64,000 nucleotides of DNA from Flagellimonas meridianipacifica. GTDB taxonomy: Bacteria; Bacteroidota; Bacteroidia; Flavobacteriales; Flavobacteriaceae. Shown here in pieces: positions 1 to 64,000 of this stretch. Position 1 is the stretch's first letter. Each line of letters opens with the position of its first letter. The position numbers and the translations under genes were made by a program. Below the pieces are notes generated by a model. That model was given only the letters and a program-made list of their open reading frames with translations. It did no database searches and was not told the DNA's origin. Location: positions 806,001-870,000 of the forward strand of contig NZ_PVYX01000002.1 in NCBI RefSeq assembly GCF_003001695.1, given 5' to 3'.

Positions 1-1
1 C

Positions 2-1561
2 TGGGACCGGGTTTTTGTGCTATATGATGCCATTCAGTTGGGCATACCATTAAAGACCATTCACGATATTACCAAAATAGATATGTGGTTCCTAAAACAA
101 TACGAGGAATTACACTACTTGGAGAAGGAAATATCTAAATATACTGTTGAAACCCTTTCCAAATCGCTATTACTTGAAGCCAAGCAAAAGGGATTTGCAG
201 ATAGACAAATTGCACATATGCTGGATTGCTATGAAAGTGAGGTGCATAAGAAAAGAACGAATCTGGGGATAAATAGAGTATACAAATTGGTGGATACTTG
301 TGCTGCTGAATTTAAGGCGGTTACTCCTTACTATTATTCCACTTTTGAAGAAGAGATAGAAAGACCGGACGGAACACGATATGTTGCCAATGATAGCGAG
401 GTGACCGACCGTAAGAAAATTGTAGTGTTGGGTTCAGGACCCAATAGAATAGGGCAGGGGATTGAGTTCGATTATTGCTGTGTTCACGGAGTTTTGGCCG
501 CGGCTGAATGTGGTTACGAGACCATTATGATCAATTGTAACCCGGAAACGGTATCCACGGACTTTGATACTGCTGACAAACTATATTTTGAACCGGTTTT
601 CTGGGAACACATTTACGATATCATCCTTCATGAAAAACCAGAAGGGGTTATTGTTCAATTGGGTGGACAGACAGCATTGAAACTTGCTGAAAAATTGGAT
701 AAGTATGGCATCAATATCATAGGGACCAGTTTTAAGTCTTTGGATTTAGCAGAGGATAGGGGGAGTTTCTCTACACTTCTAAAGGAAAATAACATTCCAT
801 ATCCCAGGTTTGGAGTAGCCGAAACTGCTGATGAGGCCTTGGAATTGGCGGAGGAATTGAATTTCCCGCTCTTGGTAAGACCTTCTTATGTATTAGGTGG
901 CCAAGGGATGAAGATTGTCATTAATAAGGAAGAATTGGAAGCGCATGTTGTAGATTTATTGCGTAAGATTCCAAACAACAAGTTATTGTTGGACCATTAT
1001 TTGGATGGGGCTATTGAAGCAGAGGCCGATGCTATTTGTGATGGGGACGAAGTGAAGATTATTGGTATTATGGAGCACATAGAACCTTGTGGAATCCACT
1101 CAGGGGACTCCAATGCCACTTTACCCCCGTTCAACTTAGGCGAATTTGTAATGCAACAGATTAAGGACCATACGCATAAAATCGCTTTGGCCCTCAATAC
1201 TGTGGGATTGATAAACATCCAATTTGCTGTAAAAGATGATACGGTTTACATAATTGAGGCAAATCCAAGAGCCTCCAGAACGGTTCCTTTTATTGCAAAG
1301 GCATATGGTGAACCTTACGTGAACTTCGCCACAAAAGTGATGTTGGGTGAAAAGAAAATCAAGGATTTTGATTTCAATCCACACCTGGAAGGTTACGCCA
1401 TTAAACAACCTGTATTCTCTTTCAACAAATTCCCAAATGTGAATAAAAATCTGGGACCTGAGATGAAGAGCACAGGGGAAAGCATTCTCTTTATTGACAG
1501 CTTAAAAGACGACGATTTCTATAATCTGTATTCAAGAAGGAAAATGTACTTGAGTAAATAG
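2..1561 (+). CDS. carB: Carbamoyl-phosphate synthase large subunit, C-terminal part (5' end outside window)
   Basis: This is the C-terminal half of CarB, which makes carbamoyl phosphate from bicarbonate, ammonia and two ATP for pyrimidine and arginine synthesis. The frame is open from base 2, so the gene begins upstream of the window. Visible motifs are GSGPNRIGQGIEFDYC, QLGGQTALKLAEKL, VRPSYVLGGQGMKIV and EANPRASRTVPF, which together form the second ATP-grasp (carbamate kinase) half. The protein ends soon after FNKFPNVNKNLGPEMKSTGE, where longer homologues such as E. coli CarB continue into the methylglyoxal-synthase-like allosteric domain of about 140 residues. That domain is absent here, which I recall as normal for Flavobacteriaceae. 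The gene converges on the next one with a 5-bp gap. Confidence 0.96.
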   Translation, partial: WDRVFVLYDAIQLGIPLKTIHDITKIDMWFLKQYEELHYLEKEISKYTVETLSKSLLLEAKQKGFADRQIAHMLDCYESEVHKKRTNLGINRVYKLVDTCAAEFKAVTPYYYSTFEEEIERPDGTRYVANDSEVTDRKKIVVLGSGPNRIGQGIEFDYCCVHGVLAAAECGYETIMINCNPETVSTDFDTADKLYFEPVFWEHIYDIILHEKPEGVIVQLGGQTALKLAEKLDKYGINIIGTSFKSLDLAEDRGSFSTLLKENNIPYPRFGVAETADEALELAEELNFPLLVRPSYVLGGQGMKIVINKEELEAHVVDLLRKIPNNKLLLDHYLDGAIEAEADAICDGDEVKIIGIMEHIEPCGIHSGDSNATLPPFNLGEFVMQQIKDHTHKIALALNTVGLINIQFAVKDDTVYIIEANPRASRTVPFIAKAYGEPYVNFATKVMLGEKKIKDFDFNPHLEGYAIKQPVFSFNKFPNVNKNLGPEMKSTGESILFIDSLKDDDFYNLYSRRKMYLSK

Positions 1562-1566
1562 CTCGC

Positions 1567-2400
1567 TTAACTTAGTCTGGGTAACCACATGCCCATGGTA
1601 GCAGCAAATGTACCTACAATTGTTATCAAGGTACATAGCAGAATAATAAGGGCAGTGGCAATTTGCATACTAGGTTTTTTCGTTTTCTTGGAGCGAATAT
1701 ACATCTCGGCGATGGCCAAGGGAATCAAATATTGACCAAATCCTAAGAAAACTAGAAATGGGCCTCTGAAGGTTACGGGGTCAAAACCTACTGGACCATT
1801 GTTTACCAAAAGCCAAAACATAAGCCCAATTCTAAAAAACCACACACCACCCATCGCAAGAAATAATCGTAGTACCCATTCACTATGCGATACAAAGTTT
1901 TTTTGGAGGGCCCGTTTTATGGCCAAATAAGCAAAAAGTAGGATTAATACGCCATTGAGACTTACACTTATGTCTCCAACAATACCACTTATAGTGCCTT
2001 TGGAAATTACCATGTAAATTCCACTTAAACTTATTAGAAAAGCGGAACCTATGTATACTCGTCCGCTAAATCTATGAAAGCGGGGAGCCCACTTTCTGAT
2101 TTTTGTACTGAACTGAAGTGGCCCACCTACCATGACCACAACTGCAAATAGGAGATGAATTGCTACGGCCAGGTTACCCATAGTTTCCCCCTCTACATAA
2201 CCATGGGGAAGAACCCGATTCCATTTCATAAAGTCTCTATCCATGGCAGCACCGCCATAATAGGCCGCCACGTAGGTGGCAAACATCCATTGACCTAAAA
2301 CAGTGATTAAAAACCACAAAGTTGCCGAGGTTTTAAGCGCACGTGGATAAAAACTTTTCTTGAATAAATCACTTGCAAGGATTTCTGTTTTTGATAACAT
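1567..2400 (-). CDS. DUF2306 family integral membrane protein
   Basis: Membrane protein of 277 residues with about seven hydrophobic segments, starting near residue 27 (ATLWFLITVLGQWMFATYV). Conserved-looking histidines lie in AIHLLFAVVVMVGG, RFHRFSGRVYIG and VSHSEWVLR, a pattern typical of DUF2306 (YozB-like) proteins whose function is unknown. It is the last gene of a minus-strand run that begins with an ABC transporter at 6,027. It has its own leader copy (see 2398-2457), shared with the two genes before it. The start is the ATG at 2400, directly joined to that leader. The family assignment is from recognition of the pattern; the role is unknown. Confidence 0.8.
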   Translation of the reverse strand: MLSKTEILASDLFKKSFYPRALKTSATLWFLITVLGQWMFATYVAAYYGGAAMDRDFMKWNRVLPHGYVEGETMGNLAVAIHLLFAVVVMVGGPLQFSTKIRKWAPRFHRFSGRVYIGSAFLISLSGIYMVISKGTISGIVGDISVSLNGVLILLFAYLAIKRALQKNFVSHSEWVLRLFLAMGGVWFFRIGLMFWLLVNNGPVGFDPVTFRGPFLVFLGFGQYLIPLAIAEMYIRSKKTKKPSMQIATALIILLCTLITIVGTFAATMGMWLPRLS

Positions 2401-2457
2401 GATTGTTCGTTTTTTGATTGATGAATGATGATTGAATGATGATTGATTGATGAATAT
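2398..2457 (-). repeat. Leader repeat copy 1 (start codon plus ATCATCA-type repeats)
   Basis: On the plus strand this reads CATGATTGTTCGTTTTTTGA followed by degenerate TGATTGAT/GAATGATG units. It contains the start codon of the DUF2306 gene and is identical over 20 bases to copies at 3148 and 3469. Confidence 0.8.
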
Positions 2458-2472
2458 GTCTTGGGCGAACCG

Positions 2473-3150
2473 CTAACGTCCAATCGAAATTTCATTGAAC
2501 CCCTTGGCTATAAGCCACCCAATTAATAGTAATAGGTGTACGCCGTTTTGACCAAAAAAAGCGAAATGTATTTGTTGATTGAAAATGGCCAACCAGCAAG
2601 CCACAAATACAATTGAAATGGCTATAAGCCCCCATACGGAAAGTAATCTTGGGATTAATTTGGTCCTGAAGAAAACATAGTACAAGGACCACATGGCCAC
2701 AGCAAAAAGCATTATTGAAAAATAATGGATCCAGAAATATTCTTCCACTTTCAAAGTGCCAAGCGCAACAAGCGTATTCTCTTCAAGCTCTGGTTGGTTG
2801 GAAAAGACTTCCGCAATGGACAAGAAGGACAGCTCCGAAACAATTCCAAAAACAACAATGGCGAAATGTAAAGTCCAAATTCCAAAAAACCAATAAGCGA
2901 AACCACTTCGAAATTGTTTGATAACGGGAACTAAAAAAATGGCAAGAGCAAGCCATATTCCACTAACAAGAATGTCGAGAAAAACGGAGATGCGTATTTG
3001 AAGATCATTTTCAAAGGCATGTTCCAAAAGACCGGGGGACCACCCCATGGAATAAGAAAAGCTTCTAAGATTCAATGCAGGTATACCTAGTGCCACTATG
3101 GCAAATAACAGGATTCCTGCAGTTCGACCTATTTTGATGTTTGATTGCAT
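2473..3150 (-). CDS. DUF4386-like integral membrane protein
   Basis: Membrane protein of 225 residues from the ATG at 3150 (start MQSNIKIG). A longer reading from 3198 would translate the leader repeat, so I chose 3150. Hydrophobic helices include GILLFAIVALGIPAL near the N terminus, then a loop with SFSYSMGWSPGLLEHAF, a run of helices in the middle (FAYWFFGIWTLHFAIVVFGI) and GVHLLLLIGWLIAKGF at the C terminus. The layout resembles DUF4386 proteins, which have no known function. It is the second-last gene of the minus-strand run and carries the shared leader. Nothing in the sequence points to a substrate. Confidence 0.7.
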   Translation of the reverse strand: MQSNIKIGRTAGILLFAIVALGIPALNLRSFSYSMGWSPGLLEHAFENDLQIRISVFLDILVSGIWLALAIFLVPVIKQFRSGFAYWFFGIWTLHFAIVVFGIVSELSFLSIAEVFSNQPELEENTLVALGTLKVEEYFWIHYFSIMLFAVAMWSLYYVFFRTKLIPRLLSVWGLIAISIVFVACWLAIFNQQIHFAFFGQNGVHLLLLIGWLIAKGFNEISIGR

Positions 3151-3182
3151 GATTGTTCGTTTTTTGATTGATGATTGATGAA
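3148..3182 (-). repeat. Leader repeat copy 2
   Basis: Same 20-base block (CATGATTGTTCGTTTTTTGA on the plus strand) as at 2398 and 3469, followed by a shorter TGATTGATGATTGATGAA tract. It supports 3150 as the true start of the gene downstream. Confidence 0.8.
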
Positions 3183-3204
3183 TTTTGGATAAGCGCAAAA
3201 GGAA

Positions 3205-3471
3205 CTACAGCTTCATAATTTCATTTTGGGTAGTATCAAATTGCTCTAAGTGCTTAATTGCTCGAATCCCTTTATTCCAGTTATTGGAGATAAGGTCGAA
3301 TGCCTTCAGGGTTTCCCGCTTAGCTTTAAGCATGTCTTTTGAGTTAGACTGGATATCGCTGGATTCGGCATGAAGAAATAGTATAAATAATACGACCCAT
3401 ACGGGGAATGTTGCCCTTTTAGCTTTTCCCACGGCTCTTAGGCCGGATAAAATTGTGATTACATGTTTCAT
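3205..3471 (-). CDS. Small protein with one N-terminal membrane helix
   Basis: Protein of 88 residues. A hydrophobic segment near residues 22-37 (TFPVWVVLFILFLHA) could be an anchor or an uncleaved signal. The remainder is a charged, helical-looking tail (KAKRETLKAFDLISNNW). I do not recognise a family. It lies in the minus-strand run between the DUF2807-like protein and the DUF4386-like protein, with the shared leader at its start codon. That conserved leader is the main support for it being a real gene. Confidence 0.6.
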   Translation of the reverse strand: MKHVITILSGLRAVGKAKRATFPVWVVLFILFLHAESSDIQSNSKDMLKAKRETLKAFDLISNNWNKGIRAIKHLEQFDTTQNEIMKL

Positions 3472-3516
3472 GATTGTTCGTTTTTTGAATGATGATTGAT
3501 GATTGATTGATGAATA
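3469..3516 (-). repeat. Leader repeat copy 3
   Basis: Third copy of the 20-base block, directly at the start codon of the 88-residue protein, followed by a longer GATGATTGATGATTGATTGA tract. The three copies differ only in the number and order of the ATCA/ATCATCA units. Confidence 0.8.
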
Positions 3517-3525
3517 AATGGCTGA

Positions 3526-4083
3526 TTACTCTTTTTGTGGGTTAACGATTTCAATGTTCTTTATATCACCGCTTATATCCACAGTCCCGTCTGACGAGTT
3601 ACTGTAGAACATATGTTCAAATTGAAGTTGTAGCTGCGCTGAACTATGACCTCTTAGCGCTAAATGTAATTCCTCACCCACAATAACCTTTTTGGATACT
3701 ACAAGACTGTGCCCATCTAGTTTTAGATGATGAAGTGACTTAAGTTTTATATTGACGACTACACTATCTCTTTTCCTAACGTTCTTTGGAGTCTCTATTA
3801 GCAGAGTGTCGTTTAGAACAGACGTCTTTACCGAATCGATTAGATAATTTGGAGCTTCGACCTGAATCTTATGCAAACTGTCCTGTTCCAGAATTATTCT
3901 CAAAGGCGCATTGGTTTTAATACCCTTAAATGAAACTGAAGTTCGGTCTTGGCTCAGTCTAATCGCAGAGGTCTTTTTTCTGTTGTTTTCTTTTGCATAA
4001 TGATGCGTGGTCAGCTGAAATGCTAGCGTGAAAAATACTATGGCAACTAATGCACCAAGAAGAATTAGATTACTCTTTTTCAT
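3526..4083 (-). CDS. DUF2807-like (GIN domain) exported protein
   Basis: Protein of 185 residues with an N-terminal hydrophobic segment (NLILLGALVAIVFFTLAFQL). A beta-rich repeat-like body follows (APLRIILEQDSLHKIQVEAP, DTLLIETPKNV, HHLKLDGHSLVVSKKVIVGE), typical of the GIN/DUF2807 head domain found as small cell-envelope proteins in Bacteroidetes. It overlaps the GntR regulator gene upstream by 14 bp, so the two are probably co-translated. The regulator-transporter-DUF2807 arrangement suggests an envelope-stress role, which is inference. A shorter single domain than usual may be why the match is only approximate. Confidence 0.6.
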   Translation of the reverse strand: MKKSNLILLGALVAIVFFTLAFQLTTHHYAKENNRKKTSAIRLSQDRTSVSFKGIKTNAPLRIILEQDSLHKIQVEAPNYLIDSVKTSVLNDTLLIETPKNVRKRDSVVVNIKLKSLHHLKLDGHSLVVSKKVIVGEELHLALRGHSSAQLQLQFEHMFYSNSSDGTVDISGDIKNIEIVNPQKE

Positions 4084-4438
4084 TTTTTTCTTGGTTAAAT
4101 GCGTTAATCAACTCTTCCAACGGAATGTTCATCATGTTCATTTTTTTGAAAACATCCGGTAGAGTGTGTTCCATGAATTCTTTACGTTTTATTTCCATAA
4201 CTTTTGAAAATCCTTTCTTCGCTACAAAATATCCAATTCCCCTTTTATTATATATTACCTCAAGGTCCTGTAAGTGGTTAAAGGCACGAATCGCCGTATT
4301 TGGATTTACCTCAACCAACATAGCTATTTCTCGAACTGAAGGGATTCGCTCTTCCTCCTTCCAGCGTTTTTCAAGAATGTTTTCATAAAAAACCTCGGCA
4401 ATCTGTAGATAAATGGGCTTACTATTGTCAAAATCCAT
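4070..4438 (-). CDS. GntR family transcriptional regulator, YtrA type
   Basis: Regulator of 122 residues. An N-terminal winged helix-turn-helix spans about residues 10-75 (IPSVREIAMLVEVNPNTAIR, then GIGYFVAKKG), followed only by a short helical tail (KRKEFMEHTLPDVFKKM). The missing effector domain and the length fit the YtrA subfamily, which usually represses a linked ABC transporter. Here it is the third gene of the operon, 2 bp after the permease, rather than the first. The palindrome at 6031-6054 is its likely operator, giving autorepression of the whole run. The inducing signal is unknown. Confidence 0.88.
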   Translation of the reverse strand: MDFDNSKPIYLQIAEVFYENILEKRWKEEERIPSVREIAMLVEVNPNTAIRAFNHLQDLEVIYNKRGIGYFVAKKGFSKVMEIKRKEFMEHTLPDVFKKMNMMNIPLEELINAFNQEKNEKE

Positions 4439-4440
4439 TT

Positions 4441-5193
4441 CTACACCTCCTTTTCCTTTATTTTATAATAGGCCACCAAGAGCATTAAGGGGCCAAAAAT
4501 TAGACCGTAGAACCATCTTCCAAATAGAGAGAAGTCTTTGCTGGCCTTATCAAAGGCAAGCGAACCTGTGGATTCTCCTGAGAAAATCCCAAAATCGTGG
4601 TTCAATAGTCCAAAACATATAAAATTGAAAATCAGAAATCCAATAAATAGAACTCCCAAGACCAATAGTGTCTTACCTATTCGGTTTTTGGTAAAACTCA
4701 ATGCACCAACTAAGAAAATAGGCTGAACGAAAAAATACAGAAATACCACATTCCAATAATTCGTGGAAAATAAGGAGGTTATGGTAAAGTCCGCTCGGAA
4801 AATAATCGTTCCCACTATCATAGCGAACATACCTACCGTAATTGCCAACAAGGAAAAGCCCAAAGTGTACAACAGATACGCATTGAGCCATTTAGCTGTT
4901 ATACGTTCTTGAGTTGATACAGGTAACGAAAGATAGGTATGATTCAATTTTGGGTTCTGGAATTCACGGCATATGGCATAAGTGTATAAAACCCCTAAAG
5001 GGAAATAACACAACGAAAAACAACCGAAAAATTCATCAGCCGATAGTTTTTTGTCCCATGCCATGTTGAAAAGACAGAATAAGAAAAGTAAAATGCTGGA
5101 TACCAACAATCCGGTGACAATGCTTCCCTTTAAAAGGGTAACATCCCTTTTAATGAATTGTACGATTCGTGAAATATCAAATTCCTTGGCCAT
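4441..5193 (-). CDS. ABC transporter permease-like membrane protein
   Basis: Membrane protein of 250 residues with about six hydrophobic helices, for example GSIVTGLLVSSILLFLFCLF and TLLVLGVLFIGFLIFNFICF, and a final FYGLIFGPLMLLVAYY. The pattern matches ABC-2-like permeases paired with YtrA-type regulators. It begins 3 bp after the ATPase stop and ends 2 bp before the GntR gene, so the three proteins form one unit. As a half-size permease it probably works as a dimer with the ATPase at 5197-6027. The substrate cannot be read from the sequence. Confidence 0.75.
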   Translation of the reverse strand: MAKEFDISRIVQFIKRDVTLLKGSIVTGLLVSSILLFLFCLFNMAWDKKLSADEFFGCFSLCYFPLGVLYTYAICREFQNPKLNHTYLSLPVSTQERITAKWLNAYLLYTLGFSLLAITVGMFAMIVGTIIFRADFTITSLFSTNYWNVVFLYFFVQPIFLVGALSFTKNRIGKTLLVLGVLFIGFLIFNFICFGLLNHDFGIFSGESTGSLAFDKASKDFSLFGRWFYGLIFGPLMLLVAYYKIKEKEV

Positions 5194-5196
5194 TAT

Positions 5197-6027
5197 CTAG
5201 TTCTTTAAAATGGAATTGATTTTTTCCGGATTCGAGAGAACTCCGTTAAATAGCAACTCTAAATCCACTTCACTTTCTTCTTGGAATTCTCGGTTCAAAA
5301 TGACCCTGCCACCGAAGGTGGATTCAGAAAAAAGAACTTCCGATTCATTTTCTTTTGAAGGTCGTCCGAACCAAAGTGCATCAGAAACAGTTGATAGGGA
5401 CTGATTGAAAATGACCTGGGCATTATCTAAAATGACCATATGGTCAATCAAGCTATGAAGGTCCCTTACTTGATGGGTCGAAATGATTATGCACTTATCT
5501 TCGTTGATTGAGGAAGCCAATATTTTTCTAAACTGACTTTTGGAAGGAATATCCAAACCGTTGGTTGGCTCATCCAAAAGTAGGAGGGGAGTATTGGTGG
5601 CAAGTCCAAACGCAATCAACACTTTTTTCTTTTGACCAAATGATAGTTTTGATATATCCTGTTTTCGGTATAGTCTAAATTCCTCAATAAGAGTATAAAA
5701 ATGCTCTCTGGAAAAATTGGGATAAAAAACAGAGTTGATTTTTTCAAAAGTATAGATGGGTAGAGCAGGTAGCTCAAAGTCTTCCGGAATAAAGAATAAA
5801 TCTTTCAGAGTTTGTACACTTCTTGCATGGGTCGATTCACCAAATAAAGTGCAATACCCAAACTCTGGTGTTAGCAGTCCACATACTAATTTCATCAAAG
5901 TACTTTTCCCTTCACCATTTTTTCCAAACAGGCCATAAATGTTTCCTGAGCCAAAGTTTAAATCCACCGATTTAAGGATTGGACGGCTTTTAGGATAATT
6001 AAATTGAAGTTGTTTACAGTTTAACAT
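5197..6027 (-). CDS. ABC transporter ATP-binding protein
   Basis: ATPase of 276 residues. The Walker A motif is GLFGKNGEGKSTL (K41), the signature motif is LSFGQKKK (an unusual F-G-Q-K form of LSGGQ), Walker B with the catalytic glutamate is LLLLDEPTNGLD, and the switch histidine is in IISTHQV. It is the first gene of the minus-strand operon and the partner of the permease that follows 3 bp later. Its start codon lies only 3 bp from the palindromic operator at 6031-6054, so the transcript has a very short leader and no Shine-Dalgarno sequence. Confidence 0.9.
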   Translation of the reverse strand: MLNCKQLQFNYPKSRPILKSVDLNFGSGNIYGLFGKNGEGKSTLMKLVCGLLTPEFGYCTLFGESTHARSVQTLKDLFFIPEDFELPALPIYTFEKINSVFYPNFSREHFYTLIEEFRLYRKQDISKLSFGQKKKVLIAFGLATNTPLLLLDEPTNGLDIPSKSQFRKILASSINEDKCIIISTHQVRDLHSLIDHMVILDNAQVIFNQSLSTVSDALWFGRPSKENESEVLFSESTFGGRVILNREFQEESEVDLELLFNGVLSNPEKINSILKN

Positions 6028-6030
6028 TAT

Positions 6031-6054
6031 AGTGTATTAGTTAACTAGAACACT
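6031..6054. promoter_or_regulatory. Palindromic operator of the YtrA-type GntR regulator
   Basis: A 24-bp near-perfect palindrome with outer arms AGTGT and ACACT and a perfect central TAGTTAACTA. Twenty of 24 positions are symmetric. It occupies the expected transcription start and the few bases before the ATPase start codon, so a bound repressor would block initiation. The outer arms recall the AGTGTA...TACACT site I remember for B. subtilis YtrA. Confidence 0.7.
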
Positions 6055-6055
6055 A

Positions 6056-6085
6056 CAAATGTACAAATTAAATTATATTCTCCAA
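6056..6085 (-). promoter_or_regulatory. Flavobacterial-type promoter of the ABC/GntR operon
   Basis: On the minus strand TTG (6085-6083), 19 bases, then TACATTTG (6063-6056), an exact fit to the Bacteroidetes TTG-N17/23-TAnnTTTG consensus. The -7 box ends 1 bp before the palindromic operator. Confidence 0.75.
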
Positions 6086-6124
6086 ATTTTTTTGGTACAA
6101 GATGGTTGAATATGGTATTTGGAT

Positions 6125-7417
6125 TTAAGGACTTTCAGTTATTTTATGAAACAAGACCGATTCTTGCTTTGGTAAATTCTTCAAAAAACAATTGGCTATT
6201 TTTCTCACCTCCTTGGCAAAATCGCCAAAGTGTTCTGCACGAGCATTGATTGATGCGTCTACGACTAAACCATATTCAGGAAATAATACCAGAAAATTCA
6301 TGGAACCCTTGCTCACACCACCATGGTGAACCATCCAAATGGGTTTTCCATCTATTAGGGATTCGTTTTCGTATTTGAGCCATGAACGCCATCCCAGAGC
6401 ATATTCTTGTTTGTTAACCTTTCCGTTCGAAAGCCTAACGGGTGTCCAAAATTCCTTTTTGGTTTCCATGGATAAAAAAGTGCTGTCTGCGAGCCATGCG
6501 TTTCCCATCTTGACCAAGTCGGTAGGAGTGGAAATAAATCCGCCACCAGCCCATTTGTAGCTGAGGTTAACATCGTGCCGTATGCCCATAGTACGGTATT
6601 CCCGATAGTAACCATCCAAGGTTTCATAAAAAGTGGCCAAGTGCTTTGTTTTGGGTTGGGCATGGTCACCATAGGTGCTCTCCATTTTTAAAGTATCAAA
6701 GAGGTGCACCTGCATATATTCTAAAAAGGGTTGACCTGCAGCTTGCTCAAGAACAACGCTGGAGAGGTTGATGTCGAAAGTGGAATAGGCAAAGTCCGAG
6801 CCTGGTTTATATAATAGAGGATATCGGTCAAAGACCTTTAAGCCTTCAGAAGCCGAATTGAATTGGTTACAATTGCAAAGGGTATATCTTCCCGATGCCA
6901 AACCAAAATCTTCGTAGTTTCCAACACCTGCGGTATGACTTAGCAATTGCCTAAGTGTAAAATCCCATTTTTTGCGTGTCCAGTTCGTAATGGTGTCGCC
7001 AATTATTGCGTCGAGTTTTAACCGGTCTTTATCCACCAATTTGGCTATACCAGTAGCTGTAATTGCTTTTGAAGTACTGCCCACCCGGTATTGGGTTAAA
7101 GTGGTTGCTGCAATAGGCTCTTCCACATTCGCATACCCTTCTGCAGCCGACCAAACTAACTTACCATTATGACCAACCGCTATAGAAAAGGAGGGAACAT
7201 CAAGTCTTTTGCTTACTCCATGCAGATGTTTTTTTGCCTGTTGAATCGAGTTCTGATATTCCGGATTCGAAACTTCTTCCGTGATTGGGAATTGTGCTTC
7301 AGGAAACCGGGTGAAGGTACTGTAATAGTAAATGCTCCAAGCGAGCCACAAAATGAACAGTGTTCCAAATACTCGCAATATCCTGCGAGAGAATTTGGTG
7401 AGTTTTAATTTTTTCAT
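6125..7417 (-). CDS. Serine hydrolase, beta-lactamase/class C (PF00144) family, membrane-anchored
   Basis: Enzyme of 430 residues. An N-terminal membrane anchor spans about residues 13-31 (ILRVFGTLFILWLAWSIYYY). The penicillin-binding fold follows: the nucleophile motif SxxK is S114-TS-K117 in YRVGSTSKAIT, the tyrosine motif lies in DFAYSTFD, and the third motif is the HHGGVSKGSMNF stretch. Such proteins are esterases or peptidases related to AmpC and are not reliable resistance genes. The gene is separate from the ABC operon, with about 100 bp between them that hold that operon's promoter. The substrate is unknown. Confidence 0.88.
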   Translation of the reverse strand: MKKLKLTKFSRRILRVFGTLFILWLAWSIYYYSTFTRFPEAQFPITEEVSNPEYQNSIQQAKKHLHGVSKRLDVPSFSIAVGHNGKLVWSAAEGYANVEEPIAATTLTQYRVGSTSKAITATGIAKLVDKDRLKLDAIIGDTITNWTRKKWDFTLRQLLSHTAGVGNYEDFGLASGRYTLCNCNQFNSASEGLKVFDRYPLLYKPGSDFAYSTFDINLSSVVLEQAAGQPFLEYMQVHLFDTLKMESTYGDHAQPKTKHLATFYETLDGYYREYRTMGIRHDVNLSYKWAGGGFISTPTDLVKMGNAWLADSTFLSMETKKEFWTPVRLSNGKVNKQEYALGWRSWLKYENESLIDGKPIWMVHHGGVSKGSMNFLVLFPEYGLVVDASINARAEHFGDFAKEVRKIANCFLKNLPKQESVLFHKITESP

Positions 7418-7571
7418 ACTCCAAATATGAAGCGTTCCATCTTTGCCAAATTGAAAAATAGACCGCTACTTCTTTGGTACCCCCATATGATTGTTTCGGG
7501 TGGTTTAATATGTTTCGTTAGCAATAAACCCGATTTCGACATCGGCAATTCGTGATTGGTCTACAAATGGG

Positions 7572-8711
7572 ATGACCACTGTGTTATTTAACTACTTTTG
7601 GGTTTCGATGTCAGTGAAAACTAAAATGAAAAAGCGAATAATGGGTGAGGGAATCTCGTCCCATGTACTGTTTTGGCTCATTCTACTGTCCAGCTTCACG
7701 CTGATACAATTTTTCAAGGATGGCAACGACCAAAGTCTCTTATTGTTACTGCTGCAAAACCTCAAAAGACTACCTGCCATGCTTCTTGCGGTTTACGGGT
7801 TCAATTATTATCTGGTTCCCTCTTTTTATAGAACCAAAAAGTACATTCTTTTTGCGTTGAGTTCCATAGCGCTTTTTTATTTTGCCAGTGCTTTTGACCG
7901 ACTTGTGAATGTCTACCTATATGAGCCGCTTTTTCGTAAAGGGCTCTTTACACAAGAATCTGTTTTGGAAATTTTTTCAGATGTGGACTCCCTATTCTTT
8001 GGTTATTTGCCTGCATTGCTTATGGCAACCTTTGCGATGACCTTCACGAAAATGGCGTATGAAAGAAATGAAATGGAACGAGAGAAACTTCAGTTACAAA
8101 GCGATAAAAACAAAGCAGAACTGGATGCTTTAAAATCACAAATACACCCGCACTTTCTTTTTAATACCTTAAACAATCTTTATGCCTTAACGGTTCAAAA
8201 ATCGGACAAAGCCCCGAAAATGGTAGGATCACTTTCGGAGATGTTGGACTACATTTTATACAAATGCAACGAGAAATACGTTCCGCTTGAAAACGAGATT
8301 GAATTGATACAAAACTACATCGAGTTGGAAAGAATTCGGTTTGGCGACGACATTGTTTTGGATTGTAGATTCGATTTTGATAGAAGCAAACATCAAGGAT
8401 TGCGGATAGCACCTTTGTTGTTGCTATCAGTTGTGGAAAATGCTTTTAAACATGGGGCAAGTAATCAAGTGAAGCAACCAAAAATTGAGATTCATCTTTA
8501 TCTTAAAGCTGAATTTCTCTACTTTGAAGTCAAGAACACCAAAGAATTGAACAGCGTATCTGACAACACCGGTTTTACCAAGGGAATAGGGGTCGCCAAT
8601 CTAAAGCAGCAATTGGAACGACTTTACCGCGATTACAGCTTTAAAAGTCGAGATATGGGTGATAGTTATGAGGTTAAATTATGTATAAACACCGCTTCGT
8701 CCAATGATTAG
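7572..8711 (+). CDS. LytS/YehU-type sensor histidine kinase
   Basis: Sensor kinase of up to 379 residues. Four membrane helices come first (VLFWLILLSSFTLIQFF; LLAVYGFNYYLVPSFY; YILFALSSIALFYFASAF; YLPALLMATFAMTF). A linker coiled coil and the His_kinase domain follow, with phospho-accepting H194 in QIHPHFLFNTLNNLY and an HATPase end in ENAFKHGAS and GIGVANLKQQLERLY. Alternative starts at 7608 or 7626 would remove a short non-conserved N terminus. It overlaps the LytTR regulator by 8 bp, so they form a two-gene operon. The signal is not evident. Confidence 0.9.
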   Translation: MTTVLFNYFWVSMSVKTKMKKRIMGEGISSHVLFWLILLSSFTLIQFFKDGNDQSLLLLLLQNLKRLPAMLLAVYGFNYYLVPSFYRTKKYILFALSSIALFYFASAFDRLVNVYLYEPLFRKGLFTQESVLEIFSDVDSLFFGYLPALLMATFAMTFTKMAYERNEMEREKLQLQSDKNKAELDALKSQIHPHFLFNTLNNLYALTVQKSDKAPKMVGSLSEMLDYILYKCNEKYVPLENEIELIQNYIELERIRFGDDIVLDCRFDFDRSKHQGLRIAPLLLLSVVENAFKHGASNQVKQPKIEIHLYLKAEFLYFEVKNTKELNSVSDNTGFTKGIGVANLKQQLERLYRDYSFKSRDMGDSYEVKLCINTASSND

Positions 8712-9408
8712 ATGCATTCTTGTTGATGATGAACCGTTGGCCCGTTCTCTATTGGAGGGCCACATTGCCGAAATACCCTATTTAGAGTTGTTGGGTTCTT
8801 TCAAAAATGCATTGGAAGCGAGTGATTTTTTAAACCAGAAGAAGGTCGATGTTGTTTTTTTGGATATTCAAATGCCCAAACTTACCGGTCTGGATTTTCT
8901 GAGTACGTTATCTAACCCTCCCAAGGTTATCTTTACCACGGCTTACCGGGAATACGCTTTGGATAGCTATGAATTTGAAGCGGTCGACTACCTATTGAAA
9001 CCAATTACATTCTCCCGTTTTCTAAAGGCGGTCAATAAATTGGTCCGTGGTACGCAGAATGTTTTACATGCTGAAACGGAAAATCCTAATCCGGATTATA
9101 TGTTTGTTTCAAGCAATAAAAAACAGGTTAAAGTAGTATTTGATAGCATATCACATATCGAGAGCCTCAAAGATTATATACGTATTCATTTGCCTAACGA
9201 ATCCTTAGTGATAAAGGAACAACTTGGTAACATTCTAAAGGATTTGCCCTCTCACTTTATTAGGGTACACCGATCTTATGTGATAAATTCTCAAAAAGTA
9301 ACAGCCTACACCGCACGTGATATTGAAGTAGCATCTCTCGAGATTCCCATTGGTGGAAAGTACAAGGAATACGTCTTCAGCTATTTAAAAAACAATCTAA
9401 ACCAGTAG
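8704..9408 (+). CDS. LytTR family response regulator
   Basis: Response regulator of 234 residues. The receiver domain has acidic residues in ILVDDEP, phospho-acceptor D54 in VVFLDIQMPKLTG, and the T and K signatures in VIFTTAYREYAL and YLLKPI. A C-terminal LytTR DNA-binding domain follows a linker near residue 130 (IESLKDYIRIHLPNESLVIK; HFIRVHRSYVINSQKV). It is translationally coupled to the kinase upstream. Targets are not clear; neighbouring genes carry no obvious repeated LytTR sites. Confidence 0.93.
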   Translation: MIRCILVDDEPLARSLLEGHIAEIPYLELLGSFKNALEASDFLNQKKVDVVFLDIQMPKLTGLDFLSTLSNPPKVIFTTAYREYALDSYEFEAVDYLLKPITFSRFLKAVNKLVRGTQNVLHAETENPNPDYMFVSSNKKQVKVVFDSISHIESLKDYIRIHLPNESLVIKEQLGNILKDLPSHFIRVHRSYVINSQKVTAYTARDIEVASLEIPIGGKYKEYVFSYLKNNLNQ

Positions 9409-9427
9409 GACTTTTAGGTTTTTGCTT

Positions 9428-9886
9428 TTATGTGTTTTGAAGAAATTCGTTCAAACGCTCAAAAACGGAGCCCCATCCGTTGTAGAAGCCCATTTGTTCC
9501 TGTTGTTTACAGTATTCTTCGGTTTCATGCACACAATGAAAGGTAAACTTGGTTTTTTCACCATCCGATTCAAAAATTGAGTGGATTTCTACATTTTCGG
9601 TCATGGGTTTAAAGTTCGCGCTAGAAACAATTTTCTGATGATGTACGATTTCAGAATATACCCCATCCGCGATAAATTCGTTTCCGTCTGGCATTTTCAT
9701 AGCATATTTCCAGCTTCCGCCTACTTCAAAATTATGCTCCAATACTGTGGTTTCCATTCCTTTTGGTCCCCACCAATTGGCGATATGTTCAGGTTGGGTC
9801 CAAGCGGCCCATACGATTTCAAGAGGAGCATCGAAAATTCTTTGTAGGGTCAACGTTCGGTTTTTGGGCAGATTGTCATTGTTCAT
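9428..9886 (-). CDS. SRPBCC (AHSA1-like) domain protein
   Basis: Protein of 152 residues from the ATG at 9886 (MNNDNLPKNR). A longer frame from 9970 would overlap most of the ArsR gene tail, so the shorter start is preferred. The AHSA1/START-like ligand-binding fold shows in RIFDAPLEIVWAAWTQPEHI, NWWGPKGMETT, GGSWKYAMKMPDG and YNGWGSVFERL. Pairs of ArsR repressor plus AHSA1 protein are common, and the small protein is thought to bind hydrophobic ligands. It overlaps the ArsR gene by 11 bp and shares its promoter. Confidence 0.88.
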   Translation of the reverse strand: MNNDNLPKNRTLTLQRIFDAPLEIVWAAWTQPEHIANWWGPKGMETTVLEHNFEVGGSWKYAMKMPDGNEFIADGVYSEIVHHQKIVSSANFKPMTENVEIHSIFESDGEKTKFTFHCVHETEEYCKQQEQMGFYNGWGSVFERLNEFLQNT

Positions 9887-10208
9887 TTTTGTCCGATTTA
9901 TTTTGTAATTGATTAAGGTAATTTTCAAAAGAGTCCAGTTTTTCCTCCCAAAGATTACGATACTGGTCAATCCAAAGAAAAGCCGGAATCAAGGTTTTGG
10001 GATTAATCATGCAGTAACGCTCCCTACCTTTTTGTTCAATGGAAATAATTCCACATTCTTCAAGAATCCTAAGGTGTTTTGAAATGGCGGGTCTACTGAT
10101 ATCAAATTTTTCTGCCACCACATTCACGGTCATTGCCTTTTGTGAAAGGTGTTGAATGATATCTCTTCGAACGGGGTCCGCTATGGCTTGAAAAACGTCT
10201 CTGCGCAT
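9876..10208 (-). CDS. ArsR family transcriptional regulator
   Basis: Regulator of 110 residues with a winged helix-turn-helix: RRDIIQHLSQKAMTVNVVAE, then DISRPAISKHLRILEECGI and a wing in RERYCMINP. No metal-binding ELCVC motif is present, so it belongs to the non-metal group usually paired with AHSA1 proteins. It is the first gene of a two-gene operon and is probably autoregulated through the operator pair at 10216-10257, which flanks its promoter. Confidence 0.9.
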   Translation of the reverse strand: MRRDVFQAIADPVRRDIIQHLSQKAMTVNVVAEKFDISRPAISKHLRILEECGIISIEQKGRERYCMINPKTLIPAFLWIDQYRNLWEEKLDSFENYLNQLQNKSDKNEQ

Positions 10209-10215
10209 TATAAAT

Positions 10216-10257
10216 GTAACTGAATGGTTACAAACATATATGTAATCATTCGGTTAC
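10216..10257. promoter_or_regulatory. Pair of inverted ArsR operator copies
   Basis: GTAACTGAATGGTTACA (10216-10232) and TGTAATCATTCGGTTAC (10241-10257). The second equals the reverse complement of the first at 15 of 17 positions, and each copy is itself a TGTAA/TTACA-type palindrome. They flank the promoter -7 box, so binding would cover both the transcription start and the spacer. Confidence 0.72.
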
Positions 10258-10261
10258 GCAA
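10231..10261 (-). promoter_or_regulatory. Promoter of the ArsR/SRPBCC operon
   Basis: On the minus strand TTG (10261-10259), 20 bases, then TATGTTTG (10238-10231), matching the TAnnTTTG consensus exactly. The -7 box lies between the two operator copies. Confidence 0.7.
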
Positions 10262-10295
10262 ATCTTTAAATGTGAAATTTGAATATATCCTTTTG

Positions 10296-10805
10296 TTATG
10301 CTGCTTCTAAGAGCCCAAATTGTTGAAGATGATGAAAGCAATGTTTGTAATGGCTACGTTCCCATTCCTCTAAATTCAGGGGACCAAAAATAGGATGGTT
10401 CTGTACCTCTTTTGCACTTGGGCGATTGGAATCGTAAAAGAACCCTATCTTTTTCTGAAGACCTTCAATGGCATTTTTTAGGTTTTCAAAGTGCAACTCA
10501 GGCAAGGTATCCCCTAAAATGGGGTTCCTGAAATTTTGTCTTGTTGGAAGGTTGCTCTTCAAGAATCTTTTATAAGCTTCAATTTTATTTTCTGGAGTAG
10601 AGCAGGGCACTTGTATTAGGCCAATAGAAACGTCAAAAGTCCAAATTAGGTGCTCCACCATTTGTTGGGGACTCATTTTGCCCCAATTTGGTTTCGAGTC
10701 TTCACCAAGGTCCGCCAGAATTGCTATGAGTTGATTTACCAAGAATTCTTTCCGTGCAGGGTCATCATTGACTTTAAAAGGCAGGGTCATTTTGGCCATA
10801 GACAC
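10296..10805 (-). CDS. DUF1569-like (DinB superfamily) protein
   Basis: Protein of 169 residues. The helical pattern with metal-ligand-like histidines (WGKMSPQQMVEHLIWTFD near residue 42, and WERSHYKHCFHHLQQFG near the C terminus) matches DUF1569, a DinB-like four-helix family with no firm function. It starts 3 bp after the gnd stop codon on the same strand, so it is probably co-transcribed with gnd. No metabolic link to the pentose phosphate pathway is known to me. Confidence 0.72.
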   Translation of the reverse strand: MSMAKMTLPFKVNDDPARKEFLVNQLIAILADLGEDSKPNWGKMSPQQMVEHLIWTFDVSIGLIQVPCSTPENKIEAYKRFLKSNLPTRQNFRNPILGDTLPELHFENLKNAIEGLQKKIGFFYDSNRPSAKEVQNHPIFGPLNLEEWERSHYKHCFHHLQQFGLLEAA

Positions 10806-10808
10806 ATT

Positions 10809-12218
10809 CTACTTTTCCCACTCCGTATGGAAAATTCCTTCTCGGTCCAGTCTTTCATAGGTGTGTGAGCCGAAATAATCCCGTTGCGCCTGAATCATGT
10901 TCAGAGGAAGTCTGCTACTGGTGTAAGCATCAAAATAGGTCAACGCATTGGACAGCCCTGGAAGTGGTATGCCATTTGTGGCCCCGTAAGCTACTAGTTC
11001 ACGGGTAGCGGCAACAGTTTCTTTTACTTTTTCTGTGAATGAAGGTGACAACAACAAGTTTGGTAAATCGGGTTGCGCTTTAAAAGCATCGGTAATATCT
11101 GCCAATAGAGCCGCTCGGATGATACAACCAGCTCTCCATATTTTAGCGATTTCTCCCAAGTCCAGCTCGTAACCATATTCCTTACTGGCATCTGCGAGTT
11201 GATGCATCCCTTGGGCGTAGGCCATGATAAACGCAAAATACAGCGCTTTTTCTGCTTTGCTGGTCAAAGTGTCTTTTACAACGGATTCCGGAGAGGGTCT
11301 ATCATAAATTTCGTCTGCTTTGATGCGCTCATCCTTAAGAGCTGAAATCTCCCGCATGCTTACGGCAATATCTATTGTTGGGACTGGAATACCCAAATCC
11401 ATCGCATTTTGTGAAGTCCATTTTCCGGTTCCTTTCTGTTTGGCTTTGTCCAAAATCATATCCACCAAATCACCATCTGTCAAATCATCTTTCTGTGTCA
11501 AAATCTCGGAAGTAATCTCGACCAAAAAAGACTGCAACCGCCCCGAATTCCATTCAGCAAAGGTTTTATGTTGTTCCTCGTTGGTAAGCCCTCCGGCTTT
11601 TTTTAGAAGGTCATATATTTCAGAAGTCAGTTGCATCAATCCATACTCGATGCCGTTATGTACCATTTTCACATAATTCCCGGCAGACTTTGGTCCAAGG
11701 TACGTAACACAGGGCTCGCCATTGTATTTTGCGGCAACTGCTTCAAAAATGGGTTTTACGTATTGGTAAGCATCCCTTGAACCACCAGGCATAATACTGG
11801 GTCCTTTCCTTGCACCTTTGGCGCCACCTGAAACTCCAGCTCCAAAAAAATTGATGCCTTTCTCTTTTAAAAAAGCTTCTCTTCTATCCGTATCGGTAAA
11901 AAATGAATTCCCTCCATCAATGATAATATCACCTTCATCCAAGTGTGGCAAAAGAGATTCAATAACAATATCCACAACTTTTCCGGCAGGCACCAAAAGC
12001 ATGATTTTACGAGGTTTGCTCAGGGCGCTCACAAAATTGGAAGCATCAACATCGGCATTGACCTTGTCGGTATCGCCTCCTTCCTCTATCAGGGCATTTA
12101 CTTTTTCCTTATCCAAATCATTGCCGAAGGCAGTAAAACCATTATCGGCTACGTTGAGGATAAAATTTCTACCCATTACTCCTAAGCCCACTAGGCCAAA
12201 ATCGTAAGTATTTGCCAT
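10809..12218 (-). CDS. gnd: 6-phosphogluconate dehydrogenase, decarboxylating
   Basis: Enzyme of 469 residues that converts 6-phosphogluconate to ribulose 5-phosphate, CO2 and NADPH in the cytoplasm. The NADP-binding start is LVGLGVMGRNFILN, the substrate loop is GVSGGAKGARKGPSIMPGG, and the catalytic lysine/histidine/asparagine set lies in YVKMVHNGIEYGLMQ. The length matches the long, E. coli-type family. It is divergent from zwf with 177 bp between them, so the three oxidative pentose phosphate enzymes sit together (zwf and pgl on the other strand). Confidence 0.97.
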   Translation of the reverse strand: MANTYDFGLVGLGVMGRNFILNVADNGFTAFGNDLDKEKVNALIEEGGDTDKVNADVDASNFVSALSKPRKIMLLVPAGKVVDIVIESLLPHLDEGDIIIDGGNSFFTDTDRREAFLKEKGINFFGAGVSGGAKGARKGPSIMPGGSRDAYQYVKPIFEAVAAKYNGEPCVTYLGPKSAGNYVKMVHNGIEYGLMQLTSEIYDLLKKAGGLTNEEQHKTFAEWNSGRLQSFLVEITSEILTQKDDLTDGDLVDMILDKAKQKGTGKWTSQNAMDLGIPVPTIDIAVSMREISALKDERIKADEIYDRPSPESVVKDTLTSKAEKALYFAFIMAYAQGMHQLADASKEYGYELDLGEIAKIWRAGCIIRAALLADITDAFKAQPDLPNLLLSPSFTEKVKETVAATRELVAYGATNGIPLPGLSNALTYFDAYTSSRLPLNMIQAQRDYFGSHTYERLDREGIFHTEWEK

Positions 12219-12395
12219 GCTCTATTTTTTGAGATTGTTATGTTAAGACAACACTAAGTAAATCATTTGTCGATTTATGAACCTAAAATAAACGTTATAT
12301 TCGTCTTGCTCAAAAAAATAATGGGTTGTATTTGCCATACATATTATAACTTGTAGGGAAATAAGACCAACAATCCAACAACTATCAGTACACTT

Positions 12396-13928
12396 ATGAA
12401 AAAGACAGATAACCAAATGCTTGTCATTTTTGGTGCCTCGGGTGATCTCACTGCCAGAAAATTGATACCGGCACTTTTTAACTTGTATGTGGCCAAGCAA
12501 CTTCCAGAAAACTTTATAGTACTAGGTGCAAGTAGAAGCGATATGTCAGATGAAGAATTCAGGAATAGAGTAGTATATGACAGTCCTTACCTGAAATCTA
12601 AAATTGAAGACCTCAAGGAAAACTATCTGAAAGGATTTACCAACATGTTTTTCTATGAAGACTTGGGTAGTGACTATACCGCAGAATATAGTGGATTGGC
12701 TAAGAGGATTGAAGCGCTAAATGCTTCAAAAGGTACTGATAGCAACTACATATTTTATTTTTCTACACCTCCCAGTTTGTATGAGCCCATTGCGAAAAAT
12801 CTGGCGGAAGTAGGTCTTAACAATCAAGAGTTGGGTTGGAAGAGGCTTATTGTTGAAAAACCTTTTGGATACAGTTTGGAAACGGCCAAAAATCTCAACA
12901 AAGGTCTTCAGCAGTATTTTAAGGAATCCCAGATTTATAGAATAGACCACTACTTGGGCAAGGAAACGGTACAGAATTTATTGGTTACCCGCTTTTCGAA
13001 TAGCATTTTTGAACCACTTTGGAATCGCAATTACATCCATCATGTAGAAATCACCAATGCAGAAAGTGTTGGGGTTGAGAAAAGGGGTGGATATTATGAT
13101 AAATCAGGTGCACTCCGGGATATGTTCCAGAACCACTTGATGCAGATTGTTTCCTTAGTAGTCATGGAACCTCCTATCGGTAATGAACCGGAAGAAATAC
13201 GAAATGAAAAAGTGAAGGCATTGAAATCCCTACGGATAATGCGCGATGAGCAGACTTTGTTTGGCAATACCATAAGGGCCCAATACGTTGCCTCAGAAAT
13301 CAATGGAGAATCGGTTAAGGGATATCGTGAGGAAGATGGAGTAAACTCTGATTCCACTACGGAGACCTACGCTGCCATAAAATTTTATGTGGATAATTGG
13401 CGTTGGCACGGGGTACCTTTCTATGTTCGGACTGCTAAAAGAATGCCAACCAAGGTAACGGAGGTAATTATTCACTTTAAAACTCCGCATCATCAAATTT
13501 TTAGTGATTCTGGACTGAACAGTAAGGACAATAAGCTGATTATACGTATTCAACCTGACGAAGGAATTTTGATGAAATTTGGCGTGAAAGTTCCCGGGCA
13601 AGGTTTCAAAGTGGAACGTGCCAACTTGGATTTCTACTATTCCAGTTTGGCGGAAACCTATGTCATGGAAGCCTATGAGAGGCTTCTTCTAGATGCTATG
13701 CAAGGCGATGCAACGCTTTATGCCCGTGCCGATGAGGTCGAAGCGGCTTGGGAGTTTGTAGACCCAATTTTGGACTATTGGAAAAATGGGAAGGATGTGC
13801 GTATGTATGGTTATGCTGCAGGAGTTTGGGGGCCGGAAAATGCCGATGAACTCATAGAGGATTTTGGATATTGGCGGAATCCTGGAGAGAATTTAGCCGA
13901 TGACCCAGGGTATTGTGTGATTTGTTAG
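12396..13928 (+). CDS. zwf: Glucose-6-phosphate 1-dehydrogenase
   Basis: Enzyme of 510 residues that oxidises glucose 6-phosphate to 6-phosphogluconolactone with NADP. The nucleotide-binding motif is IFGASGDLTARKLIPALFNL and the active-site signature is RIDHYLGKETVQNLL. The C-terminal domain includes KRMPTKVTEVIIHFK. It heads the plus-strand pair zwf-pgl, 61 bp before pgl, and diverges from gnd, so one intergenic region may drive the whole oxidative branch. No exact TAnnTTTG box is visible in that gap. Confidence 0.97.
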   Translation: MKKTDNQMLVIFGASGDLTARKLIPALFNLYVAKQLPENFIVLGASRSDMSDEEFRNRVVYDSPYLKSKIEDLKENYLKGFTNMFFYEDLGSDYTAEYSGLAKRIEALNASKGTDSNYIFYFSTPPSLYEPIAKNLAEVGLNNQELGWKRLIVEKPFGYSLETAKNLNKGLQQYFKESQIYRIDHYLGKETVQNLLVTRFSNSIFEPLWNRNYIHHVEITNAESVGVEKRGGYYDKSGALRDMFQNHLMQIVSLVVMEPPIGNEPEEIRNEKVKALKSLRIMRDEQTLFGNTIRAQYVASEINGESVKGYREEDGVNSDSTTETYAAIKFYVDNWRWHGVPFYVRTAKRMPTKVTEVIIHFKTPHHQIFSDSGLNSKDNKLIIRIQPDEGILMKFGVKVPGQGFKVERANLDFYYSSLAETYVMEAYERLLLDAMQGDATLYARADEVEAAWEFVDPILDYWKNGKDVRMYGYAAGVWGPENADELIEDFGYWRNPGENLADDPGYCVIC

Positions 13929-13950
13929 ATTCTGATGTCTAAAATGTGAT

Positions 13951-13974
13951 GTCAGTTCGAGCGCAGTAGAGAAC
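13951..13974. repeat. Dispersed flavobacterial intergenic repeat, fragment
   Basis: GTCAGTTCGAGCGCAGTAGA plus GAAC, lying between zwf and pgl. It resembles the widespread short intergenic GTCAxTTCGAGCGxAGTxGAGAA repeats I recall from Flavobacteriaceae genomes. Only one copy is in the window, so the call rests on memory. Confidence 0.4.
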
Positions 13975-13989
13975 AAATATGACGTATTT

Positions 13990-14700
13990 ATGGAATTAAA
14001 AATATATAAGGACAAGAATGAGGTTGCGACAGCATTTTCGTCTTACTTCGCTGATTTTGTAAAGGACAAAGACCAAGTTCATGTTGCATTGTCCGGAGGA
14101 AGTACACCAAAAATTGTCTTTGATGTTTTGGCCTCAAAGTATGGAGACGAAGTGGATTGGTCCAGTATTCACTTTTACTGGGGAGATGAACGTTGTGTCC
14201 CTCCAGATGATAGCGAGAGCAACTATAAAATGACGGTTGACCATCTGTTTTCAAAAATTCAGATACCTAAAGAAAACATTCACCGAATTTTGGGCGAAAG
14301 TGACCCCAATGGGGAAGCTATGCGCTATGCCAATTTGTTGGAAATCAATCTGGATAGGGTGGAGGGTGTTCCCCAATTTGATTTGGTGATTCTTGGAATG
14401 GGAGATGATGGCCACACCGCTTCAATTTTTCCACATCAAATTGAACTATGGGAAGCCGAAGACCACTGCGTAGTGGCCACCCATCCTGAATCTGGACAGA
14501 AACGAGTTTCCATAAATGGAAAGGTTATCAATACGACAAAGGAAGTGGCCTTTTTGGTCACTGGGCACGGAAAAGCCGAAAAAATCGAGGTAATTACCCA
14601 AAAGAAAGAAGGATTTGAAAAGTATCCAGCTTCACTGGTGAATCCAGCCTCTGGGAATCTTCTTTGGTTTTTGGATAAGGATGCGGCTTCACTAATCTAA
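13990..14700 (+). CDS. pgl: 6-phosphogluconolactonase
   Basis: Enzyme of 236 residues that hydrolyses 6-phosphogluconolactone, the step between Zwf and Gnd. Family motifs are HVALSGGSTPKIVFDVLA, HFYWGDERCVPPDDSESNY and DLVILGMGDDGHTASIFPH. It is 61 bp downstream of zwf and presumably co-transcribed. Its 3' end overlaps the convergent thioesterase gene by 9 bp. Confidence 0.96.
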   Translation: MELKIYKDKNEVATAFSSYFADFVKDKDQVHVALSGGSTPKIVFDVLASKYGDEVDWSSIHFYWGDERCVPPDDSESNYKMTVDHLFSKIQIPKENIHRILGESDPNGEAMRYANLLEINLDRVEGVPQFDLVILGMGDDGHTASIFPHQIELWEAEDHCVVATHPESGQKRVSINGKVINTTKEVAFLVTGHGKAEKIEVITQKKEGFEKYPASLVNPASGNLLWFLDKDAASLI

Positions 14701-15237
14701 GTCCAACTTCACGTTTTCGCCTTCCAAAAATTCCAAATACTGGTTTACCTTAAATGCTTTGGAAGCATATTTAGAGTCTCGGTCGTATGCAGATAGCTTT
14801 CGTTCCTTACTTCTGGCAAAGCGTCGCATACCCTGTTTGTCTTTAACTATTAGACCAGGAACCTCAATATTATTACCATTTTCATCTTTGGCCACCATGG
14901 TAAAATACGAAGAGTTACAATGCTTTACTTCTCCTGTCTGAATATTTTCAGATTCCACGCGAACCCCCACTACCATTGAAGTGCGTCCGGTATAGTTTAT
15001 ACTGGCTTTGAGGGTAACCAATTCGCCCACATCTATGGGATTTAAAAAATCCACACGGTTGACCGAAGCGGTAACACAATAACTTTGGGAATGTCGACTG
15101 GCACAGGCAAAGGCAATCTGGTCCATCAAACTCAAAATATAGCCGCCATGGACCTTACCTCCAAAATTGGAGTGGGCCGGGAGCATAAGTTCGGTAATGG
15201 AAACGCGGGATTCCTTAGCTGTTTTAAACTTCTTCAT
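14692..15237 (-). CDS. Acyl-CoA thioesterase, hotdog fold (YciA/BFIT-like)
   Basis: Protein of 181 residues. The hotdog signature is seen in GKVHGGYILSLMDQIAFACA, SRHSQSYCVTASVNRVDF, and the substrate-tunnel strand LVTLKASINYTGRTSMVVGV. Its role is probably release of CoA from cytosolic acyl-CoA. The gene begins 2 bp after the C-terminal remnant of the gene split by the element. Before insertion it would have been the third gene of an operon with rmuC, so its expression is now cut off from the rmuC promoter. Confidence 0.88.
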   Translation of the reverse strand: MKKFKTAKESRVSITELMLPAHSNFGGKVHGGYILSLMDQIAFACASRHSQSYCVTASVNRVDFLNPIDVGELVTLKASINYTGRTSMVVGVRVESENIQTGEVKHCNSSYFTMVAKDENGNNIEVPGLIVKDKQGMRRFARSKERKLSAYDRDSKYASKAFKVNQYLEFLEGENVKLDLD

Positions 15238-15239
15238 CG

Positions 15240-15488
15240 TTATTTTCTAAAGTGCGGAGATTGCTCCTGAACCACATCGATTATAAAATACTTGGTATCG
15301 CCCAACCAAAAGAAGGTACCGTATCTTTCCTTGTAGGTTACTTTGACGTACTGCCCCTGAAAATCTTTCAACTTTTCGATAACTTCCTGTTCATTGTCCT
15401 GAACCGAAAATTTAAAGATTTGCGCCCCGGAGATACCCTGACTGATTTCACTTATAGGGTTAAAATAAAAATTCTCTGAATTAGTCAT
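15240..15488 (-). pseudogene. C-terminal half of a host gene split by the element
   Basis: An 82-codon open frame. Codons up to about base 15452 (MTNSENFYFNPI) come from the element. From the core onward, EISQGISGAQIFKFSV and YGTFFWLGDTKYFI is host sequence. The host N-terminal half lies 17.6 kb away at 32995-33183. Base 15451 and base 33029 are both second codon positions, so the two halves rejoin in frame into 121 residues with one N-terminal membrane helix. I recall full-length homologues of this small membrane-anchored protein in Flavobacteriaceae; their function is unknown. The fragment may still be translated but has lost its anchor. Confidence 0.9.
15439..15451. other. Left attachment junction of the integrated element
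   Basis: TGACTGATTTCAC, matching TGGCTGATTTCAC at 33017-33029 at 12 of 13 positions. On the coding strand it reads GTGAAATCAG(T/C)CA, encoding (S/G)EISQ in both gene halves. The exact crossover dinucleotide cannot be fixed from one sequence. Confidence 0.85.
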
Positions 15489-15524
15489 ACACTTCTATCA
15501 AAGGTAACATGAAATCATTTGACA

Positions 15525-15671
15525 ATGGAAAATGATATCGAATTAATATATAAGGAGGTTCAGAAGTTACCTCACTCTGAAAGGCGTGACAAAGTGCTAA
15601 TGATGCTTGCAATTTTATATAGTAGTTCGCAAACAAAACCTCAAAACAAATCTACTTCAGTTGAAAACTAA
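15525..15671 (+). CDS. Possible 48-residue small protein
   Basis: A short frame just inside the left junction, starting MENDIELIYKEVQKL and continuing HSERRDKVLMMLAILYSSS. The N-terminal half looks like one amphipathic helix. I recognise no family and see no Shine-Dalgarno sequence. It ends 29 bp before the nuclease-like membrane protein on the same strand, so the two could be co-transcribed. It could also be a chance frame. Confidence 0.35.
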   Translation: MENDIELIYKEVQKLPHSERRDKVLMMLAILYSSSQTKPQNKSTSVEN

Positions 15672-15700
15672 TTGATAGTTTTACTCTTATTCAGGATTAT

Positions 15701-16297
15701 ATGAAGAAAAGTGCCAAACTATATAAACCTACTCGTGAAGAGGATTTCATTTCTTATTACTTGTCAAATTCTAACATTAATTTTATCGAACAGTTCAAGG
15801 TAGAAAACTTAAAAGCTGATGATAAAAAGTATAGGGTAGTTGATTTTTACTTGAATAATTTGGATGTCTATGTGGAGTATTATGGTCTATACAATTCGAC
15901 TAAAGAAAAGCGAAAAGAATATGATAAAAAGACTAACGTCTATTTTTTAAACAACATGCCAACTGTTTTGATTTTCCCACATGAGCTGGGGTTCTTGGAT
16001 TATGCTTTTCACACTAAAATCATTAAGCTTTTTAAGCTTAAAAAATTCCAGGATAGAAAGTTAAAACTATATAGGTATCTGTTTTTTAGATATTTGAACA
16101 AAGGGAAATGGCAATATTTCTTTATTACTATTTTTTGGGCCTATTTGTTCTATGTATTCGGCTGGGAACTTGTAAAATTGGACGAGTCTCTGAACGCAAT
16201 ATTTGTCTTGATAAGTATAATACTCATGTGCTATTACGGAATCTACTTCTTACAAAACTTAATTTTGTTTATTTGGAGGAAGGGTGTTCTGGAATAA
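15701..16297 (+). CDS. PD-(D/E)XK nuclease-like domain with two C-terminal membrane helices
   Basis: Protein of 198 residues. About residues 10-100 resemble the small nuclease-like domain found beside UvrD-type helicases: D48 in VVDFYLNNLDVYVEYYG, E59 eleven residues later, then a lysine-rich helix (KEKRKEYDKKT) and a strand TVLIFPHEL. The usual E-x-K is E-Y-Y, so catalysis is uncertain. Two hydrophobic helices follow (about 137-158 and 165-191), which would put the domain on the cytoplasmic face of the membrane. The fusion is unusual. It is the first sizeable gene inside the left end of the element, and its function is unknown. Confidence 0.6.
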   Translation: MKKSAKLYKPTREEDFISYYLSNSNINFIEQFKVENLKADDKKYRVVDFYLNNLDVYVEYYGLYNSTKEKRKEYDKKTNVYFLNNMPTVLIFPHELGFLDYAFHTKIIKLFKLKKFQDRKLKLYRYLFFRYLNKGKWQYFFITIFWAYLFYVFGWELVKLDESLNAIFVLISIILMCYYGIYFLQNLILFIWRKGVLE

Positions 16298-16342
16298 GCA
16301 AATAGTCGTATGGGGCAATCGTGAAGAGATTGATAAAGACTA

Positions 16343-16720
16343 TTATTTTCTCGAATAATCCCTCCGCACGCCGTTAGAATCTTGTAAACGCATATTGCTT
16401 CCATCTAATTCTATGATTTGAAAAATAGAAGTACCCGTCACAGAAAAATTAATTGTCAAGATATTGGAATCAAAGCGCCAGGTTAAAGGTCGAAATTGTA
16501 AATCGTTGTTACCACTTTCAAAGTCATAAACTTCGGATTCACCAGTTCCATCTTCTTCTAGAATAATATCTGCATCATCTCTGGTCCATGTGCCTATGAG
16601 AAGTTCTCTAGATATTTCAATGGTGTCCTCAGGATTGTCCTCATTGTCTGAACTACAACCAAATAATAAAACGCTAAAGGTAGCTACTGATATAATTTTG
16701 AAAAGGAATTTTGATTTCAT
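16343..16720 (-). CDS. Small lipoprotein, lipocalin-like
   Basis: Protein of 125 residues with a lipoprotein signal (SVATFSVLLFGCSSDNEDN, lipidated Cys near residue 22). The beta-rich body has a LIGTWTRDDADIILEEDGTG start typical of lipocalin-like Bacteroidetes lipoproteins. The acidic SDNEDNPED stretch after the cysteine fits a surface-export signal. It lies in the element and converges with the nuclease-like gene 45 bp away. Its role is unknown. Confidence 0.75.
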   Translation of the reverse strand: MKSKFLFKIISVATFSVLLFGCSSDNEDNPEDTIEISRELLIGTWTRDDADIILEEDGTGESEVYDFESGNNDLQFRPLTWRFDSNILTINFSVTGTSIFQIIELDGSNMRLQDSNGVRRDYSRK

Positions 16721-16780
16721 GGCTTGATTTAAATATGTTTTTTACCAAAAACTCAAAAAACTTCAAAATATTATAAAAAT

Positions 16781-16796
16781 AACACCAAATGGTGTT
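16781..16796. promoter_or_regulatory. Inverted repeat between the lipoprotein and XRE genes
   Basis: AACACCA-AA-TGGTGTT: seven-base arms around two bases, 34 bp before the XRE start. The position between divergent genes favours an operator of the XRE regulator. A following run of six T also allows a hairpin reading, so the role is uncertain. Confidence 0.45.
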
Positions 16797-16829
16797 TTTT
16801 ATTGATTTACGGTTAGCCCAAATTGGGAT

Positions 16830-17081
16830 ATGCCGAAAAATTTATCAAAGGAAGACGTCAAATTACTAACCGATTTTGGTAGACGCCTACGTCGATTGAG
16901 AAAAGAGTGTGATTTAACGCAAGATGAGTTGGAGCATAAGGCAAAGGTTCATGATAATATGATTGGCCGATTGGAACGAGGGGAGAGAATTCCAAATTTC
17001 TTACAACTGATAAAAATATCTAATGCATTAGAGATTGAAATCTCAGAATTTTTCTCAGACCCACCCGAAGAATCAGAATAA
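16830..17081 (+). CDS. XRE family helix-turn-helix regulator
   Basis: Protein of 83 residues made up of a single HTH_3 domain: FGRRLRRLRKECDLTQDELE, then DNMIGRLERGERIPNFLQLI and a short acidic tail. It is the typical small regulator of mobile elements and probably controls the lipoprotein gene, itself or element functions through the inverted repeat at 16781-16796. No antitoxin partner is evident on either side. Confidence 0.88.
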   Translation: MPKNLSKEDVKLLTDFGRRLRRLRKECDLTQDELEHKAKVHDNMIGRLERGERIPNFLQLIKISNALEIEISEFFSDPPEESE

Positions 17082-17604
17082 AACCCTGAAATACTACTGA
17101 TTTCAGGTAAATTTTAAGCAATTCTCTGAGCATCCTCCTCCATCCCCTCGATTTAACCCTTTTTTACATTCAGAAAAACAAGAGGTGTAGTTAAATATCA
17201 CTTTTTTAAACATTAAAAATTTAATGATTCAAAGATTTGATATTAAGTGTTTTATGACCTAAATCTATCAAAAAAACTATTAGACCAGAGGTAGGGTTTT
17301 TGTAGGTTTTGCTAAAATTGGAAAACTTCCTCAAAAATGGACAAAAATGCATCATAACCCCCGATTTGCTGAAAATGGTAAAATTGCCCTTAAAATGTCG
17401 TTGTTTTCTATGCGCAAATGTGCCTCTTGTGTGCGTATGGGGATTTTGTAGGTTTTTTGATTTTGAAAATTACTTGAGGGATTGTGTCATTATCGACTGG
17501 TAACCATTAATGATTTTATAAGCCTTTTTTTTGATGTATCCCCCCTGACTTATTTTTTTGGCTTTGTGAAAATCAAGGCTTATTTCTGTTAAAAAAGCCG
17601 AATG
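17082..17604. other. Non-coding AT-rich stretch in the element
   Basis: No convincing gene. Contents: a hairpin CCTGAAAT/ATTTCAGG (17085-17107, loop of 7) just after the XRE stop without a T run; two direct copies of TTTTGTAGGTTTT (17298-17310 and 17444-17456); and a perfect 9-bp inverted repeat ATAAGCCTT/AAGGCTTAT (17518-17526 and 17575-17583). A 64-codon frame at 17309 is cysteine- and phenylalanine-rich and is not convincing. Confidence 0.5.
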
Positions 17605-18543
17605 TTATCCATTGCCTTTTATCAACTTACTGCTAAAACTCAAATCTTGTATTTCAACGTTGTGCTTGATGGACTCCTCAATATTTTCTTGGTTAAATAA
17701 TACAACTGCTAATTTTTCATTCTTGCCAGTAGCCTTTCTGTCACGAAAAACGGCACTTCTTAACTCAATCATATTGTGAATTAAACGACTGCACAATTTT
17801 GTCATTTTATAGTCTCTTTCTGGGTCAAATAATGTGGTCTTGACGATGGTCTCTTTTTCATTATCATCATAGAGTTGGTAGGAGGCAGAGTTTGAAAGGT
17901 CAAAAGTAATTTGCTCCTTTAGCGATTCGGCATCTAAAAAATGTATCGAGCTGAAGTTTGGGAAAACTCTCATCGTGTGTTTGTAAGCATTATATTCATC
18001 CCTTTTGGAGAAGTCTATAGCTAGAATCTTGATTATCTTTTTTATCGACTCGATGCTTTCTTGAACCTTAGCCTGGTAAGCATCATCGAATTTTTCCTTT
18101 GAGAAAGTACCAAGATAAAAAAGGTACTGTCCGATGCTTACTTCATAGTCGAGGAATTGAACTATTTGGTCGAGAAGACTCATCTTAAATTTTCCATTGG
18201 CTATGTATTCAATTTTTTTATAGTTCTTTCTCCAATTCGATTTGACAAGAGCTCTTAAGACGTTCCTGTTATCAGGTATCTTTCCATCTCTGGGCAGAAA
18301 AGCGAAAAAAAACTCAAAAAAGGTCTCTATAGAATGGAAATAATTCTGTCGCAAATCGGCTTGTAATATGAATTTTGTGTTTTTTGTTAAAGGGATTTTG
18401 AAGTCATCAATTCCAAGTTCATCTTCTCGAATTATGGAATTCAAACTTTCGGTATTAGACAACAGGTGATTTAAATAAATAGCTCGAACTTCGTGATATT
18501 CTTTTAAATAGTAATTATAGAAAGTTTTGTAATTAGCTTCCAA
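17605..18543 (-). CDS. Hypothetical helical protein, possibly HEPN-like
   Basis: Protein of 312 residues, rich in predicted helix, without signal peptide or membrane segment. I recognise no family with confidence. The stretch FSKRDEYNAYKHTMRVFP has the Y-N-x-x-K-H pattern seen in some uncharacterised HEPN-like proteins, and the middle (LQADLRQNYFHSIETFFEFF) fits such a helical bundle. HEPN folds often carry RNase activity, but a clear R-x4-6-H motif is not shown. It is the last of three unrecognised minus-strand genes (17.6-20.8 kb) that are spaced by about 100-160 bp, so each may have its own promoter. Confidence 0.65.
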   Translation of the reverse strand: MEANYKTFYNYYLKEYHEVRAIYLNHLLSNTESLNSIIREDELGIDDFKIPLTKNTKFILQADLRQNYFHSIETFFEFFFAFLPRDGKIPDNRNVLRALVKSNWRKNYKKIEYIANGKFKMSLLDQIVQFLDYEVSIGQYLFYLGTFSKEKFDDAYQAKVQESIESIKKIIKILAIDFSKRDEYNAYKHTMRVFPNFSSIHFLDAESLKEQITFDLSNSASYQLYDDNEKETIVKTTLFDPERDYKMTKLCSRLIHNMIELRSAVFRDRKATGKNEKLAVVLFNQENIEESIKHNVEIQDLSFSSKLIKGNG

Positions 18544-18704
18544 TGTAGTTCGGTTTCGAAGTTTTTTACTAATGAAATAAGCTATGACTTCGTTGGGGAA
18601 TCATTAACATGATTATTCCAACCAAATCTATCCTTTTTGTGAATGGCCTTTTGTAATATTTGGAAAACAACTACAACCAATTTCAGTCATTGGTACTAAG
18701 TATT

Positions 18705-19781
18705 TTAATCTGAAACAAAGTATTCAATCAAATTATGGTATGACAGTATGGTCAAGGTTAATCCCGTTTCAATATCATCATAGTTAATCCAAACAGAATA
18801 TATCATATTCTCATTTGGATTATCTAAATCATAAATCCCATGTACGTCATTAAAATCCCAGCTTCTTCCAGTCCAGTTGCGTCTATCTTCCAGGATGTCT
18901 AATTCATGGATTTCAAGTTCTTCATGTCCGCCATTATCTGGACCATATATCTTTATTAAGTTTTCAATTACTTCTACCATATTTACTAATGATATGTCCG
19001 TTGAAGAAGTAAATGTTAAATGGGTGGGTTTCTTGAAAGAATAGTCTTTCTGATGTCCACCTTGTTGGATTTCTAACTTGTCAAATACATTTAACTCTTT
19101 TGAATCCAATAAATAAAAGTATTTCACGGAGGCAATTGTTTCATCCTCTGACAAAACCTCAATTTTGGATTCTTCTGAGTTTGAAAAGATATAACTGAAA
19201 TCATTTTTTAAGTATTTGGCAATTGTCCAGTTTTTTCTCGGGGCCCTATTTATTTCTTTTTGTAAATGTTTCGTTACAAAAAGTGAAAACTCAAACATTG
19301 GGTCAATTCTGTATTGCAGTAAGATGGTAATGTTATCCAACACCCAGACATCAACCAATTCGTCATTTAATGATTGGTAGGCACCCTGCGTCAAGTTCAA
19401 AACTTTCTTTTTTTCTGTGAAAGAACTGTGTAATTCTGGATTATACAACGATTCTCCCAGAATTGAATGGATTGTATCTGCGGTTTCAATTATTTTACTA
19501 TAGTCTCGAGTTTTTGTGTACAAGATGTATTTTATATCTCCATTATCATGCTCTTTTATCAGTATACTATCAAATATTCCAAAGGCATTGATATTAAATT
19601 TAGTTTTTACTGCTACTACGCCAGATGCAATATCCGATGGGTTATTTAGAATTTGGTCATAGGATTCATTTTTGAAGCTGCTTTCTTTTAAAGCAAGAAT
19701 ATCAAGAACAGAGCTTTGACCATTACTTAAAGCTGATATGAATTCAACCAGAGATGTTTTGATTTTTTTCTTAAAGAACAT
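18705..19781 (-). CDS. Hypothetical protein, 358 residues
   Basis: No family recognised. It starts MFFKKKIKTSLVEF, has no signal peptide or membrane helix, and alternates strands and helices. Tryptophans and acidic residues cluster near the end (DRRNWTGRSWDFNDVHGIYD). A run of similar composition, SVWINYDDIETGLTLTILSY, suggests a beta-rich C-terminal domain. It lies between the 312-residue and SH3-containing genes on the same strand. Codon usage looks like that of the surrounding element genes. Confidence 0.65.
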   Translation of the reverse strand: MFFKKKIKTSLVEFISALSNGQSSVLDILALKESSFKNESYDQILNNPSDIASGVVAVKTKFNINAFGIFDSILIKEHDNGDIKYILYTKTRDYSKIIETADTIHSILGESLYNPELHSSFTEKKKVLNLTQGAYQSLNDELVDVWVLDNITILLQYRIDPMFEFSLFVTKHLQKEINRAPRKNWTIAKYLKNDFSYIFSNSEESKIEVLSEDETIASVKYFYLLDSKELNVFDKLEIQQGGHQKDYSFKKPTHLTFTSSTDISLVNMVEVIENLIKIYGPDNGGHEELEIHELDILEDRRNWTGRSWDFNDVHGIYDLDNPNENMIYSVWINYDDIETGLTLTILSYHNLIEYFVSD

Positions 19782-19879
19782 TTTGTTTTAAATGTTTACA
19801 AATAGTATTTATCATGATTGAAAGTTATTAAGAATCCAATAGTGAATCATATTCTAATTGAGGCATCCTACTTCCCAAT

Positions 19880-20845
19880 TCACTTCTTCTTCGTAAGGTA
19901 CTTTTTCAATATCCAACCTGTTCGTGGTAATCCATCTTCCAGGCCTGTATAACTTACAAACGCCCATTTATGATTTGTGCTTAACACAATTAATTCAAAA
20001 TTGGCTGGCAAAACATCAAGAATCAAAGTATTTTTCCTGGGTTTTAGACTCACTTTGCATTTGGTCCTTGTTATTCTATATTCTTTCTTTTCCTTGATTT
20101 TTTCCTCAAAAGTGATAAAATGGGATTTTATTACTTCGTTTATCTCTTCCTTAGTAGCAAATTCAGGTTTTGGAGTCCAATTTCTTAGCTCGCCAGAAAT
20201 GGCAAGGAGAAAACTTAATATTGTAATTATTTTCCAAATAATCGAGCCCCCATCCTTGTCAATTTGGTCAACTTTAATCTCTATTCTACCTAAAAAGTCC
20301 TTTAACTCTTTTAGATTTTCTTTCGTTATACCCTCGTCATCAACGATTTTCTCATTAATTGAGGTTGCCTTAGTGGTAATCTGCTCAAAGTCCGCAATTA
20401 AATTCCACTTTTGCTGAGTAACTGCCAGTTTTGCAAATTCGCTAGATACTCCAGTAAACGCATATTGTAGATTTGCTATCTGACTTGTGTCGGGTAAGCT
20501 TTTCTTGATATTATCAAAACTGGCAAATATTGATTTATGTTGAGCTCCTATTTTAGCGAAAGATTCCAAAACTGTTTTGGGAAATATTGTGTTGGATTGA
20601 AGGGCTGCTAATCTTTCAATATTGCTTTCTTTTATAATTGAGCTAATTTGTGTATTAAATCCAGAAAGATTTTTTAGCAAATTCGGTTCAATTGTTATAC
20701 CAACCATTTGATTTTGCAACTTTGCTGATTTCAACATTTTTATAATAGAATCATTTATCAATGGGGATACACCAATCTTTCCATGAATGTTAACAGTCTT
20801 CAAGGTGTCAGCCAAAGTTTTGATATTTTCTATTTTCTTGTCCAA
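19880..20845 (-). CDS. Membrane protein with C-terminal bacterial SH3-like domain
   Basis: Protein of 321 residues. The N-terminal 200 residues are helical and probably coiled (SIINKMLKSA-like stretches, KELKDFLGRIEIKVDQIDKD). One hydrophobic segment lies at about 205-222 (SIIWKIITILSFLLAISG). The last 70 residues resemble an SH3b domain (YRITRTKCKVSLKPRKNT, VLPANFELIVLSTNHKWAFV, TGWILKKYLTK). This architecture, a coiled N terminus with one helix and SH3, is seen in many uncharacterised accessory proteins. The function is unknown. Confidence 0.65.
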   Translation of the reverse strand: MDKKIENIKTLADTLKTVNIHGKIGVSPLINDSIIKMLKSAKLQNQMVGITIEPNLLKNLSGFNTQISSIIKESNIERLAALQSNTIFPKTVLESFAKIGAQHKSIFASFDNIKKSLPDTSQIANLQYAFTGVSSEFAKLAVTQQKWNLIADFEQITTKATSINEKIVDDEGITKENLKELKDFLGRIEIKVDQIDKDGGSIIWKIITILSFLLAISGELRNWTPKPEFATKEEINEVIKSHFITFEEKIKEKKEYRITRTKCKVSLKPRKNTLILDVLPANFELIVLSTNHKWAFVSYTGLEDGLPRTGWILKKYLTKKK

Positions 20846-21009
20846 ATTTTAAAACGTTTTCAGCAACTGGTTAAAGACCTCAGCTATGATTTCTATTGTA
20901 AGAAAACCCAATTAATTTTTTCTTTTGAATTCTAGTCGTACCGCAGATTATGGGATTTAAAGTTACCCAAAAAGCACTAATGAGGTATATCATCTGTTGT
21001 TTGAAGGTT

Positions 21010-21540
21010 TTACTTCCATTTCTCTTGTTGGAAGAGTTTTATGTTGCCTAATATTCCATGTCTATCTTTAGTTAATTTGGTAATTCCGATAAAAACTCCA
21101 TTAGTTTTTGAAGGGTGGATATGTTTATTCACAATTAAATTGGTCACTTGTGAATCGTCATCAAATGCAACTCCAGTAAGTCCATCTAAAACTGATTTTG
21201 CTAGATTGTCCACATCCACTATTTTGAATTGTTTTTCTAAGGCTGAAACCGAAATAACAACTTCTACTTCATTTGGTTTCCTTATTCGGGTGTCATCATT
21301 GAAAATTCCCGAAGCTGTATTTTTAAGTAATTTCTCAAATTCAGCTACCGTGTTTTTCCCTGATTTTTTCAAATAGAAATCCTTCAAAATTTTTTCATTC
21401 CCATTTTCGTCAACTTCTATTGCATCTATTGCCTTGAATTGGTCATGTTTTGGTGGAATTGGCTTCCCTCCAAAAATTCCAAATAGAAAATCAATTTTTG
21501 GATTTTGATAAAACGTTACATGACTCTTTTGATTTGGCAT
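21010..21540 (-). CDS. RusA-like Holliday junction resolvase family protein
   Basis: Protein of 176 residues. The RusA signature is present: acidic residues D109 and D111 in VDVDNLAKSVLDGL with K115 and D119, then the acidic cluster D127-D129 in VAFDDDSQVTNLIVNKHIHP. It is longer than phage RusA (about 120 residues) because of an N-terminal extension and an internal insert. It probably cuts branched DNA, and such enzymes are common on phages and islands. It stands alone on the minus strand and diverges from the small serine resolvase. Confidence 0.8.
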   Translation of the reverse strand: MPNQKSHVTFYQNPKIDFLFGIFGGKPIPPKHDQFKAIDAIEVDENGNEKILKDFYLKKSGKNTVAEFEKLLKNTASGIFNDDTRIRKPNEVEVVISVSALEKQFKIVDVDNLAKSVLDGLTGVAFDDDSQVTNLIVNKHIHPSKTNGVFIGITKLTKDRHGILGNIKLFQQEKWK

Positions 21541-21781
21541 TTAACCTGGATTGCTTAAAACTTGTATGTAAAATACAGATACTCGTATTTAAATTTAAAA
21601 TAAGAATTATCTTAATGAATAATGCAGTTTTTTTCTTAAGAGTTGAAATATTAGAAAATAATCATGACTATGGCTGTATTAAGTTAGAACCATGCTCTTT
21701 TCTTAATACACTTAATCGAATAGTTCGAACGCTAATACTGATTTTCTTTTGTATTAATTATTACCACCCTATATTTAGTAC

Positions 21782-22360
21782 ATGAAAGCAAGATACGCAA
21801 GGGTAAGTACACCAAACCAGAAGTTAGAACGACAGTTGATTAAGCAAAACCCAAATGACAAATTGTATATAGATGTTTGTAGCGGCGCTATCCCCTTTGC
21901 AGAGCGTCTTGAGGGAAGCAAACTTTTGTCGGATGGACAAATAGACCACATTTCCGTAAACTCAATTGATAGGCTCGGTCGCAACCTCTTGGATGTACTT
22001 AATACCTTAAAGTGTTTCGAAGAAAAGAAGGTGGTCGTTAAAGTTGATAATCTTGGGATTGAGTCCCTAGTAAATAATAAGCCTAACCAGGCTTTTAATT
22101 TAATCGTTTCGGTACTTGCCAATATTTCAGAAATGGAAAGAACTACAATGTTGGAACGTCAAAGAGAGGGTATAGAAATGGCTAGAGCAAAGGGCAAGTA
22201 CAAAGGTCGTATTCGAGGTTCTAAAGAATCTAAGGATGAGTTTTTGTCAAAATACCCTGCAGTAATCAAACGACTTAAAGAAGGTCAGTCACTAAGAAAC
22301 ACAGCTAAGCTTTGTGATGTAAGTTTAGGAACTGTACAAAAAGTTAAAGCGGTCCTTTAG
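21782..22360 (+). CDS. Small serine recombinase (resolvase/invertase family)
   Basis: Recombinase of 192 residues, the usual size for Tn3-type resolvases and DNA invertases. The catalytic serine is S9 in RYARVSTPNQ, the conserved SIDRLGRNLLDVLNTL follows, the E-helix reads EMERTTMLERQREGIEMARA, and a C-terminal Hin-like helix-turn-helix is SLRNTAKLCDVSLGTVQKV. It could resolve element multimers or invert DNA, but I found no flanking inverted res/hix pair. Its stop is 7 bp from the stop of the KAP NTPase on the other strand. Confidence 0.92.
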   Translation: MKARYARVSTPNQKLERQLIKQNPNDKLYIDVCSGAIPFAERLEGSKLLSDGQIDHISVNSIDRLGRNLLDVLNTLKCFEEKKVVVKVDNLGIESLVNNKPNQAFNLIVSVLANISEMERTTMLERQREGIEMARAKGKYKGRIRGSKESKDEFLSKYPAVIKRLKEGQSLRNTAKLCDVSLGTVQKVKAVL

Positions 22361-22367
22361 AGATTTG

Positions 22368-23792
22368 TTATTTCTGAATCTTTATGTTTTCGAGTAAACT
22401 AATTCGAGAAAGCAAATGATTTAAACCAACATCACTGTAATCAAAGCTTACAAAAAATCTTTCGATAAAATTTTTAAGGTCAATATTATTTTCCGAAATA
22501 TCAAGATTGGATTTTACTAGTAAGTCATTTTCATTTGTCTCTTTGTTCTTGACAATGAGTAAATCTTTGTTATGATATCCGTTGATATGGTTATAGTAGA
22601 GGCAAAGGGTTTGCCCAAGAAGAAACACAAAATATCGCCTGTTTTCATCAGTGACTATTTTTCGAAACATTCCCTCAATCGCCAATATAAATTCTTGTAG
22701 GGAATACCTTTTCTCTAATATTTCGTCATAAATCTTTTTATGAGTTAGATTTATGTAGGTTAGCAACAAGAGAGGAGCGGGAAAAACATAGTGATTTTCT
22801 CTAAATGTCTTAATCACAATAGAAACGTGGCCCAAAATTTTTTCAATCTGCCTTAAAGAAAGTTTGAAGTTCTCAAAAATGAGTAGGCAAATCTTATAGA
22901 AATTTTCAGAATCATATTCAAATCCACGATATTGACCTCTCTCTGGTGACTTAAAAAAGGTATCTATTTGAAAATAATCGATAAGGTGTCTAGTAAAGTT
23001 TGAAATATTAGGATTGGGTAGTCTAAATTCAATATCAATAAAACGTCTTAAGTATTCATTTGAATCGATACTTTCACTTCCATAAGCTCCTTTAATGGCA
23101 TTTCCTAGTTGGACCTTGTCAATAGAAAGAACAAACACAACTTGCGGGATATCAAAAATGTGTTTTATCCTTTCAAGTACTTCAACCGCATAACTTGGTC
23201 TACATCTATCAAGCTCATCAATAATAAAAATAATAGGTTTGTCAGAATCAATTTCAGTTATGTATTCTTGCAATGACGTTTTAAAGCTATCAATAGCTTT
23301 TTTCTGGTCTTTATAAGAGTCAAGTCCCTTTCTTAATTCTTCGATTGAATAGTCACCAAAACTTTCAGCAACACTGGCTATTGCATCATCTCCTACGGCT
23401 TTACTAAGCGCATGTTTCAACACTAATGGGAATAGTCTTTTTAACAGTGGTAGGGCATTTTCCAGAACTTTAGAGAACTTTTCTTCTCCCGAACCTTTTA
23501 GATTATTAAGCTCTGCTAAAAGAACATATATAACCTCGTTCTGGAAGTCATTTTCCCATGCATTGAAGTAAATAGTAGTATAGTTTTCATTTACTAGGCT
23601 TTGTCTCCACATTTTGACAAAAGTGGTTTTCCCAGTACCCCACTCGTTGTCGATTGCTAGTACAAATCCTGAATTATATGCTCTTATGATTTCGAGTAAT
23701 CCTTCCCCCAAATGTTTTCTATCAAGTTTACAATTGATATAAGGGTCCGTACCATCTATTGGTACTTGAATTTCACTATGTTTTATATGCAT
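22368..23792 (-). CDS. KAP family P-loop NTPase
   Basis: NTPase of 474 residues. Walker A is EWGTGKTTFVK (residues 50-60) and Walker B with following acidic residues is PIIFIIDELDRCRPSYA (186-202), both typical of KAP ATPases. Then comes FVLSIDKVQLGNAIKGAYG, a helical sensor region and a variable C terminus. Unlike classical KAP proteins, no membrane helices are inserted between the Walker motifs. KAP NTPases are frequent in islands, and some have been linked to phage defence. That link is family knowledge, not shown here. It stands alone, and its partner, if any, is not obvious. Confidence 0.88.
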   Translation of the reverse strand: MHIKHSEIQVPIDGTDPYINCKLDRKHLGEGLLEIIRAYNSGFVLAIDNEWGTGKTTFVKMWRQSLVNENYTTIYFNAWENDFQNEVIYVLLAELNNLKGSGEEKFSKVLENALPLLKRLFPLVLKHALSKAVGDDAIASVAESFGDYSIEELRKGLDSYKDQKKAIDSFKTSLQEYITEIDSDKPIIFIIDELDRCRPSYAVEVLERIKHIFDIPQVVFVLSIDKVQLGNAIKGAYGSESIDSNEYLRRFIDIEFRLPNPNISNFTRHLIDYFQIDTFFKSPERGQYRGFEYDSENFYKICLLIFENFKLSLRQIEKILGHVSIVIKTFRENHYVFPAPLLLLTYINLTHKKIYDEILEKRYSLQEFILAIEGMFRKIVTDENRRYFVFLLGQTLCLYYNHINGYHNKDLLIVKNKETNENDLLVKSNLDISENNIDLKNFIERFFVSFDYSDVGLNHLLSRISLLENIKIQK

Positions 23793-23891
23793 AAAATTGA
23801 GTTTGCTTACAGAAAAAAAGAAGGACTACAGAATTGCAATCATTTATAAAGGATTTGATGTCACCGAAAGAAGCAGAAATAATCATTGTTA

Positions 23892-24182
23892 TTAATCTTT
23901 ATTTGCCCATTCAAATACCTCTGGTAAAATTTCACCTTCATAATGTCTCATGCAAGTCCATGAAACAAACTGGGGATATATACCCCTTGTTACGTCTATT
24001 ACCGTTATAACTTCTCCATTCTCGTAGTAAGTATGAATGTATCTATTGCATTGTCCATTATGGATATTTTTTCCAGTATTCTGGTACGTAAGGTTCTCTT
24101 CGCCGCCGTTGACGGTTTTTGTTAATTCCCCTCTTGCGCAACGTTCCTCTAAATAGTCAAAGAGAGCTTTTGAATCATTCAT
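23892..24182 (-). CDS. Hypothetical small protein, 96 residues
   Basis: No family recognised. The sequence is compact, with aromatic and cysteine residues (CNRYIHTYYENGEVITVIDV; YPQFVSWTCMRHYEGE), and could be a small beta-rich domain. Its ATG overlaps the end of a 36-codon frame by 8 bp, and that frame begins 3 bp after the 392-residue exported protein. The three therefore look like one operon with the exported protein first. Confidence 0.6.
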   Translation of the reverse strand: MNDSKALFDYLEERCARGELTKTVNGGEENLTYQNTGKNIHNGQCNRYIHTYYENGEVITVIDVTRGIYPQFVSWTCMRHYEGEILPEVFEWANKD

Positions 24183-24285
24183 AAAGCTTTTCTTTTTGAA
24201 GTTCTTTTAGAGAGGCTTTTTCAAATCTTGAATCAAAAGCATTTCGGCTCTTTATTTCTGATAGGAAATTTTCGATTCGTGCCAT
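24175..24285 (-). CDS. Possible 36-residue protein linking two operon genes
   Basis: A short frame starting MARIENFLSEIKSRNAFDSR and ending in a lysine-rich helix (KELQKEKLYE). It starts 3 bp after the stop of the 392-residue gene and overlaps the start of the 96-residue gene by 8 bp, an arrangement typical of translational coupling. An in-frame stop two codons upstream fixes its start. It looks like one amphipathic helix. Confidence 0.5.
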   Translation of the reverse strand: MARIENFLSEIKSRNAFDSRFEKASLKELQKEKLYE

Positions 24286-24288
24286 TTT

Positions 24289-25467
24289 CTAAAGTTTAAA
24301 AATATCATAGCCCAAACCAATACCAATCCAAGGTCTATTGTCATAGTTCCACGTATTTGAGGTTGAGCCAACACCAAAATCCCATCCATAGAAAAGTCCT
24401 ATTGCCAATTTATTTCGACTATAAACCAAACCCGTGCCCAGGGATGCCACACCAATTGTTAATTCATCACTTCCCATAGGTGCTTCTTCGGTTCCATCAG
24501 TATTTGTTTCTTTTAATGTTTCGGTTCCCGTTCCCAATAGTACACCAAAAGTGACCTTTCTGACAATCTCTCGATTCTTAACTTTTATCCGCCGATTAAA
24601 TTTTGTCGAGCCGAAGGTATAACCACCGAATAAGGAAATGTTGATGCCAGTAGAAAATGTTTCGGGTATTTCCCTTTCTTCTATCATGGGTTCCATACCA
24701 TCTTCACTTTCTTTAAGAACCATTATTGGGTCATCTCTAAATCTGTATTTGATTGGTAATGCTAGTGTTGTTACTGTTATCTCTTGAAAGTTGAGTTTTA
24801 TGGTTTGTCCGTCCTCCAATTTATAGTAGAGTGGTAGTTTGTCATCAGGGTACTTACCGCTTTTGAAATTCCACGGATTAAAATAAAGTTTGTCTTCTTC
24901 GAAAAGTACATTGCCTTTCCATTTTTTTTCCCAGCAACGGCACCATATTCCTTTAATTCCGAAACACCATTCGTCGAAAGGCAATTCGGCTTCGACAGGT
25001 TTCGAAAGTCCGATAAAATCTTCGATATCAGGATTATTTGCTTGTTCCTTATTAATTGTTAGTTTATTTCCATCAACTCCCAAAAGTTCAGTTGATGCGG
25101 TTACATTGTTTTTGACCAAATCAAGTTTTTTTCTGAGGGAAGCTTTGTCCACTGGGTCAAGACTTTCAAATGGGGTAAAGCCATCTTTCATTAAATTTTT
25201 TGTTCCGTTCTCCAAAAACTCTACAGTTTCCTTGTATTCTTTAAACATTTTTAGATAATCCATAGATTGCTCTTCCAGTCCATTTAGCTTTTTTTTCAGT
25301 CCACTTAGCTTTTCCTCTAGCTCTTTCTTCTTGTTCTCTTTTACCTTCTGTTGGTCATTATCAATTAGTTGAATATTTCTTTTCATTCTATACCTATGCT
25401 TGAATCTTTCTTGGGAAAATCCTGAAAAACATAAAAGAGTGATGAGTAAAAAAAGGAGTTTTCTCAT
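24289..25467 (-). CDS. Exported protein with coiled coil and possible outer-membrane barrel end
   Basis: Protein of 392 residues with a signal peptide (KLLFLLITLLCFSGFSQ). A lysine/glutamate-rich coiled coil spans about residues 35-80 (KKELEEKLSGLKKKLNGLEE). The rest is strand-rich, with glycine-aromatic alternation (GINISLFGGYTFGSTKF; IGLFYGWDFGVGSTSNTW) and a terminal IGIGLGYDIFKL. This suggests an outer-membrane beta-barrel with a periplasmic coil. It is the first of three tightly linked genes, and its role is unknown. Confidence 0.7.
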   Translation of the reverse strand: MRKLLFLLITLLCFSGFSQERFKHRYRMKRNIQLIDNDQQKVKENKKKELEEKLSGLKKKLNGLEEQSMDYLKMFKEYKETVEFLENGTKNLMKDGFTPFESLDPVDKASLRKKLDLVKNNVTASTELLGVDGNKLTINKEQANNPDIEDFIGLSKPVEAELPFDEWCFGIKGIWCRCWEKKWKGNVLFEEDKLYFNPWNFKSGKYPDDKLPLYYKLEDGQTIKLNFQEITVTTLALPIKYRFRDDPIMVLKESEDGMEPMIEEREIPETFSTGINISLFGGYTFGSTKFNRRIKVKNREIVRKVTFGVLLGTGTETLKETNTDGTEEAPMGSDELTIGVASLGTGLVYSRNKLAIGLFYGWDFGVGSTSNTWNYDNRPWIGIGLGYDIFKL

Positions 25468-25575
25468 GTGTTAGTTTGGTTTTGGTTTATAATATGTGGT
25501 TGGGGGAGAGGTTAAAAGATATTGCTTCTGGATGAATTCAGACTAAAGAAAAACCTTAAAAATTTTAGGGGTTTT

Positions 25576-25929
25576 CTATACTTGGGAATCGACTAAAATA
25601 ACATGTGTACCTAATTCGTAACTCAATCTTTGGTTGTTGTGAACCGCTCTAATTGTCGAAATCAAATATTGTAGTTGTGAACTATCAATTTGGATAGTAA
25701 CGATGCTTGGTACGGACTCCGTCCTTAAGTTGCTCTCGAGTCTAAAAATATCGTTTCGGAGGGTATAGGACATTACCCAGTTTGGAGTAATACCAACTTT
25801 GTTAGGTTGCTGGACGACTAAATCCTTAGCTCTTATTTTGTATGTTTCATTCATACTTCGATAATGGCTATGCAACAATGTAAGCATTTTCTTTCTAAAA
25901 TTATCAGGACATAGCATCTTACTATGCAA
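25576..25929 (-). CDS. Possible hypothetical protein, 117 residues or shorter
   Basis: No family recognised. Alternative starts lie at 25917 and 25854 (MNETYKIRAKD); the last gives a compact protein of 92 residues containing VGITPNWVMSYTLRNDIF and VTIQIDSSQLQYLISTI. Absence of stops and plausible composition are the only support. It borders the folded non-coding region on the element's minus strand. Confidence 0.4.
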   Translation of the reverse strand: MHSKMLCPDNFRKKMLTLLHSHYRSMNETYKIRAKDLVVQQPNKVGITPNWVMSYTLRNDIFRLESNLRTESVPSIVTIQIDSSQLQYLISTIRAVHNNQRLSYELGTHVILVDSQV

Positions 25930-26116
25930 AGGCCCTTTATTTCGGTTGACAATTGCCTTAAATCTATCACCAACTAAAAAGAGCTATTTTAGTTAAGATT
26001 ACTCTCACTCAATATGTTAAAACAGGATTCGATTGATGGCGCACTCGACATTGATTTCCAAAACATCTTGCCTTTATTGATAAGATATGCGCCACTTGGT
26101 AAATCTGTTGAGAATT

Positions 26117-26376
26117 GGTTAACCTGGATAAGTAAACCTCGCTTGTTTTATCTAGTTGTTCGGTTAGATTCGTTCCGCTACGCTCCACTAACCATAACAA
26201 GGTTTACCCAATACGTACTATTTTGATTGCGGTGAACGTATTAGAAGTGCTATTATTTGGATTGATTAGTCTGGAGCCTTACGGCTAACTTGCAGAAATC
26301 CAAGAGTGTAATCACTTAATCTCGTGCCTGGCGGCACTCGAATGTCTTCACCGCATTTATCAAAGTACAACTTTGC
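26117..26376. ncRNA. Strongly folded non-coding segment (candidate structured RNA or foldback DNA)
   Basis: Within 25.93-26.77 kb, where no gene is convincing, this segment is GC-richer than its surroundings and full of paired arms. They are GTAAACC/GGTTTAC (26132-26138, 26201-26207) enclosing TTGTT/AACAA and GGTTAG/CTAACC; TGCGGTGAA/TTCACCGCA (26228-26236, 26347-26355, 9 bp); inside that, TTGGATT/AATCCAA (26257, 26297), AGCC/GGCT, AGTG/CACT and GTGCC/GGCAC hairpins; then CAAAGT/ACTTTG (26361-26375). The 9-bp stem closes a multi-branched loop. The strand is undecided because pairing is symmetric. A competing minus-strand frame of 62 codons (26266-26454) exists but has no start context. Confidence 0.45.
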
Positions 26377-26770
26377 TCTCCTGACAAGTCCGAGATACAC
26401 GTTAGCCAAAACCTTACGATAATGCTCAGTACAATCTAATGTAAAACACATCATTCAGCTCTTATTATAAATAAATACGTTAAATAATTGAATTACAATG
26501 ATTTAAAAAATCACCCCTTAGTCTAATCCCAATACCCCTAGTTTTAATCTAATTTATGGTTTAACACTTTATTAAGCCCTAAGATGCAATTTTGACATCG
26601 AATTAAGAAAAGTGTAAAACACTCGCACCCCCTATGTTATAAAGTCATCACAAAAAAAATTATTGATTATGTGAAAGGCATTTTAACAACTAAATTTGCG
26701 GTATTATCATCTATAATGTTAAATATCTGAACTATTATCAGTTTTGACATTAATCCCAAATCTTATTAGA

Positions 26771-27520
26771 ATGCCTAAATGGAAGAACATATTTAGTGAT
26801 GTACCTGTATTTGAATCTGATTATGCAGCTTTTGAACAGCAGAACTACCGAAGGGAAAATGGAACGGATAAAGAAGCTAAACAGAACCCAAAGGTTATCA
26901 ATGGCTACCATAATGGATTTGGTTTCTTCGTTAATAACCTACACATCCTACAAAAGAGATATAAGAACGAAATAGGAGATGACGATGCCATTCTAAAAAA
27001 AGTCAAGTACTTTGATATTTCTCCAATCTTGTTTCCAAAAACTAAAGTGAATTACCACTATTGGAAACCTCATTTAGATATGGTGGGACGTGCCATCACC
27101 TATTGTAATCATGATATGACACCATCTGAAATCAAGATGTCGTTACTCAAGGTATTTCAGCACAACATTCTAATACCAAAGCAAATCCAGAAGGATAATA
27201 TTACTTATGCAAATTATGCTAAGTTCTGGCGAACTATAGGAGAAGGGTTGGACGAAATAGTTCAACAAGCCATTCGGTTAAGCCCTAAAAAGGGTTATAG
27301 AAGGGAGAATAAAATACTATTTAATCCTTATCGGAAATTTACCTTAAATCAAAGGATTACAATTACCAATCAACTTACTGGAAAAAAGAGAGGGCAACCA
27401 ACTTTGGACTTATTAAAAAGCATCTATAAAAAGGGTATGACCCAGGTTGAATTGGCGAAAAGGTCAGGTAAGGGAATCTCAACAGTTCAACGGCGGTGGG
27501 CAGATATAAAAGCTGCATGA
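26771..27520 (+). CDS. Hypothetical protein with C-terminal resolvase-like helix-turn-helix
   Basis: Protein of 249 residues from the ATG at 26771; a TTG at 26744 would add nine residues. The N-terminal and middle parts match nothing I know (FESDYAAFEQQNYRRENG; YWKPHLDMVGRAITYC). The last 45 residues form a helix-turn-helix like those ending serine recombinases (LLKSIYKKGMTQVELAKRSG, then ISTVQRRWADIK), so it probably binds DNA. A TAnnTTTG box (TAAATTTG, 26691-26698) lies upstream, though its TTG is 25 bases away, a little far. Its TGA overlaps the next ATG, so it is coupled to the AP2-like gene. Confidence 0.65.
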   Translation: MPKWKNIFSDVPVFESDYAAFEQQNYRRENGTDKEAKQNPKVINGYHNGFGFFVNNLHILQKRYKNEIGDDDAILKKVKYFDISPILFPKTKVNYHYWKPHLDMVGRAITYCNHDMTPSEIKMSLLKVFQHNILIPKQIQKDNITYANYAKFWRTIGEGLDEIVQQAIRLSPKKGYRRENKILFNPYRKFTLNQRITITNQLTGKKRGQPTLDLLKSIYKKGMTQVELAKRSGKGISTVQRRWADIKAA

Positions 27521-27708
27521 GCCATACAAGGGAGTTAAGCAGATACGAAGGAGTGTTCTGGGATGAGCCTAATGGAAAATGGTTAGCAAGATTTGAAGAT
27601 AGATATCTAGGTCTTTTTAATGAAGAAGAGGAAGCTGCAAAGGAATTTGAAGTGTTTCTATCGAAAATGGGAAAATTTGATCAAGAAAGATTCAAAATCA
27701 AAATATAG
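27517..27708 (+). CDS. Mini-protein with AP2-like DNA-binding fold
   Basis: Protein of 63 residues from the ATG at 27517, which forms an ATGA overlap with the preceding stop. The pattern YEGVFWDEPNGKWLARFED, then LGLFNEEEEAAKEFEVFL, follows the AP2 layout (Y-x-G-V-x-W, G-K-W-x-A-x-I, L-G-x-F, then an E/A-rich helix). In bacteria and phages AP2 domains usually sit in HNH homing endonucleases. Here the domain is free-standing, which suggests a small DNA-binding accessory or regulator. Confidence 0.6.
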   Translation: MSHTRELSRYEGVFWDEPNGKWLARFEDRYLGLFNEEEEAAKEFEVFLSKMGKFDQERFKIKI

Positions 27709-27730
27709 TAACTAAACTAAAGTGAGTTAA

Positions 27731-28018
27731 GTGCAAGAGTTGAAACAAAAATATTACAACGCCACTAAAACCTTTCAACAAATTGGAATTAGTGACCAAG
27801 CCTATATTTATGAGGTCACTGACTTGGAAACTGACCATATCTATTATGAGGTTTTTGAAAGAAGATATAACAGACGTTTCGACTGTATTTCTTTTCCCAC
27901 AGACAAAGCGTTTGGAAAATGGGCATGGTGTATTTCAAGAGGAGCAGACCATAAATCCGCCCTTAAAGCTGCCTTACTAAAGTTTGAGCTTCTTAGAGTA
28001 CAAGAGGCAGCGGCATAA
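27731..28018 (+). CDS. Hypothetical protein, 95 residues
   Basis: Starts with GTG at 27731, 22 bp after the AP2-like gene, as the third gene of the operon. No family recognised. It has a strand-rich first half (YIYEVTDLETDHIYYEVFER) and a C-terminal helix (HKSALKAALLKFELLRVQEA). The Y-E-V-F-E-R-R part recalls short proteins encoded beside plasmid and island replication genes, but that is only an impression. Confidence 0.55.
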   Translation: MQELKQKYYNATKTFQQIGISDQAYIYEVTDLETDHIYYEVFERRYNRRFDCISFPTDKAFGKWAWCISRGADHKSALKAALLKFELLRVQEAAA

Positions 28019-28225
28019 TGTCCATTTTGAGGTTCGCAATGAGAGATTTAAGACACTTTTGTCAATTTTAAAGCAAAGACACCAAGCCGTTTCTAAAGTA
28101 GGCTTAAATTTTGGTTCGCATCAAAATTGAATTCTCAAACAACCAAAACCCATTAATCAATCAAAGTTTATTGAAGAGTTATCTATTAATAGTTTTTAAG
28201 CCTTAATGTTAGCTTGAAGAAATTC

Positions 28226-29833
28226 TTATGTCAAGATTAACCCCTTCTCATTCGAGTCAGTTTTGTTAAGTTTTTCCATCAACTTTGAAAGGTGGTTTCT
28301 TCTAATCCGAACATTATTCAAATCTTGTTGGTAAGACTCAAGCTCATTTTCATGCATAATTTTATTTTCTTCCCATTCTTGATTGTAATAATTATTGAAG
28401 AATCCATAAGCAATCACATAAAGAATGAGAAGAATTATTCCAGCTAGAATTATTCGCCAATACCATCTACTATCCAGGACAATCATTAAAACAATAAAAC
28501 CTATAAAAGCCCCGATTTGAGATTTGCTATTGAAAGAATCTACATCGTTTTGTAGAGATTGATGAGCTCTTGATTCGGTAGACCCGTAATTTTCAACCTT
28601 TGATTCGGCAATTTGAAGATTGTAATCTTCAGACTTAATAGCAGCCTCCAAGGCTCTTCTAAGTTCTTTTTTGAAATTGACATACTCGTAATTGAACTTA
28701 TTATAAATGCTTAGTAATCCTAAAAAATCATAGGGTTCTATTTGGCCAACCTCTTTGAACAGGTCGAATAGTTTCCTTGGAATTTGGGTTGTTGTACTTT
28801 CACCATGTGATGAAATTATCGGGTTATATTCAGGAAGATTATTATTAACCCATTTATACTTTACTTCTATTTCACTTTTTAACGAATTGCAAAGCCTCTT
28901 GACTAATGATACCCGATCATTGTGGTTAATTAAAATTCCTTCACTTCCATAGGTATATAGGTCTCTTATTAATTCAGGCCTGTTGTATAAAGCTTTTTGA
29001 ATATTTAGAAAACTGTCTACTGGCAGCCCCATTTTCATTTCAACTAGACCTTTTAACAGAAATATTGAAATATCATGGTCGGTATCTGAATTAACTATTC
29101 TTTGAATATATTCATAAGCATTTTGAAAATTCTCTTCTGATATTTCTATCAATACCAGATTAAACAGGGCTTCGTTGCGTATTTCAAGTATTATTCGATG
29201 CCCTTGATTACTCAATCTATCTGCTTGCAAATAGGCTGTCTTAGCTCTATTAAAGTCTTCCTTATACGCATAAGTATGTCCTAATTCTAACCAACTTAAG
29301 GGATTTGTTTTTCCCACAAAATCGTTTACTGAATTTTCGTAAAATTCAATTGCTTCTTCTAAATCCCGTTGATTTTCTCCATCAGAATTAATGGTGGCCC
29401 CAAAGCGCTGCTTACCCAATCGACGAAGAGCATCTGCATCTGTCATCCTACGATTTTTGAGTAACTCCAAAAGTTCTTGCTGGAACAGTTCTAATTTATC
29501 AACAATACGTTCTGTAGATTTTTGGATTGACTCATTTAAAACATCCAAACCGAGCTTGATATCGCCGAGACCTCGATTTATTTGTTCGAGCTGTTCATAG
29601 CTTTTTAAAGCGTAGGCTGCAAACATGCTCTTAATTTGTCTTAATTCTTCCGTGCTTGCATCAATCTTATCGAGATATCTATTTTCAATAGTTATTTGTT
29701 TCTGCTGTAATCTAATTAGTTCCTTGTTTGTTTTGGCAGTATCCATTTGAGCCAATTCCCGACTCGCTTCCATCGTTTTTGGGAAAAAGTGCTTTTGGAC
29801 TCGATAACCTATAGACCTGGTTAAATAACTCAT
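28226..29833 (-). CDS. Coiled-coil/TPR-like protein with C-terminal membrane helices
   Basis: Protein of 535 residues. Residues about 25-130 are long amphipathic helices (coiled coil; IENRYLDKIDASTEELRQI; GLDVLNESIQKSTERIVDKL). Residues about 155-290 contain TPR-like repeats (EEAIEFYENSVNDFV, LSWLELGHTYAYKEDFNRAK, AYEYIQRIVNSD). Two adjacent hydrophobic helices lie near residues 440-480 (IGAFIGFIVLMIVLD; IILAGIILLILYVIAYGFF), followed by a charged helical tail. It may be a membrane-attached scaffold or sensor. It diverges from the membrane-anchored Nudix-like gene across 326 bp, an arrangement that could be a functional pair. Confidence 0.7.
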   Translation of the reverse strand: MSYLTRSIGYRVQKHFFPKTMEASRELAQMDTAKTNKELIRLQQKQITIENRYLDKIDASTEELRQIKSMFAAYALKSYEQLEQINRGLGDIKLGLDVLNESIQKSTERIVDKLELFQQELLELLKNRRMTDADALRRLGKQRFGATINSDGENQRDLEEAIEFYENSVNDFVGKTNPLSWLELGHTYAYKEDFNRAKTAYLQADRLSNQGHRIILEIRNEALFNLVLIEISEENFQNAYEYIQRIVNSDTDHDISIFLLKGLVEMKMGLPVDSFLNIQKALYNRPELIRDLYTYGSEGILINHNDRVSLVKRLCNSLKSEIEVKYKWVNNNLPEYNPIISSHGESTTTQIPRKLFDLFKEVGQIEPYDFLGLLSIYNKFNYEYVNFKKELRRALEAAIKSEDYNLQIAESKVENYGSTESRAHQSLQNDVDSFNSKSQIGAFIGFIVLMIVLDSRWYWRIILAGIILLILYVIAYGFFNNYYNQEWEENKIMHENELESYQQDLNNVRIRRNHLSKLMEKLNKTDSNEKGLILT

Positions 29834-30159
29834 TTAAAATAAATTGGAAAACAGCTATCATGAATTTACAAATTTTAATGATGAGAAATATGTAACTAAT
29901 AGCAATTTGATTTAATATTAACAATGAGTTCGTTTCGAGAATAGAAATGATTCAAATCAAAAACTAAAATCTCAGTAAGACTAGTACCTATTCTATCTTT
30001 AGCCCTCTTGAATGTTTCGAAATGGAATAGGACAAATCAGTTATAGCATTAAGGGTTCAATTAAATCTTGTAATATTGAAATATGTGGCATCAAGATGAT
30101 TTTGCCCTAAAATAAAGACAAGGAAAGTTAGGTAACAGCAGCATTGCAAATAAATTCAA
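29834..30159. other. Divergent intergenic region without visible features
   Basis: A 326-bp AT-rich gap between two divergent genes. It must hold both promoters, but no exact TTG-N17/23-TAnnTTTG pair, palindrome or repeat stands out. CAAATTTTA just upstream of the minus-strand gene is a near match to the -7 consensus with one extra base. Confidence 0.4.
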
Positions 30160-31344
30160 ATGATAAAAGAATTATCTCGATTAATTAACAATTATCCCAT
30201 TGAATCATCCATAATAATATTTTTTGCGGGTATAATTTCAACATTTCTGCTAGAGAAACTTTTAGAAAAGGTAATTAGCAAGTATAAAACCAATAGGTTA
30301 AAGAAAAAGCTACGCAAGAGTTCATTGAAATCCATGAACAATGGTGATGTTTTTGCTTTGGCACATGGAACTCCCTTTTGGAAAGCAGAGGATGTTGAAG
30401 TCTTGAACTCAAAGAAGAAATTAATTGTGGTCATTCCAGAAAAGTTTAAAGAGAAATTTCTGAGTAACGACTCAAATTTTAAGTTTAGAGACTCTATCTA
30501 TTTCGATAGTGAATACTCTATGGAAGATTCAATAAGTGAAATGGGGATACCAGACCTGAGAGAACGAATTGAAAGGCACTCGAATATTGTGGCGGAAGAG
30601 CTTCTTAAAAAACAAACTGCAGGGAGATTGGTCTTTAATGGAGAAATGTTAGGTGTATTTGACATTAGGCCGATAAACGTCAATCAAGAAGAATATAGAA
30701 AGCTTAAAATAAGGACTTATGAAACAGATTTCTTTACCTATAGAGTTTTTGCCTCTATTTACAGGGAATTGAAAGAACAAGGGCATGCAATATCTCAGGT
30801 AACAAAAAGGGAGCAGATTATTAAATATAAACCATTTTTAAGTTCATTCGGCCTATGTACTTTTGTAATGCTTTACAACCAAACTGAAGTAGTTTTGGCT
30901 AAACGCTCACTTTACACTACACACAGTGAAAATAAGTGGCACTTTTCCATGAACGAGGCATTTTCTCAAACAGATTTTGATTATAATAAGCAGCCTGATT
31001 TGTTTAATTGTCATGTTCGTGGTCTGGAGGAGGAGCTAAACATAAATCCTAAGATTTCTAAAAAGACCATTTATTTTTTCGATGTAATTTTTAGCAGGGA
31101 AAAATTTGAGATGGGAATAACCTCTTTAATCTATTTGCCTGATTTTGCTTTTGAAGATTTAGAATTCTTCTATAGTTGTGCTAAGGATGGTGAAGTTGAA
31201 ACAGATGGTTTGGATATTATTAGGGCTGGGAAAAAGGAGGTTAAACGATTTATGAAGGAAAATGAAATGACCAATGGAGCAAAACTTGCACTTCAATTAT
31301 TGCTAGCAAGAGTACTTAATGATAAAATGCCTCCCTACAACTAA
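30160..31344 (+). CDS. Membrane-anchored Nudix-like protein
   Basis: Protein of 394 residues with one N-terminal membrane helix (about 15-33, ESSIIIFFAGIISTFLLEK). A central region follows that I do not recognise (VFALAHGTPFWKAEDVEVL, IVVIPEKFKEKFL). Residues about 225-390 resemble a Nudix domain: WHFSMNEAF, then VRGLEEELNI at 286-295 (R287, E291, E292), which fits the core RExxEE-x-G-U of the Nudix box, except that the first E is G288 and the glycine is N294. It could hydrolyse or simply bind a nucleotide. Membrane-anchored Nudix proteins are unusual. It converges with the integrase, sharing 4 bp. Confidence 0.65.
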   Translation: MIKELSRLINNYPIESSIIIFFAGIISTFLLEKLLEKVISKYKTNRLKKKLRKSSLKSMNNGDVFALAHGTPFWKAEDVEVLNSKKKLIVVIPEKFKEKFLSNDSNFKFRDSIYFDSEYSMEDSISEMGIPDLRERIERHSNIVAEELLKKQTAGRLVFNGEMLGVFDIRPINVNQEEYRKLKIRTYETDFFTYRVFASIYRELKEQGHAISQVTKREQIIKYKPFLSSFGLCTFVMLYNQTEVVLAKRSLYTTHSENKWHFSMNEAFSQTDFDYNKQPDLFNCHVRGLEEELNINPKISKKTIYFFDVIFSREKFEMGITSLIYLPDFAFEDLEFFYSCAKDGEVETDGLDIIRAGKKEVKRFMKENEMTNGAKLALQLLLARVLNDKMPPYN

Positions 31345-32948
31345 TTCAAAAAACCCTTTGACATGTCTTTTTCCATTTTTTCCTTTTGACTTGGAATACC
31401 TTTTAATCTATCTTGTTCATTTGATTTGATTATTCTTGCCAACGCTCTTTTTTCACGGGCAGGATGCAAGTTTGAACCGACCCATCCAACTAAGTGGTCG
31501 CCTTTCCAAGCCCCAGTGTAATCTTTTTCTATTTTGTAGGTATCTGGTTCTATGGGTAGATTGTAGTCGATGGTAATATGGTAGAAACTGTCTTTGTATT
31601 CCACCGTAACCGATTTTATGAGTTCTTGGAACAAACGGCTTTTTTCGTTCTTGCTAACTACTGTTGGGTCAAACTCCAACGTGGAAAGTGCATTTATGAT
31701 TTTGGATAGTTCTTCCATATCATGGACAATATCCTTTTCAAGCTTGTTGCGCTCTCTATCTATTCGGTTCTTCTCCTCAAACAGTTCGTCATCGGTCAAG
31801 ATTCCTTTTGCGCCCTGTCTCCTAATGTTCTTCCATTCCGTTTCAAGTGATGCTATCTTCTTCTCGGTAATCCTGATATTGTTTTCAAGGTTCTCCCTGT
31901 TACTGTTATCTGCCAGACTTTCTTCGACCCTGCGGCCTAGGTCACCATGCAGTACGACCATGTGCCATACGAAATCTTCGAGGTGGTTCTGCATTATGGC
32001 CTTGTTGCCACATGATTTACCACGGTACTTCATACTGTTGCAACGGTAGTAGACGTATTCTGTCCTATGGGCCTTGTTGCTGTGCTTTCTACCATGAAAG
32101 TTCTCTCCACAAACGCCACACTTTACAAGACCAGATAAAAGATAGTCTCTGTTGGCCCGTCCCTTAATGAACACTCCCTTTTCTTCCAGTATCTTTTGTG
32201 ATTTGTTGAAAACTGATTTGGTAATGATGGGTTCGATAGAGTAGTGGGTGTCCCTGAATTTTCTTTCCCCGATGTAGACACGGTTCTTTAAGATGTACCT
32301 TATTGTGGATGGTGTCCATTTATCGGTGCTTTTGGATTGGGTGGGTACTCCTGTATCATTTAACCAGTCACATATTGTTGTGCTTCCAATCCTTTTGTTG
32401 TAATCTGAGAATATCCTTTTGACAATCTTGGCGGCTTCCTTGTCCACCACCATATATCCCTTTTCATCGGCCTTATAACCGAATGGACAATTCCCAGATG
32501 CTTTACCTTCCCTAAAGTTTTGGGCAACGGCTTTTCTGATTTGTTCGGAAGCGAGACTTGCTTGGTATTTATTGACAAAGCTCATCAGTCCAGAATGGAA
32601 GTATTCACCAGACTGGCTAAAGTCAACTTGCTTACCTGCAAACCAAACTTCGATGTTATGTGATTGTACTAGGTCTGTAAAGTCCAGGAATGTCCTTAGC
32701 GACCTTTCTATACGGTTTTGATGCCTTGCCCAGACCTTGGTTATCTTACCGCTCCTGATGTCCTTAAAAAGCCTTTCCAGTTCAGGTCGGTCCGATATGT
32801 CGGCTTGACCAGAAATGCCCATGCCCTCATTGTAATGTTCGTAGGATAAATCTTGTCTCGATGCAAACTCTTTTCCTTCCCTTAACTGGTTCTCCAAAGA
32901 ATTGCTCTCATCGTCCTCACGAGACAAACGGGTGTATATGGCAAGCAT
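31341..32948 (-). CDS. Large serine integrase of the element
   Basis: Recombinase of 535 residues. The N-terminal catalytic domain has S9 in IYTRLSREDDESNSL and the conserved RHQNRIERSLRTF. The recombinase domain includes YILKNRVYIGERKFRD, and a zinc ribbon is formed by CGVCGENFHGR and a later YYRCNSMKYRGKSCGN. A C-terminal coiled coil follows (RITEKKIASLETEW; RERNKLEKDIVHDMEEL), as expected for large serine integrases. It acts at the CTGATTTCAC-containing sites at both ends of the element and starts 72 bp from the right junction. No recombination directionality factor was identified. Confidence 0.95.
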   Translation of the reverse strand: MLAIYTRLSREDDESNSLENQLREGKEFASRQDLSYEHYNEGMGISGQADISDRPELERLFKDIRSGKITKVWARHQNRIERSLRTFLDFTDLVQSHNIEVWFAGKQVDFSQSGEYFHSGLMSFVNKYQASLASEQIRKAVAQNFREGKASGNCPFGYKADEKGYMVVDKEAAKIVKRIFSDYNKRIGSTTICDWLNDTGVPTQSKSTDKWTPSTIRYILKNRVYIGERKFRDTHYSIEPIITKSVFNKSQKILEEKGVFIKGRANRDYLLSGLVKCGVCGENFHGRKHSNKAHRTEYVYYRCNSMKYRGKSCGNKAIMQNHLEDFVWHMVVLHGDLGRRVEESLADNSNRENLENNIRITEKKIASLETEWKNIRRQGAKGILTDDELFEEKNRIDRERNKLEKDIVHDMEELSKIINALSTLEFDPTVVSKNEKSRLFQELIKSVTVEYKDSFYHITIDYNLPIEPDTYKIEKDYTGAWKGDHLVGWVGSNLHPAREKRALARIIKSNEQDRLKGIPSQKEKMEKDMSKGFLN

Positions 32949-32980
32949 AAGCTATTGTTTAAGATTCTTGCGTATCTCAA

Positions 32981-33010
32981 CAAAATTATTAATTTTACCC
33001 CTTAAAACAA
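32981..33010 (-). promoter_or_regulatory. Promoter of the serine integrase
   Basis: On the minus strand TTG (33010-33008), 19 bases, then TAATTTTG (32988-32981), an exact match to the flavobacterial consensus, 33 bp upstream of the integrase ATG. The -33 element is 6 bp from the right junction repeat. Confidence 0.72.
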
Positions 33011-33183
33011 ATTGATTGGCTGATTTCACCTTCCCAGGTTTTGGCCAAAACTCCCTTGCGACTGAACTTGATGAGTTCGCCTGAGCGATAGCCTTCACTA
33101 AAAGGAACGTAATAGATGAAAGCAAAATAACCTGCTATTCCAAAAACAACAACGGTTATTAAAATGAACAAGAATTTACGCAT
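32995..33183 (-). pseudogene. N-terminal half of the host gene split by the element
   Basis: A 62-codon frame. It has a membrane helix (KFLFILITVVVFGIAGYFAF), then YYVPFSEGYRSGELIKFSRK and KTWEGEISQ up to the junction; the last six codons (SICFKG) are element-derived. Joined at the core to the 15240-15451 fragment, the reading continues as WEGEISQGISG and gives 121 residues. It starts 3 bp after rmuC, so the host order was rmuC - this gene - thioesterase. The truncated product may still be made, as a membrane peptide without its C-terminal domain. Confidence 0.9.
33017..33029. other. Right attachment junction of the integrated element
   Basis: TGGCTGATTTCAC, 12 of 13 bases identical to the left junction at 15439-15451. 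It lies inside the N-terminal half of the split host gene, in the same codon phase as the left copy. Confidence 0.85.
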
Positions 33184-33186
33184 GCT

Positions 33187-34530
33187 TTATAATTCAAGTT
33201 TGGGTTCTTCGTAATCGTCTTCCTGGGCACGTTTTAGAATAGGCTCTGGAATGGATTTCTTGGCTTTGGCACCCATTTTCTTCAATTTTTCAATGCTGGT
33301 GACTATGTTTCCGCGTCCTTCGACCAATTTGTTCATGGCGCCGCGATATTCATTCTTTGCCTCATCCATCTTTTTGCCCACTTTGGTCAAATCAGACACA
33401 AAACCTTCAAATTTATCATATAAAGCCCCAGCCTGACGTGCTATCTCAATGGCGTTGCGCTGCTGCTTTTCGTTATTCCACATGGTATCTATGGTCCGCA
33501 GTGTGGCAAGTAGGGTAGAGGGAGTAACAATGACAATGTTTTGCTCAAAAGCCTTGTTGTACAGCGATACATCTTCATTTATGGCAATGGCAAAAGCGGG
33601 TTCAATGGGAACAAACATTAAAACGAAATCGGGGCTTTCCATTTCATATAAATCCTCATACTTCTTCGCGGAGAGTTGTTCCACATGCTTTCTCAGGGAA
33701 TTGATATGGTCCTTTAAGAACTTGGGCTTATCCTCTTCATCCGCATTGGTAAAGCGCTCGTAATCCGTTAGCGAAACCTTGGAATCCACTATCATTTTTT
33801 TGCCATCGGGCATGTTTATGATGACATCCGGCATCACGCGACTACCATCTTCAAGGGTAAAACTTTGCTGTACACTATATTCACGGTCCTTTTCCAAACC
33901 AGATTTTTCCAAAACACGCTCCAACACCAATTCTCCCCAATTTCCTTGCATTTTGCTATCACCTTTTAAGGCTTTGGTCAAATTCTCGGCTTCTTGTGTT
34001 ATTTTCAGATTTTGATTTTGAAGGTTGAGCAGTTGTTCCTTTAGCGCAGAATGAATGCTAATATTCTCTTTTTGGGATTTTTCAACCTTTTCTTCAAACT
34101 CCTTTATTTTTTTGTTCAAAGGGGTAAGAATATTTTCTATGTTCTGTTTGTTGCTTTCCGTGAATTTTTTGGATTTATCTTCTAAAATCTTGTTAGCCAA
34201 TATTTCAAAATCCTTGGTAAACTTCTCTTGAAGTTTTTCAAGTTCTTCCTTTTGTTCCGAGTGCTTTTGCTGTAAATTTTCTAAATCAGCTTGATAACGC
34301 ACAATTTGATTGCTTTGTAGTTCCTTTTCGGATTGTAGCTGCCTTCTCCCTTCATCGGAATCCATTAACTTTTGGTTAAGCGTGGAAATATTGTTGTTCA
34401 ATTGAGATTCCCGTTCTTCCCAAACACTTTCCACAGATTTTGTTTTGAGCTTTTGAACGTACATACCCAAAAGTACACCTCCAATCAAGGCCAATAGTCC
34501 AATCAACACAAAAATCAATTCAGTACCCAT
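33187..34530 (-). CDS. rmuC: RmuC family DNA recombination protein
   Basis: Protein of 447 residues. An N-terminal membrane helix (ELIFVLIGLLALIGGVLLGM) is followed by a long coiled coil (about 35-170). The RmuC nuclease-like core is then recognisable from KALKGDSKMQGNWGELVLER, DGSRVMPDVIINMPDGKKMI and IVDSKVSLTDYERF. RmuC proteins limit inversion of short inverted repeats and restrict some mobile DNA. It is the first gene of the operon whose second gene was split by the element, and its own frame is intact. Confidence 0.93.
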   Translation of the reverse strand: MGTELIFVLIGLLALIGGVLLGMYVQKLKTKSVESVWEERESQLNNNISTLNQKLMDSDEGRRQLQSEKELQSNQIVRYQADLENLQQKHSEQKEELEKLQEKFTKDFEILANKILEDKSKKFTESNKQNIENILTPLNKKIKEFEEKVEKSQKENISIHSALKEQLLNLQNQNLKITQEAENLTKALKGDSKMQGNWGELVLERVLEKSGLEKDREYSVQQSFTLEDGSRVMPDVIINMPDGKKMIVDSKVSLTDYERFTNADEEDKPKFLKDHINSLRKHVEQLSAKKYEDLYEMESPDFVLMFVPIEPAFAIAINEDVSLYNKAFEQNIVIVTPSTLLATLRTIDTMWNNEKQQRNAIEIARQAGALYDKFEGFVSDLTKVGKKMDEAKNEYRGAMNKLVEGRGNIVTSIEKLKKMGAKAKKSIPEPILKRAQEDDYEEPKLEL

Positions 34531-34590
34531 ACAGTATTTTCTACGGATAAAGATAACGGATTCCGAACTTCAGCGAAATGGTATTTCAAC

Positions 34591-35370
34591 TTACTTTTTA
34601 ACCTTGTAAGTCCCCGTTGTTGCATCAAATTGGACCATGTCCGAAGGAAAAAGCGTATTAAAGTGCTTCTCTTCAATCAATTGACAAGGTTCTCCAAAGG
34701 GATTCTGATTTCCATCCAATATCAACATGGAATCACAGGTTTGGATGGCTAAATCAATTTCGTGCGTGGTAAAAAGTATGGTTTTATTTTGCTCGTGAGC
34801 CAACTGCTGCAATAATTTTAGGATTTGAACCTTGTGGTGCAGGTCAAGATGCGTGGTGGGCTCGTCCAATAAAATCAAAGGGGTGTCCTGAGCCATGGCT
34901 CTCGCTATCAAAACCCTTTGGAACTGTCCATCACTCAATTCATGGCATTTGCGGTAACGTAATTTATCCAGTAAAAAAGTTCTGATGCTTTGTTGAATAC
35001 GTTTCTTGTCATTTGTACTTAATCGTCCTAACCAATTGGTATGAGGCTGTCTGCCCAATGCTATCAGTTCTTGTACGGTGAGATTTTTTGAGGTGGTCTG
35101 CTCCGTAAGCACCATACTACGCTTTTGTGCTAATTGTAGTGTGGATAACGATTCCAGTTTCTGGTTATCAATCTCAATTTCCCCTGATTTTTTGGCTTGA
35201 AGCCCTCCCAAAGTACGAAGCAAGGTCGATTTTCCCACACCATTGATGCCGACAATGGCGCATAGGGAACCCTTTTCCAATGAAAACGAAATGTTTTTTG
35301 CAATGGTAATTGACGGATAACCAATAGATAGATTATCAACATTCAAAATTTGATTTTTTATCACATCCAT
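34591..35370 (-). CDS. btuD: ABC transporter ATP-binding protein, cobalamin/siderophore type
   Basis: ATPase of 259 residues. Walker A is AIVGINGVGKSTLLRTL, the signature region is ELSDGQFQRVLIARAMAQD, Walker B is PLILLDEPTTHLDLHHK, and the switch is ILFTTHEIDLA. The family (FecE/BtuD) imports B12, haem or siderophores. It is the last gene of btuF-btuC-btuD, with its start overlapping the permease stop by one base. Cobalamin as substrate is inferred from the riboswitch and btuB across the intergenic region, so the symbol is tentative. Confidence 0.85.
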   Translation of the reverse strand: MDVIKNQILNVDNLSIGYPSITIAKNISFSLEKGSLCAIVGINGVGKSTLLRTLGGLQAKKSGEIEIDNQKLESLSTLQLAQKRSMVLTEQTTSKNLTVQELIALGRQPHTNWLGRLSTNDKKRIQQSIRTFLLDKLRYRKCHELSDGQFQRVLIARAMAQDTPLILLDEPTTHLDLHHKVQILKLLQQLAHEQNKTILFTTHEIDLAIQTCDSMLILDGNQNPFGEPCQLIEEKHFNTLFPSDMVQFDATTGTYKVKK

Positions 35371-36401
35371 TAAAAAATCATTTTTCGTTTACGAATCAAT
35401 AACCAAATTACAACAGGGGCGCCAACCAAGGTAGTGATGGCATTTATTGGCAAAACGTTGGCCGAGTTGGGCCACTGGGCAATGGTATCGCAAAGCAACA
35501 TCAAAATAGCTCCATAAAGGAAAACCGCCGGAATCAATATACGATGTTCCATAGTATCGAAAATCTGTCGGGTAAGGTGGGGTACGGCCAGCCCAACAAA
35601 AGCGATAGGGCCTGCAAAAGCAGTTATGCCCCCAGCCAACAGGCCTGTTGCCACTATGGCGATAAATCTTGATTTTTTAAGGGAAACACCTAAGCTTTCC
35701 GCATAGTTTTCCCCCAATAAAAATGCATTTAAGGCTTTGATGGAAAAAATGCTCAACACCCCTCCCAAAACTACGATTCCGGTCAATAGCCAAACTTGTG
35801 ATTGAGATAGATTGCCGACACTGCCAAAGGACCAAAAAATAAAACGTTGCAAATTGTCCGCTGTTGAAAAATAGGCCAAAACACTTACAATAGCTGAAGT
35901 AATGCTTCCGAACATCAAACCTATGATTAAAAGTGCCATGGTATCCTTCACTCGATTGGCCACCAAAATGACTACCATAAGTACAAGAAAACTTCCCAAA
36001 CTCGCAGCCACTGCGAGTGAGATATCATTTAGATAAGAGAACGAAGCCCATGCAGAAAGCAACGATGCTCCCATCAACAAGAGGGCTGCTCCCAAACTTG
36101 CTCCAGAACTGATGCCCAGAACAAATGGGCCTGCCAAGGGGTTTCTAAAAAGAGTTTGCATCAAAAGACCACTTAACGAAAGCCCACCACCCACTAAAAT
36201 CGCTGTAAACGACTTTGGAATTCTATAGTCCCAAAGAATGTAATCCCAAGTTGGAACTTCCAATGGTTTTCCTAAAAAGGAAGATAGAATGGCATCAAAT
36301 GGTATGGAAACTGATCCTGAACTTATGTTCAAGACCCAAGCTACACATAGGGCCAAAGCAACGCATAGAAATGAAATACGATATTTCTGTGAGGGAGACA
36401 T
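35370..36401 (-). CDS. btuC: FecCD/BtuC family ABC transporter permease
   Basis: Permease of 343 residues with about ten membrane helices, the family's usual size. Characteristic stretches are GGGLSLSGLLMQTLFRNPLA, GPFVLGISSGASLGAALLLM and GGITAFAGPIAFVGLAVPHL (contact with the ATPase). It starts 1 bp before the btuF-like stop and ends at the btuD start, so the three are co-transcribed. Substrate specificity is inferred from the B12 context. Confidence 0.88.
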   Translation of the reverse strand: MSPSQKYRISFLCVALALCVAWVLNISSGSVSIPFDAILSSFLGKPLEVPTWDYILWDYRIPKSFTAILVGGGLSLSGLLMQTLFRNPLAGPFVLGISSGASLGAALLLMGASLLSAWASFSYLNDISLAVAASLGSFLVLMVVILVANRVKDTMALLIIGLMFGSITSAIVSVLAYFSTADNLQRFIFWSFGSVGNLSQSQVWLLTGIVVLGGVLSIFSIKALNAFLLGENYAESLGVSLKKSRFIAIVATGLLAGGITAFAGPIAFVGLAVPHLTRQIFDTMEHRILIPAVFLYGAILMLLCDTIAQWPNSANVLPINAITTLVGAPVVIWLLIRKRKMIF

Positions 36402-37556
36402 TTATTGCAAAGGGCTGAAAAAATGAGTTTCGTACCCTTCCATCAGGTCGGGGTGAAGTATTGAAATCAAATCTTTTAAAACCAAGTCAGGTCTTTGAGG
36501 AGCCAATTCATAGAATAAAATACCTCCTGTTTCCCCTTTTCTTACCGCATTGGAAAAGACTTTACGATTGATGTAGGCGCCAAATTGAATATAGTGAGGA
36601 TTTGCATTTTCCAGTTGCTCATAAGCGGTATGCAGTGATGGATTGAACCAAAAATCAGCTTTTTGTCCTTGCGTGAGTACTTCTTCCAAACTTAAACCAA
36701 TACTGCCGGTATCCTCTGTGTCTTTCCAGAGGTAATTGGCGTTTGCATCTTTTAAAAATTGAGACATCCAGCTATTTCCTCCCGCAACGTACCATACATC
36801 TTTATACAACCCTCCGGTTAAGACAGTTGGTTTGTCCAACGCTTGTTGAGCTAGTACCTTGGCCTCCTTATACGATGATTCAATAGTCTTAAAAATACTA
36901 TCGGCAACTGCTTCTTTTTGATAAAAAGGAGCAAAAAACTTAATCCATTCCGCTTTTCCCAAAGGGGTTTGCTCCGTCCAATCGCCGTTGTACACAATGG
37001 GAATGCCAGATAGTTTCAAAGTTTCATAAGCTTTGTTGGTACCGTTAATGCCAAAACCAACTACCACTTCGGGATTTATTTCAAGTGCAATTTCAGTGTT
37101 AATATTTTCATTGGTGCCCAATTCCCGAATGGAACCTTCATCAATTCTCTTTCGTGCTTCGGTAGAGGAAATCAAATCGGAGCTGGGGAAACCTACCAAC
37201 GTGTTCAATGCACCCAGAGACTCAATCGCAGGGATATGTGTGGTTGAAGTCACTATCATCCGGTCGACGGGGGTTGGTACAATAGCATCATACGCATCGC
37301 TTGGCAATGTGATGGATGCTAGTTTTTCTCTAGGAACCAAAGCATAACTAAACTCTTCTGAAGCCCCTGGCCATGCTGAAACAACACGGATAACGGTATA
37401 GTCTGCATTTTTTTCAATGGAAAAACCTTGTGCGTATTGAATTGAAGGGGTGTCTGGATTTTGTTTAAGAGCTAATTCAGACTTTTTTTCCTTACAGGAA
37501 GTAAATAATAGTGTAAAAATCAGAAGGGATACTAAACCGAATGAAGATTTTTTCAT
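36402..37556 (-). CDS. btuF: Cobalamin/siderophore-type substrate-binding lipoprotein
   Basis: Binding protein of 384 residues from the ATG at 37556 (MKKSSFGLVSLL); a frame from 37643 would add a non-signal stretch. The lipoprotein signal ends LLIFTLLFTSCKEKK. The periplasmic-binding fold of the BtuF/FhuD type shows in RMIVTSTTHIPAIESLGALN, EIALEINPEVVVGFG and KAEWIKFFAPFYQKE. The size is larger than E. coli BtuF, usual in Bacteroidetes. A minus-strand TACTTTTG box (37572-37565) lies 8 bp before the start, without a good TTG partner. Confidence 0.82.
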   Translation of the reverse strand: MKKSSFGLVSLLIFTLLFTSCKEKKSELALKQNPDTPSIQYAQGFSIEKNADYTVIRVVSAWPGASEEFSYALVPREKLASITLPSDAYDAIVPTPVDRMIVTSTTHIPAIESLGALNTLVGFPSSDLISSTEARKRIDEGSIRELGTNENINTEIALEINPEVVVGFGINGTNKAYETLKLSGIPIVYNGDWTEQTPLGKAEWIKFFAPFYQKEAVADSIFKTIESSYKEAKVLAQQALDKPTVLTGGLYKDVWYVAGGNSWMSQFLKDANANYLWKDTEDTGSIGLSLEEVLTQGQKADFWFNPSLHTAYEQLENANPHYIQFGAYINRKVFSNAVRKGETGGILFYELAPQRPDLVLKDLISILHPDLMEGYETHFFSPLQ

Positions 37557-37625
37557 CATGCCATCAAAAGTAAGATTATTTAATTTTTGTAAAAAAAGAT
37601 TAAACAGAATGATTACTTTCGTCGT

Positions 37626-37820
37626 GAATTTTGGTTCGTACAATGCGTTGTACGATTAAAAGGGAATCTGTTGAAAATCCAGAACTGTTCCCGCAACTGT
37701 AAAGTTTATGCCAAACCTATTTTGGCACCTCGTAAGAGGGTGTTGTTTACTTCAATGCCACTGTTCAAACGAATGGGAAGGCCGAATAGCATTGAACAAG
37801 TCAGGAGACCTGCCAAATTC
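37626..37820 (+). promoter_or_regulatory. Cobalamin riboswitch upstream of btuB
   Basis: Adenosylcobalamin-type riboswitch. Conserved parts are AAAAGGGAATCTGTTGAAAA (37658-37677), the CCCGCAACTGTAAA box (37690-37703), GGGAAGGCCGAATA (37775-37788) and AGTCAGGAGACCTGCC (37799-37814). The outer stem is GAATTTTGG (37626-37634) with CCAAATTC (37813-37820), and a CGTACAA-TGCG-TTGTACG hairpin lies at 37637-37654. A possible promoter, TACTTTCG (37614-37621), would place the RNA start at the outer stem. When B12 is abundant it should lower expression of btuB and the following gene. Confidence 0.95.
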
Positions 37821-37900
37821 AAACAAACAATGTTAAACTTTCGGGATAAAGGTTTACGTATGAAGCACATACTATTCTCCCGTTTATTCACTTAAACGAA

Positions 37901-39760
37901 ATGAAAAAAACACATTTGTGGTGGTGCGCCACACTTTTTGCGGGTCAATTTTTTTATGCCCAAAATGCACAACAAGACTCTGTCTCGGTTCAACAGTTGG
38001 ATGAGGTAGTGGTCAGCGATTCACGATTTGAACTGAAACGTGAAAATTCAGGTAAGACCGTTATTAGGATTTCTGCAGAGGAATTGGCACGGAATCAGGG
38101 AAGGACCGTAGCTCAGGTCATTAATACGAAGAGTGGAATTGAAATTGCGGCCAGTCGTGGTAGGGACGGTGACGTTCTCGGGGTATTTGCTAGAGGTGGT
38201 CGAGGTCGTCAGGTATTGGTTATAATCGATGGGGTTCGTGTAACCAATCCTTCTTCTTTTTCCGTTGAGTATGATTTACGGTTTTTATCAACCGCCAATG
38301 TGGAATCCATAGAAATAATAAAAGGCGCTGCAAGTACAATATATGGTACCAATGCTGCCACAGCGGTCATCAATATTACCACCAAGAAGAATTCGGAAAA
38401 CAAAATCGCTGGTAATTTTGAATCGATGGTTGGTACAAACCAAACTTCTGAGGACCAAAACTATAATCTTGCCAACTTTGCCAACAGTGCCAGGGTAAGC
38501 GGAACATTGGACAAATTCTCTTATGGTGTAAGTTTCTCCAATCGATATTCCAACGGACTTTCTGCAGCTGTGACACCGGAAAATGAAGAGGATGATTTTT
38601 CACAGTATAGTACAGACGTCAACATAGGATATAAGTTTTCAGAGAAATTGGATATTTCGATTTATGGAAACAAGACCGAGTTTAGAAGCGAGTTTGATGC
38701 TGACCGTGCTGAAGCCCCGAACCAATTGGAACAAGATCAAGAACGTTTGGGTATTGCATCCACATTTAGTTATGGAAAAGGATCGATACAATTAAACGCC
38801 GCATATACCGATTTCGATATTGATACGAGAAACACCTTCGGTGAAACAATCTCCAAAGGGGAAAACTTTGTTTTTGACCTATATAACAAGTACGTTTTCA
38901 ACGAAAAGTTTTACACTGTTTTAGGCGTAAACTATATAAGAGATGAAGCCTCTTTTAACGATGGAGTCAATTTTACGATAGTGGATCCATATGCGAACTT
39001 AGTCTATGTTTATGATTTCGGTTTGAATTTAAATACCGGAATTCGATTAAACAATCATTCAGAATATGGTAATCACGTGGTATATAATGTTAACCCGTCT
39101 TATGTTTTTCCAACGGAAAATGGTTATATAAAGTTGTTAGGTACCTATGCTACTTCTTATATCACACCTAATTTGATTCAATTATTTGGAAGTTTTGGGA
39201 ATGAGGAGTTGGAACCAGAAGAAAATACTACCCTAGAAGGAGGAGTGGAATATTTTGTAAACGACAAACTGCGACTAAGTGCTGTATACTTTGATAGAAA
39301 TGAAAAGAATCGAATTGGGTTTGATCAAAACTTTGTAAGTATTAATATTTCGGACGAAATTGATGTTAATGGAGCAGAAGTGGAAGTATCGTGGATTCCT
39401 ATAGAGAAGTTTACCATTGATGCCAATTATACCTTTACGGAGCGCAAGGGGGACAATGCGATTAGAATTCCTAGACACAAAGCGAATTTGACTTTGGGCT
39501 ATCAACTTTGCGAATCCACAAATGTTTCACTTCAATATGCCTATACTGGAGAACGGATTGATACTGATTTTTCAATTTTTGAAGATGTTGCATTGGATGC
39601 ATTTTCGTTGGTTAACCTGTATATGGACCACGAGTTAATACCCAATACGCTAAAAGTTTTTTTGAACGCCAATAATATCTTGAATGAAGAGTTTACTGAG
39701 GTTATTGGTTTTACAACCAGAGGAAGAAACATAAATGCTGGCTTTAATTTGAGCTTTTAA
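37901..39760 (+). CDS. btuB: TonB-dependent outer-membrane receptor, BtuB type
   Basis: Receptor of 619 residues with a signal peptide (TLFAGQFFYAQNAQQ). A TonB-box-like VQQLDEVVVSDSRF is followed by a plug domain (GKTVIRISAEELARNQGRTV; ARGGRGRQVLVIIDGVRVTN; ESIEIIKGAASTIYGTNAAT) and a 22-strand barrel ending NAGFNLSF with terminal phenylalanine. The size matches BtuB. The cobalamin riboswitch 80 bp upstream supports B12 as ligand. A B12-binding-like protein follows 16 bp later in the same transcript. Confidence 0.92.
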   Translation: MKKTHLWWCATLFAGQFFYAQNAQQDSVSVQQLDEVVVSDSRFELKRENSGKTVIRISAEELARNQGRTVAQVINTKSGIEIAASRGRDGDVLGVFARGGRGRQVLVIIDGVRVTNPSSFSVEYDLRFLSTANVESIEIIKGAASTIYGTNAATAVINITTKKNSENKIAGNFESMVGTNQTSEDQNYNLANFANSARVSGTLDKFSYGVSFSNRYSNGLSAAVTPENEEDDFSQYSTDVNIGYKFSEKLDISIYGNKTEFRSEFDADRAEAPNQLEQDQERLGIASTFSYGKGSIQLNAAYTDFDIDTRNTFGETISKGENFVFDLYNKYVFNEKFYTVLGVNYIRDEASFNDGVNFTIVDPYANLVYVYDFGLNLNTGIRLNNHSEYGNHVVYNVNPSYVFPTENGYIKLLGTYATSYITPNLIQLFGSFGNEELEPEENTTLEGGVEYFVNDKLRLSAVYFDRNEKNRIGFDQNFVSINISDEIDVNGAEVEVSWIPIEKFTIDANYTFTERKGDNAIRIPRHKANLTLGYQLCESTNVSLQYAYTGERIDTDFSIFEDVALDAFSLVNLYMDHELIPNTLKVFLNANNILNEEFTEVIGFTTRGRNINAGFNLSF

Positions 39761-39776
39761 TTATTAAATAGGAGCA

Positions 39777-40715
39777 ATGTTGAAAGTCTGTTCTTTTATG
39801 CCTGCAGTTACCCAAATGCTCTATGACATGGGTTTGGAGGACCACCTTTATGGCGTAACATTTGAATGCCCTGAACAGGCTTTGAGAGAAAAAGAGCCTG
39901 TAGTACGGTGCATTTTGGAGGGAAAAAACCTTTCCAGTAAAGAAATTGATTCACTTTTTTCCGCAAGTAAGTACCAAGGAATGGACCTCTACTATGTTGA
40001 TGAACCCGTGTTGGAATGTATAGCACCTGATATCATTTTCACACAAGATATGTGTGATATATGCCAGATTGATACGGCCTGTACCGCGGCAGCAGTGGCC
40101 AATCTTAAGAAACAACCTGAACTTATTTCCATAAGCCCAGAATCTTTGGATGATGTCTTCCAATCAGCTGTGACCATTGCAACTGCTTTGGGAAAGGAAG
40201 AGCTTGCCTACGATTATCTAAGTGGTTTGCATAGTAGAATTGATACTGTAGTGGATACGATGCGAGCAACGAAAGCATTGCCAAAGCGGGTCATGTTAGT
40301 GGAATGGATTGACCCTATTTTCAACTGCGGACATTGGATTCCACATCAGATTGCGTATGCCGGTGGCATAGATATGTTATCCAATCCTTCAGGTGACAGT
40401 ATGGTGACTTCATGGGAAAAGATTGTGAGATATAATCCCGAAGTCTTGATTGTGGCGCCCTGTGGATTTAAGGTAGATAGAGCCTTGGAGGAGCTTCATA
40501 TTTTAACCAAGAAAGAAGGTTGGGATGATTTGAAGGCAGTCAAGAATGATTTGGTTTATGTAGTGGACTTCGATATGTTTACCCAATCCTCTGCAGGCAC
40601 TTTGGTCGATGGAATTGAGGTTTTAGCGGCCCTGTTTCACCCTGAACTAATGGATGTTCCCGATACGTTGTCACATAAATATGTAAAACTCGAAAACCAT
40701 TTGGTTCAGAAATAA
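39777..40715 (+). CDS. BtuF-like binding protein without signal peptide
   Basis: Protein of 312 residues with the two-lobed binding-protein fold (KVCSFMPAVTQMLYDMGLED; PDIIFTQDMCDICQID; GIDMLSNPSGDSMVTSWEKI). There is no signal peptide or lipobox, so it should be cytosolic. A cysteine motif (CDICQIDTAC) is present, as in related Bacteroidetes proteins. It lies under the same riboswitch as btuB. It may handle B12 or a derivative inside the cell, possibly as a chaperone or in salvage. The binding role is by homology and the location by absence of a signal. Its transcript ends at the terminator at 40725. Confidence 0.8.
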   Translation: MLKVCSFMPAVTQMLYDMGLEDHLYGVTFECPEQALREKEPVVRCILEGKNLSSKEIDSLFSASKYQGMDLYYVDEPVLECIAPDIIFTQDMCDICQIDTACTAAAVANLKKQPELISISPESLDDVFQSAVTIATALGKEELAYDYLSGLHSRIDTVVDTMRATKALPKRVMLVEWIDPIFNCGHWIPHQIAYAGGIDMLSNPSGDSMVTSWEKIVRYNPEVLIVAPCGFKVDRALEELHILTKKEGWDDLKAVKNDLVYVVDFDMFTQSSAGTLVDGIEVLAALFHPELMDVPDTLSHKYVKLENHLVQK

Positions 40716-40724
40716 GAATAAAAA

Positions 40725-40758
40725 AAAGCGACCAATTGGCCGCTTTCTTTATTCTTTT
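40725..40758. terminator. Bidirectional intrinsic terminator
   Basis: Stem AAAGCG(A)CCAA/TTGG(C)CGCTTT at 40725-40746, with a T-rich tail CTTTATTCTTTT on the plus strand and an A-rich run before the stem that serves the minus strand. It separates the B12 operon from the convergent T9SS cargo gene. Confidence 0.85.
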
Positions 40759-40793
40759 AGGCAAATAGAACTGAATATGAGATGATTTGATTA

Positions 40794-41945
40794 CTAATAC
40801 ACCTTTCTGGTTCCATTTTTACTTTTGATAACATATATAGCTTTGGGCAAATCAGCTATCAATTCGTTTTCCTGTTGTTTGCTAGTAACCGTGGAGGAGG
40901 TAACCTTGCTTCCAGACATGTTGTAGATATCAATTTGATATGGTTCTAGTGTTTGATTCAAATCATAAGTGAGTCTGAAGTCATCTTCAATAGGAACAGG
41001 GCAAATTATACATCCTCCACCTCCTCCTGAGGTATTATTTCTGAATTCTACCCGAAATGGCCAAGCAAAACCACGAGTCGTATTACCATTAATGGAATAG
41101 CGTACGTGGATATAGTATGTTCTGTTGTTTCTTAAAATTAATAGTCCATTGCTTACCCTAAGTCTTATTCTGCTTCTTCTAAAGCTGGATGTGCCTGATG
41201 GTTCACGAAATGGTATCGTAATTAAATCCACATTGTTTACTTCGACAGTTGCAATGTCTCCACCATTGCATCCCGAACCCAGTGTAGGACAATCAGATAT
41301 ATATGTGCGGATAGTAGGAGATCTCCAACCCACATTAGTGCCACCTATTACAGATCTTGTATCTATAGTAAAATATTCCGTATCTCTTGCTCCGACATTG
41401 CTAACATAAACCGTTGGTTTTTCTCCATTCAAAAGGTTTGAAGTTCTACTTCCACTTGTCATTGTAGCACTAGATAAGCTTACACTAGCTAAGGGTCCAA
41501 AGCACCAGTCTTTTACCTTGAGAGTAGACCCTTGGTTATAATTATAAGTGCCGGCAGCATTTAAGTTAATATTGACTCTTACCCTAAAATTAAAATTTGC
41601 CTGGGAATCATTCCATCCATTCTCAAAGGAGGTTAAGGTGACATTATATGAACCACCTGTTGCATTGACCGTTTTTAAAGTTCTCCATGAACCGTTGTTC
41701 AAGACTTGCAAACTGTAACTGTTTACGTAACGAAACTCTTGTTGGACGGGAAACCATCTAATAGTTAAACTTTGGAGTCCACATTCAGAATCAATAGATG
41801 TGGTCTTGCTCTGAACACTGGGTGATGCCCCTGGGAAGGTAAATACATCATCTCTAAAATCACCGAAATCGTCAAATTGGGAATAAGTATTTACGAAAGA
41901 AAGTAGTACAGTAATCCTAAACAAGCAAAGTAGTCTTTTTTTCAT
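40794..41945 (-). CDS. Secreted protein with type IX secretion C-terminal domain
   Basis: Protein of 383 residues. A signal peptide (CLFRITVLLSFVNTYSQ) is followed by fibronectin-like or adhesive beta-rich regions (LQSLTIRWFPVQQEFRYV; IHVRYSINGNTTRGFAWPF), a glycine-rich linker (NNTSGGGGGCIICP) and a type A C-terminal sorting domain (IDIYNMSGSKVTSSTVTS; LPKAIYVIKSKNGTRKVY). It should be exported across the outer membrane by the T9SS and attached or released. The ligand is unknown. Confidence 0.85.
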   Translation of the reverse strand: MKKRLLCLFRITVLLSFVNTYSQFDDFGDFRDDVFTFPGASPSVQSKTTSIDSECGLQSLTIRWFPVQQEFRYVNSYSLQVLNNGSWRTLKTVNATGGSYNVTLTSFENGWNDSQANFNFRVRVNINLNAAGTYNYNQGSTLKVKDWCFGPLASVSLSSATMTSGSRTSNLLNGEKPTVYVSNVGARDTEYFTIDTRSVIGGTNVGWRSPTIRTYISDCPTLGSGCNGGDIATVEVNNVDLITIPFREPSGTSSFRRSRIRLRVSNGLLILRNNRTYYIHVRYSINGNTTRGFAWPFRVEFRNNTSGGGGGCIICPVPIEDDFRLTYDLNQTLEPYQIDIYNMSGSKVTSSTVTSKQQENELIADLPKAIYVIKSKNGTRKVY

Positions 41946-42040
41946 TTTGGTAAGAATTTTGGGGTTAACAACTATAGTAAAATTATTACAAATATTGAAT
42001 TTGTCTATGTAATTCCAATTTTTTCGTTGAAATACAGTAC

Positions 42041-42079
42041 TATAATTGTACTCCTGTTTCGGGAAGTATTACAATTATA
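42041..42079. other. Long perfect inverted repeat in the 41.9-42.3 kb gap
   Basis: TATAATTGTA (42041-42050) and TACAATTATA (42070-42079) are exact reverse complements, and inner bases CTCC/GGGA extend the pairing. No T run follows, so it is not a simple terminator. The rest of the 315-bp gap (41946-42260) holds nothing else I can name. Confidence 0.55.
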
Positions 42080-42260
42080 ATCTAACCAAGAGATAAGCTA
42101 AGTTCGCTGTATACAGTTAAGATTAAGAATAAAAAAACAATAGGGGCCTTAAAACAGCCATACTGGAGTCACCCTTCAGCAAATGTTTGTAGTTATAACA
42201 GAGAATCGAGAAGTTAGTAGAGAATATTTAATAAAAGGATTTAAAAGTTCTACTTTTTTA

Positions 42261-43769
42261 TCAATCCTGTTTAAAATGTATTGGCCTATCCAGAAACATA
42301 TTATCTTTTAAGTTAGTTTCCAGTCTAGAACTGGTCATCATTAGTGCAGGCATTTTTACATCAAATGTTTTCCTTGCAATTGCACCATTGATTTCCTGAA
42401 GGGCTCTTGCCAAAAGGGGTTCGTTAACATCTCCAAGAGTACCTAGATTTAACAAATCCTCTTCTAATTCAATGTTTGGGGCTAAGCCATCAGTATAATC
42501 AAAGAAACCAAGTGCATTTTCATTGCGTCCAACCAAGGGTTGAAGTCCCCATTGGCTATCTGGATTGATGAAATTTTCACGGTCAGGATTGTAAATGAAT
42601 GAACCTTGTGGGTCATCAACCAAGGTTATTGAAAATTCGTTCTTACCTCTTGTAGTTTCTCCAATCTGAATGATTTCCATGTGAGGAGTGAGGCCATTTA
42701 TGACCAATTCACTAGCTGATGCAGAATCATTGGTGGTCAAAATATAGACTTTACTTAATCCCAAAGAGTTAATGGGAGTTGGATTGCTTTCAGAAATTCT
42801 ATCGGTAAACCTACTTTCTAGATTTTGAGGTGAAAGTTGAGGTTGGATTTTACTGTTCCAACGTTCTCTCACATATAATTTGTCAGAATCCGTACTATGA
42901 ACCATACTGGCCAACAATCTTGAAGTGTTCACAGAACCACCTGGATTATATCTCATGTCCAATACTAATTCCGTGGCTCCATCGGCGATAAACTGTCCAA
43001 AAACTTCATTGAGCTCTTCATTAAAACTGCTTAAAAACCGGTTGTACATTAAATAAGCCACCTTGGTGCCATTGACATCAAGTGTAGTGGCAACTTGAAT
43101 GGGGTTTTCTACAAAATTCTCAATTTTCGTAAGGGTAACTTCTTTACCATTTAATGTGAAACCATCATTTTCCAAATCAGCCATACCCAAGGTGTAAGTG
43201 ACATTTTCGCCAAAAAGTAATTGTCTAAAATTGCTTGCCGTTAATTGGGTGCCATCTACTGTAGTAAAGAATTCACCGCGAGTTATATCTTGGCTCGCTG
43301 CGTCAGATTCTGGAATTACATAGTATACAAAGCCAAATAGATTATCAGAATCTGGTGTAATTCGGGAAACTCCAAACTCCAAGCCATTGCTTCTGGAAAC
43401 TCCCGAAAGACTATTTACTAAATCTTCGTAGTTAGATCTTCTGAAACTAAAACGGTCAATTGCAGCTTGGTCTCCAACAATTTCCACATGTTGATTACAA
43501 ATCAAAAAGAAAAATCTTCCAGGGTCAGATTCGGAGGACAAGAAAGTTGTATATTCTTGACTGGTAGAAAATCGGTCATCCGCCAAATCGGGAACATCTT
43601 CTTGCCAAAAATACCATAGATTCATAGCATTCCACATAAAATTTTGAGCCGGGAAATCAGCTGAGGTGACCGGATTGGGGTTTGGGTTTTCAATTCCATT
43701 ATCATCATCACTAGAGCATCCTAGTAAAATAAATGCAAAAAGGAAAAGTAGACTAAATATCTTCTTCAT
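42261..43769 (-). CDS. S41 family peptidase lipoprotein
   Basis: Protein of 502 residues. The lipoprotein signal is LLFLFAFILLGCSSDDD, with an acidic stretch after the cysteine that favours surface display. The S41 (tail-specific/C-terminal processing) core is seen in VAYLMYNRFLSSFNEELNEV, ELVLDMRYNPGGSVNTSRLL and YILTTNDSASASELVINGL (catalytic Ser in SASAS), then GETTRGKNEFS. Such lipoproteins are common in Flavobacteria; substrates are unknown. The gene stands alone, with a 211-bp divergent gap to the ECF sigma gene. Confidence 0.88.
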   Translation of the reverse strand: MKKIFSLLFLFAFILLGCSSDDDNGIENPNPNPVTSADFPAQNFMWNAMNLWYFWQEDVPDLADDRFSTSQEYTTFLSSESDPGRFFFLICNQHVEIVGDQAAIDRFSFRRSNYEDLVNSLSGVSRSNGLEFGVSRITPDSDNLFGFVYYVIPESDAASQDITRGEFFTTVDGTQLTASNFRQLLFGENVTYTLGMADLENDGFTLNGKEVTLTKIENFVENPIQVATTLDVNGTKVAYLMYNRFLSSFNEELNEVFGQFIADGATELVLDMRYNPGGSVNTSRLLASMVHSTDSDKLYVRERWNSKIQPQLSPQNLESRFTDRISESNPTPINSLGLSKVYILTTNDSASASELVINGLTPHMEIIQIGETTRGKNEFSITLVDDPQGSFIYNPDRENFINPDSQWGLQPLVGRNENALGFFDYTDGLAPNIELEEDLLNLGTLGDVNEPLLARALQEINGAIARKTFDVKMPALMMTSSRLETNLKDNMFLDRPIHFKQD

Positions 43770-43908
43770 AGCTTAAATCTTTTTTAAGAAAGTTCTTCAA
43801 CAATCGTTCCAGTAAAACAGAAACGGATTATAAATTAGAGGTAGAAGTTTCTATATTCTAGCAATTTATGGCTGAAAATAAATACATAATAGGACATTTC
43901 AAATTTTT

Positions 43909-43934
43909 TGTAACAAATTTCGATATGTGTCGTC
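43909..43934 (+). promoter_or_regulatory. ECF-type promoter candidate of the sigma factor operon
   Basis: TGTAAC (43909-43914), 16 bases, CGTC (43931-43934), in the -35/-10 layout used by ECF sigma factors, 46 bp before the sigma gene. It suggests positive autoregulation. Confidence 0.5.
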
Positions 43935-43980
43935 GTGATAATGAAGCCTAAAATAAAATAGGCGGATAACTAAACAACCA

Positions 43981-44490
43981 ATGCAACAAAGTGATTTTTT
44001 AAATGTGGTAATGCCTTTTAAGGATAAACTGTATCGTTTGGCAAAACGGTTACTGATATCCAAAGAGGAGGCCGAAGATGCCACACAGGAAGTGTTGCTG
44101 AAGTTATGGTCAAAAAATGAAAGTATGGCGGACTATAAAAATGTAGAAGCCTTTGCCATGACCATGACCAAGAATTTTTGTCTGGACCGACTGAAATCGA
44201 AACAGGCCAGTAACTTGAAGTTGGTGCACAGTAATTATCAAGATGAGAACACTTCTTTACAAAAACAGTTGGAAGCTGAGGATAGTGTACGATGGATGGA
44301 GCGAATAATGGATACGCTGCCCGAGCAACAAAAAATGGTATTGCAACTTAGAGATGTAGAGCAATATGAATTTGAAGAGATATGTGAACTATTGGATATG
44401 AAACCAACAGCAGTTAGGGTAACATTATCCCGGGCACGAAAAACGGTAAGAGAAGAATTGGCAAAAAAACATAGTTATGGAATTGGATAG
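43981..44490 (+). CDS. ECF RNA polymerase sigma factor
   Basis: Sigma factor of 169 residues. Region 2 reads LYRLAKRLLISKEEAEDATQ, then VLLKLWSKNE and KNFCLDRLKSKQ; region 4 is LPEQQKMVLQLRDVEQYEFE, then DMKPTAVRVTLSRARKTV. It is the first gene of a cluster with a membrane anti-sigma-like protein (14-bp overlap) and DUF4252 proteins. Released from its anti-sigma it would turn on the cluster, probably through TGTAAC-type promoters (43909, possibly 46000 and 47616). Confidence 0.93.
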   Translation: MQQSDFLNVVMPFKDKLYRLAKRLLISKEEAEDATQEVLLKLWSKNESMADYKNVEAFAMTMTKNFCLDRLKSKQASNLKLVHSNYQDENTSLQKQLEAEDSVRWMERIMDTLPEQQKMVLQLRDVEQYEFEEICELLDMKPTAVRVTLSRARKTVREELAKKHSYGIG

Positions 44491-44896
44491 AATAGAAAAC
44501 CTTTTGGAAAAGTATTTTGAGGCTACCACCACAATTGCGGAAGAGAAAATACTTAAGCAATACTTTTCCCAAGAAAATATAGAACCCCATTTGGAACAGC
44601 ATAGACCAATGTTCAATTATTTTTCCGTTGCTAAGGAAGAACGTTTCACCAAGCAGGTGCCATTAAAACCTAGAAGAAACTATTACAAATGGATGTCCGT
44701 TGCTGCGGTGGCAATCCTAACCTTCGGAATTTATTTTGGTAATCAATACCGAGAGCGTAAGCAGGCAGAGATTGCTTACCAAGAAACCAAAAAGGCTTTT
44801 GAACTTCTTGCAGAGAACTTTGGTCGTGGCACTGAAAAAGTAGCCTATTTACAAGAGTTTGAAGCCGCTAAACAAAAGATTTACAATAACGATTAA
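44477..44896 (+). CDS. Anti-sigma-like single-pass membrane protein
   Basis: Protein of 139 residues. The N-terminal cytosolic helical part (RIENLLEKYFEATTTIAEEK, LKQYFSQENI) matches the anti-sigma position. One membrane helix lies at about 73-89 (MSVAAVAILTFGIYFGN). A short helical periplasmic tail includes KKAFELLAENFGRGTEKVAY. The 14-bp overlap with the sigma gene implies coupled translation in a fixed ratio. The assignment rests on context and topology. Confidence 0.8.
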   Translation: MELDRIENLLEKYFEATTTIAEEKILKQYFSQENIEPHLEQHRPMFNYFSVAKEERFTKQVPLKPRRNYYKWMSVAAVAILTFGIYFGNQYRERKQAEIAYQETKKAFELLAENFGRGTEKVAYLQEFEAAKQKIYNND

Positions 44897-44906
44897 AACA
44901 AAAACA

Positions 44907-45449
44907 ATGAAAAGGTATATTTTAATTTTTCTAATTGCTGTACTTCCCTTTGCCGGATTTTCACAGTCCTTATTTGACAAGTTTGAGGATTTGGACGATG
45001 TTACATCTGTAGTGGTAAACAAAAGTATGTTCAATTTGTTGGCAAAGATTGATGTGGAAGTGGATGACCAGGAAGCCCAGGACTTTATGGATATTGCCAG
45101 TAGCCTAAAGAGTTTAAAGGTTTTTACTACCGATAATGAAAAAATTGGTGCCGACATGAAGGCTTCCGTGAGCAGTTACCTTAAATCCTCTCGCATGGAA
45201 GAGTTGATGCGCGTAAAGGATAAAGACGCTAATGTCAAGTTTTATATTAAAGAAGGTAAAGATTCTGACCATGTTAGTGAATTGCTCATGTTCGTTACTG
45301 GTCTTAAGGATATGGAAGCAGATGGAAGAAAGTTTGAAACGGTAATTCTTTCTTTGACAGGTGACATTGATTTGAATAAAATCAATTCCCTGACCAAAAA
45401 AATGAACCTACCTGAAGAGCTTAACAAGGCAGGTAAAAATGGCAACTAG
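44907..45449 (+). CDS. DUF4252 exported protein (first paralogue)
   Basis: Protein of 180 residues from the ATG at 44907, chosen because it starts a clean signal peptide (YILIFLIAVLPFAGFSQ). The DUF4252 body has FDKFEDLDDVTSVVVNKSMF, LKSLKVFTTDNE and VKFYIKEGKDSDHVSELL. The family is Bacteroidetes-specific and of unknown function. It is adjacent to, and alike in sequence to, the next gene, so they arose by duplication. It is under probable ECF sigma control. Confidence 0.88.
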   Translation: MKRYILIFLIAVLPFAGFSQSLFDKFEDLDDVTSVVVNKSMFNLLAKIDVEVDDQEAQDFMDIASSLKSLKVFTTDNEKIGADMKASVSSYLKSSRMEELMRVKDKDANVKFYIKEGKDSDHVSELLMFVTGLKDMEADGRKFETVILSLTGDIDLNKINSLTKKMNLPEELNKAGKNGN

Positions 45450-45450
45450 A

Positions 45451-45984
45451 ATGAAAAAGTGCGTAGTTGGGCTTGTAGTATTGACTCTTCCATTTTTTGG
45501 AATTTCACAGTCAGTATTCGATAGATTTGATGATTCAGAGCGAATAGGAACAGTTTCCATAAGTAAAGGGATGCTTACCTTAATTGCTGAAATGATGCAA
45601 GAACATGGAGATGAGGAAAGTCAGGATTTTGTGGATATTGCTAAAAATGTGAATGGTATAAAAGTATATATGTCCGATGATGAAGGTGCCTCTGCAGATA
45701 TGCAGGCAACAATGAAGCAATATGTGAAAAAATCACGGTTGGAAGAATTGATGAAAATAAAAGATGGGGATACGAACCTCAGATTTTATATCAAAAATGG
45801 AAAAGATGAAAATCATGTTGAGGAATTACTGATGTTCGCAACAGGACTTGATGAAAAGGACAAAAAACATGATGTTGAAACCGTACTTTTGACCATGAGC
45901 GGGGATATTGATTTGACCAAGGTGGGTTCCCTCACAGAGAAAATGAATCTACCTAAACATCTGAACAAGGCAAAAAAGAATTAA
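45451..45984 (+). CDS. DUF4252 exported protein (second paralogue)
   Basis: Protein of 177 residues from the ATG at 45451, 1 bp after the previous stop; an ATG at 45439 would overlap that gene. A signal peptide (VVGLVVLTLPFFGISQ) is followed by the same motifs as the first paralogue: FDRFDDSERIGTVSISKGML, VNGIKVYMSDDE, LRFYIKNGKDENHVEELLMF and LTMSGDIDLTKVGSL. The two paralogues have clearly diverged but keep the same length and order of motifs. Confidence 0.88.
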   Translation: MKKCVVGLVVLTLPFFGISQSVFDRFDDSERIGTVSISKGMLTLIAEMMQEHGDEESQDFVDIAKNVNGIKVYMSDDEGASADMQATMKQYVKKSRLEELMKIKDGDTNLRFYIKNGKDENHVEELLMFATGLDEKDKKHDVETVLLTMSGDIDLTKVGSLTEKMNLPKHLNKAKKN

Positions 45985-46018
45985 GAAAAGAATAAATAAT
46001 GTAACAAAATCTTCGACA

Positions 46019-46040
46019 GGTCAACATATTTATGTTGACC
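46019..46040. promoter_or_regulatory. Perfect 10-bp inverted repeat before the DUF4252 lipoprotein gene
   Basis: GGTCAACATA (46019-46028), TT, TATGTTGACC (46031-46040), an exact palindrome apart from the centre, 38 bp before the start codon. TGTAAC (46000-46005) lies just upstream. With no T run after it, an operator or mRNA stem is more likely than a terminator. Confidence 0.6.
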
Positions 46041-46077
46041 TATTGGAGTATCATCAATCAATCAAAAACAGGTAACA

Positions 46078-46617
46078 ATGAAGTATGTAGTAAAAACATT
46101 TTTTCTAACGGGAGCCATTCTTTTGGCCTCCTGTTCCTCTCAACAGAGTCTTCAAGAGTATTATGTGGACAATTCCGAAAACCCCAACTTTATTGCTTTG
46201 GATGTTCCGGCGAGTATACTTAAATTAAATGAGGAAAGCCTTTCATCGTCCCAGAAAGAAGCAGTGGAATCCTTGCGAAAGTTCAATATGTTGGCTTTCA
46301 AGAAGACATCGGAGAATGTGGCCGAGTATCGCGCAGAAAAGGCGAAGGTGAAAGAAATTCTTAAGGATGAGGAATTTGTGGAACTAATGAAAATCAATTC
46401 GCAGTACGGTAGGGGAGTCATTAAATACTTAGGTGATGAAGATGCCATTGACGAAGTTATCATTTACGGTGATAGCAAAGACATGGGCTTTGCCTTGGTG
46501 CGGGTTTTAGGAAAGGATATGAACCCGGCCCATATCATTCAGCTCATGCAAGCCCTGCAGAAATCTGATTATGATGGAGCAGCCTTGGGAGAAATCGGGA
46601 AATTCCTAAAAGGATAA
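46078..46617 (+). CDS. DUF4252 lipoprotein
   Basis: Protein of 179 residues with a lipoprotein signal (FFLTGAILLASCSSQQS). The DUF4252 pattern is weaker than in the two upstream paralogues but recognisable (ASILKLNEESLSSSQKEAVE, RKFNMLAFKK, DAIDEVIIYGDSKDMGFALV). It is the third family member in the cluster, with a lipid anchor instead of a cleaved signal. The leader TCATCAATCAATCAAAAACA (46051-46070) resembles the repeats at 2.4-3.5 kb. The gene ends at a strong terminator. Confidence 0.85.
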   Translation: MKYVVKTFFLTGAILLASCSSQQSLQEYYVDNSENPNFIALDVPASILKLNEESLSSSQKEAVESLRKFNMLAFKKTSENVAEYRAEKAKVKEILKDEEFVELMKINSQYGRGVIKYLGDEDAIDEVIIYGDSKDMGFALVRVLGKDMNPAHIIQLMQALQKSDYDGAALGEIGKFLKG

Positions 46618-46640
46618 TTCTCCGTCAAAAGAAATAAAAT

Positions 46641-46676
46641 AAACGCACTGTTTTTGCAGTGCGTTTTTTCTTTTTA
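46641..46676 (+). terminator. Strong intrinsic terminator after the DUF4252 cluster
   Basis: Stem AAACGCACTG (46641-46650) with CAGTGCGTTT (46657-46666), a 6-base loop, then a T-rich tail. It ends the ECF/DUF4252 transcript 24 bp after the last gene. Confidence 0.9.
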
Positions 46677-46757
46677 ATAAAGTGCGGAATCAGAATTTTT
46701 GTGACCTTCTTGCTACCTTAGTGTCTCATACATAAGCACTAACAAAAACGGAGTACT

Positions 46758-47573
46758 ATGGAAAAAGCACAAGAATGGATAAGTTACGGAATTGAGTTGG
46801 CCAAAGAATACGGTCTAAAATTGATTGCCGCCATCCTCATTTATATTATTGGTTCCTGGGTCATCAAAAAAATTATTGGTGCCACAGGAAAGGTAATGTC
46901 TAAAAGCAAATACGATGAATCCTTGCAGAGGTTTCTGCTCAACCTAATCTCATGGGGACTTAAGGTATTCTTGATCATTATCGTAATTTCCCAACTTGGC
47001 GTGGATGTGACCACCTTTGCTGCGGTCATCGCAGCTGCAGGTTTAGCCGTTGGTTTAGCTTTGCAGGGGTCCCTGTCCAATTTTGCTGGAGGGGTATTGC
47101 TTATGATTTTCAAACCCTACCGTATAGGAGACTTGATTGAAGCACAGGGTGTTTTGGGTGTTGTCAAGGAAATTGAAATTTTCACCACCAAACTCACTAC
47201 TCCTGAGAATAAATTAGCCATTGTACCCAATGGCGCCATGGCGAATGGAAATATCATCAATTATTCAGCCGAGGGCAAGATACGCGTGGATACCGTGATT
47301 GGTGTAGGTTATGGAGAGGATATCAAAAAGACCAAAGAAGTTCTGCTAAATGTATTGACTTCCAATTCCAAGGTATTACAAGACCCAGCTCCTTCTGTAA
47401 ATGTAATGGAGCTTGCGGACAGCTCTGTAAATTTTGCGGTGCGACCCTTTTGCAAGCCTGAAGATTATTGGGATGTGTATTTTGGAACCTACGAAAACTG
47501 TAAGTTGGCTTTAGATGCCGCGGGTATCGAAATTCCATATCCACATCAGGTGGAGATTCACAAAGAATCATAG
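46758..47573 (+). CDS. Small-conductance mechanosensitive channel (MscS family)
   Basis: Channel of 271 residues, close to E. coli MscS length. Three N-terminal helices lead into the pore helix AAAGLAVGLALQGSLSNFAG, then GGVLLMIFKPYRIGDLIEAQ and the beta domain with KLTTPENKLAIVPNGAMANG. It opens under hypo-osmotic membrane tension to release solutes. The gene is monocistronic between the terminator at 46641 and the hydrolase gene. Confidence 0.94.
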   Translation: MEKAQEWISYGIELAKEYGLKLIAAILIYIIGSWVIKKIIGATGKVMSKSKYDESLQRFLLNLISWGLKVFLIIIVISQLGVDVTTFAAVIAAAGLAVGLALQGSLSNFAGGVLLMIFKPYRIGDLIEAQGVLGVVKEIEIFTTKLTTPENKLAIVPNGAMANGNIINYSAEGKIRVDTVIGVGYGEDIKKTKEVLLNVLTSNSKVLQDPAPSVNVMELADSSVNFAVRPFCKPEDYWDVYFGTYENCKLALDAAGIEIPYPHQVEIHKES

Positions 47574-47615
47574 GTAGCTTAGTATTTATTTTTGATTTCG
47601 GGAAGACTTTGGGAC

Positions 47616-47641
47616 TGTAACAATCCTATTTTTTATTTGTC
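47616..47641 (+). promoter_or_regulatory. Possible ECF-type promoter before the alpha/beta hydrolase gene
   Basis: TGTAAC (47616-47621), 17 bases, GTC (47639-47641). It matches the spacing at 43909, where GTC also lies 17 bases after TGTAAC, 25 bp before the start codon at 47667. Confidence 0.35.
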
Positions 47642-47666
47642 TATTGATAAACCTAAAAATAAACAA

Positions 47667-48704
47667 ATGAAAATAACCCCTGTGGCTTTAATGGCTGTGG
47701 TTTTCTTTGTTTTGGCAGCCAAACCGAAGGAAAAACTATTCCATATTGGGCAAAAATCAGTCACTTATGTCGACGAGACTAGAAATCGACCTTTGCTTAC
47801 TGAAATTTGGTATCCGACTTTGGAACGCCCGACTGAGACAGTGCCCAAAGGAAATCAAAAGGAACTCTTTAAAACGATACAGACCGTTCGGGATGCTTCA
47901 ACTGCGGATGGAAAATTTCCATTGTTGTTGGTCTCCCATGGAACAGGAGGGAATCGATTTTCATTGACATGGTTTGTTGAAAAAATGGTAAAAGAAGGCT
48001 ACATCGTTGTCTCTTTGGACCATTATGGGAATTCTACCTTTAATAAAATACCCAGAGAATTTGTGAAATGGTGGGAAAGAGCCATTGATGTTCAGTATGT
48101 GCTTACCCAAATTCTTAAGGACAAAGAAATAGGGGCAAAGGTCGATACTTCTAAAATAGGGGGCGTAGGTTTTTCTTTAGGAGGTTATACGAATATCGCT
48201 TTAGCAGGCGGATACGTGGATAGAACCATACGAGAAAACCAAAGTTCTGAGGATAGGCAAATGCCTCCCGAATTTCCTGAAACTGATGAAATCATAGATT
48301 TCGAAAAAGATAGTCTTATTGTTTCGTCTTATAAGAAGTATAAAGATAAGGTTAAGGATGGTCGGATAAAGGCATTCTTTGTAATGGCCCCAGCCGTTGG
48401 GTTTGGATTTTATTCCAAAAACCAAACAGAGAAAATCACAGCGCCACTTTATATTGTAGCAGGTAAAGGGGATAGGAACACCCCCATTAGGAGTAATGCA
48501 CTTAACTATCATAATTTAATTGCAAGCAGCAAACTCCATTTATACGATGAAAATGTAGGTCATTACGTGTTCTTAAATGAACCTACAGAATTTGGTAAAC
48601 AAGTGGCGCCAGCTATTACCATGGACCATCCTGAGGTTGACCGAAGGGAAATACACGAAAAAACATTGGAATTAGCACTTGCGTTTTTTGAGGAGTATCT
48701 TTAA
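47667..48704 (+). CDS. Exported alpha/beta hydrolase (dienelactone hydrolase/PAF-acetylhydrolase-like)
   Basis: Protein of 345 residues from the ATG at 47667, which opens a signal-like segment (TPVALMAVVFFVLAAKPK). The nucleophile elbow is GGVGFSLGGYTNIALAG. The oxyanion region is PLLLVSHGTGGNRFSLTWFV, an acid residue is near PLYIVAGKGDRNTPI and the catalytic histidine is in DENVGHYVFL. The fold resembles predicted dienelactone hydrolases and PAF acetylhydrolases. The substrate is unknown. Confidence 0.82.
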   Translation: MKITPVALMAVVFFVLAAKPKEKLFHIGQKSVTYVDETRNRPLLTEIWYPTLERPTETVPKGNQKELFKTIQTVRDASTADGKFPLLLVSHGTGGNRFSLTWFVEKMVKEGYIVVSLDHYGNSTFNKIPREFVKWWERAIDVQYVLTQILKDKEIGAKVDTSKIGGVGFSLGGYTNIALAGGYVDRTIRENQSSEDRQMPPEFPETDEIIDFEKDSLIVSSYKKYKDKVKDGRIKAFFVMAPAVGFGFYSKNQTEKITAPLYIVAGKGDRNTPIRSNALNYHNLIASSKLHLYDENVGHYVFLNEPTEFGKQVAPAITMDHPEVDRREIHEKTLELALAFFEEYL

Positions 48705-48865
48705 GAATTCGTTTCATTCATGGATTGGAAGGAAGTATTCATCCATTACGGTTGGCTTCTTAATCTTAAAACCTATAACTTCACTTATTAGTGGATGTCA
48801 TTGATTCATTTGAACGAATCTTATCTTAATGGCGTTACCTCTAAACTGAGTTAACAACAAAAATC

Positions 48866-49447
48866 TTGAAAGAATTACTAAAACATTTACGAGAATATAT
48901 TTCAGTATCTGAAAAAGAGTTTCAGCAAATCGAAACGTATTTTGAATGCTTTGAAGTCAAAAAAAAGCAGAATCTAAATTCCTTTAAAAATATTTCCAAC
49001 TACAACTTTTTTGTAGTCCAAGGGTGCTTACATATGTATTTTATAAATGAAAAAGGAGAAAATCAATCTGTTCAATTTGCTATTGAAAATTGGTGGATTA
49101 CAGACTTATTAAGTTTACATCGTAATAAAGAAAGCGTATTCTATATTCAGGCTGTAGAGAATTGTAGAATATTATCGATTTCAAAAAAAAATCAAGAAAA
49201 ATTATTGGCTGAGTTTCCCAAAGTAGAACGTTATTTCAGGATTATTTATCAAATTGCTCTTGGCGCTTCGTTATATCGAATCAAATTTTTGTACCAAGCG
49301 TCCAAAGCGGAACGTTATTTTCATTTTATAAAACATCACCCTGAATTTGCACAACGAATTCCACAATATCTTATAGCATCATTTCTTGGTTTAACACCCG
49401 AGTATGTTAGTGAAATTCGAACAAAAGCTTTTCTTAAACAGGTTTAA
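48866..49447 (+). CDS. Crp/Fnr-like transcriptional regulator
   Basis: Protein of 193 residues starting with TTG at 48866, as no nearby ATG gives the conserved N terminus. A cyclic-nucleotide-binding-type beta roll (VVQGCLHMYFINEKGENQSV, then WITDLLSLHRNKESVFYIQA) lacks the phosphate-cassette residues needed for cAMP. A C-terminal helix-turn-helix follows (IPQYLIASFLGLTPEYVSEI). Such proteins often sit next to carboxymuconolactone decarboxylase-like genes, as here (20-bp gap), and may regulate them. Confidence 0.88.
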   Translation: MKELLKHLREYISVSEKEFQQIETYFECFEVKKKQNLNSFKNISNYNFFVVQGCLHMYFINEKGENQSVQFAIENWWITDLLSLHRNKESVFYIQAVENCRILSISKKNQEKLLAEFPKVERYFRIIYQIALGASLYRIKFLYQASKAERYFHFIKHHPEFAQRIPQYLIASFLGLTPEYVSEIRTKAFLKQV

Positions 49448-49500
49448 GAAGATTAACCTTTCCTATAGTGACCTTTGTTCAAATTAAAATTTATACCAAA

Positions 49501-49932
49501 ATGGAACAAAGAGTTAATATTTATCAATCTGAACCTAAAGCATACGATGGAATGTTTGCTTTAGAACAGTTTCTCAACGATTCACCTTTAAGCAAACAAC
49601 AAATTTCATTGATTAAAATGCGTGCTTCCCAAATTAATGGTTGTGCTTATTGCATTAATATGCATACCGAAGAAGCTATTAAGGCTGGCGAAACGCATCA
49701 ACGCTTACATATGCTCAATGCTTGGAAAGAATCGAACCTGTTTTCGGACGAGGAAAAAGTCTTACTCAAAATCACAGAAGAAATTACATTGATTAATCAG
49801 AATGGGTTAACTGATAAAACATACCAACGCGCTCAACATTTGTTTACTGATCAGACCCTAATTGCAATTATTATGGCTACAACTACTATAAATGCCTGGA
49901 ACAGAATAGCTATAAGTACAAGGATGCAATAG
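49501..49932 (+). CDS. AhpD/carboxymuconolactone decarboxylase-like protein
   Basis: Protein of 143 residues from the ATG at 49501 (MEQRVNIYQSEPKAYDG). The AhpD signature with a redox CxxC pair is QINGCAYCINMHTEEAIKAG. This points to a peroxidase-type reaction rather than lactone decarboxylation. It is 20-54 bp downstream of the Crp-like gene, depending on the start, so they are probably co-transcribed and the regulator may sense a redox signal. Confidence 0.88.
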   Translation: MEQRVNIYQSEPKAYDGMFALEQFLNDSPLSKQQISLIKMRASQINGCAYCINMHTEEAIKAGETHQRLHMLNAWKESNLFSDEEKVLLKITEEITLINQNGLTDKTYQRAQHLFTDQTLIAIIMATTTINAWNRIAISTRMQ

Positions 49933-50125
49933 ATAGTAGAAAATGAGTAATGTCAGCATGTAAGAATGTATCTGAAAAATAACTCGCTAAGTGCAAAACG
50001 TTGAGTCTTGCACTTTAGTTTTAATAATGTAAATCCAGTAAACTGACACGCTATTTTTCCTATCCAAACCAATAAGTGGAATCTATCCAAGAAACTGTTG
50101 CAATTTGTATCGAACATCAAACCAA

Positions 50126-51469
50126 TCAAACCCCGGTGTAATTCGCTGGGGTTATTTTTTTTAACTCTTCTTTTACGTCAACCGAGACTTGAAGAGTTTC
50201 AATAAAATCAGCTATGGTTTTTTGTGTGATTTTTTCGTTCGTTCGTGTCAAACCCTTTAATGCTTCATACGGATTGGGGTACCCTTCCCTTCTTAGTATG
50301 GTCTGAATGGCCTCTGCTACCACCGCCCAATTATCTTCCAAATCTTGTTCGAACTTCTCAGCGTTGAGCACCAATTTATTAAGTCCTTTTAAAGTGGATT
50401 GAAACCCTACCATGGTATGGGCAAATGGAACACCTACATTTCGTAGAACGGTGCTATCCGTTAGGTCACGCTGTAGCCGGGAAATAGGTAGTTTTGCTGA
50501 TAAATGCTCAAAAACAGCATTGGCCAAGCCCAAATTTCCTTCCGAATTCTCGAAATCTATGGGGTTTACCTTATGCGGCATGGCCGAAGAACCAATTTCC
50601 CCTTTTTTGATTTTCTGCTTGAAATAATCCATGGAAATATATGTCCAGATATCTCGATTTAAATCAATCAAAATCGTGTTAATGCGTTTTAACCCATCAA
50701 ATAGGGCGGCCATATGATCATAATGCTCTATTTGCGTGGTTGGGAATGAGTGATGCAGCGCCAATTTTTCTTGAACAAATTGCTTGCCAAAAGCTTTCCA
50801 GTCTATTTCTGGATAGGCTACTTTATGGGCATTGTAATTCCCTGTAGCACCACCAAATTTTGCGGCACTGGGAATATCATTCAATAAATTGAGTTGTTCT
50901 TTCAGCCGTTCTACAAAAACATCAATTTCTTTTCCCAAACGAGTAGGGGAGGCGGGCTGCCCGTGGGTCCGGGCGAGCATAGGTATATCGGCCCATTCGG
51001 ATGCCAGAACCTTCAGTTTTTCAAAAACCTTAAAGTACAAAGGGACATACACCTCATTCATGGCTTCCTTAATGGAGAGGGGAATGGCGGTGTTATTAAT
51101 GTCCTGAGAGGTAAGGCCAAAGTGAATGAATTCCTTGTATTTTTCTAGCTCAAGCGTATCAAACTTTTGTTTGATAAAGTATTCAACCGCTTTTACATCG
51201 TGATTGGTGGTTTTTTCAATCTCTTTGATGGCTGATGCGTCCTCGTCGCTGAAGTTCAGATAAATTCCTTTTAGATCCTCGAATTTTGAGATTTCAAAAT
51301 CCGCAAGTTGTGGCAAAGGGATTTCGCAAAGCGCAATGAAATATTCAATTTCAACAAGAACACGGTACTTTATCAAAGCCTTCTCGGAAAAAAACTTTTG
51401 AAGGGTTTCTGTTTTATTCTGATACCGGCCATCTATGGGGGAGATGGCGTTAAGGGAAGACAAGGACAT
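50126..51469 (-). CDS. purB: Adenylosuccinate lyase
   Basis: Enzyme of 447 residues that makes AMP from adenylosuccinate and AICAR from SAICAR in purine synthesis. The signature loop is GEIGSSAMPHKVNPIDFENS, and other conserved parts are LTSQDINNTAIPLSIKEA and MLARTHGQPASPTRLGKEID. The length fits the short bacterial form. It follows the 190-residue gene by 45 bp on the same strand. A CAAATATA (-7-like) box lies at 51491-51498 without a matching TTG. Confidence 0.97.
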   Translation of the reverse strand: MSLSSLNAISPIDGRYQNKTETLQKFFSEKALIKYRVLVEIEYFIALCEIPLPQLADFEISKFEDLKGIYLNFSDEDASAIKEIEKTTNHDVKAVEYFIKQKFDTLELEKYKEFIHFGLTSQDINNTAIPLSIKEAMNEVYVPLYFKVFEKLKVLASEWADIPMLARTHGQPASPTRLGKEIDVFVERLKEQLNLLNDIPSAAKFGGATGNYNAHKVAYPEIDWKAFGKQFVQEKLALHHSFPTTQIEHYDHMAALFDGLKRINTILIDLNRDIWTYISMDYFKQKIKKGEIGSSAMPHKVNPIDFENSEGNLGLANAVFEHLSAKLPISRLQRDLTDSTVLRNVGVPFAHTMVGFQSTLKGLNKLVLNAEKFEQDLEDNWAVVAEAIQTILRREGYPNPYEALKGLTRTNEKITQKTIADFIETLQVSVDVKEELKKITPANYTGV

Positions 51470-51514
51470 TTGGCTCTGGTTTTAAAGCGGCAAATATACT
51501 CAAACTTAAATAGT

Positions 51515-52087
51515 TTAGTATCCCAGGGCCACTAGCTTATCCAATGTTTTTGCGGCGCGATTCTTATAACCCGAAGTACCTTTTGCTATGGTCTCTTCCA
51601 AAACGAGCTTCAATTCGGGATGCACCCAATCAAATTGCATTCCTAAATAATATAAACTGGTCATGGAGAATACTTTTGCCGCAATTTTGTGTTGTCCAAT
51701 AAGCCAATCAAAACAAGCGGTCATAATTCGCTCTAATTGGTTGAGTTTGATGTTTTCGATAAAGGTTTTATCCTTTTTCTTGAAATAGGCTTCGGTTACC
51801 ATCTGGCAAATATGTGCCATGGGGCGTATACAGGATTCCGATTTCATTTCGGCTAATCCTAAAGTGAATTCTTCAAAATATGGGAGTAGGTAAACCAATC
51901 TTTTTCTAAGAAGATGGTCAAAGACCCAACTAGCGTTGAATTCATCGATTTTGTCTTCTTCAAATACCTTGGACATTAAAGGTAGAGTAAGCCCTGGATG
52001 TTTTTCAAGCTCACGGACCAAACTATCAATTTTCACTTTTGATAGTCTACCCGAATTTAATATGGAGTACAATTGTTGTTCAGTCAC
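51515..52087 (-). CDS. HEAT-like helical protein upstream of purB
   Basis: Protein of 190 residues made of helical repeats (LYSILNSGRLSKVKIDSLVR; LRKRLVYLLPYFEEF; YLGMQFDWVHPELKLVLEE), typical of small HEAT-repeat proteins found beside purB in Flavobacteria. The function is unknown, and it is not a lyase despite frequent mis-annotation of such neighbours. Its start is 33 bp from that of the haem-binding gene, on the opposite strand. Confidence 0.7.
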   Translation of the reverse strand: MTEQQLYSILNSGRLSKVKIDSLVRELEKHPGLTLPLMSKVFEEDKIDEFNASWVFDHLLRKRLVYLLPYFEEFTLGLAEMKSESCIRPMAHICQMVTEAYFKKKDKTFIENIKLNQLERIMTACFDWLIGQHKIAAKVFSMTSLYYLGMQFDWVHPELKLVLEETIAKGTSGYKNRAAKTLDKLVALGY

Positions 52088-52119
52088 AAAACCCTATTTT
52101 TACCAAAACACCTAAGCTC

Positions 52120-52593
52120 ATGAAAATAGCAAAAAAAATAGGAATTTTTCTGTTGATTGTTTTTGTTGGAATGCAGTTTTACCGACCGGAGAAAAACCTT
52201 GCAGAAAACGATTATGTGACTGCCTTTGTTCAGGAGACGAAACCAAGTCAAGAAGTTCAAAAAATCCTTGAAAACGCCTGCTATGATTGCCATAGTGCCA
52301 ATACCAGATATCCGTGGTATAGTAATATTGCTCCAATCTCCTACTGGATGAACGGACATATTGAGGAGGGTAAGGAACACCTTGATTTTTCGGAGTGGCC
52401 TAACCTTACAGCAAAAAAGAAAGACCACAAGTTGGATGAATTTATAGAATATGTTGAAAATGGTGAAATGCCACTTAAGGAATACACTTGGACACATAAG
52501 GATGCAAGACTTACTGAAGACCAAATAAAGGCATTAATGGATTGGGCAACCGAAGCTAGGACACGTTACCAAGTAGCTCAGATACCAAACTAG
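52120..52593 (+). CDS. Haem-binding domain protein (membrane-anchored, CxxCH)
   Basis: Protein of 157 residues from the ATG at 52120, which precedes a hydrophobic anchor (GIFLLIVFVGMQF). A frame from 52039 would lack a signal. The haem attachment motif is C-Y-D-C-H in NACYDCHSANTRYPWYSNIA, with a possible distal methionine in ENGEMPLKEY. It belongs to the short haem-binding (Haem_bd) family in Bacteroidetes. It overlaps the convergent sirtuin gene by 38 bp at the 3' end. Confidence 0.9.
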   Translation: MKIAKKIGIFLLIVFVGMQFYRPEKNLAENDYVTAFVQETKPSQEVQKILENACYDCHSANTRYPWYSNIAPISYWMNGHIEEGKEHLDFSEWPNLTAKKKDHKLDEFIEYVENGEMPLKEYTWTHKDARLTEDQIKALMDWATEARTRYQVAQIPN

Positions 52594-53257
52594 GTACACC
52601 CTCAACAGCGGTTTTGGAAAGAATGGTCAGGTTGTTAAAATCCGAAGGATTAACATTCGGTTTTGGGTCTACGAAGTAAATAGGAGTTCCCGAACTCGCA
52701 TAATGAATTAAACTAGCCGCTGGATATACCTGCATTGAGGTCCCAATAATAATCAAAATATTAGCTTGTTGGGTAATATAGGCAGCTGTCTCCAACATGG
52801 GAACCATCTCACCGAACCATACAATATGGGGCCGGAGTTGATGACCATCTTCGTCCAAATCACCCAATACCAAGTCTTTTTTCCATTCCATAATATGGTT
52901 CTCATTTGCCATGCTGCGTACCTTGAACAGTTCCCCATGCAAGTGAACCACATGCTTGCTACCCGCTTGTTCATGCAGATTATCCACATTTTGGGTAACA
53001 ATGCTTACATCATACTTGGCTTCCAGTTCAACCAAGGCTTTATGTCCTTCATTGGGATTTACCTGAAGCAATTGACGTCGTCGCTGGTTATAAAACTCCA
53101 GTACCAACTCTGGGTTCCGTGCAAAACCCTGTGGAGAAGCTACCTCCATAACATCATGTCCCTCCCAAAGGCCATTGGCATCACGGAAGGTTTTTAAACC
53201 ACTTTCGGCACTCATCCCAGCACCCGTAAGGACCACTATTTTCTGTTTTTCCAGCAT
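52556..53257 (-). CDS. cobB: Sir2-family NAD-dependent deacylase (class III, no zinc cysteines)
   Basis: Enzyme of 233 residues that removes acyl groups from lysines using NAD. The NAD motif is VVLTGAGMSAESGLKTFRD, the catalytic histidine is in VVHLHGEL after IVTQNVDNLHEQAG, and the FYNQRRRQL stretch holds the Y-x-x-R pair linked to succinyl/malonyl-lysine specificity. The zinc-binding cysteines of many sirtuins are absent (RSMANENHIMEWKKDL region), as in some Bacteroidetes CobB proteins. It overlaps the haem-binding gene tail by 38 bp and is divergent from trmH with 45 bp between them. Confidence 0.92.
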   Translation of the reverse strand: MLEKQKIVVLTGAGMSAESGLKTFRDANGLWEGHDVMEVASPQGFARNPELVLEFYNQRRRQLLQVNPNEGHKALVELEAKYDVSIVTQNVDNLHEQAGSKHVVHLHGELFKVRSMANENHIMEWKKDLVLGDLDEDGHQLRPHIVWFGEMVPMLETAAYITQQANILIIIGTSMQVYPAASLIHYASSGTPIYFVDPKPNVNPSDFNNLTILSKTAVEGVPSLVSELLGNVS

Positions 53258-53302
53258 ATTACCCTAAAAGTAACAAATTCATTTTTTGCTAACTTGTTCC
53301 TT

Positions 53303-53956
53303 ATGTTCAAGGATGATTTATTGGTCTATTTGGAGCGCTTTTTGACCGAAGGGCGGAAGAAACGTTTTTTGGAAGTACTCGCACGGCGTACCCGTTTTTT
53401 GACAGTAGCCATTGAGGATGTCTACCAATTGCACAATACCAGTGCAGTAATCCGCAGTTGTGATGCCTTTGGCATTCAAGATGTGCATGTAGTGGAAGAT
53501 CGTTTTGGAAAACGTTTGGACAAGAACATTGCCATGGGGGCGGAACAATGGGTAGATGTCCATCGATATGATACAACCACGGAGTGTATAGATTCGTTAA
53601 AGGAAATGGGATATAAAATAATAGGCACCACACCACATAATGATTCGAATTATTTGAGGGATTTTAGGTTGGACTCAAAAACAGCCCTTTTTTTTGGGAC
53701 AGAGAAAGAAGGTTTGAGTGAAGAGGTAATGCAATTGGCGGATGGGTTCCTTAAAATCCCCATGGTCGGTTTTTCGGAAAGTTTGAACATTTCCGTTTCT
53801 GCTGCCATTATCATCCAGGAGCTGTCCCAACAGCTGAGGGGCTCACAGTTGCCCTGGCAACTGTCTCCCATAGAAATTTTGGAAAAACGATTGGATTGGA
53901 CCAAAAAGTCCATTAAGGATGTGGAAGGGATTATCAGCAGATACCTCACTGAATGA
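53303..53956 (+). CDS. trmH: tRNA (guanosine-2'-O-)-methyltransferase, SpoU family
   Basis: Enzyme of 217 residues from the ATG at 53303 (MFKDDLLVYLERFL); the TTG at 53294 would add three residues. SPOUT knot motifs are RTRFLTVAIEDVYQLHNTSA, ALFFGTEKEGLSEEVM and IPMVGFSESLNISVSAAI. It probably 2'-O-methylates G18 of tRNAs with SAM. The gene is monocistronic, and the SRPBCC gene follows 43 bp later. Confidence 0.92.
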   Translation: MFKDDLLVYLERFLTEGRKKRFLEVLARRTRFLTVAIEDVYQLHNTSAVIRSCDAFGIQDVHVVEDRFGKRLDKNIAMGAEQWVDVHRYDTTTECIDSLKEMGYKIIGTTPHNDSNYLRDFRLDSKTALFFGTEKEGLSEEVMQLADGFLKIPMVGFSESLNISVSAAIIIQELSQQLRGSQLPWQLSPIEILEKRLDWTKKSIKDVEGIISRYLTE

Positions 53957-53999
53957 TGTTTTTTGTATTTTTAGGTGTAACCAATTCAAAAACAAACAA

Positions 54000-54527
54000 A
54001 TGACTATTGCACTTTACATTTTAGGGGGGATTGTATTGCTTATTCTTTTTCTAGCATTAATTGCCCCAAAGAGCTATAATGTTTCCCGGTCTATTGATAT
54101 ATCAAAACCCAAAGCAGAGGTTTTCGAAAATTTACGATTCTTAAAAAATCAGGATGCCTGGTCTCCATGGAACAAAAAGGACCCCAATATGGAAAAGAAG
54201 TTTACTGGAACCGATGGTGAGGTAGGTGCCATGAGCTATTGGAACGGCAATAAAGATGTAGGTGAAGGTGAACAAGAGATTACCAAAATTGTTGCTGGAG
54301 AGCGAATTGAATCTCAACTTCGGTTTTTAAAACCATGGAAGTCTGTTTCGGATGCTTACCTTACTACTGAGGAATTGACAGCAAACAGTACAAAGGTAAC
54401 ATGGGGTTTTTCAGGTAAAAACAAATTCCCAGCAAGTATTTTCATGCTCTTTATGAATATGGATAAAGCCGTAGGAGGTGATTTTGAAGAGGGATTATCC
54501 AACTTAAAGTCCATCATGGAAGACTAG
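54000..54527 (+). CDS. SRPBCC (polyketide cyclase/START-like) membrane-anchored protein
   Basis: Protein of 175 residues from the ATG at 54000. A frame from 53919 would overlap trmH and lacks the hydrophobic start. An N-terminal helix (IALYILGGIVLLILFLALI) is followed by an SRPBCC fold (SRSIDISKPKAEVFENLRFL, WSPWNKKDPNMEKKFTGTDG, GVDVGEGEQEI-like strands). Such anchored proteins are common in Bacteroidetes and may bind lipids. The role is unknown. Confidence 0.85.
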   Translation: MTIALYILGGIVLLILFLALIAPKSYNVSRSIDISKPKAEVFENLRFLKNQDAWSPWNKKDPNMEKKFTGTDGEVGAMSYWNGNKDVGEGEQEITKIVAGERIESQLRFLKPWKSVSDAYLTTEELTANSTKVTWGFSGKNKFPASIFMLFMNMDKAVGGDFEEGLSNLKSIMED

Positions 54528-54626
54528 GGACCTCTCATTTGAGCTTTAGCTGTTCTTAATCGGTTCAAAATGAAACAGAGATTGCCTAGTTGAAGGTTCC
54601 ATCCTTTTTAATGCGAAGTATGGATG

Positions 54627-55331
54627 TTATTTGTTCAATAAGCTATTCACCTTTGCCTTAAAAGTTTGGCCAATAGGAATTTTATATTTTCCTATCACAA
54701 TTTGGTTCCCTTGGATAATCTCAATTTTATCCTTCGCCACCAAAAAAGATTTATGAACTCGTAAAAATTGTTCTCTGGGGAGTATGTTCTCCAGACCTGA
54801 AATTTTTTCATGGGTTACTAAACTATTTTCTTCGAAACATACTTTGGAGTAGTTTCCATAGGCTTCAACAAAGAGAATTTGGTCAATTTGAACTTGGTGA
54901 TACATTTTATCGCCCTTTAAAAACAAACGGTTGTCTTTGACATTATCTGAAATAGCTACTGATTTGAACCCGTTATCCAAATTAACTATGCTCGCTTTAT
55001 TAACGGCCTTTAAAAAGCGTGCAAATGAAAATGGTTTGAGTAGATAATCCACAATATTCAATTGGTAACCTTCTAATGCAAACTCTTTGTAGGCCGAGGT
55101 AACTATAATTTTTGGAGGTTTAGTCAACATCTTCAACCATTCAAATCCCGTCATTTTGGGCATATTGATATCCAAGAAAATTAAATCTACCTGATGTTTG
55201 GAAATAATTTCAGAAGCTTCAAAGACATTATAGGCATTGCCTATTTTATGCAAATGTGTCAATTCGACACAATAACCTTCTATGATTCGATGGGCAATAG
55301 GCTCGTCATCTACTATGGCATATGTAATCAT
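54627..55331 (-). CDS. LytTR family response regulator (second pair)
   Basis: Response regulator of 234 residues, the same length as the one at 8704. D54 lies in LIFLDINMPKMTG, the T/K signatures are IIVTSAYKEFALE and YLLKPF, and a LytTR domain occupies the second half (ILFVEAYGNYSKVCFEENSL; QFLRVHKSFLVAKDKIEII). It overlaps the kinase gene by 4 bp and is transcribed toward the SRPBCC gene. It probably controls the divergent ABC/peptidase operon. Confidence 0.93.
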   Translation of the reverse strand: MITYAIVDDEPIAHRIIEGYCVELTHLHKIGNAYNVFEASEIISKHQVDLIFLDINMPKMTGFEWLKMLTKPPKIIVTSAYKEFALEGYQLNIVDYLLKPFSFARFLKAVNKASIVNLDNGFKSVAISDNVKDNRLFLKGDKMYHQVQIDQILFVEAYGNYSKVCFEENSLVTHEKISGLENILPREQFLRVHKSFLVAKDKIEIIQGNQIVIGKYKIPIGQTFKAKVNSLLNK

Positions 55332-56488
55332 ACTATCTGGAATGGATTTAACGATAAACCTAAATATACCCCGTAAACACCCCGTTTTTGTTCTATATTC
55401 AATGTATGCCTATAGGGATAACTATGATTCAATCGTTTTTTTAAATTATCGAGACCCGTTCCATTCTCTTTTTGGATTGTAGCATTATCAAAGGTATTGT
55501 TGATTTCAAAAGCCAACTTATTTCTTCTTGTTTTTAAGCTTATATGAACATAGGCATTTCCAACTGAAGACTCAACCCCATGCTTAAAGGCATTTTCTAA
55601 TAAGTTAATGAAAAGCAAAGGGGCTACTTTAACGTTTTTATCCACCTCATGAACAAATTGGATATCCACGTTTTTATGATAACGAATCTCGTGTAGGGAA
55701 ATATAGTTTTTCAAATATTCGATTTCATCCATTATGCTTACTTCATCTTGATTTCCCATATCTATGGTATAGCGCATCATATCTGAGAGCTTCAACATAA
55801 CCATAGGGGCTTCATCTGATTTTTCCATAACAAGACCATACAAATTGTTTAAAGTATTAAAAAAAAAGTGTGGATTTACCTGACTTTTTAATAAAGCCAA
55901 TTCTGTTTTTGTTTGATTTAATCTAATCGTAATTAACCAATTTATCTGTTGATATATCCAGAAGATAAAAGTGAATGATACGGAAATGGTAATATAATAA
56001 ACAATAATTTGAAGATGGATTTCTTGAAAATTAGAAGAAGTCCTAAAACTATAAAAATAGACAAGTACGGCTACATGGACACTAGAGATAATATACCTAT
56101 GTTTTTTCATAAAACCCGGTAGCAGCAAATAAGAGATACCCAACCAAAAAAGAATTAAAGCAGGTATTGTAATTGGGTTGTTAACCGGGAGCCTGAGGTA
56201 TTCTGTAGTGATTACCACTATAAATAGTAACGATAATACCCCGAGCACTTTAAGTATTGATAATCTGGCAATCAAAAAAGTAACAATGAGCCATATCAAA
56301 AGAAAACCGATTGTCCTAGTTGCGAAAATAATTGGATTTAATTCTCCTTGGCTTAAGGGAGCATACCAGAAGTTAATTCCAAATAGAGCAACAGTTAATA
56401 CAATAGTAATAACAAATCCTACTACTACAGATTGTTTATTCTTTTTGATTAAATCACCAAGTTGAGACACATTGGAATCTTCTGACAT
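55328..56488 (-). CDS. LytS-type sensor histidine kinase (second pair)
   Basis: Kinase of 386 residues. Several N-terminal membrane helices (VVVGFVITIVLTVALFGINF; TIGFLLIWLIVTFLIARL; FTFIFWIYQQINW) precede the His_kinase domain with QVNPHFFFNTLNNLYGLVME and an HATPase end (LENAFKHGVESSVGNAYV, GTGLDNLKKRLNHSY). It is upstream of its regulator in one operon and divergent from an ABC transporter operon 274 bp away, a standard layout for transporter-sensing LytS/LytTR systems. Confidence 0.91.
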   Translation of the reverse strand: MSEDSNVSQLGDLIKKNKQSVVVGFVITIVLTVALFGINFWYAPLSQGELNPIIFATRTIGFLLIWLIVTFLIARLSILKVLGVLSLLFIVVITTEYLRLPVNNPITIPALILFWLGISYLLLPGFMKKHRYIISSVHVAVLVYFYSFRTSSNFQEIHLQIIVYYITISVSFTFIFWIYQQINWLITIRLNQTKTELALLKSQVNPHFFFNTLNNLYGLVMEKSDEAPMVMLKLSDMMRYTIDMGNQDEVSIMDEIEYLKNYISLHEIRYHKNVDIQFVHEVDKNVKVAPLLFINLLENAFKHGVESSVGNAYVHISLKTRRNKLAFEINNTFDNATIQKENGTGLDNLKKRLNHSYPYRHTLNIEQKRGVYGVYLGLSLNPFQIV

Positions 56489-56667
56489 TTTTCTAGAGAA
56501 AATTGAATACTTTATGATTACAAAAATAAAACTGTCCTCATTTATTGGTTATAAATTATGACGAACGCCCAGTTTTTTATGTTGTACAATACCTTTTTTT
56601 AGCCCAACCCAGTATGTCCTGATTTATAAGGTTTGTATGTCAGTTTTTAAAGGACTCCTCAAAAAAA

Positions 56668-56699
56668 TTAGAAGCTGAAAACGCCTGATTTTAAGTTTG
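56668..56699 (+). promoter_or_regulatory. Promoter candidate of the ABC/M1 peptidase operon
   Basis: TAAGTTTG (56692-56699) fits TAnnTTTG exactly; TTA (56668-56670), 21 bases before it, stands in for TTG. It lies 64 bp before the ABC ATPase start. A TCAAATTTGA palindrome near 56738-56747 is downstream of it. Confidence 0.4.
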
Positions 56700-56762
56700 A
56701 ATCGATTTAAAAGTTGGAAATACAATATCACAATCCGTCAAATTTGAATAAGTATTCTTAAA

Positions 56763-57647
56763 ATGAGCACCCTTACAATTTGCAATTTATCAAAGACATA
56801 CCCCAATGGAGTTAAGGCTTTGGACAACGTAACCTTGAAACTGGAAAACGGCATGTTTGGTCTTCTTGGACCCAACGGCGCAGGAAAATCCTCCTTGATG
56901 CGAACCTTGGCTACTCTTCAAGAAGCTGACTTAGGTTCTGCAACCCTGGACCACATAGATATTCTAAATCAACCTGCCGATATTCGAAAAGTACTGGGGT
57001 ATTTACCACAGGAATTCGGAGTATATCCGAATATTACCGCAGAACAACTTTTGAATCATTTGGCCATTTTAAAAGGTATCGTTAACAACTCCCAACGAAA
57101 AACTTTGGTAGCCCATCTGTTGGATAAAGTCAATTTATATCAGAAACGTAATAAATCCGTGAAAGGCTTTTCTGGAGGGATGAAACAGCGCGTTGGTATT
57201 GCCCAAGCGTTGATTGGAAATCCAAAGCTTATAATCGTAGATGAGCCAACTGCCGGGTTAGACCCTGGAGAGCGAAATCGTTTCTACAATTTATTGGCTG
57301 ATGTGGGAAAGGAAGTGATTGTGATTCTATCCACGCACATCGTTGACGATGTACAGGAGCTCTGTACCAAAATGGCCATTATGAACTATGGTAAAATAGT
57401 TTATCAGGGTTCTCCTCAAAATGCGATTAATGAACTAAAAGGTAAAGTATATCAGAAAGTGGTTCATCGGGATAATCTTGAAGATTACATCAAAGACCAC
57501 AGAATTATTTCCAATAAAATGGTTGGCGGCCAACCGTTAATTCACGTCTTCAGTGAGGAGCATCCGAAAAACGGCTTTAAACAGGTCAACCCGAATCTAG
57601 AAGATGTCTTCTTTTCAAAAATCAATTCACTAAATATAACCTCATAG
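56763..57647 (+). CDS. ABC transporter ATP-binding protein
   Basis: ATPase of 294 residues. Walker A is LLGPNGAGKSSLMRTL, the signature motif is FSGGMKQRVGIAQALIG, Walker B is LIIVDEPTAGLDPGERN and the switch histidine is in ILSTHIVDDVQE. It belongs to the ABC-2 export type (BcrA/NatA-like). It is followed 19 bp later by a fused permease-peptidase, so the pair forms one complex. The divergent LytS/LytTR genes suggest induction by an envelope or peptide signal. Confidence 0.94.
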   Translation: MSTLTICNLSKTYPNGVKALDNVTLKLENGMFGLLGPNGAGKSSLMRTLATLQEADLGSATLDHIDILNQPADIRKVLGYLPQEFGVYPNITAEQLLNHLAILKGIVNNSQRKTLVAHLLDKVNLYQKRNKSVKGFSGGMKQRVGIAQALIGNPKLIIVDEPTAGLDPGERNRFYNLLADVGKEVIVILSTHIVDDVQELCTKMAIMNYGKIVYQGSPQNAINELKGKVYQKVVHRDNLEDYIKDHRIISNKMVGGQPLIHVFSEEHPKNGFKQVNPNLEDVFFSKINSLNITS

Positions 57648-57666
57648 TTATTCATCTCCACAAATC

Positions 57667-60600
57667 ATGTTTAAAACCTTCTTTTTTTCGGAAATAAAAT
57701 ACACTTTAAGACAACCTTTGGTCTACGTTTTCCTATTCATTTTTGCGTTGATGGAGTTTTTTCCCATGGTTAGCGATGCAGTCCAGATAGGAGGTGCAAT
57801 TGGTAATTTTCATCGAAACTCACCATTTACTTTAACTAAACATGTAACAGTACTGTGCTTGCTTTCTCTCGTCATGGTAATTACATTCTTTAACAATGCG
57901 GCGCTACGTGACTTCAATAACGGTTTTGATGAAATACTGTTTTCAACACCTTTATATAAGTCTGGGTATTTTTTTGGACGTTTTTTTGGAGCATTATTGG
58001 TTTCTACTTTGCCATTGTTGGGTGTATTTGTTGGAATGCTAACTGGCACCTACATGAATACAATTTTTGGATGGATGGATAACAGTCTTTTTGGTTCGTT
58101 CAATTTCGAGATGTTTTTGAATAATTACCTGCTGTTTATTTTACCCAATATGTTTTTGGCAGGAGCCATTATCTATGCTCTTGCCAATGTATGGAGAAGC
58201 ACCGCTATTTCTTTTTTGGGAGGCTTACTGATTATTAGTATGTACCTGATTTCTACTACGCTTACTTCTGATATACACACTGAATCCATTGCGGGTTTAC
58301 TGGATGTTTTTGGAATTAACACCTACAACATTGAAACCAAGTATTTTACAACTCTGGAGAAGAATACCATAAGTCCCAGTTTTTCAGGATTGTTATTGCA
58401 AAATCGTTTAATCTGGTTCTCATTTGGTGTGATGGTATTGTTATGGTCATACTTTACGTTTTCCTTTAAGCGGCAAAACAAAAAGGATAAGAAAGCCAAA
58501 CAAGAAGATTTCAAAAGGGAAATCATTTTTACTTCACCAAAGTTGAATCCCTCCTTTACTGCAAATACCTCTTGGATTCAATTCAAAAGCTTTTTTCACA
58601 TAAGTTTCTTAAGTATTATTAAGAGTACCACGTTCATCATTTTATTTCTCTTTTGTACCATTATTTTGATTGTTGACCTTATAGGAGGTTTTGAAAACTT
58701 GGGAGTAAGGTCATATCCCGTGACGTATAAAGTTATCGATTCTATTGAAGGGAAAACTAAACTGTTTCTTGTTGTTATTTCTATTTTCTTTAGTGGAGAA
58801 TTGATTTGGAAGGATAGGGATGCCAAGATTAACGAAGTCATTGATGCCACCGCATACACTTCATTCATTGCTTTGGCTGCAAAATTCTTGTCCCTACTGT
58901 TTACGGTAGTTGTTTTTAATCTTTTTTTTATTGGGATAGGAATCGCTTACCAATTACTTGAGGGTTATACCCGTGTTGAACTGGATGTTTACCTCTTGGA
59001 CTTTTTCTACAGTAATCTTCCATTGTTTATAGTATTCTCCGCAATTACAATATTGGTTCAAGTATTGTCGAACAACAAATATGCAGGTTATTTCATTGCT
59101 ATTTTAATCCTATTTGTCTTTGAAAGTATACTTCAAATTTTAGACGTGCAATCCAATATGTTGAATATGATTAATGGCCCTTTTTTGCAATACTCTGATA
59201 TGGACGGTTTTGGTCCAGGACTTAAAGCAACTCTTTGGTATAACCTTTACTGGATTTTATTGGCCTTTATATGTCTTCTAGTAGCTGGAGCCCTATGGGA
59301 CCGTGGTGTTAAAAGTCTTTTTCTGAGACGACTAAAAGCAGCGAGCAAGGAAGTCCCTAAAAGCTATAGAAGTCTAGTTATCATTACAATCGTTACCTGG
59401 TTGGGAGTCGCAGGTTTCGTGTACTACAACACCCAAATCTTAAATCCATATCATTCCAATTCAACAAACGAACAATTAGCCGCCGAATATGAAAAGAAAT
59501 ATGAAAAACACAGAAATGTTATCTCTCCCAAGATTACTGAGGCCAAATATTATATCGACATTTTTCCTTCTAAAAGAAGTGTGCATGCGAAGGCAGTTAT
59601 AGAATTAACCAATACCTCTTCAAAACCAATTGATTCCTTGCACCTTTACGGCAATAAAGGTTGGCATTCCAATGTGGAAATTCCCAATGCCACGATTGCA
59701 TACACGGATGAGAATTATCTATATCACATTTATGAGCTAACCCCTCCATTACAACCTGGTCAAAAAATAGTAATGAAATTGGATAACAAGTACATCACCA
59801 AAGGTTTTGAGAACAATAGAGGCAATACCAAAATTGTTCATAATGGCACCTTTCTCAAGAATAGGGATATTCTTCCGGTTATTGGGTACAATGATGAAAT
59901 GGAATTGACTGATAAAAACACACGTAGAAAATACGGTCTAACTCCCAAACAAGGAATGCCTAAATTGACCAAGGAAGTTGGAGAACCACACATGCGTAAT
60001 TATGGTTTAAAGGGCGAATCTGATTTTATCAATATTGAAACTGTCATCTCCACCTCCCCAGACCAAATTGCCGTTGCACCCGGGTCGCTAATAAACCAAT
60101 GGAAAGAACAGAATAGAAACTATTTCCACTACAAAATAGATACACCCTCTTTGAACTTTTACTCTTTCTTATCGGCTGAATACAAAATTGCAAAACGTCA
60201 ATGGAAAGGTGTTGATATAGAAATCTATTATGATGAAAAACATCATGTTAACATCGAAATGATGCTTGACGCAGTACAGCGTTCGTTAGAGTATTATACC
60301 AAAAACTTTGGTCCCTACCACCATAAGCAAGCGCGAATTATCGAATTCCCTCGATATGCTAAGTTCGCCGAAGCATACCCTGGCACCATGCCCTATTCTG
60401 AAGCTTTTGGATTTATTATGAATCTTGAGAATGAAACTGATAATAATGTTATCGATTGGGTAGTTGCTCATGAGATGGCTCATCAGTGGTGGGCGCATCA
60501 AGTTATTGGGGCCGACATGCAGGGAGCTAAGATGTTGAGTGAAAGTTTTGCTGAATACTCATCTTTAATGACACAGAAAAGTATCGTCAACAACCCTATG

Positions 60601-61251
60601 AAAATGCGTAAGTTTTTACAATATAACCACGATGGGTATTTGCGAGGAAGAACTGGAAAGCGTGAAAAGGAATTCCCTCTTTATAAAACAGAAAACCAAG
60701 GTTATGTTCATTATGGCAAAGGGAGCATTGTGTTATTCGCTCTTCAAGATTACATAGGTGAAGAGAGGGTGAATACCGCTATGAGAAATTTTTTAGATGA
60801 ATATAAATACACCGGACCTCCTTATCCCAGCTCTCATGATTTTTTACGTCATTTGGCACCCCAGGTTCCGGATTCCCTAAGACACCTTATAAAAGATTGG
60901 TTTAAAGAGATTACGCTCCATGACAATCGTCTAAAGAAAGCTAATTATGAGAGGTTGGACAATGGTAAATACAGTATAACCCTAGAAATAGAGAGTTCAA
61001 AAATAAAATCAGACGGTTTAGGTAATGAAACCAAAACCGCTGTTAATGATTGGATTGACATTGGGTTCTTTATGGACAAAGAAGAAGAACAATTATATCA
61101 ACAAAGGCGTTTGAAATTCAATACAAAAGAAACAACAATCACCATACAGCTTGACTCACTGCCTGTTAAAGCTGCAATAGATCCAAGACGTCTTCTAATA
61201 GACAAGGTATATGAGGATAACATTAAATATATCGCTTTGAAAAAAGAATAA
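57667..61251 (+). CDS. ABC-2 permease fused to an M1-family metallopeptidase
   Basis: Protein of 1,194 residues. The N-terminal half (about 1-580) holds a dozen membrane helices in ABC-2 permease style (FFSEIKYTLRQPLVYVFLFI at the start). From about residue 620 to the end lies an M1 aminopeptidase-like region with the zinc site H935-E936-MA-H939 in VAHEMAHQWWAHQV and a likely third ligand E959 in LSESFAEYSS. The fusion is a known, mainly Bacteroidetes architecture of unclear role. The peptidase probably lies in the periplasm. Its partner ATPase is directly upstream. Confidence 0.92.
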   Translation: MFKTFFFSEIKYTLRQPLVYVFLFIFALMEFFPMVSDAVQIGGAIGNFHRNSPFTLTKHVTVLCLLSLVMVITFFNNAALRDFNNGFDEILFSTPLYKSGYFFGRFFGALLVSTLPLLGVFVGMLTGTYMNTIFGWMDNSLFGSFNFEMFLNNYLLFILPNMFLAGAIIYALANVWRSTAISFLGGLLIISMYLISTTLTSDIHTESIAGLLDVFGINTYNIETKYFTTLEKNTISPSFSGLLLQNRLIWFSFGVMVLLWSYFTFSFKRQNKKDKKAKQEDFKREIIFTSPKLNPSFTANTSWIQFKSFFHISFLSIIKSTTFIILFLFCTIILIVDLIGGFENLGVRSYPVTYKVIDSIEGKTKLFLVVISIFFSGELIWKDRDAKINEVIDATAYTSFIALAAKFLSLLFTVVVFNLFFIGIGIAYQLLEGYTRVELDVYLLDFFYSNLPLFIVFSAITILVQVLSNNKYAGYFIAILILFVFESILQILDVQSNMLNMINGPFLQYSDMDGFGPGLKATLWYNLYWILLAFICLLVAGALWDRGVKSLFLRRLKAASKEVPKSYRSLVIITIVTWLGVAGFVYYNTQILNPYHSNSTNEQLAAEYEKKYEKHRNVISPKITEAKYYIDIFPSKRSVHAKAVIELTNTSSKPIDSLHLYGNKGWHSNVEIPNATIAYTDENYLYHIYELTPPLQPGQKIVMKLDNKYITKGFENNRGNTKIVHNGTFLKNRDILPVIGYNDEMELTDKNTRRKYGLTPKQGMPKLTKEVGEPHMRNYGLKGESDFINIETVISTSPDQIAVAPGSLINQWKEQNRNYFHYKIDTPSLNFYSFLSAEYKIAKRQWKGVDIEIYYDEKHHVNIEMMLDAVQRSLEYYTKNFGPYHHKQARIIEFPRYAKFAEAYPGTMPYSEAFGFIMNLENETDNNVIDWVVAHEMAHQWWAHQVIGADMQGAKMLSESFAEYSSLMTQKSIVNNPMKMRKFLQYNHDGYLRGRTGKREKEFPLYKTENQGYVHYGKGSIVLFALQDYIGEERVNTAMRNFLDEYKYTGPPYPSSHDFLRHLAPQVPDSLRHLIKDWFKEITLHDNRLKKANYERLDNGKYSITLEIESSKIKSDGLGNETKTAVNDWIDIGFFMDKEEEQLYQQRRLKFNTKETTITIQLDSLPVKAAIDPRRLLIDKVYEDNIKYIALKKE

Positions 61252-61342
61252 GGACGACTAAGAAATAACAATTGATTAAATGCTTTGACTCATTTCATCA
61301 AAGGGTTTATCAGATTTCAACAGACTATTCAGTAAAATGCTA

Positions 61343-63028
61343 TTACTCCCTCAATTCCAATAAGGCAATATCGTAATCGTTTTCTAGAGTAACTTTTCCC
61401 TTACTTACCATTACCTCCGCGCCGGAATAGGTGTCAAAGAGCATTGTTCCATCACCGAAGAAGCCTTTTACGGATAAGGACTTTTCACCCTTGGGTAAGT
61501 CAAGTCCAATAACCACTTTGTCCTTATAATCTCCATTGGCATAGGTTCGTGAAAATACATAAGGAGATTTGGAAAGTCTTTTATGTTTTCCAGCTCCAAT
61601 AGCTGGATGGTCTCTTCTAAATTTCCCAAGCTTCTGCCAATGCTTATGAATTTTTTGGGTTTGTGGTAAACTATCCAAATCTTCCCAGTTCATAAATGAG
61701 CGCAAGGTTGCATCTCCCTCAGTTCCTTCAATGACCAAACTTCTGGACGTTTCATCTCCATAATACACTTGTGAAGCTCCCGGAGTAAGTAAAAGCATAT
61801 TGGCAGAACGGATGGGTCTCTTACGTTCTTTATCAAAAGGACTCCCGTCATCATGGGAGGTGAGGTAATTCAGCACGCTTTTGCCTTTAAGTTTGGTATG
61901 AAGCAGTTTGCTGTATTTTTTAAAGACCTTTTCGTAGTCATCATTGGCATCAACCTTCAGATCAAAATTGATGAGACTCTTAAAACCATAATCAAAAAAG
62001 TCTATTTTCTTATCTCCAAAATTGAATTCCCGTCCACCAGAAATACCATAGTTGTAGACCTCACCGACCATGTAGAAAGGATTGTCGTCCAAAATCTGGT
62101 CTGGGTGTTTTTTCTTCCATGTCTCAAAAGCATAGGTAGCCTCGTTGTATAGGTCGGACCATGCATTTTCATTTACGTGTTTTACGGTATCCACACGAAA
62201 GCCATCCACTCCGAAATCATTTATATAATCGGTCAACCATTTGATGATATAAAATCTTGGGGCTCTGGGATATCCTGTACGTTCAAAAAACAACTGTAGT
62301 TCATCCAGTTCTTGGCTTAACCTACCTTCTTCCTTCCATTTTGCCAACAAAGCATCTGGAAGCTCCACAGCCTTGTCCGATTCAGTCAAGATATCCGGTA
62401 AGTTTTTTACCAAGGTACATGCCGTGGTATTCTCATAGGTAGTAAACTCGCAAACAGGGTCTGTTCTTACCCATTCTGAAGGCCAAACAGGGTCTTTCTC
62501 GGTAACAGGTCCAGTATGGTTCAGAACAACGTCCAAAAGAACACGTATACCCTTGGCGTGAGCGGTTTTTACCAATTTCTCCAAATCCTTTCGAGTACCG
62601 AAGTTGGGGTCTATGGCTGTCCAATCTTTGGCCCAATACCCATGATACGCGTAGGTGTTTCCAGTTCCTTCATCAGTTGCCGCATGAATTTGTTCCACCA
62701 CAGGGGTAAACCAAATGGCATTTATGCCCAAATCTGTAAAATATCCTTCTTCAATTTTTTGGATGATTCCCTGCATATCACCACCTTCAAAACCTCTCAA
62801 AACTGCAGTTTCCTCGGTTCTTTCGAAACTCACATCTTTATCAGGATTACCGTTATTGAAGCGATCGGTCAAAAGGAAATAGACATTGGCTCCTTCCCAA
62901 ACAAATGGTACTTGTTTTTTTGGTGTTATATCTTCAACTATCAAATCTTGTTTTTGAGGTTTTTTTTCAGCTTTCTTGCAGCCGAAAATGGCAGATAGTA
63001 CTAACATAACAGTAAGTAGTTTTCTCAT
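61343..63028 (-). CDS. Alpha-amylase family (GH13) lipoprotein
   Basis: Enzyme of 561 residues with a lipoprotein signal (LLTVMLVLSAIFGCKKAEK). GH13 regions are seen: ANVYFLLTDRFNNGNPDKD, GIRVLLDVVLNHTG (region I), DGFRVDTVKHVNENAW (nucleophile Asp, region II), FYMVGEVYNYG (acid/base Glu, region III) and VLNYLTSHDDGSPF (region IV). It probably degrades alpha-glucans outside the inner membrane. No SusC/SusD pair is nearby, so it is not part of a typical polysaccharide utilisation locus in this window. Confidence 0.93.
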   Translation of the reverse strand: MRKLLTVMLVLSAIFGCKKAEKKPQKQDLIVEDITPKKQVPFVWEGANVYFLLTDRFNNGNPDKDVSFERTEETAVLRGFEGGDMQGIIQKIEEGYFTDLGINAIWFTPVVEQIHAATDEGTGNTYAYHGYWAKDWTAIDPNFGTRKDLEKLVKTAHAKGIRVLLDVVLNHTGPVTEKDPVWPSEWVRTDPVCEFTTYENTTACTLVKNLPDILTESDKAVELPDALLAKWKEEGRLSQELDELQLFFERTGYPRAPRFYIIKWLTDYINDFGVDGFRVDTVKHVNENAWSDLYNEATYAFETWKKKHPDQILDDNPFYMVGEVYNYGISGGREFNFGDKKIDFFDYGFKSLINFDLKVDANDDYEKVFKKYSKLLHTKLKGKSVLNYLTSHDDGSPFDKERKRPIRSANMLLLTPGASQVYYGDETSRSLVIEGTEGDATLRSFMNWEDLDSLPQTQKIHKHWQKLGKFRRDHPAIGAGKHKRLSKSPYVFSRTYANGDYKDKVVIGLDLPKGEKSLSVKGFFGDGTMLFDTYSGAEVMVSKGKVTLENDYDIALLELRE

Positions 63029-63123
63029 TCGTTGGGATTTTGCCTAAAGCTATAAAATGAAAGGCAAAATTTAAAATTTATTTAAGAAATGGAAAATGGA
63101 GGAAATATGTGGCAACTAGCCAA

Positions 63124-63900
63124 CTATCTACGGTTTAGAACCTTATATTCCTCATAACAACTGGAGATGGCATCCAAAATCTGTAAATCATTGGCCGTTG
63201 AGATAAAGGATTTTGAATAATTACAGTTACTCAGAATATCATCGATGTCCATTTTTTCCAATTGAAGAAGTTCGGTCAAGGTTTCCCGGTCAAATTTTGA
63301 AGCCAATAGATTTCTGATATCCTCATCTTCCTTCATCTGTCGAAGTTTACGTAGCTGTTTGGGTTTTTTACCAAAGAGATTCCGGAGTAAATCGGCAGGA
63401 TTCAATATAGCTCCCAGCACCTTGGTGACCGCACTTGGATTTTTGCTACCTGCTTCATAACTGGTGGGCAATCCCGAAATACTATATTGATACGAATTGT
63501 TGATGGGAAGGTTTTTCACATCGATTTCCAGATACCCGGTGAGTTGGTAGGGCCTTACAATTACTTCTTCCAAAGCATAAGCCAATTCGGTAAGGGCAAT
63601 TTCGGTACCCTCAAATTTGAACATATCATTGGTAACCCTAACTTTTTGCGACTTAAATCCTAAAAAAGAGAGATATAGAGTGTCATTAACAGCTGCGGGA
63701 ATGGTAAACTTTCCTTCTTGATTGGTAATAGTACCCACTACCTTGTTCAAGTTAATTACGTGAACACTTTCCATGGGAAAACTAGTTTGGGCATTAATGA
63801 CCTTAGCAGTAATTTCTCCTTCAATGGTAGGCTCTTCCTCGTTTTGCGAAAAACCCAAAAAAGAAAATAGGAAAAATAATAAGGGTAGAATTCTTTTCAT
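63124..63900 (-). CDS. Carboxypeptidase-regulatory-like domain exported protein
   Basis: Protein of 258 residues with a signal peptide (RILPLLFFLFSFLGFSQ). A CarboxypepD_reg-like domain spans about residues 25-105 (ITAKVINAQTSFPMESVHVI, GTITNQEGKFTIPAAVNDTL, YLSFLGFKSQKVRV). A helical C-terminal part follows (NPADLLRNLFGKKPKQLRKL; LTELLQLEKMDIDDIL). Such proteins are frequent in Bacteroidetes and resemble the N-terminal extension of SusC-type receptors. The role is unknown. The remaining 100 bp to the window end hold nothing I can name. Confidence 0.82.
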   Translation of the reverse strand: MKRILPLLFFLFSFLGFSQNEEEPTIEGEITAKVINAQTSFPMESVHVINLNKVVGTITNQEGKFTIPAAVNDTLYLSFLGFKSQKVRVTNDMFKFEGTEIALTELAYALEEVIVRPYQLTGYLEIDVKNLPINNSYQYSISGLPTSYEAGSKNPSAVTKVLGAILNPADLLRNLFGKKPKQLRKLRQMKEDEDIRNLLASKFDRETLTELLQLEKMDIDDILSNCNYSKSFISTANDLQILDAISSCYEEYKVLNRR

Positions 63901-64000
63901 GCAATCTTACTGGCCATAAAAATACTAAACAAAGAAAAATTTATGGTTGCCTCGATGCTTTTAATATAGAATTAACTAATAAAAACCCGGTCTTTTCTTA

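Follow-up and report, generated by a model that had tools for sequence, protein, structure and literature searches.

A small gene split by an inserted element

The window, by which we mean the whole 64,000-nt stretch of DNA analysed here, contains a small minus-strand gene in two fragments with an element between them. The 3' fragment (15,240–15,451, core included) lies beside its downstream neighbour, a host gene for a 4HBT thioesterase (14,692–15,237, minus strand), and the 5' fragment (33,030–33,183), which encodes a membrane helix and the first strand of the structure model, lies beside its upstream neighbour, the host gene rmuC (33,187–34,530, minus strand). The original prediction held that these fragments are the halves of one host gene, and re-reading of the sequence gave the same coordinates and codon phase. 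As it had stated, the halves share a core, CTGATTTCAC, which occurs at 15,442 and 33,020 and nowhere else on either strand of the window. In the longer form TG(A/G)CTGATTTCAC, 12 of 13 bases are common to the attL core TGACTGATTTCAC (15,439–15,451) and the attR core TGGCTGATTTCAC (33,017–33,029). Joining 15,240–15,451 to 33,030–33,183 likewise gave a single frame of 121 codons plus stop, with gaps in the joined state of 3 bp between rmuC and the small gene and of 2 bp between the small gene and the thioesterase gene. The element between the core copies (15,452–33,019) comprises 17,578 bp including one core, and has a G+C content of 0.344, with 0.403 and 0.388 in the flanks.

The annotatable ORFs of both halves extend beyond the claimed fragments. 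The ORF of the 5' half (32,995–33,183; 62 codons) runs through the core and ends with SICFKG from the element, and the ORF of the 3' half (15,240–15,488, minus strand; 82 codons) begins at an in-frame ATG supplied by the element 13 codons ahead of the junction, so that 13 element-side residues (MTNSENFYFNPIS) are fused in frame to the host fragment. In the same genome, the joined protein gave two partial matches, to residues 52–121 and 1–59, and a search for an intact copy of the joined gene found none.

The uninterrupted gene in relatives

Relatives had been predicted to carry the empty site, i.e. a single uninterrupted gene between rmuC and the thioesterase gene, and this is what we observed. 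The joined protein aligned approximately end to end with a single gene in 63 of the 70 other genomes of the genus, the best orthologue being that of G066 (94% identity), while a split copy was found in none of the 70. Moreover, the junction was open in all 80 named loci kept (77 by a pattern check, which was too strict, and the other three on reading). These data refute the possibility that the fragments come from two separate small genes with no relationship beyond a short motif shared by chance: only the shortness of the repeat speaks for it, and with the orthologue in one piece in 63 of the 70 genus genomes and in all 80 named loci its probability is negligible.

In all 30 fetched loci rmuC adjoins the small gene, and in 28 the thioesterase gene is present. 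The further claim that the insertion broke an operon held in part: spacing is tight in 20 of the 28 fetched loci with both genes (counting L018 and L025, in which the thioesterase match begins at residue 11), but the other eight have 83–859 bp between the genes. The exact core, GGTGAAATCAG, was present in 2 of the 30 fetched loci, and the core in L002 differs by one synonymous base; the junction protein sequence is conserved, though the core DNA is inexact in most relatives. Because rmuC abuts the thioesterase gene in five of the seven relatives without the small gene, the small gene is dispensable. Compared with L002, the two halves have 19 synonymous and 1 non-synonymous, and 26 synonymous and 6 non-synonymous, substitutions. 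Since both halves look constrained, the insertion is probably recent. A small-gene orthologue was modelled with low confidence (pLDDT 65.7); searching solved structures with this model gave no match at E ≤ 0.001, and no solved sequence matched the orthologue with a convincing E-value.

Integrase, attachment sites and cargo

The recombinase at 31,341–32,948 (minus strand, 535 aa) proved to be a large serine integrase, as originally proposed: it contains all three domains (Resolvase, Recombinase and Zn_ribbon_recom), and its start lies 71 bp from the attR core. With the complete domain set in one long protein, the integrase looks intact; its top-scoring solved relative is the A118 integrase, and Ser9 in YTRLSRED is presumably the catalytic residue. 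From the domains, the attR-adjacent start and the finding that its nearest relative is placed likewise within the element that carries it, we infer that this integrase would have catalysed the insertion. No relatives of the integrase were detected in the first scan of genome contigs or in the scan of viral contigs, and those that a tblastn search of phage and plasmid sequences retrieved were distant (24–28% identity among the matches listed). The attP of a serine integrase is expected to show dyad symmetry around the central dinucleotide. In the reconstructed attP the dyad is weak (18 of 30 pairs and p ~0.01 with 30-base arms, p 0.04 with 25-base arms and p 0.70 with 20-base arms), and the same test detected none in attB.

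Profile matches within the element identified an HTH_3 regulator (16,830–17,081, plus strand), a RusA-like endonuclease (21,010–21,540, minus strand) and a TPR protein of 535 aa (28,226–29,833, minus strand). A small serine recombinase of 192 aa (21,782–22,360, plus strand) is similar to a 197-aa gene in a sister element in genome G063, and a 394-aa protein (30,160–31,344, plus strand) is without family match. The KAP-family P-loop ATPase (22,368–23,792, minus strand; PF07693, 3.8e-40) matches the PADLOC candidate PDC-S20 over its full length (1.9e-152), the sole full-length match to a candidate defence family among the 10 element proteins scanned; a 198-aa protein (15,701–16,297, plus strand) has weak nuclease-like matches (PDC-S69, 3.3e-5; phrog_559, 6.1e-6). 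Judging from these matches, the cargo may include anti-phage functions. Neither phage capsid, tail or packaging proteins nor conjugation families were found among the 10 element proteins compared with PHROGs and the 17 element ORFs searched with Pfam, and no excision factor was identified in the element. Across 71 genomes, with four first-look candidates scored per genome, the whole element was matched in its own genome only, with no second copy.

A transposon insertion with a target-site duplication would fit the short direct repeat on both sides of the element. It is nevertheless very improbable, given that no terminal inverted repeats were seen by eye in the 60 bases from each end, that none of the 17 element ORFs matched a transposase family in Pfam, that the two copies of the repeat agree at only 12 of 13 bases, and that the terminal recombinase belongs to the large serine integrases. 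In total, we conclude with a probability of roughly 93% that the element is a genomic island with a large serine integrase, which entered by attP x attB recombination at codons 52–56 of a small, conserved, membrane-anchored gene of 121 codons. In this event, the attP of the island would recombine with attB to yield attL and attR (13 bp, 12 identical) together with the two gene halves, and excision would restore the small gene exactly.

The island is of a known kind, and its attachment gene is new. In the portions available of a survey of large-serine-recombinase islands and prophages, competence genes are enriched among the targets (PMC10083194). The surveyed islands, like the window element, carry a large serine recombinase and lie within a conserved coding gene at a short att core, and relatives of the window integrase also lie in comM and competence-family genes, as in the survey's enrichment; those portions of the survey do not name the small gene between rmuC and the thioesterase gene as a target (PMC10083194). 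A further difference is that scanning of the element ORFs revealed neither phage structural nor conjugation families.

In gerE of Bacillus cereus, as far as the accessible part of the report describes it, the gin element is non-phage, has several recombinases and a 9-bp end consensus, and the gene is rejoined by recombination (PMC5595907). The window element similarly shows no phage family among the ORFs scanned, has more than one recombinase and lies inside a small gene; gin excises during sporulation (PMC5595907), whereas excision of the window element is a prediction. The window element might be a regulated gene-intervening element such as skin or gin of spore formers, with the gene off until programmed excision. 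The clean in-frame halves would suit such an element, as would the two recombinase genes here compared with three in gin (PMC5595907, same part) and a similarity to XisF, though far under the cutoff (116 vs 375 bits). The insertion is, however, not conserved in the lineage (0 of the 70 other genus genomes), and the small gene is absent altogether from five relatives, making this alternative very unlikely. To our knowledge, there is no developmental programme in this genus.

Sister islands and the fate of the target gene

The integrase of the G063 sister element is 42% identical to the window integrase over residues 1–424 and 36% over 547 columns. This element resembles that of the window in having the integrase at the same end, a small serine recombinase and a KAP ATPase, but is smaller (~10.5 kb vs 17,578 bp) and encodes a larger KAP protein (1096 aa vs 474). 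It lies in another gene in the same arrangement, with a core of 14 bp and an attP dyad that is clear by eye (17 of 19 pairs around TA). This 14-mer is exceeded by two 15-bp repeats among those listed and was chosen because it lies within the gene that rejoins in frame. In G063, an AIM24-family gene has exchanged its start for one supplied by the element, whereas the small gene in the window is cut mid-gene.

Relatives of this integrase were found in AIM24, DUF72, radC, comM, SIR2 and competence-family genes; fragments were located by homology to full-length genes, the automatic direct-repeat scan having ranked few true cores. Among the matches listed, the integrase follows the 5' fragment in the window, G063, three radC, four DUF72 and ten comM cases, and by eye in G152 (SIR2). 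We rejected the rule that it always does so, which is broken by G028b (SIR2) and G399 (competence family). In G133, the comM 5' fragment lies ~15 kb off on the opposite strand, and the 3' part was not found. Similarly rejected as a general rule was that an element-side ATG always precedes the 3' fragment: an in-frame ATG was found in 9 of 14 cases (window 1/1, G063 1/1, radC 3/3, DUF72 3/3, comM just 1/6). Against backgrounds of 0.20 to 0.33, the binomial probability of 9 in 14 ranges from 0.0004 to 0.016, figures that overstate the evidence because the 14 cases are not independent. Outside the 14 are G028b and G399, whose orientation is opposite and whose listed ORFs show no ATG before the host part; G049, G051 and G429, where no 3' fragment turned up in the stretch examined; G258, G152 and both loci of G156, which lie at contig ends or fell outside the analysis; and G133 and G028a, whose arrangement is ambiguous.

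Three DUF72 elements appear to rebuild their target gene. The far copies of DUF72 could be pre-existing paralogues; against this, a 59-aa N-terminal query gave one match in five of seven genomes and none in two, although such a query could miss a paralogue with another N-terminus.

In the window, the 3' product lacks the membrane helix, the first strand, many invariant residues and part of the most conserved stretch, and the 13 gained residues are unlike the lost helix and first strand; the target gene is incomplete after insertion. Given these losses of the helix and of conserved sequence, the small gene is probably inactivated. The chance of an in-frame ATG before a stop in this element is 20–31% (49% with GTG and TTG also allowed), and the lone ATG is thus within chance. 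The −7 box consensus of Bacteroidota is TAnnTTTG. A match, TACCTTTG (15,499–15,506, minus strand), reads out toward the 3' fragment; we treat it as weak evidence, and there are two others in ~520 nt around attP, while the two strands of the element together contain 13.

Compatible with the insertion of an island by its integrase, the element may exchange the 5' end of its target rather than merely break it, bringing a start codon and perhaps a promoter, a proposal that we consider less likely than not. The consequence, no more likely, would be that the 3' half and the thioesterase gene are still expressed and that the integrase gene lies downstream of the rmuC promoter. In the window, such an exchange is consistent with the element-derived ATG, which stands in frame 13 codons ahead of the junction and has TACCTTTG upstream of it, but so frequent an ATG by chance and the loss of the helix, first strand and invariant residues argue against it. 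In the G063 sister, MNAHEIDYEIYG is changed to MSSTNHEIDYEIYG and the AIM24-family protein is whole, but the original gene start there comes from the joined flanks and not from relatives, and TAnnTTTG was not found at that end. At the far ends of the DUF72 elements lies an entire gene of 294 aa whose N-terminus differs, in all three cases with both ends read, and an ATG precedes the JAB domain in all three radC 3' fragments; on the other side stand comM, with an ATG before the 3' fragment in only one of six, the reverse orientation in G028b and G399 (3' fragment beside the integrase), and the far-side, opposite-strand comM 5' fragment of G133.

The integrases of dusA islands are of the tyrosine type and differ in family from the serine type of the window element. 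By the account in the available part of the source, dusA islands insert in a coding gene and provide new 5' sequence from the element (PMC4482086), which is a precedent for an exchange of gene starts and a good parallel for the sister elements in AIM24 and DUF72 genes. They insert at the 5' end of the gene (PMC4482086, same part), whereas the window insertion is at codons 52–56 of 121, and restoration of the small gene in the manner of dusA islands is unlikely. More doubtful than the exchange at this locus is its extension to some flavobacterial islands in general, in which the integrase-distal start codon, perhaps with a promoter, would fuse to the 3' part of the target and the integrase would come under the target promoter; AIM24 and DUF72 genes would be repaired, and radC and the small gene would give a separate C-terminal protein.

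The type of event is known; noteworthy are the target gene, which is common in the genus and missing from some relatives, and the apparent repair of targets by some sister islands. Because some relatives lack the target gene, its interruption is tolerable. The locus provides a complete predicted set of attB, attP, attL and attR for a marine flavobacterial serine integrase, together with a sister set, and makes target switching by such integrases, and when their targets are repaired, testable questions.

The split gene and its uninterrupted relatives

The decamer CTGATTTCAC is present at positions 15442 and 33020, with no third copy on either strand of the whole window, and lies within the two attachment cores, attL (15439-15451) and attR (33017-33029), which are identical at 12 of 13 bases when TG(A/G) is counted. 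Joining of the host parts of the small gene, 15240-15451 and 33030-33183 (both on the minus strand), gave a single frame of 121 codons plus a stop codon, placed 3 bp from rmuC and 2 bp from the thioesterase gene; the inserted element is 17,578 bp long with one core counted. The decamer positions and the joined frame confirm the original prediction that the two fragments share a core and join in frame as 121 codons, and both gaps have the values predicted for the order before insertion.

We compared the joined protein with the genomes of 71 members of the genus. It matched in 64, including the host genome itself (4.38 Mb, four contigs), in which the match fell in two pieces (residues 52-121 and 1-59); in the other 63 it was in a single piece. 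The named genera closest to the host are Allomuricauda, Flagellimonas and Muricauda, and the best relative, an uncultured Allomuricauda isolate (G066, locus L149), has 94% identity to the joined protein. rmuC adjoins the small gene in all 30 loci fetched from the genus search, and the thioesterase gene is present within the fetched stretch in 28 of these, abutting the small gene or overlapping it by a few bases in 20 and lying 83-859 bp away in eight. Moreover, a scan of named genomes, in which 223 stretches were confirmed and 80 kept, found the junction open in 80/80 kept loci. Thus, as anticipated, relatives without the element carry an uninterrupted gene beside rmuC. In the wider family, the protein matched in 180 of 397 genomes, own one counted. 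The host genome is the single split case, a claim that we confine to the genus because the family comparison covers only the matches listed.

Attachment sites and content of the element

The attP rebuilt from the element ends has a weak dyad. The attP of the sister element in G063, which carries the nearest integrase relative, has a clear dyad with 17/19 pairs around TA (counted by eye), and the 14-bp core of G063 begins at this TA. The two sites have a coding-strand pattern in common, GAAAT-N4-(C/T)A by eye, which ends in CA in the window and in TA in G063. By this comparison, made post hoc, the crossover in the window most likely occurred at TG (coding-strand CA), at one edge of the shared sequence. 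In that case, the neighbouring A/G mismatch would be a difference between attB and attP, and the host wobble base could originally have been A or G, both of which occur at that position among relatives.

The integrase (535 amino acids; 31341-32948, minus strand) contains Resolvase, Recombinase and Zn_ribbon_recom domains, and its top-scoring solved relative is the A118 integrase. Among the cargo is a KAP ATPase whose match to the PADLOC candidate PDC-S20 covers the full length. It also includes RusA, a small serine recombinase, a TPR protein, an HTH regulator and several family-less proteins. A PHROGs scan of ten element proteins detected no phage structural families, and a Pfam scan of 17 element ORFs detected neither conjugation nor transposase families. 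The G+C content is 0.424 in the integrase gene versus 0.336 in the remainder of the element, which suggests a mosaic origin. With four candidates scored per genome, the whole element was not found in other genus genomes, and short matches of 66-76% identity were found in 11 of them. Positions 25500-26740 within the element contain short ORFs only, possibly gene remnants. Elsewhere in the window, a cobalamin riboswitch (37615-37831, plus strand) lies ahead of an ORF (37901-39760) resembling a TonB receptor, and ORFs on the opposite strand (34591-37643) resemble an ABC uptake system, both named by eye.

Related integrases and their target genes

Integrase relatives are present in 10/71 genus genomes at 1e-20 and in 15/397 family genomes at 1e-30, own one counted in each case. 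Longer stretches were examined around most of them, and target families are Pfam-supported for one member each. The targets are an AIM24-family gene (G063), DUF72 (G031, G025, G002, G051), RadC (G285, G058, G022), SIR2 (G028b; G152 by eye), a competence-family gene (G399) and, in ten genomes as judged from the fragment on the integrase side, a Mg-chelatase-like gene that we take to be comM. In G028b (L131) and G399 (L035) the arrangement is different, with the 3' fragment adjoining the integrase; in G133 (L133-L134) a comM 5' fragment is found at a distance from the integrase, on the other strand. G373 (L115-L116) has two extra short comM-end matches (residues 463-514 and 455-510) approximately 13 and 16 kb past the 3' fragment, possibly traces of earlier insertions. 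The competence-type targets are in agreement with the enrichment of competence genes among large serine recombinase targets described in the part of PMC10083194 consulted. The island type is already known; the small gene as a target was not found in print in literature on serine integrases and islands in flavobacteria and Bacteroidetes, or among the papers listed for Muricauda islands, a coverage that leaves out most subscription journals.

Several elements appear to alter the start of their target. In G063, the gene start MNAHEIDYEIYG, read from the joined flanks, is swapped for the element-derived MSSTNHEIDYEIYG. Three DUF72 elements (L117, L119, L121-L122) have a complete 294-amino acid gene at the far end, the first part of which is unlike the displaced one up to a TKDEL junction; they appear to bring approximately 60 codons of diverged N terminus and rebuild the entire gene. 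Similarly, dusA islands replace the 5' end of their target, according to the part of PMC4482086 consulted. For radC, the 3' part opens in all three elements at an ATG that the element supplies, upstream of the JAB domain; among comM elements, an element ATG opens the 3' part in only one of six. In the window, the 3' part of the small gene gains an in-frame MTNSENFYFNPIS; because an ATG would precede any stop by chance in 31% of cases in this element as is and in 20% when it is shuffled, this ATG alone proves nothing.

Effect and age of the insertion

The orthologues (14 sequences) have a common N-terminal helix and are strongly conserved at residues 22-60. The model of the L149 orthologue (mean pLDDT 65.7, minimum at residues 43-62) has a helix at 2-25, a strand at 30-40 and more strands from 54. 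On this model, the insertion, at codons 52-56, cuts the anchor and first strand off the remainder of the protein. Compared with locus L002 of a relative, codons 1-51 have 19 synonymous and one non-synonymous differences and codons 52-121 have 26 and six; the corresponding values are 98 and nine for rmuC and 53 and eight for the thioesterase gene. Because constraint on both halves seems to have held for most of the time since divergence from L002, we infer that the insertion is probably recent.

In Flagellimonas hadalis MT-229 (G015; L061, L075, L196), the intact small gene is followed immediately downstream by two additional tandem copies of its 3' end, each 39 codons long and with a CCCCTCTTTTTAGAGGGG palindrome.

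The small gene has no match in 7/71 genus genomes. In five of these (G003, G022, G043, G065, G067; loci L059, L060, L062, L063, L064), rmuC directly adjoins the thioesterase gene; in G005 and G023, the only thioesterase found is a distant one (38%). Given this natural absence from relatives, we conclude that the small gene is dispensable in nature.
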